Shown piece by piece: positions 1-64,000 of a DNA stretch of 64,000 bases. A program made the position numbers and the translations under genes. The notes under the pieces are model-generated. The model saw nothing but the letters and a program-made list of their open reading frames with translations, was not told where the DNA came from and searched no databases. Source of the stretch: Fragilaria crotonensis. Lineage: Eukaryota > Bacillariophyta > Fragilariophyceae > Fragilariales > Fragilariaceae. The stretch is taken from contig JAKSYS010000173.1 in assembly GCA_022925895.1 (NCBI GenBank), positions 32,126-96,125 of the forward strand, given 5' to 3'. How positions within the stretch are numbered: position 1 is the first letter of the stretch; the number at the start of each line of letters is the position of its first letter.

Positions 1-300
1 ATTTTGAAAAAATATCCTTGTACTATCTGGATGTTTTTGTGATATCGCATCTCCGTATCGTCTATCTGGATGTTCGTCTACTGGATTTGTCCTTAAGATG
101 CGGCCGTTTCGTTTTGGAATTAATAAGATAGGGCTCCGTGGAATGGGGAGAGTGTTGTCGTTTTCGGAGATACCGTGATTTGTTGCTGATCGTTGCGCTC
201 TCTTGTTGTTGCGTTCTATTTGGGTGGCTGTGAGGTTTGGGTGAGCTTGTTGCGCGATGGGCTGTGGACTTTGAGCGTGGGTTGTTGGTTGTTTGTTCAT
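1..300 (-). CDS. LINE A ORF2, N-terminal fragment (start of APE-type endonuclease), partial
   Basis: An open frame starts at the ATG at 300 on the minus strand and runs about 100 codons to the window edge without a stop. Its last visible residues (YGDAISQKHPDSTRIFFQN) match the start of the LINE B endonuclease (YGDAIIQKSNNTVRLFFQN near 7040-7095), so this is the ORF2 N-terminus. ORF2 would encode endonuclease, reverse transcriptase and RNase H for target-primed integration. The start codon overlaps the ORF1 stop as ATGA. Only the basic leader and first endonuclease strand are visible. Confidence 0.75.
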   Translation of the reverse strand, partial: MNKQPTTHAQSPQPIAQQAHPNLTATQIERNNKRAQRSATNHGISENDNTLPIPRSPILLIPKRNGRILRTNPVDEHPDRRYGDAISQKHPDSTRIFFQN

Positions 301-1415
301 GTGGAGGCCGCCCCGTCTGGATCACTTTGGCTTTTGTATTGAGTGTCCAGTAGGGCTTGGTTTGCGTTTTTTCTACCCGTGCGTGGAGCTTTCTTATGAA
401 AGATCGATGCGAGGCTTTGTTGAGATTCTTTCTGAGAGAAGAGGCGTTTGTTGAGTTGCTTACTTTCAGTTTTGTTGCTCGTTGTTGTTGTGATTGTTGT
501 GATTGTTGTGTTGTCGTCGCTGTTGTCATCGCTGTTGTCGTCGCTGTTTTCGTCGCTGTTGTCGTCACTATTGTCGTCGCTTTTGTCGTCACTGTTGTCG
601 TTGCAATTGTCGGCACTGTTGTCGTCGCTGTTGTTGTCGCTGTTGTTGTCGTTGTCTTCTTCGCTTTGACATAATTGCATTTTGGTGGTTGTCAGTGCTC
701 TGCTGCCGTTGTTTGGCGATCGGATTTTCTTTTTCTGTGGTGAGTTATAGCACAAATCTGTGAACGACCCGCTGGACGAGGATTGTGATGTGCCTGTGTG
801 AGTTGACATTTGTTGAACGGACTGGGGTTCCGAAGAGGTCGCTTGATGTGTTGAGCTGAGTGATGCGGAGTGGTCGTCATTAGATGCTGTGCCGATTTTT
901 GTTTGTTCGTGATCTAGTCTGTTGGTAAGTTTTTGCATGAGTTCTGTTATTTTGTCGATGCGTTCTTGCATGGTCATCATTGAGTCTGCCATTTTGCTCT
1001 GGCTTGTGAAGGAATTGACGAGGGAAGCTCCCATTTCTTTGATTTGGTCGTGTGTGTCGGTTTTGATTGATTGTAGCAGTGTTGATTGTGCGTCCTGTTG
1101 CTGCGTGACCATATTGAGTTGGGCGCTCATGTCTGTTATTTTTGTATCGAGGTGATCTAATCGTTTGAACTGGCTTTCCATGGAAATGAGTTTTGCAGAG
1201 GTAGTTTTTGATGACGAATCAATTTCTGTTTGTTGTTTGTGGAGGGAGGCTTCGAGTTCGTGGATGCGGGCCTGCTGAGTGGTGATGTTTGATGCTATCG
1301 TCATGGACTGTGTCGATCCGAGGCTTTGATCGTCTGATGTATGGGAAGGCGCTCCGTTGGTGGTAGAGGAAGTGTTGGAGAATTTTTTGTTGTTGTTGTA
1401 TGGGGCTGTTGGCTT
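297..1415 (-). CDS. LINE A ORF1, C-terminal segment
   Basis: This continues ORF1 from 10424. It opens with a Ser/Thr/Asn-rich stretch, then a long heptad-like region (about 1304-900; many Gln, Ile, Leu and Met) likely to form a coiled coil. Next come a Ser-rich linker and an acidic tail of repeated DDNS tetrapeptides (about 660-480). LINE B ORF1 has the same order: coiled coil, linker, acidic tail. ORF1 proteins of LINEs normally bind the element RNA and multimerise through such coiled coils. The stop TGA at 299-297 overlaps the ORF2 start. No zinc knuckle is visible. Plus-strand frames over this region are only complements of the low-complexity tail. Confidence 0.75.
   Translation of the reverse strand, partial: KPTAPYNNNKKFSNTSSTTNGAPSHTSDDQSLGSTQSMTIASNITTQQARIHELEASLHKQQTEIDSSSKTTSAKLISMESQFKRLDHLDTKITDMSAQLNMVTQQQDAQSTLLQSIKTDTHDQIKEMGASLVNSFTSQSKMADSMMTMQERIDKITELMQKLTNRLDHEQTKIGTASNDDHSASLSSTHQATSSEPQSVQQMSTHTGTSQSSSSGSFTDLCYNSPQKKKIRSPNNGSRALTTTKMQLCQSEEDNDNNSDNNSDDNSADNCNDNSDDKSDDNSDDNSDENSDDNSDDNSDDNTTITTITTTTSNKTESKQLNKRLFSQKESQQSLASIFHKKAPRTGRKNANQALLDTQYKSQSDPDGAAST
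480..661. repeat. 12-bp coding minisatellite
   Basis: An imperfect tandem repeat of a 12-bp unit (GTTGTCGTCGCT on the plus strand) encodes DDNS repeats on the minus strand, the acidic tail of LINE A ORF1. It produces long artefactual plus-strand frames rich in Val, Leu or Cys. Confidence 0.8.
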
Positions 1416-1431
1416 TAGCCATTGTGGTCGT
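1416..1431. repeat. Target-site duplication of LINE B, left copy
   Basis: TAGCCATTGTGGTCGT is repeated exactly at 10408-10423, directly flanking LINE B. Collapsing the two copies restores the LINE A ORF1 frame. Confidence 0.93.
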
Positions 1432-1999
1432 AAAATAAAATAAAATGTAACCTAATTATAGGGTTCGCACCATGTACCAGCCGGTAGGCCAGTACTGTGT
1501 ACCCACACCCGGCAGCGTACCGCGGAGTGATTTATTTATTTATAGCTGGCACGACTGAGACTTATACATATCATGTGGTGCAATGTCATGTCGTCTGGCG
1601 AGGAAAAAAGGACGTCATTAGAGTTTGTTGAGAGCTCTCTTTCCGATAATCGTCCATGGATTGTTTCACAATGCGCAACCATCTTCGACGAGTCGACGCG
1701 GACCCAGAAAGAAGTTTATCTAAGGATCGAGAGCAGTAATGCTGATCACGTGGAAGCAAAAGATGGGGCATGCCGTGATAGAGTCGGATCTCCGCGATGT
1801 CGGTGTCTCTAGTCTGTCGAACGTCTTCGTCTGCCTGATCGTGGAGGGCAGAGTTCCTGAGAGCCAGATAGACCGCGAAAAGTTGTGGGTCGCCTCAATA
1901 ATAGATCGTAATCGGGCATCGCCGCTCGCTGAGTTCGCACGAGTGGGATTATGAAAGTCGTGGCTAGCAGTCTTGCACCAGAGGGTGCTGAAGAATCCT
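1432..1999 (-). other. LINE B 3' UTR and tail
   Basis: Downstream of the RNase H frame. No coding frame with recognisable similarity. It ends with three ATTTT units on the element strand directly against the duplication, which serve in place of a poly(A) tail. Confidence 0.6.
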
Positions 2000-4067
2000 T
2001 TAAAGCATTACCCCACCCAATGGCTTCCTGGGATTGAATGGCAGCCTGAAGGAGGAGAACAAACTCGGATCATATTCCGATAGACTGGGAGTAAAAGGGA
2101 CAGACGCTCCATGTTCCAACCAGTGAAGAAGCCCTGCTGCAATAACGTACCGCGCCGGGTGTGTGTCTTTCGTGCGAATGGCTGCTTGCAATTGTGCGAC
2201 ATGACTAGCACGTTGCGGAACTGCAGGACAACGCAGGAGATGTTCGGAGTTTTCAACAGCAACTTTGCAACAGGGACATAGACTCAGCATCGGATCTTTG
2301 ACCGGAGCTTGGCGAAGACGACGAACGCCCAGGGGAAGCTGATCATGGACAAATTTTGTGCGAGTGATCTGATGTCGTGACGAAAGACGACAATAGTGCT
2401 TACCAAAAAGCTGAAGATCAATCATGTTCCAAACATCGTCCGACCAGCCGTTCTGGTCCTGCATGTAGCGTCGAAGGTGATAGCCATTCACATGATAGCG
2501 TATACATTCATCATACTGGCCAGTGAGACGTTGATTGTTAATAGAAATGGAGCATTGTTGAAATGGAACGTGATCACAGCCTTGACGAGACGGCAAGGAA
2601 CCCGTCGTGCGATATCCCGAAGCGAGAGAATCTGCCGCAATGTTTAAGGTTGCTGACACCGAAAGTATCCGTGTTCTGGAGGAGGAATCTTGATGTCCTT
2701 TAACCCAGCAGTGTTTGAATTTGCATTTAATTGAAGCAAGATGCATCCGAATGAGCGAAATAAGGTCTGCATCAGATGGCATGCGCCTTGATGGACGACG
2801 TGTTGCAAAACGTCTCACTCGAGAAATTGCCGCTTTGCTATCGCAGATCCATGTAAACTTGGATTTATGCCGAAGACCCCAAAACCTGGAAAGATGATCA
2901 ATGAAGAGTAAGGCAGAGGCGTATCCGAAGAGTTCACATCGCGTCGATGAAGATGTATCGAAGGGCCCATCTACTGGACCCGCGCATCGAAATAATACGT
3001 GGGAGCCGGTTGAGATTACCCAGCCGTGTGTTCCCTGATTATTCAGAAGACCTCCATCAGTGGCAACATACAGTCGCTTGCGAGCCCGAAATGATTTCCA
3101 CACTTGGAGATCCGTCGATATCTGTTCGAGACTGTCTATCATCCGTCGATGTGATTGTGGGAGACTCGAGAGGTATTCCATAAGATTGTCGAAGGTAGAC
3201 GGAGACGAATGCCGAGTTTGAGTTGTAGTAGCCGGAGATTTAGGGACGGGAACTTTTTTCCAATACGGAATGTAGCGAAGAAACGATGACTTAATATATC
3301 CCTTCCATAGACGAATCTGTTGCTTAGACGGGGTCTGTTGTCGCGGCCATTGTTGATTCGCAAGAAAGCTCAGCGGTCTTTTGCCATCCAAGAAGGACAA
3401 ATTAATTGCCTTGGGATTCGAACCATCTGTTAATTCGGCAAGGGTATTCACTTGGAGAAACAATCGAACAAGGTTAATGTCCTTTTGTTGAGCAGTGGAA
3501 TACCGTGCAAGATGAGATTCTTGCATTATATACTCATCCGAATCACCTCGAAGTGGAATCTGAAATGGATCGCTCACCGTAACGGACATATTGTGAAGCG
3601 ATAGGAATTGCCGAAGGGAGAGAATCCAGGTTGGGGTAAGATAGGAGAGGTGTATATTCGGAAACTGTAGGAGGTCTTCGCCAATGCCAGCTTCAAGTTG
3701 AGAGTATTGCAGATTCAATCGAAGCAACTTGCCGTTCTCAGATTCACTGTAGATTGCATCTCGGAAGAATTTCAACGATTCAATTCCCGCTTCTGTCCGT
3801 AGGTCATAAAGATCTAAACCTCCCAGCTCACGGGGTCCGTGTCTAATAGCTGTAGAGATAGTGCTTTGTACATGCAGCTTCTTTAGGATGGCTGGAATAA
3901 TGCGGGATTGTACGGTACTCAGCTCTTCTTCATCAAGTGCGACAGTTGCCAATCCGTATCTCATAGAAGGTACATATGTGGTCCGATGAAAAATGCTTAC
4001 GTCTGCCGCAGATAAACGGGGCGACATGATGCGAGTCGCAAAGATGTCTGCCTTTTCTTCATCTGTT
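2000..4067 (-). pseudogene. LINE B ORF2, C-terminal part: RT thumb, RNase H, CCHC finger
   Basis: A frame of 675 codons from 4027 to 2000. The first third is the region after the RT catalytic core. The RNase H domain (about residues 315-470) shows the acidic set: Asp in VATDGG, Glu in TRCELFG, Asp in WICDSKAA and Asp in NIAADSLA. A C-x-C-C...H...C motif (LCPCCKVAVENSEHLLRCP) near residue 590 is the Cys/His finger common at the end of such ORF2 proteins. RNase H would remove the RNA template after first-strand synthesis. The frame is offset from the RT segment upstream by a frameshift near 4030-4070. This segment itself is intact. Confidence 0.85.
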
Positions 4068-5205
4068 TCAGGTGAAAACCAAAGTCGCCAAGGGATTCAT
4101 GAAAACGCCTAACATACGTGTAGACTCATCGGGTTTTGTCCGCGTGATGATGGATGGGTTGTGTTTTTCCGTGCCGTGATAAATCTTGACCTCTCTGTCC
4201 GTCGCCGCAATTGGTCTAATTACGGGACGACCCTTTGTCCACTCCCAGCGAACTATAAACCATGAGCACTTTGCCAGGTTAAGTTTTCCACCGGACAGAT
4301 GTAATAGATGCTCCCACGTCTGCGCAATCTTTTCCAGGCGGGCAATTAGATCGTCGATATTATTGGTATCCGATGATGATGTGAAACTGAGAGAAGTGTC
4401 GTCGACAAAAGCGTCCGATAGTCTGGTGTGAACCATATCCCCGAAATCGACGAAATTCACGCGATCAGGTATCAAGCGGTCCAACGTTTGCAATAGAATG
4501 ACAACGAGGAAAGCCAGACAGCAGGGGAGGCTCCGCTCCTTGACCGGTTCCGAAAAGGAGAGAATGTCGTCCCATGATAATTTTCCTCTGATATGCCATA
4601 GACCGTTTTCACAGTATATTTCATGAATTGTAGGGCATCGGCGTGTGTTCTGATTGCGTGTTTCGGCATACCACATTTCCGAGCCGCGAGCATCCCCAGT
4701 CCGACAATTATGCGATCGTAGCACGAAGAAGCGTCATTGTCAAAGCGAGCATAGTCATGCTTCAGAATCCGACAAAGATCGCTTGATAGCTGAGTGAGCA
4801 TTATGGGATCAAGTGACATACGACCTGGAATGGAACCATGTTGACCATTGTGTAGCAGATCAAGCGATAAGGCTCGGCGAACCAGACGATGCCCCCACTG
4901 AAGTTTTAAGAAAAAATTGAAATCCGCCTCAAATAGATGCACAATTCGAAGCCGATTAATGCGTGGCCTACCCACATCCTTTTCAATTAATACATTGACA
5001 GCCTGACTCCATCTCGGAATAGAAATCCCGCTGCCAATCGCTATGTTCATGAATTTTACGAAACAGTCCAATAGGACTGGATGTTGTATTTCGGACTTAT
5101 ATAATCCCAGATGGCGTCCCGACGGTGAAGTGGATGTTGTTTCGCGCCAGGATTGAAAGCCTTTTCGAACATCGTCATGGCTGATTGCAGTCTCGATATA
5201 TCCCT
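4068..5205 (-). pseudogene. LINE B ORF2, reverse transcriptase core, frameshifted
   Basis: Two overlapping minus-strand frames (5071-4472 and 4724-4068) together cover the RT fingers and palm. Visible motifs: HLFEADFNFFLK, the QHGSIPGR loop, the catalytic-Asp block (DYARFDNDASSCYDRII) and the FVDDTS catalytic motif near 4400, a variant of YxDD. The sequence closely resembles RT proteins I recognise from other diatoms. Frame changes near 5210 and about 4550 interrupt it. The enzyme would synthesise cDNA from the nicked target. Confidence 0.88.
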
Positions 5206-7299
5206 TTACCTTAACCGAGGGGGGAATTGTAAAGATGCGAGAAACTCGCGTAGTGCCTGATCCTCATGTGACCATTCACATGGTGGCATACCGTCGAGTA
5301 TCTTGTCGGATGCCAGAGATAATCCCGAAAATGTGATGGCGTCGTACAATAGACCATTGCCAAACGGTGATTCACTTGCTGCCCTGAATGAGTCTCTATT
5401 GTACTTCAGAAGATGCGCTTCCATTTGGGACCTTTCGATCACCGTGTCCCAGAGGACATCGGATGGATCTTGAGTTTGAAGAATGTGATAAGCACTTGAT
5501 GCCTCTTCCCCATCTTGATCGAGAGCCGAGGATCCCGATGGAACCAAGATTTTTGAGAGACTAGATGCTGTAAATGGTTTAACCGTGCGACGGATTTCGC
5601 GAAATTTATTCCGAACCGTTTCGCCGTCGATTGTCCTCCGAACGACTTTTGCTTTGTGTCGAGACGCTGTCATAGTTGCAGGATTGGTGTCTGTTTCATA
5701 CCTGACAATCAAATCTTCGTAGCATTTCAGCCGCATTGGCGTGGCATCAGCTTGACATTTGTAAAACTCTGACGACGCTTTATTAAACTGCGCACGGACT
5801 TCTTCGAGAGGTAGTTCCTCATTGAGAAAGGGGAAGAAAAAGTTTTGATCGTGCTGTCGGAGCTGACCTTGCCATCGTGTGAATGTTGCAGAGTAATTTT
5901 TTCCTTCTTGAAGTTCTCGTAATCGAAGCTTCCAATATAAACGAGTAAATGCTTTGTTGCGGAGGATCGGGGACCAACGACATTTTTTTGGAGGTCGTTT
6001 TAAAACATTCTCCGCTGCCTTCATTGCTCTGCCCTTGTCATTATCCCATCCAACTAGTCTGGCGCGAATATCATCCCGCGACATGGAATGGTAATTATTG
6101 TGCAGGTCGTTTATTCGCTCTACCATACGGTGTGCGGTGTAATACTCCACGACTTTGTCATTGTATTTCGCGACAAGTTCTGGATTGCCTGTATGCACCG
6201 TGCGAGACGAGGGTAGAGATATTGCCGAAGACCTCTGAAAAAAATCCAGCTTGAGATCCACGTAAAGACCGCGATGGTCTGACTGTGGGCCCTCGTTATA
6301 CGATAATGTTCCTGATCTTTCCAGGAATTGTCGTGCATGATGACAGCCCAGGATGAAGTCAATTCGACGAGATTCAGCTCCAATGTATGTTGACTCCGCC
6401 GGATCGTTAGCATGAAGATCGAAAAGTGTGCAGTGATCAAGAAAATCAGCAAAGTGAGTATCGGATTGCAGAGTGGAATTAACGTCCATCATGACTATGA
6501 TCGCATGGCCCTGTTCTTGAAGTTGAAGTACTTGTTGTTGAAGATCGCGAAGGAAAAGTCTTCTGGGATTGACTGATTGCTTGGTGGACAAGTGGAAATA
6601 ATTATATTCTCTGGCAAAGGAACTGCCGAGCGGCGCGGAGCGAATGGACCCAGAACAGACGCGATAAGCTGTAATCACGGTAAGTTTTGTGCCTCAGGCC
6701 GAGAAAGTGATTCCAGACCATCTGCCGAGACCCGTAGGATCAAGGATGTTTTGGCCATGTACTCGGAAACTAGACAACCCACCACAAATGTAAGTGTCCC
6801 CCAGCTTGATACGTCTCTGAAGAAGGTATCGGATCAATATCGTTGGATGGTGAACCGAAAACAGTTTTGCTCTGCCTGTGAAACCTGCGTACCACGTTGT
6901 TGAAATCATCCCGTAGATGAAAATGTTGCCAGCACGTGTTGGTCTCAGCAAGACCAGCAACATCGACATGGAGTGATTGAAGTGAGTTCATAAAATACCT
7001 GTAGTCGTCGCTACCCAGAGAGGAACTTAAACCGTGTACGTTTTGGAAGAAGAGTCGCACTGTATTGTTGGATTTTTGAATGATGGCATCTCCATATGAC
7101 TTTGACGCAAAGGAATCTAAGGGATTGTGGCAAATGCGGCGTCCAGGGCGATTAGGAATGGACATGAAATGGCCAATTGGAAGAAGGGAATGGATGAATC
7201 GATGGGAAGATTGCGATAACTAAAAGACTTGGAAGACGTAGAATTTTCTGAAACATGGGTTCCCGCGGTCGATTTCGTGTTGCAGAAATCGTCCGCAGC
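5206..7299 (-). pseudogene. LINE B ORF2, APE-like endonuclease and linker, frameshifted
   Basis: Endonuclease motifs appear in order across shifting frames: FFQNVHG (about 7060), LAETN (catalytic Glu, about 6950), VMMDVNS (about 6490), RRIDFILG (about 6360) and the SDH motif (about 6280). These are the hallmarks of the apurinic-like endonuclease that nicks target DNA in LINEs. A linker of about 350 residues leads to the RT. Frame changes occur near 6775, 6690 and 5210. The start lies upstream of the ATG at 7165, because matching leader residues continue in frame beyond it. Confidence 0.82.
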
Positions 7300-10183
7300 T
7301 CACTGTTGTCCAATGGGAAACTCATGTCGCGTCCCTCCGCCTTGAGAGCTATGTTCTTTGTATCGACTCTCAAGGTCGGTGGTGATCTCATCCATATCTG
7401 TTGATGGTGAAGATTCGGCGTTGTCGTCTGGTGGCAATGGTGTATGTACGGCCTGGGAGAAAGGATGCAAGTTGTCCAGATTGGGATCATCGGACATCTC
7501 ATCAATCGTGGTGACCATGATTGTAGGTTGTAAACTCCGTCTGCGGATCCGTTGCTGTCATCTTTGTCGTGGCTCATGCCGATGTCCTCCATGTCGTCTT
7601 TGTGGAAACCAGCTCGATACTTCTTTTTGATAGGTGACGAGAAGGACTCCCTATCCAGCTGACGATTTGATGAATCCGACGGGGACGGAAAGGACTGTTG
7701 GTTGGTATTTGCCACGGTTGCGGTGGAGTTGGTGTCATTGAGCAATGGTGAAATGCCAAGTGCTTGACCGGTGTTCATGTTTGTTATAGCGATCATGTCC
7801 ATTAGAGCCGATAGTTTGTCGCTGAGTTTGTTCATAGTTCCGCCGACTCCGGCTTGTGTTTCCATAACATTCATGAGATTGCCTTGCATAGTGTCGAACC
7901 TGTGATCCATATCGTCAAATCTTGTAAATTGTCGTTCCATGCGTTCCAGTCGCTCCGTATTGATACGATCCTTCCGATCAAATTCCTTCTGTTGACGTTG
8001 GATTCGAGCTTCTATTTCTTGGAATCGGGCTGTGGATGTTGACATTGAAGACAATCGGGAAGTGGCAGAATTGTTCGAGTCAGTTGATGCTGTTGTCTGT
8101 GCTGTGGAACGCAGACCATATTGTTCCCGAAGTGAATCCAATGATGTCGGTGGAGCCTTTGACTTAGCCATTTCTTTCTGTTCCGTGGAAATTTTAGAAC
8201 CTCCTGTTTCAGAGGATGAATCGTTTGTTGTAGATACAGGTTGGTCGGCTGCTCCGCCGGGTGTCAGAGAAGAATCAGCTTTCGATCCTGATTCTGCAAA
8301 TGACTCGTCGCCTTGAACTGATGTTTGCTTCCACGATTCCGTTGAAGAGAATAATTTGTCAATAGAAGACAAATTTTCATTTACTTTAGAGAACACATGT
8401 ATAACTGATGGAGGAGGACCGATTGCTTCTCTGAACCGTTCTTCTCTGATCGAGAAAGGAAAGACTCGGCGACGGTACTCTTCAAACGCTTGACGAACAA
8501 TGACTTCGTGCTGAGGAGCCATGAGTAGGAAAGATTTTTGATCGTAGCCTCCATTAACGACATCGACATGTGCTGATTCGTTTCCGTCGGCAGATAGGAT
8601 GGATGCGGCCCAGTCTCTTGTGGTTCTCTCCATTGTTGTGCCATCCGGGAAAAACTCTGTCCTCATGGTGTCTAAATTGTTAATCAGTGGAGACAATTGG
8701 ATATATCTGAAGGACTTGATATAAGAGTCGTGCTTGTCAAATAAATTCATTGCCTCGGCCGTCGTCATTTTCGCGAACGCAAATCTCGGAATGTAAACTC
8801 CAGCTCCAGATCCGTCCAGTGCAGAAAGTAGCGTCTGGCTCAAAGAATGAACGTGGTTTTTTCCACATTGTACCACCAGATGATTGATGTCCTGATCAAA
8901 TGGAGTTCGTCGATGAAGGAAAATGTCGAAAAAAGGAGTCGTGGCGGGAAGCTTGCTGCGTAAGCTTTGGAGGAAACGTGTGCGATGAGTTGTGCGAGGA
9001 GCTTTGAGAAGTATATAACCCGAAATGACCTGATCGCCGCTGGTGCTTTTGGAGTTTGAAAACATCACTGAGACTTTGTTCCTTGTGAGTGCTTCCTGCA
9101 CTCTCGACTGGTTTTCCAATAGAAAGACGGTTTATCAGTGAATCCGAACCGAAGCGCAATAATGATTTGCGATTGGGACGGTAGAACCGATAGGGAAGGA
9201 GCAATGTACGATCGGACTTCCTCTGGCGTCATTTTTGATAAGGAGTTGTAATTGTCAGTTCCTTCGTCTTTCCACAGGTATAGAAGGCCATCCTCGTCTC
9301 GGAAGATATCGTTGAGAAGCGAGTGGATTGCAACGGATAATTTCTGCGATTGCTGAGATAAGGCAAGCGAGACGACGTCTGCCGTCGTTTTCCAACGAAG
9401 CGAGATACGAATGGTGCCATCATTAATAGGAATGTTCGAGTTTGGAATCAGCGCCGACATTTTTCCATCCGCGGACGATGTAGTAGAATTCGACTCCTTG
9501 TTCTTTTCTTCATGACCTTGTGGGTGGCTTTTTGGTGGCGGGTTGTTGATCTGTGGGTGTGGTTTGGTTACTGGTGGGAGCGGAGTTGTGTGGGACTTTG
9601 GAGTGGGCGTTTGAAGTGTTTGTGCTTCTGGGACTCCTGGAGTTTCCACATCCATCGGTTCGTCGTCTAGTTCTTCTGGAATTGGAGGGGTAGTGAATGC
9701 AAGTTGTTGTTTGAAGAGGTCTGTTGTCTTAAGAGCGATTGACATCTTCTTTGGCCCAGAGGATGTTTTCCTGGCGATCTGGGTACGACGCTTTGCCTTC
9801 GCGGATCCGATGACCTTGTTCCATGAGTAGATATTGTTTGCACGCTTTGCCCACGCCTCGAAACCGACTGTGATCGTGTCCACTGGGAGAACTTTATCGG
9901 TGTGAGTGGATAAGTAGGGAAGAGAGAAACTGTTTGCCCAGTCGTGAAGTTTCTTTGGAACATCGAGTTTACGGTCAATGTAGTACATATAACGATACCA
10001 AACAACTAAGTGAAGTTGAAGTTGATCGTTATCGAAATTGTTCCAAAGTGCTTCGAAGTTGGGAAAAGACACAATGTTTCGCCCAAGAGTTGAAAACCTA
10101 TGCCAGACAGTTGGAGTGGTATCGTTGCGTTGGACTGTTTCCTCATAGATGCGTTTGACGCGATCGTTCTGCGTCTCAGACAA
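7300..10183 (-). pseudogene. LINE B ORF1, coiled-coil protein, frameshifted
   Basis: About 960 codons in three frame segments (10183 to about 9115, about 9115 to 7530, about 7530 to 7300). Order: an N-terminal block with WYRYMYYIDRKLDVP (about residues 60-75), a Pro-rich variable linker, an NDGTIRISLRWK block (about 250), then the most conserved part, GYILLKAPRTT, TPFFDIF, TPFDQDINHL, FPDGTTMERTTRDWA and DVVNGGYDQK. A predicted coiled coil (about 8000-7800) and an acidic tail follow. LINEs A and C share the same blocks. I do not recognise the conserved block as a named domain; an RNA-binding role is inferred from its position only. Confidence 0.78.
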
Positions 10184-10407
10184 GTGCTCAGGAGGAATGT
10201 CGGTATCGGGGGAAATCCTTCCAGTCCTTCAAATGAAAACCAAAGTAGTTGTCAGTGTCAGGAGGGAGGGACGTGAGGAGGGTTTGGGACGGATGAGCCG
10301 CTGCTTCGGTCATGGTGGTGACGCACGGGACGGCTTCGGTGGTTTTTGTACTGCAAAACGGGCGACGGACAGACTGGTGTTTCAAATTCTTAATACTAGA
10401 AATTGTG
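10184..10407 (-). other. LINE B 5' leader
   Basis: From the 5' terminus at 10407 to the ORF1 start at 10183. No upstream coding. It contains the conserved motif at 10362-10376. Confidence 0.6.
10362..10376 (-). promoter_or_regulatory. Conserved 5' motif of LINE B, possible internal promoter element
   Basis: CAGTCTGTCCGTCG begins 31 nt after the element's first base (CACAATTT...). The same or nearly the same motif sits at the same spacing in LINEs A and C. Fixed spacing near +32 recalls downstream promoter elements of LINEs such as the Drosophila I factor; the role is inference. Confidence 0.5.
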
Positions 10408-10423
10408 TAGCCATTGTGGTCGT
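10408..10423. repeat. Target-site duplication of LINE B, right copy
   Basis: Exact copy of 1416-1431. Confidence 0.93.
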
Positions 10424-12392
10424 GTGGGAAAGTTCGTAGAAGGGTTGGCTTGGGAGGTGACTTGAGGTTTGCCTCCACCGTTGTTGCTTGTTTGAGTTGG
10501 TAGTGGTTGCCATGCGTTCATGTTTGCGAGGTTTGTGATAAAAGCCATGTTTGTCTGGGCGTTTGCCGTGATGTGAATGACGTCGGGGAGATCTGAGATG
10601 CTGGCCCTGAAGCGGGCTTCCCGGTGTTGTGTTGGGTTTAATCTGGCTTTGTATTCTTTGTACTGGGACTTGATATGGTCGTAGTATGGGCTAGGGACGA
10701 GAAGGTTTGCTTTTGGTCATGTCCTCCGTTTACGACGTCGCAGAGAGCTGGTGAGTTGTCATTTGCCACTAATTGTGCTGCCCATTCCCGTGTGGATCGT
10801 TCAATAGATGTACCGTCAGGAAAAGTTTCTTTTCGAATGCGATCCAGATTCGATACGTGTGGGAAGAGTGAGAGTGCTCTAAGGGATTTGGTGTATCGCT
10901 CGTGGAATTCGAATTGTTGTTTGATTTGTTCATCGGTCATTGATCCCAAGGAGTACCTGGGCAGGAATAGCGCCGTTTTGTTGCCTGTGAGATATTGAGT
11001 GAGGGCGTGACAGAGGGATGTTGCATGGCGTTCTCCGCATTTGACTCCGATGTGATTTATTTCTTGGTCCATCGGGGTTGTTCTCAGTCGGATGAGATCA
11101 AAGAAGGGGGTGTTGTCGGGTAGTTGGTTTGTCAGATGTTGTAGGTAGTATAACTGGTTTGTCGTGTTCGGAGCTTTGAGTAGAATGTATCCGACTGTGA
11201 CCATGTTGCCGCTGTCACATGTTGAGTTGGAGATCGAGACGTTGAAGTGATGGCTTTTCATTAATTGTTGAGTGTTTTGTTTAAATTTCCAATTCGATGG
11301 GTTGCCGGAGAATCGAAGCGTAAGCCAAAGATAAGTAGTGAGGTTGCTTTGAGGAAGGAGATTTTGGTGAGAGAAATTGTTTGAGTTCATCGAGTTGGAG
11401 AGTAGATACCGGTTTTGTGGTTTGTGGGGCGTTACTTTTCCATGGATAAAAAGACCATCTTCGTCCTCAAAGGCGTGAGTAATCAGTTGATGTATTTCGT
11501 AGATGAGTTCGTCTTCGTTTTCTTCTAATCGGGCGAGATAGTTTTTACTGAGTTTCCATTTGATTGTAATGCGATGAGTGCCGTCGTTGATCTTTTTGTT
11601 TGGATGAGGGATGTATGTATTGACCGGGTTCTGGTGGACTCTCGTTCCTGGTGTTGTACCTGCGTCGCTTGGTGGGTTGATGCTAGTGCTTTGATCTTTC
11701 GGGGTGGTCTGGGCTGCCCATGCGGGTGTGTTGCCAGTGGATGTTCGGTTGTTTAGCCAGGTCGAGAATTCATTGTTTGTTGTAGTTGATGTATTTTCTT
11801 CGTCAGTGTGTCGTTCTTCAGTTTGGTTGACTGTGGTTGGTTTCATGCTTGTACGTGGAGTGTCATTCTCTGGGAGATTGAATCCTGGGGCGATGTTGGT
11901 GTATGGGTTTTGATTCGCAGCTCTGGTTAGTGAGGAAACACGTTTTTTTGTTGCTTTGGCTTTTCCCGCCGAGATGACTTCAGTCCATTGGTCGTCTTCA
12001 ATTTCCATTGGGGTGTGAGTTTGCTGGGTCTGTTTCCACGAGGTTATGGTGGTGTCTATGGTCAATAGCTGAGGTGCGTTGTTGATGAGGTATGGTTGTG
12101 ACACTTGAGTGGCCCATGCGTTGAGTTTGGTTGGTATGTCGATGTCGCGGTCAATATGGTATAGGTAGTTGTACCAGATTATGCTATGCATCTTGGTTGG
12201 GTTCACTTCGCGGGCGCTCCACTCGAGATCGAAGAAAGCTCCATCGTCAATTGCGAAATATCCGAGTGTGACGTACTTCTGCCACTTGGCTGGACTACTG
12301 ATTTGCTGGTAGAGTGCGTCGTTTGCACGTCGGCGGTAGATGGAATCGCTCAAAGTTTGATCGATTGGTTTAAAAACTGGAGGGTCCATCAA
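10424..12392 (-). pseudogene. LINE A ORF1, N-terminal two thirds
   Basis: Starts at the ATG at 12392. Blocks match LINE B ORF1: IIWYNYLYHIDRDIDIP (about residue 70), the NDGTHRITIKWK block, GYILLKAPNTT, TPFFDLI, TPMDQEINHIGVKCG, FPDGTSIERSTREWA and DVVNGGHDQK. A single-base deletion near 10720 ends the long frame. The alternate frame then continues with matching sequence to the LINE B insertion point and onward at 1415. Identity to LINE B is clearly partial, so A and B are different subfamilies. Likely an RNA-binding nucleocapsid-like protein by position. Confidence 0.78.
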
Positions 12393-12529
12393 TCGGTACG
12401 GTCGAACTTGAACATGGGTTTGGAGAGATCGGGTGGTTTGTTTGGATCGGGTAGAAACGTTGATGCCGTTCCGACGTTCATGGTGGTGGTTGCACAGGAC
12501 AACTTCCTACTGAGTTACGTATAAAACGG

Positions 12530-12544
12530 TCGACGGACAGACTG
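12530..12544 (-). promoter_or_regulatory. Conserved 5' motif of LINE A, possible internal promoter element
   Basis: CAGTCTGTCCGTCG starts 31 nt inside the 5' end at 12575, as in LINE B. Confidence 0.5.
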
Positions 12545-12575
12545 GTATGTACGTATCTAGATTTTAGAAATTGTG

Positions 12576-13317
12576 TCAGATCGCGTGTTTGAAGTGAAAC
12601 GGCTTTCTGGCAAATTTGCCACTGACACAGCATACGGGAAGCTCAAGTCCCTTCATGGTAATGTTGGTTGCCAGGTTTACTCACACAAATGTGGATTCAA
12701 AGTTGCCTCCCCTATGATGAAGGTTGACGGCAACCATGTTGGAGATTCACTTACTCAATTCATCAGTGATTTTGGAGTACCGGCTCAGTTGACTTTTGAC
12801 GGCGCTTCCGTGCAAACTGGACCAAAAACACGGTTCATGGATGCCATTAGACGTTACGAAATCCATGTGTCAGGTCCGAGACGACCCAATGAAAATCCGG
12901 CGGAACAGAGTATCCACGAGATCAAAAAGAGATGGTACCGGATTATGTTGAAGAAAAAGTACCACCAAGATTATGGGACTACGGATTTGTTTGGGTCTGC
13001 GAGACTGAGAATTTATGTTCCAACTTCCAGATATTTCAGAGTACCTTGATTTCGAATTCTATGACTGGGTTACTTTCCGCAGCAATGCCGGCTTGGGTGA
13101 AGTCCAACTTGGGCGTTGGCTCGGTGTGCCTCACCGGGTTGGGCGTTGGATGTCCTATTGGATTCTACCCGACAGCGCAAGAATCCCAGTTTCGGCCACT
13201 ACCGTCCAGAGATTGACGAACGATGAGCGTTCCACAGATGATATGAAGCAACAAATGAACAAATACGAAGGCAGAGAAAGTGAAATCTACTTTTGAGGCT
13301 CGGTCATCAGACATCGC
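12576..13317 (+). pseudogene. Copia integrase core and C-terminal part, frameshifted
   Basis: Resumes directly after LINE A. The stretch FGVPAQLTFDGASVQTG carries the second catalytic Asp region, and NENPAEQSIHEIKKRWYR carries the catalytic-Glu helix of the rve integrase core. After a frameshift near 12960 the frames carry RLWDYGFVW, then SEYLDFEFYDWV and LGRWLGVPHRVGRWMSYW, which are typical of diatom Copia integrase C-termini. The enzyme would insert cDNA into the host genome. The N-terminal HHCC region is not in the window. Confidence 0.82.
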
Positions 13318-14613
13318 AAATGCAATACGAGGTGTTGACTCAAGTAAGATCATCGATCACAAAAATGAAGATGAGACCTTCAGTGAGTTCACAAGGGTGA
13401 TTGACGATGCAATGCTCCCGCATGCTGAAGACGAGATTAACGACAACAAAGGACTAGGGAAGTCAAAAGCAATCAGTATATTGGCATGGAATTGGCTCTC
13501 CTAGAGGTGATGACTGTACGATGGTGCATGTGAAGGTGATCAAGCGTCTTAGGGATGACAAAGGAAATCCCGTTGGTACGGCGAACGTCAACATATTACT
13601 TGATTCCCGAGCATATGAGGTTGAATTCATTAATGGACATGTCGAGGAGCTCACTGCAAATATCATTGCAGAGAATCTCATTGCACAGGTAGATGATGAG
13701 GGTTGCCGACAAATGATGTTGGAGGAAATACTGGATCATCGTACTACTTCGGAGGCCATCCCGAAGAGTCAGGGGACATATGTCAATCATTACGGTGTCA
13801 AGCGTCAGAAACAGACAACCCGAGGATGGGAATTGTTAATTCAGTGGAAAGACGGATCCGCGGACTGGGTTACTCTGAAAGATTTCAAAGAATCTTATCC
13901 CGTTGAGTTGGCCCTGTATGCGGTTGACCAAGGAACTGACGATGAACCTGCATTCGCGTGGTGGGTCTCCTACGTGTTAAAGAATCAGAAACGTATACTC
14001 CAGAAAGTGAAAGCAAAATCAAAGTACTGGTCACGTACGCACAAATACGGCGAGCGTGTACCAAAGAACATCAAGGAGGCGATAGAGATCGATAAGGAGA
14101 ACGGGAATACCCTTTGGATGGACGCGGGAAAATTAGAAATGAGTAACGTGCGCGTCGCATTTGAATGGTTTGATGGCGACCCAAGTACTCTAATCGGATA
14201 CACACAGATAACAGGGCATTTGGTCTTCAATGTGAAACTTGGAGAAAATTTCAGGCGCAAGGCAAGGTACTGTGCAGATGGACACAAGACGGGAGCACCT
14301 GCGTCGGTAACGTATAATACGGTAGTATCCCGAGATTCTGTCCGCATCTTGTTGACCATTGCTGCCCTGAATGATCTGAATGTTTTAGGAGCTGACGTGC
14401 AGAACGCATTTTTAACAGCACCCAACAAAGAAAAATGCTGGATGATCGCCGGACCCGAGTCTGGACCTGATGAAGGGAAGACTTTCCTGGTGGTTAAGGC
14501 ACTCTACGGGTTGAAGTCAGCGAGCTTCAGCTTCCGTTCTTATATGGCAGAGAAGCTTGTCGATCTTGGATTCCAATCTTCCTTGGCTGATCCTGATGTT
14601 TGGTTAAGAGCTG
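13318..14613 (+). pseudogene. Copia linker, chromodomain-like region and N-terminal RT
   Basis: One long frame from 13521. A block near 13780-13920 (GWELLIQWKDGSADWVTLKD) fits a chromodomain-like fold that may guide integration to chromatin. RT of the Pfam RVT_2 type begins near 14090 and includes GHLVFNVKLGENFRRKARY, the first catalytic Asp region (LGADVQNAFLTAP) and ALYGLKSA. It breaks off after PDVWLRA, where a TIR element has inserted. The YVDD motif follows the insertion at 15994. Confidence 0.85.
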
Positions 14614-14819
14614 CATCACAAGGTGGCAAAAAGTGAGTTGATATAGTTGTAGTCAATAATGACTGTTTATGGTTAAAATTATGGCCCCTTTCAACATTAA
14701 AAAGTGATATCTACGCATAAATAATTTGTATTGAGATTTAAATGTATTAAAATCAGAGTATTTAATGAGTTGGTGATTGAATTGATGGTTTATCAAACTA
14801 TGACAAATGTATATTTTTA

Positions 14820-15010
14820 GGAGTCAACAAATCAGTGGGTTCCATAAATTTATTTCTGCTGGAGTCAACAAATTGTTGGATCCCGTAATTATATTTCTGC
14901 TGGACTCAACAAAAGGGTGAATCCCATTAATTAATAATCAACAAATGGTGGATTCCATAATTTGTTTCTACTGCTGGAGTCAACAAAACCATAAATTTAT
15001 TTCTGCAGTA
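14820..15010. repeat. Imperfect ~50-60 bp tandem repeat inside the TIR element
   Basis: About four degenerate copies, each containing GAGTCAACAAA, a GGATTCCATAA-like segment and TTTATTTCTGCTG. Confidence 0.65.
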
Positions 15011-15589
15011 ACAACCGTTTTCAAGAGATGAATTTGGTGTTTCACATCACTATTAAAATTCATTTATAACAAAAAGGTTAACAACAAGGTACTGACAATG
15101 GCTGGTATTCAAAGATTTACTATTCCAGCTCCATCTGGTTTGAAATTGAAAAAAACCGCCAGAAATTGTGCGTGTAGGAGGACCACTGTACATCTCTACA
15201 GGAATTCAAAGTGCTGATTCTCCCGGACGACTGGTTTCAAATAAGAAATGTACTAAGTGTACGTGTAGCACAACACAACAGCAATGACAAGACTGACCAA
15301 GAAAACGACGACAAAGTAATCATCGAATGCCAAAAGCACCAACATTCGAGGATTGCCGTGTCGTTGTTCGGTTTATAACAACATTGTCATGGTCATTACA
15401 ATGCAAATGCAGCCAGGCAACAAGGATTGACTCAAGTCAGGTGCCATCAGGGTTGAGTCAAAAAGTGTTGAATTGTTTGGGGTGCAGCATTGTGTATTTT
15501 GGATGAGGGAGAAAAGGAGGAGCCTCGATTTGGTTCGAAGCTTGAATGGATCAGAGCGTGAATATACTTAGAGTTTTAGGCGTGTTTTG

Positions 15590-15790
15590 AATTTAAATTG
15601 TCGTAGCACATAATTTAAACAATGGTCACACAATCCACATGCTGGTATAAATCAACCAACATGTGATGTATTAAAAATGAGTGTGTATGTACTTGAAGTT
15701 TAAGCCTGTTTTGACTTTATAATTGTCATTGTATTCAATTTTAACATTGTAATTACAATCCACATGGTGATATAAATCAACAAAGCAAGG
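15590..15790. repeat. Diverged direct repeat of ~80 bp inside the TIR element
   Basis: Two copies (about 15590-15660 and 15715-15790) share a GTTTTGA...TTTA...AATTGTC start and a CAATCCACATG...TATAAATCAAC end. Confidence 0.5.
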
Positions 15791-15948
15791 GACAAATGTT
15801 AAACTATTAAAATGTAATATGAATATTAACGATGAATAATCAAACTAAATGTTGTTAACAATTTTATTTGGTGAATAGTCCCCGTCCACTCACAATATAT
15901 ATTGAATGCAATTTATTTTTAAAAGTCACCAAAAACCACCTTGTGATG

Positions 15949-17215
15949 TGCAACTAGTACGATGGGGAACAGTACTATGAGTATGTACTCATGTATGTCG
16001 ATGATATATTGGCAATCTCTTGCGATGCCGCAGCCATTCTCAAGGACGTACAGTCCACATTCAAACTCAAGAATGATAAGATTGAGCTTCCGGAGTTTTA
16101 TCTCGGAGCCTAACTACAAGAGAAGTCCATTAATAACATCAAATGTTGGACGGTATCGAGTCACGATTATGTCAAAGCAGCCATCCAGAACGTACAAGAA
16201 GCAATCAAAGATACATCACGTAAGCTAGTACCTAAGAAGCACGTAGAGACTCCGATGTCAGCATCGTATGTCCCGGAATTTGGACGTTACTGAAGAATTG
16301 AATGAGAAGGACACTACGTTTTTCCAAGAATTAATCGGCGTTCTCCGATGGGCAACGGAAATTGGACGCGTCGACATCCTCTTGGAAGTTTCGTTATTGT
16401 CACAGTACCAAGCCAATCCGCGTGAAGGACACTTGGAGCAGTTACTACATATTTTTGGATATTTGCATCGACACGCAAAGGTCACATTGTATCTATCTCC
16501 CGAGCTGCCGATGATCGATTATAGAGAATTCCGAACGAACGAGGATGACTTTGCAGAAGTTTATAGGGATGCCGAGGAGGCAATGCCCCATCGCAAGCCC
16601 ATTCCTCGTGGACGCAGTGTGACTACGACGGCATACGTCGACGCTTCTCATGGGGCCAACAAGGTGACACGACGATCACATACGGGTTATATCCTTTTCT
16701 TATTTGCGCTCCAATTGTGTGGTATGGCAAGAAGCAACAGACAGTGGACACAAGTGCTTTCTCTGCGGAGTTCATTGCAATGAAGATTTGTTTAGAGGCA
16801 ATCAAACATTTGCGATTTAAGTTAGGTTGTTTCGGTGTTCCTCTACCTAAAGGCGAGCCAACACACGTATTCTGTGACAATGAGAGCGTCGTAAAAAATA
16901 CTTCAAATGTGGAATCTACGTTAAACAAGAAGCATTCCTCCGTGGCATATCATTTTTGCCAATGGTAAGTTGCTGCAGGTGTCATCTCAGTCACTCATAT
17001 CTGTTCGGAGTACAATTTGGCTGACTTTTTGTTTGGTGAATGGATGTATTGAGAACTTCTGTCGAATTGAGTTCATGAGGCCCATTGTACCCAATTCGAG
17101 GGGACCAAGTATAAATTATGGCATGATACGGTCTTACCGTACTGTCATATTCGCATTGCGGATGTCAGCATCTTTTCATACGATTGCACGTTCCATGATC
17201 TATTAGTGGGCAATC
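15949..17215 (+). pseudogene. Copia RT palm (YVDD) and RNase H, frameshifted
   Basis: Coding resumes at 15958 with YDGEQYYEYVLM and the catalytic YVDD at 15994-16005. A stop codon near 16110 interrupts the RT. The frame at 16268-16783 has TTFFQELIGVLRWATEIGR and the RNase H motif TAYVDASHG (catalytic Asp near 16640). After a shift, KQQTVDTSAFSAEFIAMK (catalytic Glu) and HVFCDNESVVKN (catalytic Asp near 16880) complete the domain. The last recognisable part is NLADFLFGEW with a short tail to about 17206. At least three frame changes make it a pseudogene. Confidence 0.85.
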
Positions 17216-17433
17216 CGAACTGAATGCATAGTATAGACATATAATTCTTCTTTTAATCTAATCTTTGTAAGTTGGATCAACCTTGTCAATGTTATCACAG
17301 CTACTTTTACTTGATAACTGGTTTTGGCTGAAGTCTTGGAAAAAAATCTCTCGGGGTATATGAAGCTAGTCTTCTTGTGTACCCCGTCGTTTCTGCGTAT
17401 TATATATTATATCCTACTATATTATAAATTAAT

Positions 17434-17439
17434 TGTGTG

Positions 17440-17471
<32 letters not shown>

Positions 17472-17475
17472 TGCG
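17434..17475. repeat. (GT)n then (GCGT)n microsatellite
   Basis: Uninterrupted GT repeat changing to GCGT repeats. Confidence 0.95.
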
Positions 17476-17695
17476 TCTGTTACGGAGTATGACCACTCTG
17501 GGGTACTGGATCAAATGAATACTGTCTGAATTTTTTCACTGTGCGCAATACGCAGTACAGTGGTCTCATACTCGGAGTATATGTCATACATGCATACTGG
17601 AGTACTCCGTAAGCGATGTCGGTAAGATTTGCATATACGTAGTTGCGTCAGTGCGTGCGTCTGTTACGGAGTATGATCACTCTGGGGTACTGCAC
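17463..17695. repeat. Direct repeat of ~42 bp, two copies
   Basis: Copies at about 17463-17502 and 17651-17690 share GTGCGTGCGTCTGTTACGG, then AGTATGA and ACTCTGGGGTACTG, with one mismatch. Confidence 0.8.
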
Positions 17696-18519
17696 TACTT
17701 GCGTATAGTACTGAACTGTACAAACAGTAACTACGGAGCTTCGCCAGGGTTGAGTACTGAAAGTAAACAGTAACAGTAAAAGTAGTGGTACGGAGTACGA
17801 CCAGGTTGGGGGTACTGTACGTCCAGTTTCCTGTAGTATAATAAAATAACTCAGATATTGTCGTACTTGTACTGTATTTTCAAAAGTAATCGTATATATC
17901 TATTTTTTTTAATCCACGTAATGACGTAGCAATTGCGGTAGAAAAGTACATGGTACAAATTTTTCAGTAGAAACCTACACGGAAGAAATGTTTCACTGTG
18001 TACAGCAATGTATATTGTATAACGTGGTACGAATCGTTGTGTAGAAAGGACAACAATTTTATGTACAAGTACTCCGTTAATGCCATATCCAGTTTGTTCG
18101 ATCTGTCTAGAAATACTGGAAAATGTATTTTGAATTCCAGATTCCAATGCTCAGCAATGTTTATCTTACATACAATGCAGCGACATTTCACAGGTAGACC
18201 GATACTACTGGGACATCCGGAAAACCGGGTGGTCGAGGACGTGGAGGACATAATTATGGAGCAATGCAATCAAATGACCGAAATATTAGAACTCTAGAAA
18301 AGAGCTCGAAAAATAATGCATCGCATTTGGATGGAAGATAGAGAACAGACACGCTGACAAAGAACGTTATAGACGTATACAAACACGAACAGTATTTGAA
18401 ATCAATCGATGGAAAACGGTTAATTAAATTAGGAATCATTGCAATGTAGGCTGGCGCGCGAAGAGCTAGGCAGGCGAGTAATTGTTGATTCATCGGTCGG
18501 CCGACGCGCAACGGCAAAA

Positions 18520-18870
18520 AGTTCAATAAAAATCCCGGTTCATTATTTCGGTTCATAAAGAATCCCGGTTCATTGTTCCGGTTCATTAAGTATCCCGGTT
18601 CATTTTTCCGGTTCATTGAGAATCCCGATTCATTTTCTCGGTCATTTAGAATACGGTTATTTTCCTCGGTTAATTAAGAATCCCGATTCATTTCTTTGGT
18701 CATACGGAGCCCCGGTTCAATAACTGTATTCTTAAGAAATCAGGTTCATAAAACCGTGTTCATTAAAAATCTGGTTCATCAAAATCGGTTCATTAAAAAT
18801 CTGGTTCATCATAATCGGTTCATCGGAAATCTGGTTCATCGAAATCGGTTCAATGGAAATCGTGTTCAGA
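18520..18870. repeat. Two adjacent 30-bp minisatellites
   Basis: At 18525-18720 the unit is close to AATCCCGGTTCATT...CCGGTTCATTAAG. At 18735-18870 the unit is close to ATCTGGTTCATCAAAATCGG. Both have a 30-bp period and share GGTTCATT, suggesting one origin. Frames across them encode repeats only. Confidence 0.8.
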
Positions 18871-19483
18871 GCGATGTCCATACATCCAAACTTGAGCTTG
18901 CGGCCGGCCGGCGCAGAAGGAATATTGGCGCCTTCCATCATGATATGGCGTTACATGATCGTTATAAATATCCACGAATCCCGTGAACGACATAATTTTT
19001 TTGTTCAGGTGTCTGTGCCTAAGATTTATTTTGGGACAAAACAATTCGTATGAGCTCTGCCTGGCAGTACAGTACTTCTGTACGGGTTCCGCCATGCTCC
19101 CAACAAGAATCACTCGTATTCCCAAAAACTTGAAATGTTAAAAAGTGTTAAACCGGAATTCCGGATGTCCCTGAAACAACCACACTATCAGTACAACAAT
19201 AAACTCCGCCAGTAGCCGAGATTAAACTGAAGACTGTGAACATCCCCACAAAATCAACGCAGCCTTGGGCCGCACATATCCAGTCTGGTTCACAATAAAC
19301 AAACTCGAGAGGAAAGATTCGAGGCCGACTTGCTCACATGGTTTTATTCTATGAAGCGACTAGAAAGGACGCGGTAATGCGGCAGCAGGTTTCTGGCTGA
19401 CTGCTCATTATGTAAATGCAGTCTTTTCTCGTCAGAGAAACCAAAGATCTTCTCCGAGAAAAGCTCTTCCGCTTCTTTATATT
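18871..19483. other. Intergenic, nothing recognised
   Basis: No supported gene or repeat beyond ordinary complexity. A short frame at 19416-19607 may be part of the N-terminus of the gene that follows, but I cannot support it. Confidence 0.35.
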
Positions 19484-21560
19484 GTGCACCAAGAGGTCAG
19501 CAGAACATGCCTGCATTCGTTATTGCCTCCGAAAACGGGCTTCAAGGCGACGGGCGTGTCCGTTACAGTTCCCGACTATGATGTGTGTCGCCTCTCTTAC
19601 TACTTGAAGTGCGGAACGGTCAGCTGCGGTCTCGATATCATCGTTGACGAGCTTGTCGATTTCAAGAACGCTCATAAACTTCCAGAAGCACGTCAAGATG
19701 CGATCTTCAGGCTTGCATACGACGACTTTGACCTGGAGAAGCTAGGAAATGTCACAATCTTTCTTGATGATGAGAACCAACTACTCCCCAAAGGCACAAG
19801 GAATGAGTTCTACGAAGTCTCGACAGTGTCAAACATTCTAGCCATTCAGGAAGATGCCATCCTTGGTGGCCAGCATAAGCAGATTCGCAAGATCATGGTT
19901 TGCGACAAAGACTGGCTCGAGAAGTACTACGTCAAGCCCTTACAGAATACTCTGGCCGTTTGATTCGTATTTTTTCAGGTGGGACATCCACGTCTGAAAT
20001 TGCGAACATTGGCGCGCTCCTCGTCGGCGCCATTCTGAAAGACGACGATGACAAAAGCAATGATCACTGCGATCACTGCAAGGAGGTTCTGGAGAATGCG
20101 CCTGCAAAAGCGGCTGCGCAGTCAAGTCTTCCACCAAGTGCAGTGCATCCAGGAAACATTGTTCGCATTGCAAGGGCCTGGATGGCATATGCTGCTGCAA
20201 CGAAGGCTGCCCAGCCAAGGCCGAGAGCTTGTGCAAGGTCGTGCATTCTCGTATCATCTGTGATTCCTGCAATACTCTCCCCATCGAAGGTGCCCGATAC
20301 AAGTGTAGCACGTGCCCAAACTACGACCTCTGCGAGAAGTGGTACAACAGCGGCGCGCACAACAAGACCCATGCGTTCGAAAGGTACGCAATAGTCGGGT
20401 CCCCTGCGTGCTTTCTACTCCCACGCGAGGAACCCGTCACGCCCAAACACTGCTCGCATTGCAGTGGAGCAGACGGAAAGTGCATGTGCACCCAAGGCTG
20501 CCCAGCCAAGGCCGAGAGCTTGTGCAAGGTCGTGCATTCACGTATCATCTGTGATTTCTGCAATTCTCTCCCCATCGAAGGCGCCCGATACAAGTGCAAC
20601 ACGTGCTCAAACTACGACCTCTGCGAGAAGTGCTACAACAGCGGCGCGCACAACAAGACCCATGCCTTCGAAAGGTACGCAAGAGTCGGGTCCACTGCGT
20701 GCTTTCTACTCCCGCGCGAGGAACCCGTCACGCACAAACACTGCTCGCATTGCAGTGGAGCAGACGGAAAGTGCATGTGCACCCAAGGCTGCACTGCCAA
20801 CGCTGAGACCAAGTGCACTGTGGTACATGATGCCACGTGCCGTGCTTGCCAACAGATCGGCATTCGAGGACCTTGCTACAAGTGTGAGGAGTGCTGGGAT
20901 ATTCATCTCTGCCAAAAGTGCTACGATGCTGATGAGCACGTCCTTACGCATTCCTTCCAGCGGATTGCTCGCGTTGGATCACGACCCATTTCAATGGTTC
21001 CTCGCTCTGGTCCGGAAGTTTCCAAGGCGAAACCTAGCCCTCCCGAAGCGAAGCCAACTTTTGCGACGGCAAGGGATGACGTTCCGATCGCGAAAGCTGT
21101 CCGCGTCGAAGTCAGTTCCTTCGAGAAAGGACAGATGGTTACTATGATGAACATGTCTTCAAACCCAGACATGAATGGCACCAGCGCTGTGGTTCTCAAT
21201 GTCGTTGGAGACCGCGTCATCGTTGAAGTTCCTAGTCTCTCCAAGAAGAAGATTACAGTCAGGCCCGAGAATCTGCAGCTTTCCTACACGCCCTTCGCAG
21301 TGGGAAGTTTGGTCGAGCTCAAGGACCTTGCCAAAGCGGAAATGAATGGCTTAGTGGCTGTCGTCGTGGAGGCTGGTGTTGGCTCCGACTACCGCCTTCA
21401 AGTGAAACTGTTGGACGATGAGAACCGTATCCTCCGCATCAAGCCTGACAGCCTTAAAATCGTCGAAGATTTTTCTGAGAATTTAACCGACCAGTCCAAA
21501 ACCAATCTACGTCTGCACACTTTCACAAAAATTAGCCCATTCATCAGAGTTCTGTCTTGA
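19484..21560 (+). CDS. ZZ-type zinc-finger protein with SH3-like tail; two frameshifts
   Basis: The segments 19484-19963, about 19940-20080 and 20080-21560 look like one gene. The N-terminal ~160 residues are unrecognised. A Cys-rich region follows, with three ZZ-like fingers separated by Cys-rich linkers ([14 protein letters not shown]). Finger 1 (CDSC, KCSTC, LCEKW, HNKTH, near 20270-20390) has Trp where finger 2 has Cys (LCEKC). Fingers 1 and 2 are near-identical duplicates; finger 3 is more diverged. The C-terminus has two SH3-like repeats, each starting with a GxxV strand and ending KxENL or KPDSL (about 21120-21290 and 21300-21465). ZZ fingers usually bind proteins, often histone tails or N-degrons. 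Frame breaks near 19940 and 20080 mean decay or sequencing indels; a 21-nt intron is too short to explain the first. Confidence 0.65.
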
Positions 21561-23374
21561 CATGACATGCTTCCTGACAATGGCTTGCATTTTTCTCTAT
21601 ATGAGTGAAAAGAACGACGCCGCTGTGCTGTAAGAAGAACTACATCAATGGCTGAATCTCATTTGCATACACAATCTTTAGTGATCACGAACCTATTATT
21701 CTTTGATGTTCCATTCATTATATATTGAATGGGAAGTGTCATGAACGCCAAAAAACCCTTTGTCTGTCTCGTTCCGTAAAAGAAATTATGTCTCATCACA
21801 GCAACCATTGTATGTTCTCTCTCTCGGTTGACAGTCGGCTCTTGCTGGTCCTTTTCGAATGCACCGTCATCGTCGTTCGACGCCGCGGTCGATCACTGCG
21901 GGAGAAGCGCTTGCATGAGACCTTGTTTATCTACTGTCAGTTCTGCTGTGACTCCAAAATTTGTGCCTTTTGAGGGAAGGGCTGAGGTGACAGTCTTCCT
22001 AATGGGCCTTCCGTGCCTATGAGGCACCGGCAATGACCCAAGCCTAACAACAGCACGGTTCACGTGAAAAAACCAGTTTATTGAAAGATAATGAGGGCAA
22101 GGAAACCCTCACTTGTTTCCTTTCACTGAGTATATGCGGTCATCGTTCACGCAATCGTATGTCCGTGTCACGTGTATCCCATGACTCCTCGTTTCTCCCC
22201 TTCCCAAATCAAGTCGCAACATTTATATGTCGTACGCATGCCCTTAGATGTTTGCACAGCATGTATACATTGTTGTTCAGGCCCCATCTTAGCAAGCGAG
22301 GTGTGTTTGTGCACAAATGCGAAGAGTAGAGAGTTCCTGTTTTCATTGCTTCAATTTGCGGTGCCATCAAGATTAGGGTCGCTCGTGGCTGCAAAAGGCC
22401 TTCAAAACAAGGTTATCAGTGTTAAGAACTTCGGCCATGGCCATCATCTCCTTCGCAAAGTCAGCTCCAATGATGGTTCTCTAAAGGTCTTCCGAAGGGC
22501 ATGAGTCGAAATGCCGAGCCGTAGCCTGTGACCGACGAGAACGCTGCGCCTTCAGTGCCTGTACAGAAGAAAGGCATCGATTTCGATAAAAACGAAGCAC
22601 CTTCCAAAATGTAAGTCAACGATGCAACAAGCAGGGAAGTTCACAGAACCGAGACAGTCTGCAAGTGTTCAAGGCAGGTGAGCGAGAGGGTACATCTGCG
22701 CATATCACTCATGTATGAGAGCACAAACAGGGCAGATTAACGCACAAAAATCACCCTTCCGCTACTCGAACGCCTCATCAAGGCTTTTACAACAAAAAAG
22801 CAGCAATTCGCTTTTGATACAGGCTTTGTTTTTGGCTTTGTGTCTGCAGTCTGCCAAAGAGGATGGAGTGATTGTAATCAACGAGTCGATGAGTATTTTA
22901 TCATGACGATAGACGAGGTTGCTTGATGCCAAAAATCTGCGTCAACTGAGTTTTTAGACTACTGAGTGTACGTGTTGCTACGATATTCAGTCCAAGGATG
23001 AAACCAGCCATACGTACACCGTCTTAAAAGGATTGGAGGTCGCAGGAAAAATGCAACGAGAAGCCCAAATGAAATCCGAACACATGCTCACATTATTACA
23101 TTTAATCGTATTAGTAACGACACCACTATCATCTTTCTTACTACCTTTGGTTCACCTTTTTAGGTAAGATTAGTCAATCCGTTCCAATTTACACGATGCT
23201 TGCATCAAGAATCAACATACATTGGGAAATACGAGGTTGTGAGTTCTTCAACATACTATTGTTGACTGAAATAGTCGCTATTCTTCACTTCATTTTTGAA
23301 TTTGTGTTCGCTATTCAGTTCTCAGAAAGGACGGGACGGGTAGAAGTTGTAAATTGTGTGTATACTACCGGTAG
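21561..23374. other. Intergenic, no supported gene
   Basis: Short frames under 110 codons on both strands, none with recognisable motifs. No tandem repeat or terminal-repeat pair noticed. It may include UTRs of the flanking genes. Confidence 0.4.
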
Positions 23375-23482
23375 TTGTACTCGGAGGAAAACAGCCAGGT
23401 TAAAAGGTCTTGGAGATCAATCGCAATCGCTGCAACGGTTCAACTGACGTGCAAACTGTTCTACTCCAGCACTCCAAAACTG

Positions 23483-24907
23483 ATGGAGAATCGCGGCAAC
23501 AGCAAGGGTGATGGCGATGCGAAGAAAGCGCCTGCGAGAGCAGTGGCACGGACAACAGACTTGATAAAAGCCAAAGCCACCATCAAAGAGGATGACTTAA
23601 CTCAAGGATCTTCGTCTGATTTACCAAACATGGCCATGTCGTCGGCTCCTTCTGGATCCTCTCCATACGCTTCGTCGCAGTTACCACCAGCGTCAAAGGA
23701 TCGTGACACTCAAAAATTGGAACATGCACCGCCGCGCGAACCAATGGTGGACTTGTTGGAAAGGCCTCCTGCTGTTTCTGCAAGTAACCACAAAATCGCT
23801 CCCGGAGCATTTCCCGTACGATCAGCTCGAAACACAGCAACAAGTCGGACATTCAGGTCACCAATTATGTCATATGATTCCCCCAGAGAGTTGACGAATG
23901 AAGAATCCAAGCAGGAAGATGGAGTGCCAAACTCCGCAGCCGCTGGAATTGGTTTGTATGCTGTGGAAGCGCAACGGGTTCCGGATGGAAACGAGGATGG
24001 AACGGTAATGGTTGCCGAGGCCCAATACGTCAGAAGAATGAAATGGTACCAACGTCGATGGATTGTTGTGGGTCTTGCCTTGTGTGCGTGCGGTTTTGCG
24101 GCCGCTGTGATTGTTATGGTTGTACTTTTCGTTCGACAACCAGCAGCAGCACCTGCGCCGATCTCCTCGACGTCGGTAAGAATCGCCTGCAATTTTCTTT
24201 CCATTTCAAACGTGACGGTGTGTCGATCGACATTCTTGTTTGATACTAATGCTGACGACAAAACGACTGGTTCCTCAATTCCCAGTGAGATCGGACTCTT
24301 GACACAGTTGACGTTGTTGAATTTCGCATACATTGGGTTGACGTCCGCAATTCCCAGTGAGATTGGACTCCTGACACAGTTGTCGATTTTGGATTTTGGA
24401 GTCAACGAGGTGAAGGGTGCAATTCCCAGTGAGATCGGACTCTTGACACGGTTGACGGCATTGTCTTTCTACGACAATTCGTTGACTTCCACAATTCCCA
24501 GTGAGATTGGACTCTTAACACAGTTGACGTATTTGTCATTCTACGACAATTCGTTGACTTCCTCAATTCCCAGTGAGATTGGACTCTTGACAAAGTTGAC
24601 ATATTTGGGTTTCTCCAGCAATACGTTGACTTCCACAATTCCCAGTGAGATTGGACTCTTGACACAGTTGAGGGTGTTGGAATTCTCCTTCAATTTGTTG
24701 ACTTCCACAATTCCCAGTGCGATTGGACTCTTGACACTGTTGGAGAGTTTGTGGTTCACCGACACTACATTGACTGGGACAATTCCGTCATCCCTCTGCG
24801 CACTCCCTTCTCCCCCCTCCATCTATATCGACTGTGGTGCAATCACGTGTGCTTCAGGTTGTTGCGTGGATAGTTCAGGTTCTTCCTGTGGCTTCACAAT
24901 TTTCTAA
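23483..24907 (+). CDS. Single-pass membrane protein with seven LRRs; C-terminus replaced by LINE C
   Basis: The ATG at 23483 (MENRGNSKGDG) is preferred over the in-frame 23375 because the following KKAPAR and Ser/Pro-rich cytoplasmic-like region match the usual start of this diatom family as I recall it. A hydrophobic segment (IVVGLALCACGFAAAVIVM, about residues 193-215) is followed by a short linker and seven 24-residue LRRs of the plant type (IPSEIGLLTQLTYLSF), then a Cys-rich cap (CGAITCASGCC). Such proteins may sense ligands or support adhesion at the cell surface; the function here is unknown. The last codons (Thr-Ile-Phe-stop) lie inside the LINE C 5' end that begins at 24895, so the native terminus is lost. 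Confidence 0.75.
   Translation: MENRGNSKGDGDAKKAPARAVARTTDLIKAKATIKEDDLTQGSSSDLPNMAMSSAPSGSSPYASSQLPPASKDRDTQKLEHAPPREPMVDLLERPPAVSASNHKIAPGAFPVRSARNTATSRTFRSPIMSYDSPRELTNEESKQEDGVPNSAAAGIGLYAVEAQRVPDGNEDGTVMVAEAQYVRRMKWYQRRWIVVGLALCACGFAAAVIVMVVLFVRQPAAAPAPISSTSVRIACNFLSISNVTVCRSTFLFDTNADDKTTGSSIPSEIGLLTQLTLLNFAYIGLTSAIPSEIGLLTQLSILDFGVNEVKGAIPSEIGLLTRLTALSFYDNSLTSTIPSEIGLLTQLTYLSFYDNSLTSSIPSEIGLLTKLTYLGFSSNTLTSTIPSEIGLLTQLRVLEFSFNLLTSTIPSAIGLLTLLESLWFTDTTLTGTIPSSLCALPSPPSIYIDCGAITCASGCCVDSSGSSCGFTIF
24270..24785 (+). repeat. 72-bp coding repeat (LRR units)
   Basis: Seven head-to-tail copies of about 72 bp, each with AATTCCCAGTGAGATTGGAC and a GTTGAC-rich second half. They are near-identical at DNA level, suggesting recent unit expansion. 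Confidence 0.9.
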
Positions 24908-24925
24908 TTTAAACTTACGAGTGAA

Positions 24926-24939
24926 CGGTCTGTCCGCAG
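24926..24939 (+). promoter_or_regulatory. Conserved 5' motif of LINE C, possible internal promoter element
   Basis: CGGTCTGTCCGCAG starts 31 nt after the 5' end, the same spacing as in LINEs A and B. Confidence 0.5.
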
Positions 24940-24989
24940 CCCGAACATACGTACTTTAAATAGGAAATCGTAGCGTAACCAACCGTTGA

Positions 24990-27300
24990 TTGACCATGAC
25001 CGACGAAGCGGCGATGCCGCCACCCCCAGCGTATCCTACTTTTGAGGAAGTAGAGCACTCTGTGTACGGGTTCGAATGCGACCAGTGGGAAGAAATTCCC
25101 TATCCCGATGGTCCAGATTGGTTTACGGACAGTGAACACAATCATCGAAACGAAATGCCAATCGATACCAGAAATATGGAGGAACGCCGACGGGATGGGC
25201 TCGTTATCTGGTATTAGGATTCTTTGGGTATGAAGATTGTAGCAAATTTGAAGAATTGTGGAGTAACTTTGACAGCAGTCCTTTGGCAGTACACAAAGCT
25301 ATCTGGTACCAATTCATGTATCACTTGGATAGAGAGTTTGCGATCTCAGAATGGACGACAAACTATAGCCACATCTACGTCGCATATTATGAACCCGAAT
25401 TGTTGCAAGTCAATACTCTCGCAACATTGAAAGAATGGAAAATTCTAAAAGATGCAGATACCTCCATGGAAGACGTTAGCACAGGAAACAAAGACTCAGA
25501 TGGATGGATTGATGTACCTGAACGCGGCCGGCATAGAGGCAAAAGTCCACCTAAGAAAGAAACGGAAATTGCAACGCCAACCCAAACCACAGAACTGCAA
25601 ATGAACGGAACAAAAGAACAAAGACATATCAGTGACAGGGAAAAACACAGTAACATTCCGGCAAGGCAAGCAATCAAAGAGCTCCATAACCAGCTCAAGC
25701 AATCGAAGAGATATCAAAAGCATATGAAACCAGCTTCTAAACTACCACAAGTGTCTACAGTTCAGGAAGAAGATGAAGATGAGTTTCTTATGGAGGAAGA
25801 TCATAGTAAAGGAAGCACAACTGCGACATGGTCAGACGCATTACCAAAGCTGCAACCGTTTCACAATGTACCAGTGAATGATGGCACACATCGGTTAACT
25901 GTAAAGTGGAAACCATCGGGAGGCATCCAACAGTAGTATGAACAAGATAAAGAAAAGCTCATCACAACGATTCAAATCTTGCTCTCTTCGGTTCTCAATG
26001 AAAATGAAGGTATGCTGTAGCTATCGATGGGAAAGCAAAGATCTCAAGGCATCATCGGTCATATCAAACCTGACAGGAGAGGAACTTAGAGATTACGTTT
26101 CCCCCCACATCTCATTTATTAAATCGACATCACAGATGATTTTTGGAGTTGGAGTGGGCTTTACTGATAATCCAATCAAATGGCAAACCACGCCCGGGAA
26201 GAAACAGACATTGAAAGAGAACAATGTGGAAATAAAAATATCTAATTCCAGCAGTACTGGAGCGAAATCGGTTGTCGCAGGTTATATCTTACTAAAGGCA
26301 CCAAACACAACGTCGACACATCGTTATACTCAATATCTTTGCAGTGAGATGCCCGATGCCACACCATTCTTCGATATTGAGCGTCACAAGAAAACCCCAA
26401 TGGATCAAGTAATTCCGCACCTAGCAATCCACTGTGGAGAACGCCACGTAACTCCTGTGTGTCAATCATTATTAAAAGTCTTAAATGGCAACGGCACGGC
26501 TAGTACTTTTCTCCCTCGATATATATTCAGCGCTATGACAGAGGACCAAATCAACAACCAGTACAAGTTTCATGAAAAATGGCTACACTCCGTCAAAGCT
26601 CTACAACTGTCCCCTTCTATCTTTCATCTGGATCAACCATGTATCGAATACTGTAACGATGGCAGTATTCAAAAACGGTCAACACGGGAATGGGCCACGA
26701 CATTAAAACTCAGCGACGGATCATCTGCGTTGTGCGATGTTGTAAACGGAACAAAAGACGAGAGAAAGGCATATCTCTTGGCACCAGTCCACTACCACGA
26801 ACAAGCAACGGAAGAGCTAAGGCAGTATCGCATGAGACTCTCACCCCCAAGCCATAGGGAAGCCCGGTTCCGAGATAGCGTTCTGGACCTCCCAGACGAG
26901 ATACACATCAAGACGGCAGCGGACTCTAATGTCTTACTGATTGGAAATCTCTCGACAGCCGAGGTACGGCAGAAGCTACCATTGTATGAGACAAAACGTA
27001 CCCCTTTTATGTCGGCAGTTGGAAAACAGAACCGAACTAAAATGTCGCTTAAGATCCAACCTTCAAAGAATGCATGGAAAAAACCTCCTGCGGCACGAGC
27101 TGTGCAGCAACAACAAGTGAACGACGAAGAAGACTCGTCGAGTACGGAGGGTTGCACTTTAGTGGGCACGGACGAACTCAGTACAGCATCAACACAATCG
27201 CTGACATTGGCATCCGAATCCAAGTATCAGGCAAAACTTTGAGAATTGGAACACGCAACGAAGAAAAAGCTGGAACATCTAAGTGCAAGCAAATGAGCTA
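24990..27300 (+). pseudogene. LINE C ORF1, frameshifted and truncated
   Basis: Three frame segments: 24990 to about 25215, 25215 to about 25930, and 25930-27242. Conserved blocks are IWYQFMYHLDREF, NDGTHRLTVKWK, GYILLKAPNTT, TPFFDIE, TPMDQVIPHLAIHCG, STREWATTLKLSDG and DVVNGTKDERK. An in-frame TGA at 27240-27242 is followed by 17 more codons of coiled-coil-like sequence (LEHATKKKLEHLSASK) before the next stop. The protein is clearly diverged from A and B, and is the same type of presumed RNA-binding ORF1. Two frameshifts plus the stop make it a pseudogene. Confidence 0.75.
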
Positions 27301-27556
27301 GAGAAGTATTTAGGAAGTTGAATTCTGGGGTTTGTGATACTAAATAATGTATCAACTAGAAAATGCTCATAAGTACGCTATTTTCAACGTAAGATGTATA
27401 TGGTTCAGAATTCGGTAAAATTGTTTTTTTTGTTTCTGAGCTTTTCTTTTCTGTTGATGAAGAAATGCTCATTTATCTGAGGTTTGAAACTCGTAATTTC
27501 GAAGCTAATTCAGTAACGTTTTTCCACCATCCGTTATTCGTGTACAAAACCTGGAT
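27301..27556. other. Junction between LINE C and the next element, nothing recognised
   Basis: AT-rich, with no terminal module like those at 29-51 kb and no gene. Confidence 0.35.
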
Positions 27557-28442
27557 TTGTGTTTTGCCTGTTGGATTCCTTGTTATTATGCATACCATAG
27601 AAATGATTGTATTGTTGTTGTCACGTCCAAACAGAAGCAACGTGATCCCAACTTGGAAGCTGTCTTTTGTCGCAACCCCTTTTGCACTCGAGGAATGCAC
27701 AAAGCATTTGCTACAGAGTCCGCGTTTCAAAAGCATTTGGCCATGCTTCTGCAATGCAAAACCTTTTTGATGAACCAACATGCTGGACAACGGTCCCATC
27801 ATCATACAAATTCAGCAACGCAACAAATGCCGAGTTTTTCTAACAATGTAATTATTGCGACAAGCAACAAACGCAAGTTTTTGCTACGTCGCGATGTGGT
27901 GAATGAGACACGTCCCGAGTTTTTGGTGAACCCGAGCACTGTGGTTGTTGTGCCTGAGTATATGCTACAAGAAGCATCTGAAACAGCTACAGAAGATTGT
28001 GATGTGGGAGATATGGATTCCGATGATGACTCATTTGACAATGATGCCAATGTGTGTTGGGAGGATTTTTGTTTAGTCGCACAAGGTCCATCTGTGTTGT
28101 TCACCCATCAAGTGGACAGTGGATTTGCTGAAAGTGATTGACAATATAAATGCCCCTGATTATGCATTTGGTGACATTTTGGCTTGGGCTCGTGGTGCAA
28201 ATGCTGCAAAGTACTCATTTAATCCTGTGGGTGGTTTATCAAGATCCAAGAATATTGATGTTCTTTTTGACTCAATGCCAAATGCTTGCCAGTTGCTGCC
28301 TTCAATTGTTCCTGTCTTATGTGCTGAAGGCTTGGTCAGTGATGTAGTTGTGTTTGACTTTGTTCCGCAGCTACTAAGCCAATTGCAAAACCCAACAATT
28401 ATGCAACAAGAGAACTTAATCATTGATGTGAACTGCCCCTAA
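27557..28442 (+). pseudogene. CACTA/KDZ-like transposase copy D1, N-terminal fragment
   Basis: Two overlapping frames (27557-28141 and 28119-28442) align with the N-terminal part of copy D2. Shared features: a C-x4-C...H...C finger near the start (CRNPFCTRGMHKAFATESAF then HLAMLLQC), an acidic linker, and the block DLLKVIDNINAPDYAFGDIL, which matches ELLKILEDAQCPDYMLHKVL in D2. The copy is cut at 28437 by a terminal module of the type seen seven more times to the right. The catalytic part is absent. The apparent stop TAA at 28440-28442 is the target duplication of a MITE, not an original stop. Confidence 0.65.
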
Positions 28443-29092
28443 GAGCAAGTCTTATCATAGGGTTAAATTTTTGACATTTTAACCCCTGGGGTCTAAATTT
28501 TAGATCCTCCACGTCGAACGAAAAAAAGCAAGTCTTATCATTTTTAACTTCATAACTCAAACCCTTTTGAAGAACAGTATGGTAAAATCAAGAATCGAGC
28601 TCCCTTTCTATACTCGTCACTCGTCAACAACGACAACATTGCCGCGGCAAATTTGATTGCCGAAGCAAATCACACCCACAAGAGACTGATGACCATGGGG
28701 TGAGCATTGTGGAAAGACAATGGAACAAAATCAACAGGAGTGCTCACATCTCTGCTCCTGAGAACAATGCGTTGTGGAGGTGACATTGTTGTGTATGCAG
28801 TACTAGTACTAGTCGTATGCATACATGTAGTGATGTGTGACATCCACACCATGCCTTGACGAGCAGAATTTGTGCCGAAAAAAAGGGGATAGTGGTATAT
28901 ACATGGCGTAGGAAACGCGTAGATGATTTGGACCCCGGGGTCAAATTTGCTGAATTTAGACCCGGGATTAAAAAATAGACCCCAGGGGGTCAAATTCAAG
29001 ATCCTAAAAAATGACTTATACCCTCCCACAAGACTTGCTTTTTTGATTTTTTTCGATTCGGGACTCACTTAACCCCAAGATAAGACATGCTC
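28443..29092. mobile_element. 650-bp MITE with TAA duplication (PIF/Harbinger type)
   Basis: Inverted repeats of 24 bp with three mismatches start GAGCAAGTCTTATC on the left and GAGCATGTCTTATC on the reversed right end. TAA flanks both sides (28440-28442 and 29093-29095). Removing the element and one TAA restores an uninterrupted terminal module (CCCTAAGGGGGCGGGG). The interior carries repeated GGGGTC(A/T)AA-like words in both halves. The 3-bp TAA duplication fits PIF/Harbinger. No coding capacity. Confidence 0.85.
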
Positions 29093-29262
29093 TAAGGGGG
29101 CGGGGTTCAAACTTGATAAATTTTCCTCAGATATAAATATTTTTACTTGATACCACAGGAGCTATTTTATTTAGAGAAAAATACCACAGGAGCCAAATTT
29201 GTGCCATCGGAGCCGCTTTTCAAATAACAACATATACCAGAGGAGCCACAGGTCACCCCCGT
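29092..29262 (+). repeat. Terminal module T1 (first bases at 28437-28442, split by the MITE)
   Basis: After removal of the MITE it reads CCCTAAGGGGGCGGGGTTC, then the shared AT-rich core (GATAAATTTTCCTC, TTTTTACTTGATA). Four or five subterminal copies follow, close to ACCACAGGAGCC (29149, 29182 and on). Confidence 0.8.
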
Positions 29263-29962
29263 AAGCTCCAGTATGTTCCATTTCTCCCAACTAATTACAT
29301 TTGCTTATTAATTTGTTGAGCCTTTCAATTCGGTTGCTTGTTTGTTCATTCCTTTGTTCACCGCGCAACGATGTCGTTCATTCGTTCGCTGTCGTTCATT
29401 GGTTTGCGACGAGGACACTTCACCTGGCAATGAGCGAGGGCAACACTAAACGTTTGTTCAATCGTTTGTTCATTCGTTCGTACATCTTGCGACGACAGCG
29501 ACACAACACGTGATTGACAACGCGACAAGCGACACTAGACGCTAGCAAAGGCAACGTAAAATTCACAACTATAAAGTTCATAGCAACTCTACGTTGAATA
29601 TGACAGCAACACTAGACATCATGGTCAAAGGAATCCCTACGACGCTAGTAAACCTTCGGATGATGACAACACAAGCAAGGAAAATGACACGAGATGTTAG
29701 CAATGATGACCATGTTCCTTTATTCATCAGCACTACTCGTCTTTCGTCTTCCACTGCAAATTGCTAGTCATCATTCAATCCCTGCTTGTCATCAACATTC
29801 CTTGCTTCATTCATTGCTTGGTTTGTTGGCAAGTTCGCAACTTCATTGCTAATTGACAGACAGGCATATGTGTTCGAACTGCGTCAACATCGCTACATCT
29901 AAATGAAAGGCTATTCGGAGAGCTTTGTAACACGATATTGGTGTGGCTCAGACAAATTCCAC
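29263..29962. other. Non-coding interior after T1
   Basis: No gene. It has loose repeats of GTTCATTCGTT and CGACGA words but no regular tandem array. Confidence 0.4.
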
Positions 29963-30160
29963 CCCTAAGGGGGCGGGGTTCCAATTAGATAAAAATTCCT
30001 CAATTATAAATATATTTAGTACATACATTGGGAGCCATTTTATTTAGGGATTTGTACGTCGGGAGCCAATTTTCATACCTTGGGATTCAATATTTAACGA
30101 AAGATTTTTACGTTGGGAGCTTTGACATCAGGGAGGCCAAATCTCTGGCTTGTACTTCAT
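29963..30160 (+). repeat. Terminal module T2, 5' end of element D2
   Basis: CCCTAAGGGGGCGGGGTTC, the AT-rich core, then about four copies of GTACGTCGGGAGCC / TTACGTTGGGAGC. It lies about 370 bp upstream of the transposase frame, as expected for an element terminus and leader. Confidence 0.8.
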
Positions 30161-30532
30161 CTGGTGGGTTTTAATCACATATTCCATCAATTTCTACTTA
30201 TTTCTGAGAAATGTTTGCTTTATTGTAAATATATATGAATAACAAAACACATTTCTCCTATTTATTGGCAATGTATGATTTTCAGATATTTGTAGCTTTG
30301 TTGTAGATATTGTTTTACAATAATGACTCTTTGTGCATTATTCAATGGTAATTTATCTTGAATTCTCTGTAATGGGTCACCACCGGGCCAATGATCACTC
30401 ATGCTCAAGTTCCAAGGATGCCCGCGCAATTTTCTTCACACGCCAGACTCAGGATTATGTTGCCTATGTCTCGCGCCAAAATTTGTTGCAGTATGCATCT
30501 TATGTTGTGAATTCAGAAAATAGACCTCAAAG

Positions 30533-33478
30533 TTGCACCATCAGGCATTGTTGACAATTGTCATGTTTGATTGCTTTAACATCAATTGCTATGCTAGATT
30601 TAATTCTGAGCGCGGACTGCGTATGCACCTTTGGCGGAGTTCACCCTGTAAGGATTACATGGAAAGGCAGCAGTCAGGAACTCGGGCAAGCGTGGATGGT
30701 TGCCCCGAAATTGTTTCGACAGTGCGACGTCCCTGTTATGGTGTAGAATCAACCTGCCTGAATCCAGGAATGGACACTAATCCTCCCACGCACATGCCAT
30801 TTGAAGAATTTGACTATGGAACAACTGGCTATGATGACGGCAATGATGATGATGATGACAATGAAAATGACAAGAATGAAATGTGTTTTAACGCCCAGCA
30901 GTTAGATCAACTTCCAATAACAACGACACTCTTTCCTGGAATTGACAATACTGCATCTCCTGCAGTTGTCCATGCATTGATGGAACGCATTCGTGCAAAT
31001 GAGAGGCATGCAGTGATGGTTTTGCAACATGATGTTGAACATCGATGCATTGTTGAACTTTTGAAGATTCTGGAGGACGCCCAGTGTCCTGACTACATGC
31101 TGCACAAAGTTTTAATGTGGGCTTACAATGCAAAGTCTAGCGGCTTTGACTTCAAGCCAAAAGCTATGTCCAGGAAAGCGAACATCCGATGGATGTATCA
31201 GGCTTTGCAACATTCACACCACCATCTCCCCAGGTGATCTCCATTGCCCTTGAAGATTGTGACAAACCTCAAGAGATTGCTTGCTTTGACTTTGCTCCCA
31301 TCCTTTGTCGTTGCTACAGGATGAAGACTTGATGGCACCAGAAAATCTTGTGCTTAACCACGAGGATCCCACGTCAATGTACCTCCCACGCAACAACAAA
31401 ATTGGTGAGGCACACACTGGAAGCCGCTACCGTGAGCTCTATCATGAACTTATCACTCGAAAGTATCAGCTACTTGTCCCTATCATCATCCTCTATATTG
31501 ATGGGACTGCCATTGACAGCAAGGGGCATGGTGAAGTGTGTCCTGTGTCCTTCACGACATCTCTCTTTAGTGAGAAGCTCAGGAGAAAGAGCACATCCTG
31601 GCGAGTACTAGGCTATGTTCCCGACTTGAAGTGCGGACGATCATCCGCCGCAATGAACTCTCAAGCCAATAACGCACAGTCCAAAGGACGCACCACACGT
31701 AATTTTCATGCAGTGATGGACGTAATTTTGAATGGCATGTCAAAGGCACAAGCTGGAAATGATTGTCATTTGAGGAATGTTCCTTTGAAACTTGGCGGTC
31801 AGTGGGTGGTTGTTGATATTGTTTGTCCACTGCTTTCTGTGATTAATGATGGTAAGCAAGGCGATCAACTTTGCTGCCGTACAAACAGTCACCATAGAAG
31901 TACACCGCGTCACCATCGGTCCTGTGATTGTGTTTTTGACAATCTTGACAATCCAAATGTTGAGTGTTCTTTTCTTCGCATGGATTATGTCAATGATGCA
32001 TGTCGCAATGGGACAGACAATTTTCTTCAGCAGCTCTCGATGTACAGGGTTGACAATGCCTTCAACCGTGTCCAGATGGGACTGAATCCTCATGGCATCT
32101 TCATGTGTGCTGTCATCAATGTCATGCATACTGTACAGCATGGTGTCATCATGTATGTATTGAGTCATTCAAGACTTTTCTTGGCGCCGAGATCTTGGCA
32201 ATCCTTGATGACATGGCACTTAAATTTGATGTCACATGCCTCCAAACTATTTGTCAAGATTTTCCTCGAACTGATTTCGCACGCGGCATCACCAACCTAA
32301 CACTTATTGAGTGCTCGGAACAATCAGGTACTTTGTTCCTTTTTGCTGCACTGACTATGCAGGCTGAGGTATGGCATGCCATCTCAAGGTCCATCCCCGA
32401 TCTTCCGGCAGTCCTGGGTACAAGCAATGGAATGCCTTCTGTGCTTCGAGGCATGGCTGGATGCTGATACCTATTGGGACGCTTTAGGAGGAGATAAAGT
32501 TGGGGAGGCAGCCTTGGCAGAAAATGCAATTACACGGCTCATGTCTCTTATTCTGAAGTACCTCCCACAAGATGCTGGTAATGGCTGGAAGGTGTCAAAA
32601 TTCCACGAATTGAAACACATCGTCCGTTTCATTTCTACGTTTGGAGCACCTCGTGGTTACAATGCCTCACGACCCGAGGAACATCACAAGGCCCACGCAA
32701 AGCGCCCTGCTCGTCGTTCACAAAAGTGCATTCAGACGATAGACCAGCAGTGCGCACGGAGAATTGCCGACACATTAGTCATAGACACAATGCACGGCGT
32801 GTTTGCAGAAGAATTCCGTGAAAAACGCTCCCTCAACACATCACGTCCACTAGCAACGAATGAAGAAGGTCGTGGCACTCGCTATCACATCCGATGCTTC
32901 CGTGATCCCAATCAGAACAATCGTTTGGTTCGTGAAGTTGTTTTCATAATGGAAACAAGGGAACCCATCCACCTCGAACCAAATCTTGCACTTTTCATGG
33001 TGCAATCGTACAGTGAAACTGACTTGGATGAGAATGGGGAGGGTACAATAGAGTGTAGCACTGAATACACAAAGTACAAAGTTGATTCAGAAGAGAAGTG
33101 CATTTCCATTCGAGCCCATCCAAATTTTCGAGGTGATGGATATCCCTGGTATCTGATTGGGCATTGATTCGGTTTGAAGACAATCAAGGAAATTTGGATG
33201 ACTTCCCATGTTGTATTGTCAGTTGTATTCACCGACGTGGACATCCCCAGGAGGATAAGTCATTCGACCTCGTGGTCCAATCTTGCAATCAGCCCACTGG
33301 TCGCGAGTCCCTATTGTTCACTGAGTGGACCTTTGACCAAAAATTCTACATTGTTTCCAGCACTGCACTTGTTTCTTCGTGTTATGTACTTGTCGATGGT
33401 TGCGAGCTTACGGACACAGTTTTTGTCGTGAAGGATAAGGAGGAGTGGGCATCTCTGTTTTACAAATCTGTGTGGTGA
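30533..33478 (+). pseudogene. CACTA/KDZ-like (Plavaka-type) transposase D2, frameshifted
   Basis: About 980 codons in consecutive frames (30533-31237, 31230-31320, 31305-32150, 32105-32390, 32376-33167, 33164-33478). The N-terminus has a C-x4-C-x12-H-x5-C finger. The middle has YLPRNNKIGEAHTGSRYREL and IILYIDGTAIDSKGHGEV, with a likely first catalytic Asp in YIDGT, then SWRVLGYVPDL. The C-terminal half has KFHELKHIVRFISTFGAP and SRPEEHHKAHAKRPAR, which resemble the end of Plavaka/KDZ and Tnp2-like transposases. The family call is by recalled motif layout, not a search. It would cut and paste the element. Frameshifts may be decay or sequence error. Terminal module T2 lies upstream and a convergent oxygenase gene downstream. 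Confidence 0.58.
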
Positions 33479-33519
33479 TCCGCATTCTTCAACTAGTATA
33501 GTATGTATCAATTAGTACC

Positions 33520-35768
33520 TCAACCTACCGTGTAGTTGCCCTGCATCAGCATGGCTGCCGTTATAGATTCAGTTGGTGTCCCTTGTGAACTGTCTCCTAA
33601 CAACATCACCCAAGGATGAAGGTCTTCATTCTTGAGACTGACATGTCCCTCTCCATCAAAGTTATCCATCGCCACGGAGTCAGAATATTCATCATCAATA
33701 TCGCGAGAGAATAGGGATGAGTCGTCATCAGCAGTCACTGCTTCATCAGGTTGGTGTACCTTATCCCAACCCTTCTTCTGCGCGTAAAAACACAACCAGT
33801 GTTCCTCCGAGCCATCTTTGGGCGGTGGATGCCCGTCAGGGTCCGCATCCTCAATTTTGGGGACGTAAGGTGGAAGCACTTTATCCCATCATTGCTGTTG
33901 TCATCACCGTTAACTCCAGCGGCTCCAACAACATCCACGCCCACGTGCGGTGCAATGATTTTGTCACCGGATGCTGTGACAGGACATCCAGCAGCCGCAG
34001 CCGCAGCTGCCCTGCATCGTCCTGCATTTACAATCCGCTCTTTAGCGGCGGAGAATGTACCATACACATGGTTCAGTGTGGGATGGTCGCCACCCCCATA
34101 TGGCTTGCCAGTTTCGTCAGGACAAGTCAGTGACGTACAGTGACGTATGACTCGGCCATCCCAACTGATGGCTGTTCCATGGTATAGCTTCTTGACAGCA
34201 ACGCCATTGAATGGCGCACCGTTATTGTTCCCGAATAGATTTGGCATCACAAAAAACCAGTTCGCCGCCTTGCCAGGGACTTCTTCAGTCCAAACTGAGA
34301 AGCCCTGTGAGGAGTCACCCACATCGAAGTGGGAGGCGTTTCCAAGGTCCACGGACATGTCAATGGAATACGCCACACGATCTTCACTTCCCTTGTCAGC
34401 CATTGGTGTTACGGGGTGGAGACCGGTGTCGCCTTCAGCAGCCATCTTGCATCACGGCAAGAACTTCCGGAAAGAAGCAGTTTGCACCAATCTTAGCCAA
34501 CGACTCAACAAACTTCCGCAACATTCGCTGGGGAACTTTCGAGTTTGCAGCGAACTCTGCCGTTGTCACTCCGTCAAGAAGGATGCGAGTCCCAATCGGA
34601 TGCATGTTTCCAAGATCACCGCGACTGGCCCTAGCCGAGCCAACAGGAATACGCGTCCTCAACAAAGAGTTGTGTAACGTGATGAAACGCAAGTCCTCAA
34701 CCATGAGTGGTCGCCCTGCTTCACCCTTACACAATGGATCCAGAGTTGGCGATAAGATCTGGCGAACCATGATGATCGACTTCCGAGATGTGCAATTGCC
34801 AATTGGTGCAATATCCACAACAATGTCAACCACAGCATTATCAGCCCCATCAATCACAAGACAATTGCTGGGCAGGCGGAAGTGATGGCAGCCAGGAGCA
34901 TAGTGTCTCCCCCCAATTCTGCCAGAGCTTGACCTTGCCAAGCAGTCATTGAAAGCTTGCCCACAATCTGCTGGATGCCACGCAACAATATCAATGCCAC
35001 CGATGACATCAGGTGGCATTCGAGGACCGTCAGCATCGGAGCACTGACTTGCCCAATACACCTGGCGACTCAATTTTTCGTGATGATAACTCCGGGATAT
35101 TTTCCAAGCGGATGCAAATCCACCATCTGCAGAGGCATCGGAGGCAAGTTTTCTCACGTATCCACCCAGACCAAAGGCCAATCGGTCCGTTCCAGTATCT
35201 GATGATTCACTTGTTGCCCGAGAGAGTCAAAGCCAGCTCATGTCCAGCTGTACAAACGAATTCTGCAAACCCGTCTCAGCCTTGCGTCGCTCGCGGTGGC
35301 TATACAAGGTGCCAGCACCGGGAAGGAAAGCAAGCACCGCACAGTACTCGTAATCCTTCCCATCCTCGTCATCGCTGTCAGTGTAGACGCACGCATTAGC
35401 GACAGCGTCAGGATCTCGTTCGCCAGAGGAGCCACACCCTCTCCCAGTTGTGGTCGCGCGCGATGAAGAATAACATCTAGCAAGAAGAATTCCGAAACAT
35501 GGTCATGTACACCAGGTCTACAGTAGAGTTCATCAAGGGAACAAAGTTGTGTGACGTGATACTGTTTTTCTCTTAAAGAATCCTGAATCCACCGCAGTGG
35601 AGTCCCACAAATACATAGATCATCAGGCATCTTTGGACGTGAATCCATCGCAGCCTTGAAGCCACGACGAACACTCCCCCAAAAACCAAGGGGAACACAC
35701 TTCAACAGAAGTGACAGACCCTTTGGATGGCCAGGGTAGTAGTTCCTACGGCCACGCGAACGTGGCAT
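33520..35768 (-). pseudogene. 2OG-Fe(II) oxygenase (possibly TET/JBP-like), frameshifted
   Basis: About 740 codons in frames 35768-35238, 35181-34435, 34445-33735 and 33879-33520. The C-terminal part holds a jelly-roll-like core: SHFDVGDSSQGFSVW with an H-x-D pair, KAANWFFVMPN, then AISWDGRVIRHCTSLT with the distal His. This is the metal-binding layout of 2OG-Fe(II) dioxygenases. I recall similar proteins in diatoms. The N-terminal ~400 residues have Cys/Asp-rich blocks I do not recognise. The gene is convergent with transposase D2 (42-bp gap). Terminal module T3 lies 11 bp upstream of its ATG, so its promoter has been displaced. Substrate unknown; DNA modification is inference from the fungal KDZ-TET/JBP precedent. 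Confidence 0.6.
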
Positions 35769-35778
35769 TTGTTGTGCA

Positions 35779-35920
35779 CCTAAAGGGGCGGTCGGATTTC
35801 TATATAAAATAACTTCGGGGATGTATTTTTTACTTGATACATTGGGTGGGAATTTAATAGGGGAAAACTTGCATCAGGTGTGTCTTTTTCAGCATTGGGT
35901 GGTACCATTAGATACGCAAC
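35779..35920 (+). repeat. Terminal module T3 (diverged)
   Basis: CCTAAAGGGGCGG, an AT-rich core with TTTTTTACTTGATAC, then CATTGGGTGG / GCATCAGGTG-like subterminal words (35860, 35873, 35894). It is the most diverged of the eight. No core gene follows it. Confidence 0.65.
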
Positions 35921-35989
35921 CTCTTCATCGGGTACAGAGCTCCGCCGTAGGGGTCCCTATTTGTCGTCATCACTTCACCGAGTACAGTA

Positions 35990-36262
35990 TTTAGTCTGGT
36001 GCAGACTATTGTGCAACATGCCATTTTTTGACCCCAAACATAAATTAGTCTGGATAGTAGGCCAATTTGCAAATATTGGCGCACAAATACCAGAGGGATC
36101 AGGAAACACATCTACGATTCGTCTTATCAGCGATCCAGAAGCCACATGAAAGAATCCGAATTTTCCTGATGCCCTTTTGGCAAAGATAAGTTTCAAACAT
36201 ATATTAGTCTGGACCACAGTATTTTGGAATCCAGACTATTTGCCCATCCAGACTATGTATAC
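35990..36262. mobile_element. Possible short element with repeated TAGTCTGG at both ends
   Basis: TAGTCTGG occurs directly at about 35993, 36047 and 36206, and inverted (CCAGACTA) at about 36231 and 36252. The clustering of inverted copies suggests a small palindromic or MITE-like unit. No target duplication was identified. Confidence 0.35.
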
Positions 36263-37264
36263 TGTACTCGGTGTTCCGACAATCGACGAGTTTTGAAAGA
36301 CCGCTCTTGTGCCCTCATTCCGTGATGAGTTCTTGTACTCGCAGTACCTGTACTGTTTGTACTGGTGTTCGCAGATTGCCCGCCTAATACACACAGGTAA
36401 GGAAATTCATTTGCATATATCTATATTCATTTAAACCGTAACAGATAATTTTGCTCGCAACAAGGGACTATAGTGGACGCTGGCCGTCTACACGTGGCCT
36501 TGCATGCCGCATGTTGTACGCGATGTACTACATTCATATGTACTGTATATACATATAAGTGTATAACTGAAAGGAGCAGCCATCATCAGTGTCCAGAATC
36601 AAGACGTGGATCTCCTGGAAGGTCCGGCCAAAACAAGTTCTAGCCGTTAAGCTGCGTTACCGGAGTAATTTCCACGAACGCTGGCTTCCCAAAACGTCTG
36701 TTGCGATATTTGTAGCTGGAACGGTTGATCCAAACGAGCCGGCAAGGTATTCTTATGCTAAGTGGAATTCCACTTACAAGAAATGTCTTCATACTGATCT
36801 GCGTAGGCGACACGTGTCTCTTTCGGATTGTGAGTAAGTGAAATTCCACTTACCGTAAGTGGAATTCCACTTACGGAAAGTGAAATTTCACTTACCGTAA
36901 GTGGAATTTCACTTACCGTAAGTGGAATTCACTTACGGTAAGTGGAATTTCACTGAATAGGATCCACATGATAAGCGCGCCGGCCTTGCTTTTTTCTGTT
37001 GAAAACGACACAGCGTGGGAACGATACTCTTACTATGATGTGTCACGTGTTCTCTGATTTTTCCACGATTCCGACGGTGCAGCCGGACCTTCCTGGACAA
37101 CTCCCGCGCGCATCTTTTTAATGATGCTTTGCCTGGGTTCTGGGTTGGTGCTGGGTATCTGCTGGCACTTCGACTTTTGCAGAGCCTATTATACTACTTG
37201 TATGCATTTATGCACAACCCACCCCTCGTTGAATGCATAAGTTTTCTCTTTTCGACGAAGAAGG
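36263..37264. other. Intergenic; includes a palindromic repeat array; otherwise nothing recognised
   Basis: A weak frame at 36589-36837 has no recognisable motif and runs into the palindromic array. The segment 36960-37264 is the likely promoter and 5' UTR of the ankyrin gene. Confidence 0.4.
36755..36955. repeat. Palindromic array of AAGTGGAATTCCACTT type
   Basis: A single copy TAAGTGGAATTCCACTTA sits at 36759-36777. A cluster at 36834-36955 alternates GTAAGTGGAATTCCACTTAC-like palindromes with CCGTAAGTG spacers. The strand can fold into several competing hairpins. Confidence 0.85.
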
Positions 37265-38521
37265 ATGCCGTTGAGTAAGAAGGACTCTGATTTGATCAAC
37301 AATGCTAAGGATGGCAACCTCAGCAAGGTTCGTGACCTGTTACGAGCGGGAGCCAATGTGAATGCTCAGAAAAGTAATGGCGAGACAGCACTATACTTGG
37401 CGTGCTACAATCGCCATGCAGATGTCGCCCTTGAAATCTTGAAACAAGGCAATGTCGATGTGAATGCTCAGAATAGTGAAGGCGACACAGCCCTACACTG
37501 GGCGTGCTGCAGCGAGAGCCTTTCAGATGTCGCCCATGAAATATTGAAACGAGACTATGTCGATGTGAATGCCAAGGATAGGGATGGTCAAACAGCCCTC
37601 TACTGTGCGTGCGAGAACAACCTTTCAGATGTGGCCCTTGAAATCTTGAGACGAAACAATTTCGATGTGAATGCCAAGGATGTTTATTGCCACACAGCCC
37701 TTATCCATGCGTGCCGCGAGGGCCTTTCTGATGTCGCCCTTGAAATCTTGAAACGAGACCATGTTGATGTGAATGCCAAGGATGATTATTTTGGCTACAC
37801 AGCCCTTATCTGGGCCAGCCGCAATTGCGATGCAGATGTCGCCCTTGAAATCTTGAAACAAGACGATGTCGATGTAAATGCCAAGGATAGTGAAGGTCAG
37901 TCAGCCCTACACTGGGCGTGCTGTGGGGGCGATTTGGACGTCGTCCTCGTGTTGCTCCAGCACAGCACGGTGGATGTGAATGCCAAGGATGATGATGGCG
38001 CAACAGCTCTCATGGATGCGTGTCTGCGAGGCCATATGGAAGTTGTCCTCGCGTTGCTCCAGCACAACACGGTGGATGTGAATGCCAAGGATGATGATGG
38101 TGCAACAGCTCTCATGAAGGCGAGTACACGGGGACGCTTGGACGTCGTACTGGCGTTACTCCAGCACAGCACAGTCAATGTAAATGCCAAGGATTATAAA
38201 GGCCGTACTGCATTTTATTGGGCGAGCCACAGAGGCTGTTGGGACGTAGTTTTCGAGTTGTTGACACGCGACGGGGTGGATCCGAATGTCAACGGAGCAC
38301 AAGGAAACACAGCCCTTATCTGGGCGTGCCTGAGGGCTGAGGTGGACGTTGTTCGCGAGTTGTTGAAATGCGACAAGGTCGATGCGAATCAAAGAAATAA
38401 AGCAGGCTCGACAGCTCTTGATATTTCTCGAAATTGTCAACTTGTCGAAATTACTAGTTACCTGGGGGAACATGATGCGCAGTATAGGATGCGATGTGGA
38501 ATAAAAAGGAAGCAGTTTTGA
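37265..38521 (+). CDS. Ankyrin-repeat protein, intact, 418 residues
   Basis: A single uninterrupted frame from the ATG at 37265 (MPLSKKDSDLINNAK). About eleven to twelve ankyrin repeats of 33-34 residues fill residues 10-400, each with the TALxxA turn and the VDVNAKD loop that precedes the next repeat. There is no signal peptide, membrane segment or extra domain, and a short basic tail (IKRKQF). Ankyrin stacks mediate protein-protein contacts; the partner is unknown. Repeats are similar at DNA level (about 102 bp period), so unit number may vary between alleles. It is one of the few genes here without a frameshift, so it may be a live host gene. Confidence 0.88.
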   Translation: MPLSKKDSDLINNAKDGNLSKVRDLLRAGANVNAQKSNGETALYLACYNRHADVALEILKQGNVDVNAQNSEGDTALHWACCSESLSDVAHEILKRDYVDVNAKDRDGQTALYCACENNLSDVALEILRRNNFDVNAKDVYCHTALIHACREGLSDVALEILKRDHVDVNAKDDYFGYTALIWASRNCDADVALEILKQDDVDVNAKDSEGQSALHWACCGGDLDVVLVLLQHSTVDVNAKDDDGATALMDACLRGHMEVVLALLQHNTVDVNAKDDDGATALMKASTRGRLDVVLALLQHSTVNVNAKDYKGRTAFYWASHRGCWDVVFELLTRDGVDPNVNGAQGNTALIWACLRAEVDVVRELLKCDKVDANQRNKAGSTALDISRNCQLVEITSYLGEHDAQYRMRCGIKRKQF

Positions 38522-41415
38522 GATGAGTTGTTCACGATGTTACTTTTCATGGGGACGAAGATGGATACGGAATGGCACTTTGTGTGGAATCTGCATCAAC
38601 AACGCGAATACGCTTATCATTGAGAATGGCCCAAGTGATTGATGATCAAGAGTCTCTTCAAATTATAACCCCACTTCTATTGGCTGCACGAGCTGTCGCG
38701 GTAATTGCAATATTAACTACAGGACTCGCACGGTTAGATACTGCCCTGTGAGGGATACCTTATAACGTTCATTATTGGGCTTCCCCATTGTCTGCTACCA
38801 TTGCACCGGAGCAAAACATTTTGCGAATGGACCTTGTCCCCCAACGACTCACCTCACCTACTCGTTGAACACTTGCCTTTTGGTTCGATGGTTACATGAA
38901 CAGTCAGCGCCAGCAACCAATTCTCTCTACTTTGGTTTGTTCGACGACGATGGACGAATAGGCACTGGTTTCGTGCTTTTTGTCATTGAGGTTTTCACAC
39001 TGGAGTTACCTGGTACCATAGCCAGTGGGTGCATATAGTCCATCGCTCTTGCTTTGCTGCCGTGATGAGTTGGTGCTTGGCGCTACCACCCTCGTCGTCT
39101 TAGAGGGGGACGACGTTCTGTCGCATGCCATCAAGCATTTCATCGTGTGCTATCTGAAAGGGCGAACCATGAGATTGCGTGGGCATCGTCCCGTAACTCC
39201 CTCCAAGGTGTTGGCATACATGGAGAACCAGTCATACTCGGAAACCGAGTTTCCGGACTAATTACAGTGAGTTAGCAATATGGACGAGGGACAAAACCAT
39301 CCTTGGGTAGAGGTGGATGTCTTGAGCTTGCGTGGACCGTCAGCCCAATCGGTAAGTGCAGAGCCCATGGATAAACTCCATTGACGTAGGCACACCGCAT
39401 CAAGTTCGTTTCCGTCATTTACGCTGGTTGGTGCCAAGTGCTAGTTTCTGATGCTCAGGTAGAAAGCCACTGGATCTCGAACAGCAAGACCCGTCCAAAT
39501 ATCCGACACCGCTTTACCACGCCAGTTACAAGCGCATTGAACTCATACCAGCCTTCTTCTCGGTTGTGTCTCGTACCATCAGCGTGCACAGTGCCTCCAG
39601 TAATATGATTTGACTTTGGGGCTCCACACAATCAAAGCATTACAATCAACCATCCAAACCTACCAACAACCCGTTGCTTTCCATCGTCTCGCTGTGGTAT
39701 CCGGTAATGGCAATCCAATCAATACCGTGTATGCGAAAACCATAACAGGCGACAGTGATTGGATGCTTTGTTGAGAAACCAGATCCATGATCGTTTCCGA
39801 CATGTCGAATGCCAGCTGTGGCAGCTCCGTTTTGAATGATCGACGGTCCAACGTGGGGATGCACCAAACGTGCCTTCCAATCTCGGCAGCACTGTACGCC
39901 TTTGGTTCTTGGTCGCCGCAGGGAGAGGCAGCTTGCACCAACGATCTGAGATACAAATTCGATTCACAGCGCACGAATGGTTTCTGTTTTCCGTCCCCAG
40001 CACATTTGTCGCCGAGCGCATCCCCTGCAAGAGTGCCACGGCTGTATGCGTTCTGTTCGCAACTCTCAGGCATCCAAGTGCTACAACCACGCGTCGTACC
40101 AGACAACGACGCCGTCCAGCGTGGCCGTGCGAACGACTGCTGGTAGATTGCGGTCTTGGTCCACATTGTTGGAGGGCCTTTGCCATGAGTGGCACTGCTC
40201 GCAGGTCACTGGAATCCAAAGGCCGGCAAGATTTGATGCAAGCCACCGCGGTATTGAGTCAAGGCAAACCACGCAATCATGGGTACGAATTGCTCTTGCA
40301 ATTCAACAAACGACCTATTGAATGACTCAATTGGTGATCATTACCATGGTAACATTCCTCGCCACATCAAGCTGCGTTTTCGGGTGAACAGGAGATACCT
40401 GGTCGCTGGGAGTAGCTGATAGTAGAACATCAGAGACGAGAGCGATAGTCTATGTCCAAAATGGCAAGGGCCTTTGAGGGGAGTGGCTCCGCCCGCGGGA
40501 CATTCGAATCCTTGTGCCGGGACGATGTGATGCAATTCAACTTGGTATTGAGGCAGACCAGGCGATTTTTCAAAAAGTTGAGCATTGTCTTGTAGCTCTT
40601 GTCATCCTCCTTGATTGATATGCTTTGGAGTTGTGACTCAAATGAGGAACGTTGTCCACATCAAGACAGCAAATCTTCGTCTTTTCTCTGTCTGTAAAAC
40701 CTGCGTATGCGCCATTGTCGTTGCGGTGCATTGTGCATTATCTTGTCGTTGTAGCGTCTGCTCTTGTCGCGTTGGATGCTTGGATACTCTGACCCTTGGA
40801 CTATCCATGGTTCCCTCAACACCCTCTTGCGTAGGTTGGAGAGTAACTAGTACCTATAATGAGCCTTGGACACATTCGGCGGTACCGTCAACCGTCACAC
40901 AGGTCCTTGGTCGTGAAGCAGCCATCGCTCGTGGTCCTCAGCATCTAAACCAATCAGCTGGCGCTCCAGTGTCCTGTTTGGGGCGCTGCCCGTCGGTAGC
41001 CTGCTGTCACAGTTGACAAGTCCATAACCAGAAGACAAGGGCAAATGCGTTGCGTACCACGCTCCTTGTCAATCCCGCGCATGGTCACACGTCCTGACGA
41101 GAGGCTTTGAATGACGCAGGGAGAATACAGTCAAAGTTTACGGCAATCGAGTGATCGCGAGTTTGAAAGACGGCTCGTGTGCGCATATTCCATGTTCATC
41201 CTTGAACAGGCAGGAACCAGATCCTCTTGTGGCAATGCCAACCAATCTCATCCGAAAGGCCGTGCTGATCCCCCCTGCTGTGCTTCGTGCTCGGAGTAGT
41301 CGAGTAGTCGAGTACTCAAGTAACCAATCACATCCTCGTAGTACATACGACAGTATGAGTAATGATACGCCATACAAGCATGGAAGCACCAGCCATGTCG
41401 AGATCATCGTTCCTT
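38522..41415. other. Degenerate region, no supported gene
   Basis: Many short overlapping frames on both strands (the longest, 40166-39660 minus, 168 codons) but none with recognisable motifs. The minus-strand segment 40300-39650 has coding-like texture in changing frames and could be a decayed transposon gene; I cannot name it. Confidence 0.4.
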
Positions 41416-41515
41416 CCCTAAGGGGGCGGGCGTAAATATAGATAATATTTCCTCGAGTATGTATGTTTTTATTAGATAGGTCGGGAGGGCTTCGTTGCAC
41501 GTCCGGAGGTTTGTC
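41416..41515 (+). repeat. Terminal module T4, 5' end of H2
   Basis: CCCTAAGGGGGCGGGCG, an AT-rich core with TTTTTATTAGATA, then GGTCGGGAGGG and CACGTCCGGAGG. Closest to T6. Confidence 0.8.
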
Positions 41516-41529
41516 AGAGCATGGTTTAA

Positions 41530-43298
41530 GGCAGACAGCATTTTTTAGTCAAATGACGCAATCATGACGAAAAATTGATGTTCTTCATAACGGTTCAAAC
41601 TGTATGCTTCCTGCCTCCTCAGCCGGCTGACTCGTTCCGAAATTTTTGAGTTGCAAGATTTAAGGCAATCTTGTATCGCAACTCAAATGTTATTATTTTT
41701 GTGATCTTCCCACCAAAAATCACTCATGTATGGCTCTTCTGAGAAGGCGGCTCTTCTGTTCTTATTGATCACATCTACACTCCTTCCTGTTCTGTATGAA
41801 TACTTTTTGCAACAACAGGAGAGGAAGAAGAAGAGGAACATCAGTGCTATTGAAGAATCTCTTGTTTCGGTGGCCGAAATGGCCCTTCAAGTTCGACGAC
41901 AACTGGACAATCAAGAAATGGAGGGAGGAGGCGATAGGAGGAAGCGTCGGAGGAGGTCTCATTTCAGACATGAACGTGCGGAACAGGCTGTATACGAGGA
42001 CTACTTTGCACCAACTCCTATCTTTAATGACAGACAATTTGAACGAATCTACAGGGTAAGCAAGTCAATCGTGCAACAGCTGTTTGACATCTGTGCTCGA
42101 ACCGATCCATTCTTTACTGCCCAACGCGACGTTAGTGGAAGGTTCAATATTGGACCACTTGTGAAGGTCCTGATGGCTTTGAAGCTAATTGGCTTTGGTT
42201 GCTCGCCAAGTGCATTCCAAGATTACTTTCAAATGAGTGTCACAACGGCACGCCTTTGCCTTCTGAAGTTCTGTCGTATCATTTCAACAGATGAATCATT
42301 ACGAAGTGTTTTTGCGAGAGTCATGACGCGTGCAGATGCAAGGAGAGTCTGTGCCATTCATGAAGAAAATCATGGCGTCGCAGGAATGATTGGAAGTCTG
42401 GATTGTATGCACGTATTTTGGAAGAATTGCCCCGTGGCCTGGCAAGGATCTCAGACCGGAAAGGCAGGTAAGCCAACCATTGTACTCGAAGCATTCGCCG
42501 ATCACAACTTGTGGTTTTGGCACCACTCCTTTGGGTGGCCGGGATCACTTAACGACATCAACATCTGGAATCGGAGTTGTCTCTTGAAAGCCTTTCTTGA
42601 TGGTTCATTTGCTGCAAATGTTGATTTCGAGTATGCCATCGGTGATAAAGTATTCCAACGCCTTTGGCTTGCAGTTGATGGGATTTATCCCGAGCTGTCA
42701 AGGTTCGTCAAAACAATTGAAGAGCCTGTGAATCGAAAATCAATTGTATTTGCAAAGTGGCAAGAAGCTACAAGAAAGGATATTGAGCGAGCATTTGGGG
42801 TTTTGCAGCGTAAGTTTCAGGTCCTTGTAAGAAAGATCGAGCTCTGGTATGTTGGTGACATTGGTGCTCTTGTGAACACCGCCATTATACTCCACAACAT
42901 GATGGTGGCACAAAGGATTGACAACGATGAGACCGAATGTGAGTCATTCTAAGCTTTTGCAAATTTAGATGCGGAAAACGACAAAGCACAACAAGATTGC
43001 AACAACGAACAAGAGCAACAAGATGTCGATCGTAGGATTGCGGAGATTGATTTACACCGCCGCCTTTATGAAACGACTAACACTGAACGAGAAGAGCTTA
43101 CGAATCAACAGAAGGCAGTACTTGATTCGCTTCGATTGCAGTATGCTCAGAGGCGAGGGCAGTGCTTGTATGATCGGACCGAACACCACCGATTGAGAGA
43201 TGCCTGTATCGAACAAATTGCTACTAGTAGCTCGTAGCATTTAATGGTTGAGTTAGCAATCGCAATTGTTGTTGTAACATCAGAATGTGCTGTCTGCC
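41530..43298 (+). mobile_element. PIF/Harbinger element inside the H2 leader
   Basis: An 11-bp inverted repeat, GGCAGACAGCA (41530-41540) and its complement (43288-43298), encloses a PIF-type transposase gene. Flanking TAA and TGA could be a mutated TWA duplication. The H2 leader resumes to the right, confirming insertion. Outer borders are uncertain by a few tens of bases. Confidence 0.65.
41726..43237 (+). CDS. PIF/Harbinger transposase (Plant_tran/DDE_Tnp_4 type) with one in-frame stop
   Basis: Starts at the ATG at 41726. Residues 1-95 include a hydrophobic start and a basic region (RRKRRRRSHFRHERAEQA). The catalytic domain shows GSLDCMHVFWKNCP (first Asp), WPGSLNDINIWNRS (second Asp) and KDIERAFGVLQRKFQ (catalytic Glu), followed by NTAIILHNMMV; this is the DDE layout of PIF transposases. 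A TAA at 42950-42952 ends the first 408 codons, but the same frame stays open for 94 more codons to 43235, with a coiled-coil-like tail (LHRRLYETTNTEREEL). So the protein was about 500 residues and carries a late nonsense change, or the stop is read through. The catalytic domain lies before the stop. Confidence 0.85.
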
Positions 43299-43507
43299 TG
43301 ATCCTCGTAGTTTGCTTTAATAAGAAGGCGGATTTGTTAGTAATGATTCCTACGACGGAAATTCAAAATTGTACTTCGGGAGTTACGGATCAACTCCGTA
43401 GGATTCAGTACTGAAAATCACGCGCCAGTTTTCCAGATTTGTTTTATTTGAATAATCAACGCACAAGCAACATCACCTTTCACCACTAACAATAAATCAC
43501 CATTGTC

Positions 43508-43815
43508 ATGCTTCCATGCAAAGCTCAACAAAAGGCAAGGCCCATCACCCTCAGACCTGATGGTGTTGGTGCCACTCTTGAAGATCTTCCTCCCGCAGTT
43601 TTTCCACTTCAGTGTGTTCAAGATCTTTTTACATTCTCTCCTTTTGGTCTTAGCTGCCGTCAGTGCGAGAAGCAGGTGCAGATTAAATTTGATGAAAGAT
43701 GTAACAGAGATCATCTGAAAAAGCATTGCATGGACAGTAGAATGTCTACAGTGCGTTCTTTATTGCTCGGATTTAGAAAACGAGTTAACGTTATCAAGGC
43801 AACGGGCAATATTGA
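43508..43815 (+). pseudogene. Helicase H2, N-terminal zinc-finger segment
   Basis: ATG at 43508. It carries LFTFSPFGLSCRQC and DHLKKHCMDSRMSTVRSLL, matching the first zinc finger of H3, and stops being homologous after GNIDP at 43815, exactly where terminal module T5 begins. A further ~145 residues present in H3 are missing before coding resumes at about 44106. Confidence 0.75.
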
Positions 43816-44105
43816 CCCTAAGGAAAAGGGGTTCGAACTGGATAAAAAATCCTCAAGTATAGATGCTTTTACTTGATACGTCCGGAGTGGTGAATTTACG
43901 TCCGGAGGGGGAATTTTGACGTCCGGAGGGATATTTTACTTAGGAATTATCACGTCCGGAGGAGAATCACTCCCCATGCGGAGACAACATCACGTATGTA
44001 AAACATGGTATTGTTAGAATGTTTTCGTACACCAAATTTGGAGCTGTGCACTCCAAACACCGATGTCAGTGCTGCTTTCATGTCCACTGTTTGCCTCATT
44101 TTGTT
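43816..44105 (+). repeat. Terminal module T5 and short flank inside the H2 coding region
   Basis: CCCTAAGGAAAAGGGGTTCG, the AT-rich core, then five copies of ACGTCCGGAGG/GG (43898, 43914, 43930, 43960). Helicase coding follows within about 150 bp, so this is a short derivative insertion without a gene. Confidence 0.75.
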
Positions 44106-45464
44106 TGAAGATCTGTTGTGCAAGTGCCTACCACTGTTCTCAACATCCATGGTTTCAGTATTCCAGTGGTTAAACTTCATCAGCTTGTTGAAGTCTGGCT
44201 TCTGAACTATGCTCAGAAGAATATCAAAATGGTGCCTGGTGATCTTCGTGCTGCTTTGCAAACATTTGAAGGTGGTGAAATTGAAGATGTGTCACAACAA
44301 TGCACATATGCCATGCAACACGATCCATCTACTTTACTATTTGAACTCAAAAAGCTTTTATCATATTCATTCCGACGAGGTCTGTTTGCCAACAAGCAAT
44401 TCAATCACCAAGACGGATTTTCAATTGCATACTTTCTGAAGGATTTGATGCTCGAAATACCACCTTCAGTGCAACATCATCCATTGGCAGTTGAATTCTG
44501 TTTAATGTCGGGATTCCGTGACCAAAAAGAGGATTCCAAAATCAAAATGATCTCGTGTGACACTGTTTCCTCGCTCATTGCAAAGGTAACATCCATTTTG
44601 AAAGCTGGTATTTGTTCCGCTATATGTTCGTTTTCAGAAGACGCTTTCACGTTACATGGTCCCGCTCTCAACACCACAGTACGAAAATCGCATGTCATCC
44701 ATTCTCTGTCACCAATCCTCCGTCAAATTCGTGAAATGCACCGCAGACTCCCCAAAAGGAGGAAGACGACACTCGATGAAAAGGGGAACATCGTCGATGA
44801 TCAGTTTTCTTTTCTGTTTGATGTTTGGTCGCAAATTGTACCAAAGACAGTGTATTTGATGAGGGTGGCAATTTCAAAATTAGCAGAGGGAACTTGGTGG
44901 GAACCGGTAGTCAATGTTCTGAGCAATATAAAGGTCCACGTTGATTGTGACACAGGTGACCTCTTTCTTGCGGATGTGAGTCCCGTGTGGAAACAAGGTT
45001 CCCTTTTTTCTCTGGATTGTTTTGACCACTTTACGACACTTTTAGAAATGTCTTTCCACGGTTTTGGTGGTGGTTCCGCAAGGTTGAATGAGCTCCGTGA
45101 TCCGACAATGTTCCACTGTCTCTACACAAACGGTACGGTCTATTACACACTTTCTTCATTGAAAGGGTTCAATAGCGCATCACGACGCACTTGCAAGGAA
45201 TTTGAGCGCAAGCTACCCCCAGTTATCTCCAGATACTTTTTGTTGTTTCGATCTCTGATCCAAACGAAAGCAAGCAGTATATTATGCAGCAACACCAGTG
45301 ACAACAATCAGAATCTCATATTCCCGACAAGGATTGATCGTTCCGTCATTCAACCATCACATATCATCCGAGACATTTTTTCCTTATCGGCGATTCCGAA
45401 CATGACACAAGTACGGCACTTTTGGGCTGGTGTATCTAACTTTGTGACACGTGGTGGCCACCAA
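44106..45464 (+). pseudogene. Helicase H2, middle segment
   Basis: An open frame of about 450 codons aligned with H3 residues from about 255 (LVEVWLLNYAQKNIKMVPG) to RHFWAGVSNFVT. There is no internal frameshift, but there is no start codon, and the helicase motor is absent because T6 interrupts it at 45465. Conserved blocks: LQTFEGGEIEDVSQQCTYAM, EMHRRLPKRRKTTLDEKG and MSFHGFGGGSARLNELRDP. These belong to the long region between the zinc fingers and the motor; function unknown. Confidence 0.75.
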
Positions 45465-45593
45465 CCTAAGGGGGCCGGCTTTTATGTCAATAAAATATCA
45501 TAAGGTATGGATACTTTTATTAGATACGTCGTGAGTGATTTTTGTACGTCGGGAGGGACATTTTTGTACGTCGAGAGGGATCCCCCAGTAATG
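45465..45593 (+). repeat. Terminal module T6, 5' end of H3
   Basis: CCTAAGGGGGCCGGC, an AT-rich core with ACTTTTATTAGATA, then TACGTCGTGAG, GTACGTCGGGAGGG and GTACGTCGAGAGGG; a further copy lies at about 45618. It interrupts the H2 coding region. Confidence 0.8.
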
Positions 45594-45747
45594 ATTCCTA
45601 CGTTGGACGCTCGATTTTGTACGTCGGGAGTTACGATCGATCCACGTAGAATTCGGTACTATCGAAATTGGCGCGGCCCCCGACTGACTTTATTTCACAG
45701 GCACACAAACAACACGGCTCATCCATAACAAACTCATCATTCCCATC

Positions 45748-48700
45748 ATGCCATCATCAAGCACTCCTCCAACACAAATGGTTAACGGAAGTATCAGTCC
45801 TGTTGTTTCCGTCCGTCTTCCGGTGCAAAGCACCGAGATCAACCCCCTTGATCCTATTCGAGAACTTTTCACTTTCTCACCATTCGGCCTTTGCTGCCGT
45901 CAATGCAATGCTCACAACAAGATTAACATGGAAGAGAGATCCATCCGCGATCACCTTAAAAAACATCACATGGACAGTAGAATGTCTACAGTCCGTTCCG
46001 TGTTGAACGAATTTACTAAAAGAGTACTCGTTGCGAAGGAATCCTGCACCATAGAGCCGTACCGTAGTGACAAAAAAACTTATACAGGATATTCCTGCAC
46101 TTGCGGTTCCGTCTTTCCGAGGAAAGATAATGCTCTTCGACATTGCAAAAATATGGGTTGCAATGAGTTGCAGCTGCAGAAAGTTGAACTCATCAAACTC
46201 TGCTGTGGTCGCTACATATCAGAAACTCAAGTTTGCTTGTTTTTCGAGGAGAGACCAGCTCGCATCACACAGCAGTTTGATTATTGTGAAGCGAGAGGTG
46301 TTCTACAACCCTTTCTTCTGCAGAGAGAGAAACATGATCATACATACACTCATATGTACACCCCTCTTATAACCCAATGCGGTGGCGCAATGCATTTTGC
46401 AATGAAAATTGAAAACAACTTTACAGCCATCCATTCCCCACCAGATTCACTCAATGAGTCTATGTTGATAAAGATCCACGAGCTTGCCGAAATTTGGCTC
46501 CTGAACTTTGCCCAAATGAACATCATGATGGTCCCAGGCAATCTCCGTGCAGGATTACAAACATTTGAAGGTGGAGAAGTCGATGATGTGTCACAACGCT
46601 GCACTTACGCGATGCAACATGATCCATCAACTTTATTTATTGAACTCAAGAAGCTCTTATCTTTTGCATACCGACGAGGCCTTTTCGTCGCCAAACCTTT
46701 GAACCACCAAGATGCATTTTCAATCCCATACTTTTTGAAGGATCTGATGCTTGAAATCCCATTGTCAGTCCAATATCATCCCCTAGCCGTTGAGTTCTGC
46801 TTGATGTCAGGATTCCGTGTTCAAAAGGCAGGTTCCAAAATCAAAATGATCTCATGCGACACTGTTTCCTCTGTTATTGCAAAGGTAGCATCAGTCTTGA
46901 AAGCTGCAATTTGTTCAGTTATATGCTCATTCTCAGAAGACACTTTCACGATACACGGTCCCGCACTTATCACAGCAGTACGAAAATCTCACGTTCTCCA
47001 TAGTCTGTCACCGATGCTCCGTCAAATTCGCGAAATGCACCGTCGACTACCCAAACGGAGGAAAACAACACTCGATGAAACTGGAAACATTGTGGTAGAT
47101 CAGTTTTTGTTTCTTTTTGACGACTGGTCCAAAATTATTCCTAAGACTGTGCTCTTGATGAAGGTTGCGGTTTCAAATTTGGCAGATGGGATCTGGTGGG
47201 AGCCTGTGGTTGATGTTCTTACTGATATAAATGTTCACGCGGATCGTGACACGGGTGACCTTTTTCTAGCAGATGTGAGCCCCGTGTGGAAACAAGGTTC
47301 TCTTTTTCCAATGGATCATTTTGACCATTTCATGGCACTTTTAAAAATGTCTTTCCACGGTTTCGGCGGGGGCTCTGCTCGGTTGAACGAGCTTCGTGAA
47401 CCTACAATGTTCAACTGCCTCTTCACAAACAGTACGGTGTATTACACACTGTCTTCCTTGAAAGGTTTCAACAGCTCATCACGACGCACTAGTAAGGAAA
47501 TCGAACGCAAGCTACCACCCGTTATCTCCAGATACTTCCTATTGTTTCGATCTCTGATCCAAACAAAAGCAAGTATGTTCACCAGCAACAGCAACATTAA
47601 CAATCTCATGTTCCCTACAAGGGCAAATCCTTCTGCCATCCGACCGTCACACATCATCCGAGATCTCTTTTCGCTATCGTCAATTCCAAACATGACACAA
47701 GTTCGACACTTTTGGGCTGGTCTTTCTAACTTCGTGACCGGTGGTCACGACAAGCCCAACCACTTTTTGTCGTCGAATTCCATGGGAGCTTCCAAAATGG
47801 GTCATTCTTCATCAACTCATTCCTTTGCCTACTCCAGCCAGCAAGTCGGTTCAGAAGAGGCACACTTCAACTCCTATCATTTTGCAATTGGTGACACCTC
47901 GTATCAAATATCCAAATTCACCGAAAGACTTTCCTTGGCAGACCTTCGCAATGCAATGCGACTTCGGTATCCAAGTTTGGTAAGTCCAAGCAATGGTCAC
48001 GGCCACTATTTGTCTGTGCAGCAAAAAGAGTTGGTTGAGTTTGGGTACAGTGCCGAGTTCAACAACAAGCCACAGCATTGCATAGCTCTACTCGCTCCAG
48101 GCGAGGGAAAGTCGGAGACCTATATAATTCCAACTATCGCTCGCAACCTCGCCAACCATAAATCAAAGACAATCATCCACATTTCACCATTTCGATTCTT
48201 GGCTGGGTATCAGTTTGCAATGGCATCCGCGGCGTTCGAGATGCTTTCCCTACAGTCCACCATCTGTGTTTTTTCTGGTGGAGACATCACCTCTGATGGT
48301 GCACTACCAGAAGAACTTCGGGAGAAAGATAGCCTTCCAAGCTTACTTTTCTTGAACCTGGATGCCGTTAACAATTTGTTCAAGTACTTCTCCGAAGTAT
48401 TCAAGTCTTGGGTGGATGTCGTTGATAAAATTGTAATCGACGAAGTCCACACCATACTTTCTGAAATGAGCTTTCGCGACAAATATAGGGTTTATTCAGA
48501 ACTCCCAAGTCTGGGTATTCCCATTGTTGTCATGAGTGGCTCGCTTCCAACTTTTGCCGTTAAAAGATTTGCTAAGCAACTTGGATTATCGAGAACCCAC
48601 GACCTCAGTGATGTCAAACTTATCCTCGGGAGTCATGTTGTCGGTGGGTTCCCACAGGGGTTCGAAATCAAAGTGTCAATTACTTCGCGATATACATATG

Positions 48701-49470
48701 TTGCTGCTCACTTTGTCAAAACAAAATTGGAATCTGGAAGTGGACTTGCTGCTGTTCACGTTGTTGTTGCAGAAAGAAGCAAGGATGGGACTTTCCTATT
48801 GGATCACTTATTCCCTAGGTTCAACTGCAAATTTGTTTCCTCCGACTCCTCACAAGAAGAAGTCAATCAAATTGCCGCAGAATGGAGCAAAGGACAGTTG
48901 GATGTCCTCATATCAACCACAATGGGATTGGTCGGCAATGAAAATCCTTCCTGCAGATATTTGGTTTGTGTTGGCTATCTGTATGACTCCATGCAGATCG
49001 TCCAGTTCTTAGGTCGCTTGAGGAACAGCATGCGAATGAACTTCGGCCAAGTGCTATTTGCCGTACCTGACAACCTTTCTAATCACCGCATCATCGATGA
49101 CAATCTCAGGTATACAAGGCTCCTGAACGAAGGATTCATATCAGCACAAGATCACGCCAACTTCACAGCTGTCATGACATCATCGGGTGTTCGCGATTGG
49201 CTTTCCAATGCTTCCCAAGGTCATTGCGGTTGTGCAGTGCAAATTTTGTCAACCATGTTTGGAAGAGAAGCGACCGAAACTTGTGGAGCCTGCCCCTTCT
49301 GCCGCAGCATTCCACTGACAACTCTCCAAACCGAAGCAACCGGACGTATTCAATTGGCGAAGGAGAACGAAAACGCCTCACAACGCGTACTTTCGAAACT
49401 CGCATTTGCCTGTCCAGTATGTGGAGACCCCATGTCGAGGGATACCTCTCCTCAAGGGACCTGGAAGTAA
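45748..49470 (+). CDS. Zinc-finger RecQ-like SF2 helicase H3, intact 1240-codon frame
   Basis: N-terminus: C2H2-like finger 1 (C50, C53, H69, H74) in SPFGLCCRQC...RDHLKKHH, and finger 2 (C117, C119, H132, C138). Such paired fingers recall OrsD-type N-termini fused to RecQ helicases in fungi. A region of about 600 residues of unknown fold follows. Motor: LAPGEGKSE (Walker A, near 783), FSGGDITSDG, VIDEVHTIL (DExH, near 897; H4 has DEAH), VMSGSLPTF (motif III, near 930), ISTTMGLVG and QFLGRLRN (motif VI, near 1086, with Asn for the usual last Arg). A Cys cluster (CGCAVQI...CGACPFC) resembles the RecQ zinc region. It would be a 3'-5' DNA helicase. Finger 2 is lost in H2. The frame ends in CPVCGDP, and a +1 frame continues. 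Confidence 0.85.
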   Translation: MPSSSTPPTQMVNGSISPVVSVRLPVQSTEINPLDPIRELFTFSPFGLCCRQCNAHNKINMEERSIRDHLKKHHMDSRMSTVRSVLNEFTKRVLVAKESCTIEPYRSDKKTYTGYSCTCGSVFPRKDNALRHCKNMGCNELQLQKVELIKLCCGRYISETQVCLFFEERPARITQQFDYCEARGVLQPFLLQREKHDHTYTHMYTPLITQCGGAMHFAMKIENNFTAIHSPPDSLNESMLIKIHELAEIWLLNFAQMNIMMVPGNLRAGLQTFEGGEVDDVSQRCTYAMQHDPSTLFIELKKLLSFAYRRGLFVAKPLNHQDAFSIPYFLKDLMLEIPLSVQYHPLAVEFCLMSGFRVQKAGSKIKMISCDTVSSVIAKVASVLKAAICSVICSFSEDTFTIHGPALITAVRKSHVLHSLSPMLRQIREMHRRLPKRRKTTLDETGNIVVDQFLFLFDDWSKIIPKTVLLMKVAVSNLADGIWWEPVVDVLTDINVHADRDTGDLFLADVSPVWKQGSLFPMDHFDHFMALLKMSFHGFGGGSARLNELREPTMFNCLFTNSTVYYTLSSLKGFNSSSRRTSKEIERKLPPVISRYFLLFRSLIQTKASMFTSNSNINNLMFPTRANPSAIRPSHIIRDLFSLSSIPNMTQVRHFWAGLSNFVTGGHDKPNHFLSSNSMGASKMGHSSSTHSFAYSSQQVGSEEAHFNSYHFAIGDTSYQISKFTERLSLADLRNAMRLRYPSLVSPSNGHGHYLSVQQKELVEFGYSAEFNNKPQHCIALLAPGEGKSETYIIPTIARNLANHKSKTIIHISPFRFLAGYQFAMASAAFEMLSLQSTICVFSGGDITSDGALPEELREKDSLPSLLFLNLDAVNNLFKYFSEVFKSWVDVVDKIVIDEVHTILSEMSFRDKYRVYSELPSLGIPIVVMSGSLPTFAVKRFAKQLGLSRTHDLSDVKLILGSHVVGGFPQGFEIKVSITSRYTYVAAHFVKTKLESGSGLAAVHVVVAERSKDGTFLLDHLFPRFNCKFVSSDSSQEEVNQIAAEWSKGQLDVLISTTMGLVGNENPSCRYLVCVGYLYDSMQIVQFLGRLRNSMRMNFGQVLFAVPDNLSNHRIIDDNLRYTRLLNEGFISAQDHANFTAVMTSSGVRDWLSNASQGHCGCAVQILSTMFGREATETCGACPFCRSIPLTTLQTEATGRIQLAKENENASQRVLSKLAFACPVCGDPMSRDTSPQGTWK

Positions 49471-49816
49471 GTCTTTGCCCGAAAATAAACATGTTTGTTT
49501 TCAATGGAAAATGTGCTACGCGTGTGGTGTGGGTACACATGATCGCAAGCTTTGCCCCTTTAAAAAGGATTACATCAATATCCGAGCCTGTTGCGAGTGC
49601 TGGGTTATGAAAGGTGCAGGAGGTTCCGCAAAGCACGAGATCAGCAGCTGCCCCGTGAAAGGCCGATTGCGCAGGTTACTTTCACACGATTTCGTACGCT
49701 CAAAATCGCAGGGAACCTTTCAATCGTACATCGAACAAATTTACACCTCCCGGGAATCTTTCTGTCGGTTCTTGACCTCCCAGGAGACGGCATTAAAAAC
49801 ACCAACGCATTATTAG
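49406..49816 (+). CDS. Zinc-knuckle C-terminal frame of H3, +1 relative to the helicase
   Basis: Overlaps the helicase frame by about 65 nt and lies in its +1 frame. It encodes GPGSKSLPENKHVCFQWK, then CYACGVGTHDRKLCPF (C-x2-C-x4-H-x4-C zinc knuckle), CCECW, and a SSCPVKGRLRRLLSH block with an alpha-helical tail. The same frame in the same relative phase follows helicase H4, with strong conservation. It is either the C-terminal domain of the helicase reached by +1 frameshifting, or a separately translated protein. Zinc knuckles bind single-stranded nucleic acids. Confidence 0.7.
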   Translation: MPVQYVETPCRGIPLLKGPGSKSLPENKHVCFQWKMCYACGVGTHDRKLCPFKKDYINIRACCECWVMKGAGGSAKHEISSCPVKGRLRRLLSHDFVRSKSQGTFQSYIEQIYTSRESFCRFLTSQETALKTPTHY

Positions 49817-49972
49817 ATGTTTCGTGCCATTCCATCTATGCGCTCGACTCCCTTGACTTAAACTCCAATCAGCATTACAATAATTCGTTTTATGATTTTC
49901 ACGACTTATCGCTGCACTTTTTTGTGTGTTCACTTCCGAAAACACCGGGTGCCGATCGACTTCAGGCGTACT

Positions 49973-50145
49973 CCCTAAGGAAAAGGGGTTCAAAGTAGAT
50001 AAAAAATCCTCAAGTATATACATATTTTTACTTGAGGCCTCCGGAGCAACTTTATTTAGAGAATTTAGCTCCGGAGCCAATTTTGAACCTCCGGAGCTGC
50101 CTGTTTATTTAAGGAAATGTGCATTCGGAGCTACACAGGGAGGCA
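49973..50145 (+). repeat. Terminal module T7
   Basis: CCCTAAGGAAAAGGGGTTC, the AT-rich core, then four to five copies of GCCTCCGGAGC / AGCTCCGGAGCC. Closest to T5 in its first 40 bases. No gene follows before the minisatellite. Confidence 0.8.
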
Positions 50146-50332
50146 CAGAGCTCATCGTGTGTTATTTTCTGGTAATAACTTCTTGCGTAGCCACTTTTCC
50201 ACCAAAAAAGTGGAGTATGACATCCAGTAAATCTAAATACGTACAGTGTCATACCGCTGTAACGTACAATACTGTAGTTTTTAAACGAAATACAGTTGAT
50301 TCATCATACTGTTGTCTGCATTTGTCACATAC
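50146..50332. other. Short interior after T7, nothing recognised
   Basis: No gene or repeat. Confidence 0.4.
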
Positions 50333-50741
50333 AAGTACCCACTAGTAAAAGTACCTACTAGTACAAGTACTCACTAGTCAAGTACCTACTAGTACAAGTA
50401 CTACTAGTACAAGGTCTACTAGTACAAGTACATACTAGTACAAGTACCACTAGTACAAGTACCACTAGTACAAGCACCTACTAGTACAAGTACCTACAGT
50501 ACAAGCACATACTAGTACAAGTGTTACATACAAGTACCACTAGTACAAGTACCTACTAGTACAAGTACCTACTAGTACAAGCAAATCTACTAGCAAGTAC
50601 CTACTAGTACAAGTACCTACTAGTACAAGTACCTACTTAGTACAAGTACCTACTAGTACAAGTACCTACTAGTACAAGTACCTACTAGTACAAGTACCTA
50701 CTAGTACAAGTACTCTGCTAGTACGAGTACCTACTAGTGTA
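50333..50741. repeat. 16-bp minisatellite, CTACTAGTACAAGTAC
   Basis: About 25 copies, regular toward the right and degenerate toward the left, with the palindromes ACTAGT and GTAC in every unit. It ends 5 bp before terminal module T8. Confidence 0.93.
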
Positions 50742-50745
50742 AAAA

Positions 50746-50905
50746 CCCTAAGGGGCGGGGTTCAAACTAGATAAATTTTCCTCAAATATGTATATTTTTA
50801 CTTGATACATCAGGAGCCATTTTACTTAGGCAAATTTGCATCGGAGCCATTTTTCTGCATCAAGAGCCACTGATTACTTAAGGAAATATGCATTGGGAGC
50901 TACGG
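50746..50905 (+). repeat. Terminal module T8, 5' end of H4
   Basis: CCCTAAGGGGCGGGGTTC, the AT-rich core with TTTTTACTTGATA, then ACATCAGGAGCC, GCATCGGAGCC, GCATCAAGAGCC and GCATTGGGAGC. Closest to T1. Confidence 0.82.
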
Positions 50906-50983
50906 ATTGCTTCTGTAGACTCTGGTATCCATGAATTTAAACTCCATACCATTCATCCCTTGGCAATCACAATAAAATGTACC

Positions 50984-53900
50984 ATGCTGTCGATTGCAAC
51001 CAAGAAGGGAAACGCATCGGATGGGACACATTTGCAACTTTTCACATTCTCTCCGTTTGGTCTAGGTTGTCGACAATGTATTCGGTCTGCTTCAATTCAG
51101 TCAGACGAGAGATCCATTCAAATTCACCTGAAAAAACATGGTATGGACAGTAGGCTTTCGACAGTCCGTTCTCTCCTTGAAGAATATAAAAAGGAACTAC
51201 TTCATGCAAAGGCTTTGGGAAGTATCGATCCGTATCGGAGCGACAGCAAAACATATGCTGGATTTTCTTGTGTGTGTGGTCAATCCTTTGTAAAGATTGG
51301 AAATGCAAATCGACACTGCAAGACTGTGGGTTGTGATTCTTCAAAACTACAGAAAGTTGATCTCATCAAGCTTTGCTGCGGCAGGTATGTGACTCATGCT
51401 AAAGTCACTTCATTTTTCAACGAATCACCACACAATTCAAAACAGCAATTTGATTATTGTGAGGCAAGAGCTGTGCTTTTTCCTATTCTTCCAAAAACGG
51501 GAAAAACAGGATCATACGTACACACATATGTTTACACCCCTTATTCATGGATGCGGTGGTGGCAAACAATTTGTCCAGAAGATAAAATCCGACTTTTCTT
51601 CGATCCATTCATCACCGTGCTCATCAACTGAGTTCTTGTTGGTTCAAATCCACAAGCATGCTGAGGATTGGCTCCTTAAGTTCGTGCAAAAAAATATATT
51701 GATGGTTCCTGGCAATCTCCGAGCTGGACTTCAAACATTTGAAGGTGGTGAAATAGAAGAGATATCACATCGTTGTACCTACACAATGCAACACGATCCA
51801 CGGAGTTTGCTTCCAGAGTTGAAAAAGCTTTTATCCTTTTCTTACAGACGAGGTCTCTTTGCATCGAGAGGCTTTGACACAAGCAATGCCTTTGCAGTGC
51901 CCTACTTTTTGAAGGACTTGTTGCTTGAAGTCCCTCAATCGGTGGCATCTCTTCCCTTCGTTGCAGAGTTCTGTTTAATGTTTGCTTTCCGAGTCTCAAC
52001 CAATGGTTCAGAAATCAACATGATCTCTTGTGACACAGTGTCCTCTGTCTTCTCAAAGATCTCATCAGTTCTGAAGGCTGCCGTTTGCTCCGTTATCTGT
52101 TCATTTTCCAACCAGTCATTTACAATTTTTGGTCCTGCACTTGTCAAATCAGTACGTGAATCACCAGTGATTCACATTTTGTCACCGATGGTTCGTCAAA
52201 TTCGTGAAATGCATCGTCGCATGCCTAAAAGGAGAAAGACAACACTTGATACGGTTGGCAACATTATGGTTGATCAATATTCTTTCTTATTTGATGAATG
52301 GTCTCGAATCGTACCTCGGACAGTGTTCTTGATGCGGGATGCAATTACTGAATTGGCAGACGGGCTATGGTGGGAACCCATTGTTGACCTTGCAACAAAT
52401 GTCAAGGTAAGGGTAGACAAGGACACAGGGGGACCTTGCTCTTGTCGATATTCACTCAGTTTGGAAGCAAGGTTTGTGCTTGCCTCTTGAGCATCTGGAT
52501 TATTTAACTGCACAACTCGAGATGTCTTTTCATGGATTTGGTGGTGGCTCGGCACGAATGACCGAATTGGTTGAACCATCAATGTTTCACTGCGTTTACA
52601 GCAATGATACTATCTACTATTCCCTTACATCATTGAAAGGTTTCACCAATGCTTCACGACGAAAGTGTAAACAAGTTGAACGCAAGCTTCCACCAATTAT
52701 CTCCCGATATTTTTTTGTTGTTTCGATCCCTGATCCAAAACAATGGAAGCTTTTTCTCAGATGAAGACTCTCAATCATTAATCTTTCCAAGGCGAGTCAA
52801 TCGATCAGATTTTGGACCATCTCATGTGATTCGGGATCTCTTCAACTTGTCGTCATTACCAGACATGACACAGGTTCGTCAGTTCTGGGCTTGCGTCTCA
52901 AATTTTGTTACTGGTGGTGAGCAACACAAGTACTTGTGCTCAAGCACCATCGGAGCATCAAAATGGGTCATTCAACATTTACTCATGCATCTACCTATTC
53001 CAGTGAACGAGTCGGTTCAGAAGAGGCCCACTTCAATGCCTATCACTTTGCTTTAGGAGATACATCATATGGATTCTCGAGATGTCAGAATATTTTATCC
53101 TTGGCTAATCTGCGGTCGGCAATGCAACTCCGATATCCAACTTCCTCAACACCAGAGGGTCACAACTACCTTTCCTTGCAACAAAAAGAGTTGGTTGAGT
53201 TTGGGTATGGTATGACCTTCACCAAGCCACAGCATTGCGTTGCTCTACTAGCTCCTGGTGAGGGGAAGTCAGAATGCTACATAATCCCAACCATTGCTCG
53301 CGTCCTCGCAAACCAAAGTACGAAGACCATCATCCATGTTTCTCCGTATCGCTTCCTGGCCGAATATCAGTTCGCCACATGTTCAGCAGCCTTTAAGAAG
53401 CTTGGACTCGATTCCAACATGCGTGTTTTCACCGGGCAAGACATCACTTCTGATGGTGTGTTGCCGGAAGGACTCTACACGAAAGAACGTCTTCCGAGTT
53501 TACTGTTTTTAAACCTTGATGCCTTAAACAACTTGTTCCATTACTTCGGGGAAGTTTTCAAGTCGTGGTTGGATGTCGTCGACAAAATTGTAATAGACGA
53601 AGCGCACACCATCCTTTCCGAGACATGTTTCGAGACAAGTACAAGGTATATTCCAAACTTCCAAGTTTGGGTATTCCCATTGTCATGTTGAGTGGATCAA
53701 TGCCTACGTTTGCAGTTTCTAAATTCACAAAGCAACTAGGATTGTCCAACGCTGATGACATGAGTGATGTCAAAGTTATTCTTGGGAATCATGTTGTCGG
53801 AAAGTTTCCAAGCGGATTTAAGATAAAGGTAGCGGTTTCGTCTCTGTACGTAAACCTCGCTGCCCGATTCGTCCAGAAAAAGATGGACTCAGGTGGAGGA

Positions 53901-54634
53901 CTATCAGGTCCACGTTGTGCTGCTCACGTTGTTGTTGCCGAGAAGAAGGATGGCAGGACTTTATTCGAGCAGCTTTCCACCACCCGGTATAAATGCAAGT
54001 TTGTTTCTTCTGATTCCACTCACAAGGAAGTGAAAGAAACCGCCAAGCATGGAGCAATGGAAAGTTAGACATCCTCATATCAACAACCATGGGCTTGGTC
54101 GGCAATGAAAATCCATACTGCAGATATTTGGTTTGCGTAGGATATCTGTATGATTCCATGCAGATTGTGCAAGCGTTCGGTCGATTGCGAAACTACATGC
54201 GAACCTCTTTTGGTCAAGTGTTATTCGCGGTTCCCGACAAATTGTCCAATAACCGAACTAAGGATGATGAACATCGCTACACTCGGCTTTTGAATGAGAA
54301 CTTTATTTCTTCAAAAGACCATTGCAACTTCAAAGCGGTTATGACATCGAGTGGAGTTCATGATTGGTTATCTGACACCTCCCAAGGACAGAGGGGTTGT
54401 GCGATCAAGATTTTGTCGGCTTCGTTTGGGAGAGAAACGTTAGACAATTGTGGAGCCTGCCACTTTTGTCGCAACATTCCGTTGATGAGTCTCCAAAGCG
54501 AGGCAACCAACCGCATTCATCAAGTCCGAAAGGATGAATGTGCCTCGCGACGCGTCTTACTCCAATTGTCATCGGCCTGTCTTGTGTGTGGAAACCCACG
54601 TGTCGAGGAATACCTCTCTGAGAGGACCAGGTAG
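50984..54634 (+). pseudogene. Zinc-finger RecQ-like helicase H4, frameshifted
   Basis: Homologous to H3 throughout but broken into about six frames (breaks near 51520, 52430, 52700, 52980, 53640 and 54065). Finger 1 is SPFGLGCRQC...IHLKKHG, with the last His changed; finger 2 is FSCVCGQSF...HCKTVGC. Motor motifs: LAPGEGKSE, VIDEAHTIL, MLSGSMPTF, ISTTMGLVG and QAFGRLRN. The Cys cluster CGACHFC and the terminal CLVCGNP are retained. All conserved elements remain across frames. Recent decay or sequencing indels could both explain the pattern. Start chosen at 50984 by alignment with the H3 and H2 starts. Confidence 0.78.
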
Positions 54635-54980
54635 CAAGTCCTTGCCAGAGAACCAACAAGTTTGTTTCCAATGGAAAATGTGTTACGCATGTGGTGTGAG
54701 TACACATGATCGCAAGCTTTGTCCCTTTAAAAGATTATTTGAACAACCGAGCATGCTGCGAGTGTTGGTTTTTAAAGGCGCTGCCGGTTCCACGAAGCAC
54801 GAAAGCAACAGCTGCCCAGTTAAGGGCAGACTGCGACGATTACTGTCGCATACCTTCCTCAAAGCAAAAGTGACAGGTACCTTCCAGGCTTACGTTGAAC
54901 AAATTTACACCTCAGAAGCATCATTTTCCAAGTTTTTGGCCTCACAGGAGACAGCATTTATGACACCTGCGTCCCGGTAG
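54534..54980 (+). CDS. Zinc-knuckle C-terminal frame of H4, +1 relative to the helicase
   Basis: Same position, phase and content as 49406-49816 in H3: GPGSKSLPENQQVCFQWK, CYACGVSTHDRKLCPF, SSCPVKGRLRRLLSH, then FQAYVEQIYTSEASF. It overlaps the last helicase frame by about 100 nt. The CCECW pair of H3 is lost here after a small local frame change. Confidence 0.68.
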   Translation: MNVPRDASYSNCHRPVLCVETHVSRNTSLRGPGSKSLPENQQVCFQWKMCYACGVSTHDRKLCPFKRLFEQPSMLRVLVFKGAAGSTKHESNSCPVKGRLRRLLSHTFLKAKVTGTFQAYVEQIYTSEASFSKFLASQETAFMTPASR

Positions 54981-55075
54981 ACAGGCATTGTTGTTCAGTC
55001 TCTGCCTGTTTATGGCTGCCATTGAGGCCAAATATATTCACCGAAAAATAAGTTGAACTAATGATTGGTTGACAA

Positions 55076-56140
55076 CTACTTTTGCACACTGTTGTTATTA
55101 CCTCCCACCACTGCAGTCTTTAGGTACAACGACAAGCAAAACACATCCTTGTTTTCATAATTGGATGTTCGCGACGAAAGACAGTGTTGATACAATGGGT
55201 TGAAAAGAAGCATGTCCCCTGGCCTGAGCGCGACAGCTATCCCTTCCTCAGCAAAGGTGAAGTAATTGCACACTTCAGCTTCCATGCTGTACCGATCGAT
55301 ATCCTGTCGTAGTCCCCACGCGGAAGCAATTGTTGTCAAGGAATAAAAAAAATCCTCGTCCAAATGTGTGTTCAAGTAATAGTTCTTGCCACAAGCAAGA
55401 CTTCCCCATATTTGCTGCGATGACACTCCTTTCAGATTTGGCCACTGTGCCATCATCTTCGCAAATTGCAATCCTCGTAGTTCATTTGCCGGCACGTATC
55501 CTTTGGCAACATCCTGACATGTACTAATCAGCTTGCAAATTTTTTCTTGTCAACGTTGCTCAACTTTTTGGCCACGATTCGAAATACCTTTTCTACCTCT
55601 ATTTGGCTTTAACCCCACAGTGATGTACTTTCCATCATCCTCCGCCACAGTCACTCTCGTCTTCCCTCTCACTTCAGCTTTCGTTTGCGAACCATCCAAT
55701 GCGTATAGTGATCGAAGTGTTTCATGCACATGCGTCAATTTTTCGATTGCATATTCCCGTGGAATCAATGTGAACACAGTGTCCCCACCTTCTGATTCCA
55801 TTCTTGCACCGAGCACTGTATCAACAACCTTGAGATTTTCAATTGCTGATAGCACATGTGCGTTCCGGTGCTGTTTCAGATTCTTCATTACCTTATCTCT
55901 CGTTCCGCTGAAGAAAATTGGCGTTCCGCTTTTCAAAAGTAATGGGCAAATGCAGTGCACTGGCGATGCCTTAACAAGGGTCAGTTTTCCTATCTTGTTT
56001 TGCTTTTTATAATCGCGTCTTGCCGCCTTCTTGTTTTTTTTGTTTTCAATTTTTAAAGATTCATTGTATGCCTCGCGCACTTTTTTGCTCGATGGTGCTT
56101 TGCTTGATTTGTATAGGTGTTGATATCCTCTCTTTCCCAT
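55076..56140 (-). CDS. 2OG-Fe(II) oxygenase, possibly TET/JBP-like, with one in-frame TGA
   Basis: ATG at 56140. The first 196 codons are a basic leader (YNESLKIENKKNKKAARRDY), a CICPLLL block and a domain of unknown fold. A TGA at 55552-55550 is followed in the same frame by 157 codons carrying the catalytic core: NTHLDEDFFYSL with the H-x-D pair, ALRPGDMLLFNPLYQHCLSS with the distal His, and CLSLYLKTAVVGGN. This is the double-stranded beta-helix layout of 2OG-Fe(II) dioxygenases with a GD-x-L-x-F-N strand. Full length would be about 354 residues. It is convergent with helicase H4 (95-bp gap). Nucleic-acid oxidation is inferred from TET/JBP-like layout and neighbourhood. It differs clearly from the oxygenase at 33.5-35.8 kb. 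Confidence 0.65.
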
Positions 56141-56921
56141 GATTTCATTTTTTGAAGCACTGGTTTTTATTTTGACGACTGTACTACGTTTTTGATGGTT
56201 TCCAATTTGATGTTGGATCTTCTGCTACGGCGACATTCCTCTTGGTAGCAGGGTCCTTTTTCAGAACAGTACTACTAATCACGTTCATTTCCTTGTTGGA
56301 ACACGTGCTATCAACCGTACTATGAATCATGATGGGTTCCAAGTTGAGGTTGGAGCTTCTGCTACCGCGTCTAATGTCACAGCTAGCGGTGTCCTGGTTA
56401 ACAACTGTACTGCACACCCATTTCATTTCCATGTTGTAACTCGTGATATCAACCGTACTTTGACTCAGGATAGTTTCCTTGTCAATCTCGGCGCTTCTGC
56501 TACCGCGAGGAATGCCACAGCTAGCGGTGTCCTGTCACAAATGTACTAAGCATCAACTTACTTTCCTTGTTGTCTTTTATTCGCCAACACCACTTGCAAA
56601 ACTCAGCATGGTCATTTCATGTCGATGCAAATGTGAGGTTAGGAGTGAGTTTCTGCGCTCCACACAGTGTATTGATACTAGATTTTTCGTACGTACACGC
56701 CTACGCATATCTACGTATACCCCGCTGACAATGCTTGTTAGATTTGGATGTTGACGTCGACTTCTCATCCAAAACTCGCCACAGTTGTAAACGTCACCAA
56801 TGGCAGCACCACTACATTCGTGTACAATCTACAGTCAATCTCTTACTTTCGATGTCATTAAAATCTTGCAGATCTCTCCTTCTCCCTTTTGTTCTTTCTT
56901 TCCCCTTGTCATTCGTAACTG
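56141..56921. other. Intergenic with a 135-bp repeat; no supported gene
   Basis: Short frames across the repeat on both strands have no recognisable motif. The segment 56760-56921 probably holds the promoter of the following gene. Confidence 0.4.
56200..56545. repeat. ~135-bp tandem repeat, about 2.6 copies
   Basis: Units start near 56200, 56332 and 56468, each with GTTTCC, GCTTCTGCTACCGCG, CATTTCCTTG/ATG and TATCAACCGTACT. Confidence 0.8.
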
Positions 56922-57720
56922 ATGTCAAAATCAGTCAAGTTTATTCATCCCCTACAGGGAGAGGATGACACAGTGTTTTGCAAATTTGAGGACGTCCTCC
57001 CATATCATCCACTCATACACCCGAGTTTTGATTTGCCAGATTTTCTTCGTCATTATTGGGTTGTGTACGATACTGGATCATCACCTGATGTATCCCTTCC
57101 TGTGCACTCCTTGTATCACTTCATATTTGAAAATGTGCACGATCGTGAAGCGTTGTTGCCTGCATTAACGAAGGGAGAAACAATTGCCATTCTGAACCCT
57201 GACAAATCGAACGCAATCAGTGCAATCACCTTTGCAGCCGCTGGTGATTCTTGCGTTATATTGTACGTCGCAACTGAGGTGTACATTCAGAATACAGGAA
57301 TGGCCACCTTGTTGTTTTCCCCTCGTATCAGTCATCATGCGGTCCAGACTAAAGAAAAATGGAATTTGGATGTATCTGAAAGTGAATCCAACAGAGAATA
57401 AACCAACGGCGAGGTACTACAAAAAAAAGCTTGGATTTAAGGATATGACGAAGAAGAAATTTCCTGACGAATTGGTCGAAGCATTCAAAGATGAGGCGGT
57501 AGGCAGTCCGCTCAGTAATTACTTTGATTCGACGGAAAAGGAATTGAAATGGCTTTACAAAAAATGCATCGCAAAAGAGTCCAAATACAACTGGAATCCT
57601 TATTTGAAGGAGGTAAAAGCACGATTTTTCACGGACCCAAATTGGATGGGTTCCCCCTTCGACATATTCATATTTGCCTGGTACGTTGGGCCTGGAAAGT
57701 CTCAACCATTGTGCACCTGA
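56922..57720 (+). CDS. GNAT-type acetyltransferase domain, first part of a long gene; one frameshift
   Basis: ATG at 56922. After about 90 unrecognised residues, a GNAT fold appears: AITFAAAGDSCVILYVATEV is the strand before motif A, YIQNTGMATLLFS has the Q-x-x-G-x-A acetyl-CoA loop, and LKVNPTENKPTARYYKKKLG is the motif B-like strand and helix ending in KLGF. The frame changes near 57350 at AAAGAAAAATGG. GNAT enzymes acetylate amines using acetyl-CoA; the substrate is unknown. The frame leads, through another shift near 57700, into 57674-58944, so this is probably the N-terminus of one long protein. Confidence 0.6.
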
Positions 57721-58944
57721 CTTTGAATCAACTTCAGCTTCGAAACTGAAGCATCACGTGTTCTCAACCTCGTCGGGCAATGATGTACCCTCTCCTGCCT
57801 GCGACGTCGTCCACATGTCTTGGGTAACGCGATGTTTCACCAAGAAAAATGAGGGTTGCACCTCCGATTTTCTGCAGATTGCCATTTCTTGGCTGAAGCG
57901 TGATCCGCACGCGGTCATTTGGAACAAGTACATGACCCTCATTCCTATTGCCGTTATGGATGCAGTCAGGCTCATGGTTTACCTGTTTCAGCAATACCGC
58001 CAAATGACGTTATTGCACCGCGAAATGATGTTGTCGACTAATGGTCAACCGGATGGAAGTTTGAACCACATTTTTCATCCATATATAGACCACAAGAAGT
58101 TTATGGAGGCCTCTTCATGTGTCATGAAGTTTATTTTGGGAAACACTGATCTATTTGAGAAGCCGTACATCGCCATGCTAACATGCGATGAAGTTGACTT
58201 CATTTGGGGTTGTTTCATTTCCTTCAATGCTGGAAAGATAGCAGTTGGTAATAAAAAGCACGACACAAACGATGGCACAGAAAGTGATTGTGGGTACATA
58301 CAATTCGAACCACTTCCTGTGCCCGACAACGAATTTGAACGCACCGATTCCCTCCGACAACTTCAGTACTCCTTTTTCCTCAAGTTGGCCTATCATGTAT
58401 GCCATTCAACTCCGAAAACTCTAGTACAGTTCCTTTGAACTGTACATGGATTGATGAGTCCGTTGCTCCGTGGTTTCAGACAATGAGACACTTTGAGAGA
58501 CTGTTTCGAAATGAAAAAGTCAACTTTGGATATGTTCTTGATCACGATATGGACAGGAACGATATCGCGAAGGGTCGGTTCCGCACTTTCGATCTGCCAC
58601 AAGGTCATCCAGCCTTATCTATGCCGTACTCAACAACAGCCGATACTGCCATGGCTTCATTCACATTTCTGCTCGAGTATTGCACATTGATGAAACCAAA
58701 TCATAACGATCCCAAAACAAATTTGCAAGAGATGCGCTTTGACAACGTACGCGGCCATACCGAAGAAGGTTGGAATTCCTATTTCTTTCATATGCAGGTC
58801 AACTTGTATCAACTTGTCGACAGAATTGCAAGTTATCAACTGGGCAGTGATGTGGTCGAATTCGAGGAATACAAAGTATGCAAATTGGGGGACGGACGTC
58901 TATTAAAAAAATCCTCAATTGGAACTTTACGAGATGGCAGGTGA
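57674..58944 (+). CDS. Unrecognised middle part of the GNAT gene, frameshifted
   Basis: Two frames (57674-58438 and 58399-58944) continue the upstream reading. It is rich in aromatic residues and evenly coding, with blocks such as SWVTRCFTKKNEG, YIAMLTCDEVDFIWGCFIS, FGYVLDHDMDRND and YSTTADTAMASFTFLLEY. I do not recognise a family; a Ulp1-like protease was considered but the His/Asp/Cys order is not visible. The frame ends at a seven-A run near 58905, and the next segment continues in another frame. Confidence 0.55.
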
Positions 58945-60773
58945 CAAAATCATTCCTGACCTTTCTTTTCTGAATAATTGGGTACCGTCTCTTCCGAAAC
59001 AAAAAGGGAAAGATAAGAAACGTTGGGGACCTGGCGAGAAAGAAGCTGCTAAGCGCTTGCGCAAACCAACATTTGAGGATACGTCAGAAGAGGATGGCTT
59101 GACTCCCAAGAAGCAGCAAAAAAACAAAGCGTCGCACTGTTTCGACAAAAAAGCGGCGTATTGAAACCATCCAGCCAAGTGTGCCAGAAGGTCTAGTTAC
59201 TTCTCCTCCAGATGATAATGTCAACACAGCAGAAAGTGCTGAAGAAAATTGCTGGGAAGACGAGACTTCCATTACAAGCGTCGCCAGAGTACCTGTGATC
59301 ACTTTGGATGCGTCCGTTCCAAATGTGGCAAGAAGACCAGGACTGACAGCGGCCGAGGGTTCAGCTCATACAGATCTGGGTATGAGCTACCCCACCATTC
59401 CGCTCGATGGTGTTTCCAGTATTGTCTCCATTTTCAAAGAAAGATACGATGAAGTGAAGTCAGAATTGGAAAAAGAAATCCTATTATGGGAAGTTTTCAA
59501 GTTCTCACATCTACAAAATCCATCTACGGTCGTGTCGGAAGTACTCACTCACATAAGAAAGTGCTTTGAGGAACCGGAACCTAATGAGGAAGATGGTGGC
59601 TGCGCCAACGAAGACTCCGATTTTGTGGAAGTACGCGTATGTAAAAAAAGCAATCACTCGAACTTCCCAAAGTCATATTTGAAACGCACTGCTGAACTCA
59701 AAGTTCTTTACGAGGAGCACATCAAAGCAGGTACTACAAGTGAAACTGCTTATTTCAAGATGTACTGGATACTCAAGCGGGAACGCTTCAAATTTGTCCA
59801 TCAACCTTCCGGCGAAGGTGGACCTTGGTCCGAAATGTGTATCGGTCCTGCAATACAGGTGCTTAAGAGGCGATTCAATAATTTGAGACGAGTTGAAACC
59901 AACACAACAAAAGTTGACAGTAAGAGAAAAACTAACACAAATTCCGTCGAACATATCGACGAACAGGCAGTGCCGTTGGTGGCCCAGGACCCCCCTGCAC
60001 CAACTTGGATTTTGGGAATGGGAAATCCTTATTACAAGGGTAGTTTAGCAAACAAGGAATTTCGAAGAAGAATGAAGGAATATTCTCCCCAATACGAAAG
60101 CCTACCCCCATTAAGTGAGGACAGAACAAATGCGTTGAGGAAGTTCATGGAAAAATTGGATGGCGATGGTTACCAATTCATGGATTTCAAAGATGGAGTC
60201 TGGATTGCCCTGGAAGGGGAGAACAAAAAAATGAGAAAAATTCGACAAGCCTTCGCTGCTCATGCAAGGACGAATAGAGAAACTGTCGTTGCAAAGATGA
60301 CTATCCCCAAAGTTGCAAACACCACTTCCAAGAAAAAGCCTCCAAGAAAAAAGAAAGCTTTAGACGTGTCCTCGTCGAACTCACCACCTAATGTGTGTGA
60401 AATCGCGCCAAATCCAGAAGAGTCCCTGGGGTGTGAAAAACTCATGCCTCACGTTCCAGTGGAAAACCAGGTTCTTCCACAGTTGGAGAGAGGACCCCAA
60501 TTTATTCTGCCTGAAAACAAAATTTTACCTGAAACAAACAACGAAGATGGAGGGACTAATTCGCAAACGGAAGACCGATCGGGTATGGAAGACCTGACTT
60601 CTCAACGAGAACTAGTGTCTTTAAGCAACGTCCTGGCCAACCTTTCCAAAAATACACAAGACACATATGTTTTCAACGAAAACGACGATGTTTCGTGGAA
60701 ACAAGGAGGGGGCGTTGTGGACCTCACACAGCCACGTGATGAAAACGAACCATACGATGCACACGAATCATGA
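58919..60773 (+). CDS. DUF6824-like C-terminal part of the same gene, one homopolymer frameshift
   Basis: Begins in frame with ELYEMAGDKIIPDLSF. A shift at the seven-A run near 59125 joins it to the frame 59125-60773 with a basic NLS-like stretch (TKRRTVSTKKRRIE). About residues 270-360 of the last frame resemble DUF6824 as known from diatoms: MGNPYYKGSLANKEFRRRMK, the GDGYQFMDFKDGVWIALEG strand and a KIRQAFAAHA helix. A Lys-rich segment (KKKPPRKKKALD) follows, then an acidic tail. DUF6824 occurs in many diatom nuclear proteins; a DNA-associated role is inference. Confidence 0.55.
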
Positions 60774-60805
60774 TACATTATGCACGCGTAGGAACGTAAT
60801 TCCTG

Positions 60806-60847
60806 ACATAATTGTTAAGAACGATTAACATTTCTTAACAATTATGT
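60806..60847. terminator. Perfect 16-bp hairpin between convergent genes
   Basis: Arms ACATAATTGTTAAGAA (60806-60821) and its complement (60832-60847) with a 10-nt loop lie between the stops at 60773 and 60852. It could serve both transcripts at their 3' ends; bacterial-type termination is not expected in a nuclear genome. Confidence 0.5.
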
Positions 60848-60851
60848 AGCC

Positions 60852-61634
60852 CTAACCGTGTTTTTTCAACTCAAAGTAGTCGACAATTTTTTTCTGATAC
60901 CTCACGGACAAAACAGAACCATCATTCCGATCATGCTTGCGAATGCTTTTTATGCCAATCATGAATCCATACTTGTCTACAACACGATAGTGGTCTTCTT
61001 CACTGTTAAGTCGATCCATGAAGTCAACCCAAACAAATTTCCTCATGCAAGCGCGACCATTGTGGGAAAAGATTTTACCGTATCTGCTTGAATAGCACAT
61101 TCCTGTAATTTTTCCTGTTTTGTCCATGATCGGGAAGTATTCTTTAACGTCGTCGTCATGAACTTTGTGTGCTTTCACACGCGGAAGAGTGTACATATAA
61201 GTACGCAACTTTTCCGCAGCAACTTTCGCCAATTTTGATTCGACAACCACAGCAACAGTGACTCCATCGCTATCCTCGATGGATATCGATGGACCATCGT
61301 TGTCAGTATTTGTTAAATCAATAATGAACGGGGAACCGTCCGACCGTTTGCATTCCTCCTTTACTTGAGACAAAGGAGAATCAACTGCCATCATAAGAAC
61401 ACTGTCACCGGCAACATAGATCTCACGTGGGATACCTTTTTTTGGAGATTCAAACAACGACGACTCATTTGCATGAATCGACGAGATCTGCATTTCATCA
61501 GCCTTGTCTGAAAATGAAGTGTCCAACAAGTCGATCAGCAGCTTTTGTTCTGAAATGTCAGACATACACTCGTCACCTTCTACTGACGGCATCATTCCTT
61601 TCTTGATGATTTTAGAGTGGTTGGATGACCACAA
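60852..61634 (-). CDS. Hypothetical protein, 260 residues, intact
   Basis: A single frame from the ATG at 61634 (MWSSNHSKIIKKG). The N-terminal ~130 residues are acidic and Ser-rich (probably disordered) with SDGVTVAVVVES. The C-terminal ~120 residues look folded, with two related halves: FPIMDKTGKITGMCYSSRYG and RVVDKYGFMIGIKSI, each pairing a D/K-x-G turn with an aliphatic strand. No signal peptide or membrane segment. Convergent with the GNAT/DUF6824-like gene. I do not recognise a family. The absence of frameshifts suggests a live gene. Confidence 0.6.
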   Translation of the reverse strand: MWSSNHSKIIKKGMMPSVEGDECMSDISEQKLLIDLLDTSFSDKADEMQISSIHANESSLFESPKKGIPREIYVAGDSVLMMAVDSPLSQVKEECKRSDGSPFIIDLTNTDNDGPSISIEDSDGVTVAVVVESKLAKVAAEKLRTYMYTLPRVKAHKVHDDDVKEYFPIMDKTGKITGMCYSSRYGKIFSHNGRACMRKFVWVDFMDRLNSEEDHYRVVDKYGFMIGIKSIRKHDRNDGSVLSVRYQKKIVDYFELKKHG

Positions 61635-61807
61635 GGAAGTTTAAATCCACGTAATCTCTAGCGCCACCAAAGGATATATTAAACATATAGTAATTTTTAA
61701 ACGTAGTTTAAAAATGGACCGTTTATCATTAACCTACTACAAATAGAAACGATCATTTTTGGAATAAAAAAGTGTGTTGATTTGAAAGTAGCAAGATTAC
61801 AGATATA
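61635..61807. other. Short AT-rich spacer before the satellite
   Basis: Likely promoter region of the 260-residue gene. Contains GTTTAAAAATGGACC near an inverted TTTTTAAACG word; nothing else. Confidence 0.35.
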
Positions 61808-64000
61808 TAACGTGTTTTGATGTGGCTAGTAATCGATTAGGCGAAGTGCATGAAAACTCGTCATGTGTTTGATGTGGCTAGTAATCGATTACGTCGGATT
61901 GCATGAAAACTCGTCATGTGTTTGATGTGGCGAGTAATCGATTAGTCGGATTGATGAAAACTCGTCATGTGTTTGATGTGGCGAGTAATCGATTACGTTG
62001 ATTGCATGAAAACTCGTCATGTGTTTGATGTGGCGAGTAATCGATCACGTCGGATTGCATGAAAACTCGTCATGTGTTTGATGTGGCTAGTAATCGATTA
62101 GTCGGATTGCATGAAAACTCGTCATGTGTTTGATGTGGCGAGTAATCGATTAGTCGGATTGCATGAAAACTCGTCATGTGTTTGTTATGGCGAGTAATCG
62201 ATTAGTCGGATTGCATGAAAACTCGTCATGTGTTTGATGTGGCGAGTAATCGATTAGTCGGATTGCATGAAAACTCGTCATGTGTTTGATGTGGCGAGAA
62301 ATCGATTACGTCGGATTGCATGAAAACTCGTCATGTGTTTGATGTGGCGAGTAATCGATTAGTCGGATTGCATGAAAACTCGTCATGTGTTTGATGTGGC
62401 GAGTAATCGATTAGTCGGATTGCATGAAAACTCGTCATGTGTTTGATGTGGCGAGTAATCGATTAGTCGGAGTTCATAAAAACTCGTCATGTGTTTGATG
62501 TGGCGAGTAATCGATTACGTCGGATTGCATGAAAACTCGTCGTGTGTTTGATGTGGCGAGTAATCGATTAGTCGGATTGCATGAAAACTCGTCATGTGTT
62601 TGATGTGGCGAGTAATCGATTAGTTGGATTGCATGAAAACTCGTCATGTGTTTGATGTGGCGAGTAATCGATTACGTTGGAGTTCATGAAAACTCGTCAT
62701 GTGTTTGATGTGGCGAGTAATCGATTAGTCTGATTGCTTGAAAACTCGTCATGTGTTTGTTATGGCGAGTAATCGATTACGTCGGATTCCATGAAAACTC
62801 GTCATGTGTTTGATGTGGCGAGTAATCGATTAGTCGGATTGCATGAAAACTCGTCATGTGTTTGATGTGGCGAGTAATAGATTAGTCGGAGTTCATGAAA
62901 ACTCGTCATGTGTTTGATGTGGCGAGTAATCGATTACGTCGGATTGCATGAAAACTCGTCTTGTGTTTGATGTGGCGAGTAATCGATCACGTCGGATTGC
63001 ATGAAAACTCGTCATGTGTTTGATGTGGCGAGAAATCGATTACGTTGGATTTTATGAAAACTCGTCATGTGTTTGATGCGGCGAGTAATCGATTAGTCTG
63101 ATTGAATGAAAACTCGTCATGTGTTTGATGTGGCGAGTAATCGATTACGTCGGAGTGCATGAAAACTCGTCATGTGCTTGATGTGGCGAGTAATCGATTA
63201 CGTTGGAGTTCATGAAAACTCGTCATATGTTTGATGTGGCGAGTAATTGATTAGTCGGATTGCTTGAAAACTCGTCATGTGTTTGTTATGGCGAGTAATC
63301 GATTAGTCTGATTGAATGAAAACTCGTCATGTGTTTGATGTGGCGAGTAATCGATCACGTTGGAGTGCATGAAAACTCGTCATGTGCTTGATGTGGCGAG
63401 TAATCGATTACGTTGGAGTTCATGAAAACTCGTCATATGTTTGATGTGGCGAGTAATTGATTAGTCGGATTGCTTGAAAACTCGTCATGTGTTTGTTATG
63501 GCGAGTAATCGATTACGTCGGATTGCATGAAAACTCGTCATGTGTTTGATGTGGCGAGTAATCGATTAGTCGGATTGCATGAAAACTCGTCATGTGTTTG
63601 ATGTGGCGAGTAATCGATTAGTCGGATTGCATGAAAACTCGTCATGTGTTTGATGTGGCTAGTAATCGATTAGTCGGATTTATGAAACTCGTCATGAGAT
63701 TGATGTGGCGAGTAATCGATTACGTTGGAGTGCAGGAAAACTCGTCATGTGTTTGATGTGGCGAGTAATCGATTAGTCTGATTGCTTGAAAACTCGTCAT
63801 GTGTTTGTTATGGCGAGTAATCGATTAGTCGGATTGCTTGAAAACTCGTCATGTGTTTGTTATGGCGAGTAATCGATTAGTCGGATTGCATGAAAACTCG
63901 TCATGTGTTTGAAGGTGGCGAGTAATCGATTACGCTGAGTGCTTGAAAACTCGTCATGTGTTTGATGTGGCGAGTAATCGATTACGTTGATTGCATGAAG
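61808..64000. repeat. 52/54-bp satellite, ~41 copies, continuing past the window
   Basis: The unit is about GATGTGGCGAGTAATCGATT, then AGTC or ACGTCGGATTGCATG, then AAAACTCGTCATGTGTTT. Units are 52 or 54 bp depending on GATTAGTC versus GATTACGTC. The 54-bp type contains the perfect palindrome GTAATCGATTAC. Variants (GTTATGG, GCTTGAAA, GAGTTCATG) recur in a non-random order, including a 210-bp block of four units repeated head to tail. Confidence 0.95.

Follow-up and report, generated by a model that had tools for sequence, protein, structure and literature searches.

A clustered family of sharply bounded modules, word arrays and helicase genes in Fragilaria crotonensis, and its candidacy as a Crypton-like transposon

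A stretch of 64,000 nucleotides from Fragilaria crotonensis (the window, 64 kb, below) carries a short module that recurs eight times, followed by an array of short words and in some copies by a large gene. What kind of element does such a module head, and what might the array do for it? The answer that we favor, at a rough probability of 0.55, is a family of Crypton-like, helicase-bearing DNA transposons without terminal inverted repeats (TIRs), in which the eight modules are left termini and the members lie in head-to-tail clusters.

The terminal module and its nested insertions

A profile built from the eight copies returned exactly these from the window (E 5e-22 to 2e-15), every one on the + strand, and the best non-module match stood at E 1.2. 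This bears out the preliminary description, which had reported eight copies in one orientation. Leave-one-out profiles recovered all eight (E 2e-20 to 1e-6), the weakest recovery being that of copy 35779 (E 1e-6). The confinement of the copies to 22.3 kb and their shared strand are both unlikely by chance: eight random points span no more than 22.3 kb in 0.34% of simulated sets, and for a single strand p is 0.008. The modules are as follows.

28437..28442, + strand: module 1, left piece (CCCTAA), including the left copy of the MITE target-site duplication
29093..29168, + strand: module 1, right piece, profile match
29963..30041, + strand: module 2, profile match
35779..35854, + strand: module 3, the most diverged, profile match
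41416..41493, + strand: module 4, left end of element A, profile match
43816..43891, + strand: module 5 (element D), profile match
45465..45541, + strand: module 6, left end of element B, profile match
49973..50053, + strand: module 7 (element E), not followed by a helicase gene, profile match
50746..50823, + strand: module 8, left end of element C, profile match

In seven copies, split copy 1 being left out of the comparison, mean pairwise identity is 0.21-0.28 over the 100 bases upstream of the module. It steps from 0.25 at -10 to -1 up to 0.83 at +1 to +10, runs at 0.38-0.63 past the first ten bases within the module and has fallen to 0.30 at +75 to +100. The step lies at the first base of CCCTAAGG (7 of 8 copies), and therefore the edge at (C)CCTAAGG is a sharp left terminus, an abrupt boundary with left flanks unrelated to each other. 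Tips read CCTAAGG or CCTAAAG, and the third C is missing in copies 35779 and 45465. The six letters CCCTAA are also a common telomeric C-strand repeat.

Two copies, 28437 and 41416, have an odd structure because of nested insertions. The start at 28437 proposed in the preliminary description is real, but it does not open a contiguous module, since a 650-bp MITE splits the copy after CCCTAA and the remainder resumes at 29093. In copy 41416 the interruption is a transposon.

28443..29092, 650 bp: MITE inside module 1; TIR GAGCAAGTCTTATC / GATAAGACATGCTC, 13 of 14 bp matching; target-site duplication TAA/TAA, perfect
41530..43298, + strand: PIF/Harbinger-type transposon nested in element A; 11-bp TIR GGCAGACAGCA, flanks TAA/TGA

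The ORF of the nested transposon (41726-42952) matches Pfam Plant_tran at E 4.8e-59, and this Plant_tran/DDE_Tnp_4 transposase belongs to the insert at 41530-43298 and not to the module family. A weak Pfam match to DUF6824 (E 0.013, below its cut-off) was also seen. Rfam gave 0 matches, and 0 tRNAs were found.

Word arrays behind the modules

The words begin at about +60 from the module start and fall into two fixed layouts.

29151, 29182, 29202, 29235, + strand: words of copy 1, layout 1
30024, 30055, 30076, 30109, + strand: words of copy 29963, layout 1
35838, 35870, 35891, 35924, + strand: words of copy 35779, layout 1, GGTG in place of GGAG
41477, 41498, + strand: words of copy 41416, then interrupted by the nested transposon
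43877, 43897, 43918, 43951, + strand: words of copy 43816, layout 2
45525, 45545, 45567, 45599, 45620, + strand: words of copy 45465, layout 2
50036, 50066, 50086, 50120, + strand: words of copy 49973, layout 1
50806, 50835, 50856, 50889, + strand: words of copy 50746, layout 1

Layout 1 has spacings of 29-32, 20-21 and 33-34 in five copies (29090, 29963, 35779, 49973 and 50746), and layout 2 has 20, 21-22 and 31-33 in 43816 and 45465, with an extra 22 in 45465 (B). Over 1147 bp downstream of the modules, stretches selected because words had already been seen there, YHNGGAG words number 19, where the + strand rate outside them predicts 1.5; the minus strand of these stretches has 5. Two copies depart from the earlier claim of three to five words per copy with the core YCNGGAGC: 35779 is without GGAG words, all four of its words carrying GGTG or GGGTA, and 41416 has only two, at +61 and 21 further, ahead of its interruption. 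Helical phasing of the words is not claimed; the fit to 10.5 bp is loose (resultant 0.77), a period of 11.65 fitting best.

Words are uniform inside each array and differ between arrays, as had been claimed from the first inspection. With word positions hand-picked from the word scan, the 13-mers average 0.70 identity inside an array and 0.56 across arrays; two 13-mers sit one base off register, and this depresses the within-array figure. None of 5000 slot-stratified permutations of all arrays gave a difference as large (0/5000); the count was likewise 0/5000 for layout 1 alone (five arrays) and again 0/5000 with copy 35779 removed, and it was 89/5000 for layout 2 alone (three arrays).

One explanation of this uniformity is recent local duplication or gene conversion in each array, as opposed to selection by a changing DNA-binding protein. 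We regard it as tentative, a possibility of some substance on the unlikely side. Across copies, words that share a slot are 0.565 alike, against 0.561 for words overall; the layouts resemble a duplicated half-array, and zinc-finger identity (below) does not track word class. Standing against this, the layouts are kept where the words differ, and long spacers take turns with short ones; simple tandem slippage would therefore need to copy the words and spare the spacers. The alternative, that words co-evolve with the element's own putative recombinase, is plausible. When the layout-1 copies are compared, likeness is highest in the module (0.723), followed by the word cores (0.636) and the spacers (0.558); the words are thus somewhat better kept than the spacers and not faster evolving, which is no help to co-evolution.

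The helicase gene and its recombinase-like region

One gene has copies behind modules 41416, 45465 and 50746 and a fragment behind 43816.

43339..43815, + strand: element A resumes; B-like 5' region at 43339-43412; ends exactly at module 5
44166..45464, + strand: element D, coding for the middle of the helicase protein (78% identity to aa 240-670 of P0001); truncated precisely where module 6 begins
45748..49470, + strand: ORF of B (P0001), 1240 aa, with Cys/His N-terminus, YR-like motifs, DEAD and Helicase_C
51036..54967, + strand: gene of C, frame-shifted, collinear with B

The Pfam matches of P0001 to DEAD (E 2.6e-9) and Helicase_C (E 5e-5) mark the predicted product of this gene as an SF2 helicase. 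Its N-terminal Cys and His residues are zinc-finger-like, the best Pfam match there being under its cut-off (E 0.015). C is collinear with B over 51036-54967 and 45863-49803 at 70% nucleotide identity; past the stop of B the similarity runs on to 49803 in another frame, and its tail holds a zinc-knuckle-like match, likewise under its cut-off (E 0.014). In element A, two further word-like sites lie at 43350 and 43372, an ORF with a zinc-finger-like N-terminus starts at 43508, and the stretch ahead of module 5 matches aa 33-113 of P0001. Module 5 cuts the coding sequence of A and module 6 that of D, each at the module's first base.

D may be an element separate from A, since the middle region of D is closer to B (78% identical) than to C (63%) and the N-terminal zinc-finger-like region of A is equidistant from the two (A-B 61%, A-C 60%, B-C 60%, over 63-70 aa). 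These comparisons also bear on the question whether word type tracks helicase subfamily, for which support is partial. As far as the four coding copies can tell, layout agrees, layout 2 going with subfamilies B (45465), D (43816) and probably A (41416), whose 5' region resembles that of B, and layout 1 with the more diverged C (50746). The zinc-finger region, at 61, 60 and 60%, does not sort by word class.

The middle region is probably a tyrosine recombinase (YR) domain, a call made at the level of motifs. By eye, P0001 contains R545-L-N-E-L, K572, R653-H654 and G-H686-...-Y695; R545, K572 and R653 are conserved in 3/3 copies and H686 and Y695 in the 2/2 that reach there, H654 is Q in C, and the place of the usual His of the R-H-R-Y catalytic set expected in a Crypton recombinase, three residues before Arg II, is taken by T650. 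The motif spacing is 27/108/33/9, compared with 24/99/23/9 in Escherichia coli XerD (R148, K172, R247, H270 and Y279). The signature, written after the sequence had been seen, occurs in 8/20000 shuffles of P0001.

Searches for the family itself gave no match, either to a YR family by Pfam with three segments of P0001 (up to E 10) or in a PDB profile search (up to E 10). Aligned by hhalign with 37 integrases, it had a probability of 0.4% and a local score of 14.3, reached by 20/150 shuffles, and the global mode gave 1.03, below the shuffle mean of 2.08; the low-confidence path brings the R, RH and GH..Y motifs into line with those of XerD. Both AlphaFold2 models were of too low confidence (mean pLDDT 31.1 and 33.6) to confirm a YR fold. 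A helix, a beta hairpin and a helix at these motifs make a YR-like arrangement, and the failed models place a helix with R545, a beta hairpin before K572 and a helix with R653, a likeness that carries no weight.

One defined end: explanations and known systems

The right side of the element was sought in several ways. On the minus strand of the window the profile finds no module below E 3.4, none lies among the 21 inverted pairs of 27-53 kb, and TIRs with a target-site duplication were not found for the module family within the 64 kb window. Thirteen tail and flank stretches, compared pairwise on both strands for a shared right end, gave one pair above z 4.5, which does not fit a shared end. 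B is bounded by CCTAAGG on both sides (45465 and 49974), the right one being the tip of the next module. Homology at the junction between tip and target, judged by eye against sister copies, was weak and was not used. No relatives emerged for P0001 and A4 in viral contigs, for A4 in genome contigs or with one exact module pattern; six viral-contig stretches picked by a gapped tip pattern are not modules (best profile E 0.38, 2/6 without a match).

Under the Crypton-like reading, the full members would be B, running from 45465 to roughly 49.8-49.97 kb, and C, from 50746 to roughly 55.0 kb. Each has one large gene for a Cys/His region, a probable YR, an SF2 helicase and a tail that is zinc-knuckle-like. 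The element's own multimeric protein would most likely land on the word array and would hold the left end, with the YR domain recombining near the CCTAAGG tip, the helicase opening or processing the ends and a circle as the putative intermediate. Re-use of CCTAAGG sites would then build the same-way, head-to-tail cluster. Such a recombinase, linking the left tip to other sites and re-using existing tips, would fit with the lack of an inverted partner in the window, the same-way cluster, the possible CCTAAGG core flanking B and the interruption of genes at the tip.

A more radical version, which we put forward as speculative and think unlikely, is a one-ended mobile element of which only the left end (tip, module and phased array) is defined. 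CCTAAGG would recombine with loosely matching sites, and the right boundary would be the crossover point. Copies would pile up one way, each cutting its left neighbor at the tip, and the array would drift in concert with the protein, leaving separate specificities side by side.

Quite doubtful is the idea that the module, as a promoter with activator sites, is the 5' regulatory region of a helicase gene family that ordinary duplication has dispersed. Modules 6 and 8 do sit 200-300 bp ahead of an ORF, and activator sites, too, typically come as arrays of short words; however, five of the eight modules have no complete helicase gene behind them, and a simple promoter reading is further lowered by the sharp edge, with its unrelated left flanks, and by the two modules that cut the coding sequence of sister copies. 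No better placed is a DDE-type transposon with an accessory helicase (Academ/AcademH-like) whose right end and transposase have been lost or are unrecognized. A RecQ helicase is reported in Academ transposons in the accessible text of PMC3627910, and DDE elements such as Hermes typically have subterminal repeats to which zinc fingers bind, as far as the text of PMC10368747 at hand goes, but the window has no inverted module copy, P0001 matches no DDE family, and the one DDE transposase that Pfam does find (41726-42952) belongs to an insert within A that has TIRs of its own. Least probable are telomere-linked helicase units, subtelomeric repeats with the CCCTAA start as a telomeric relic, clustered by telomere fusion or by erosion and repair: the tip reads CCCTAA and RecQ-type helicases adjoin telomeres in several fungi (PMC4522978, accessible part), but none of 37 tandem-repeat rows in the window is a CCCTAA array, the conserved tip is CCTAAGG, with 35779 and 45465 lacking the third C, and copies sit within the genes of other copies.

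The Crypton-like reading matters because eukaryotic YR transposons are scarce and their ends difficult to delimit, and the module family offers a sharp, easily profiled left end. As the family also has a helicase in the same polypeptide and packs several word classes into 22 kb, it would allow a test of whether end and protein specificity change together, and also of whether a transposon can work with one fixed end only.

Academ elements have a DDE transposase and TIRs, and the module family differs in that neither was found for it in the window. What the two appear to share is a RecQ-type helicase in a transposon (PMC3627910, in part). For Hermes, the available portion of PMC10368747 describes zinc-finger domains that bind subterminal repeats at the left end only, the fingers of a multimeric protein thereby finding that end, and the one-end array of short subterminal words here may be analogous. 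The hAT elements differ by their TIRs, 8-bp target duplications and DDE transposase, none of which was found here; Pfam showed no DDE transposase with a BED zinc finger (hAT) in P0001 or the other ORFs scanned. P0001 likewise had no Pfam family of the Helitron type, a Rep (HUH) nuclease with a Pif1-type helicase. OrsD/TLH-type and subtelomeric helicase proteins also have an N-terminal Cys/His region, but the N-terminal segment of P0001 gave no Pfam OrsD match up to E 10. Fungal subtelomeric RecQ helicase genes are similar as large repeated genes with a helicase domain (PMC4522978, accessible part), and differ in that the 64 kb window has no telomeric array.

None of the papers listed in searches of open-licence literature describes a YR-helicase transposon with phased subterminal words, which is weak evidence of absence. 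According to the available text of PMC3212892, Cryptons lack TIRs, carry direct repeats of 4 or 6 bp and presumably transpose by way of a circle. The same text, so far as it is accessible, describes no helicase and no phased subterminal array in Cryptons, and it gives TATGG for most termini of CryptonS, the group of stramenopiles, whereas the module family has a helicase and reads CCTAAGG or CCTAAAG. What the module family appears to share with CryptonS is the character of a eukaryotic DNA element with no TIRs found in the window and a probable YR (PMC3212892, in part). Element B may in addition have a short direct repeat at both ends, CCTAAGG at 45465 and 49974, although the second of these is also the tip of module 7.

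Inverted pair within the terminal module

Inside the conserved left-terminal module of about 75 bp, TCAAGTA ... TACTTGA form an inverted pair at roughly +35 to +65, seen by eye in the copies at 43816 and 49973, which begin elements D and E, respectively. Also by eye, the pair is perfect in these two modules and degenerate in others. It could serve as a dimer site.

Tandem repeats and sequence between modules

Several features lie between or outside the modules:

20196-20828, 291-bp tandem duplication within a ZZ zinc-finger ORF
36834-36954, 21-bp tandem repeat with a nearly palindromic unit
37265-38521, ankyrin-repeat ORF (418 amino acids) between modules 3 and 4
50330-50738, 16-bp tandem repeat of unit TACAAGTACCTACTAG (26 copies; tandem-repeat scan)
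61816-63999, 52-bp satellite of ~42 copies, reaching the window end

Because its unit is nearly palindromic, the 21-bp repeat self-pairs in many registers. The TACAAGTACCTACTAG repeat occupies the gap from element E to the tip of element C.

Broken ORFs behind module 2

30524-33475, + strand, broken ORFs 3' of module 2

Three of these ORFs have no Pfam match up to an E value of 1. The sequence of the broken ORFs is reminiscent of Plavaka-type (KDZ) transposases.
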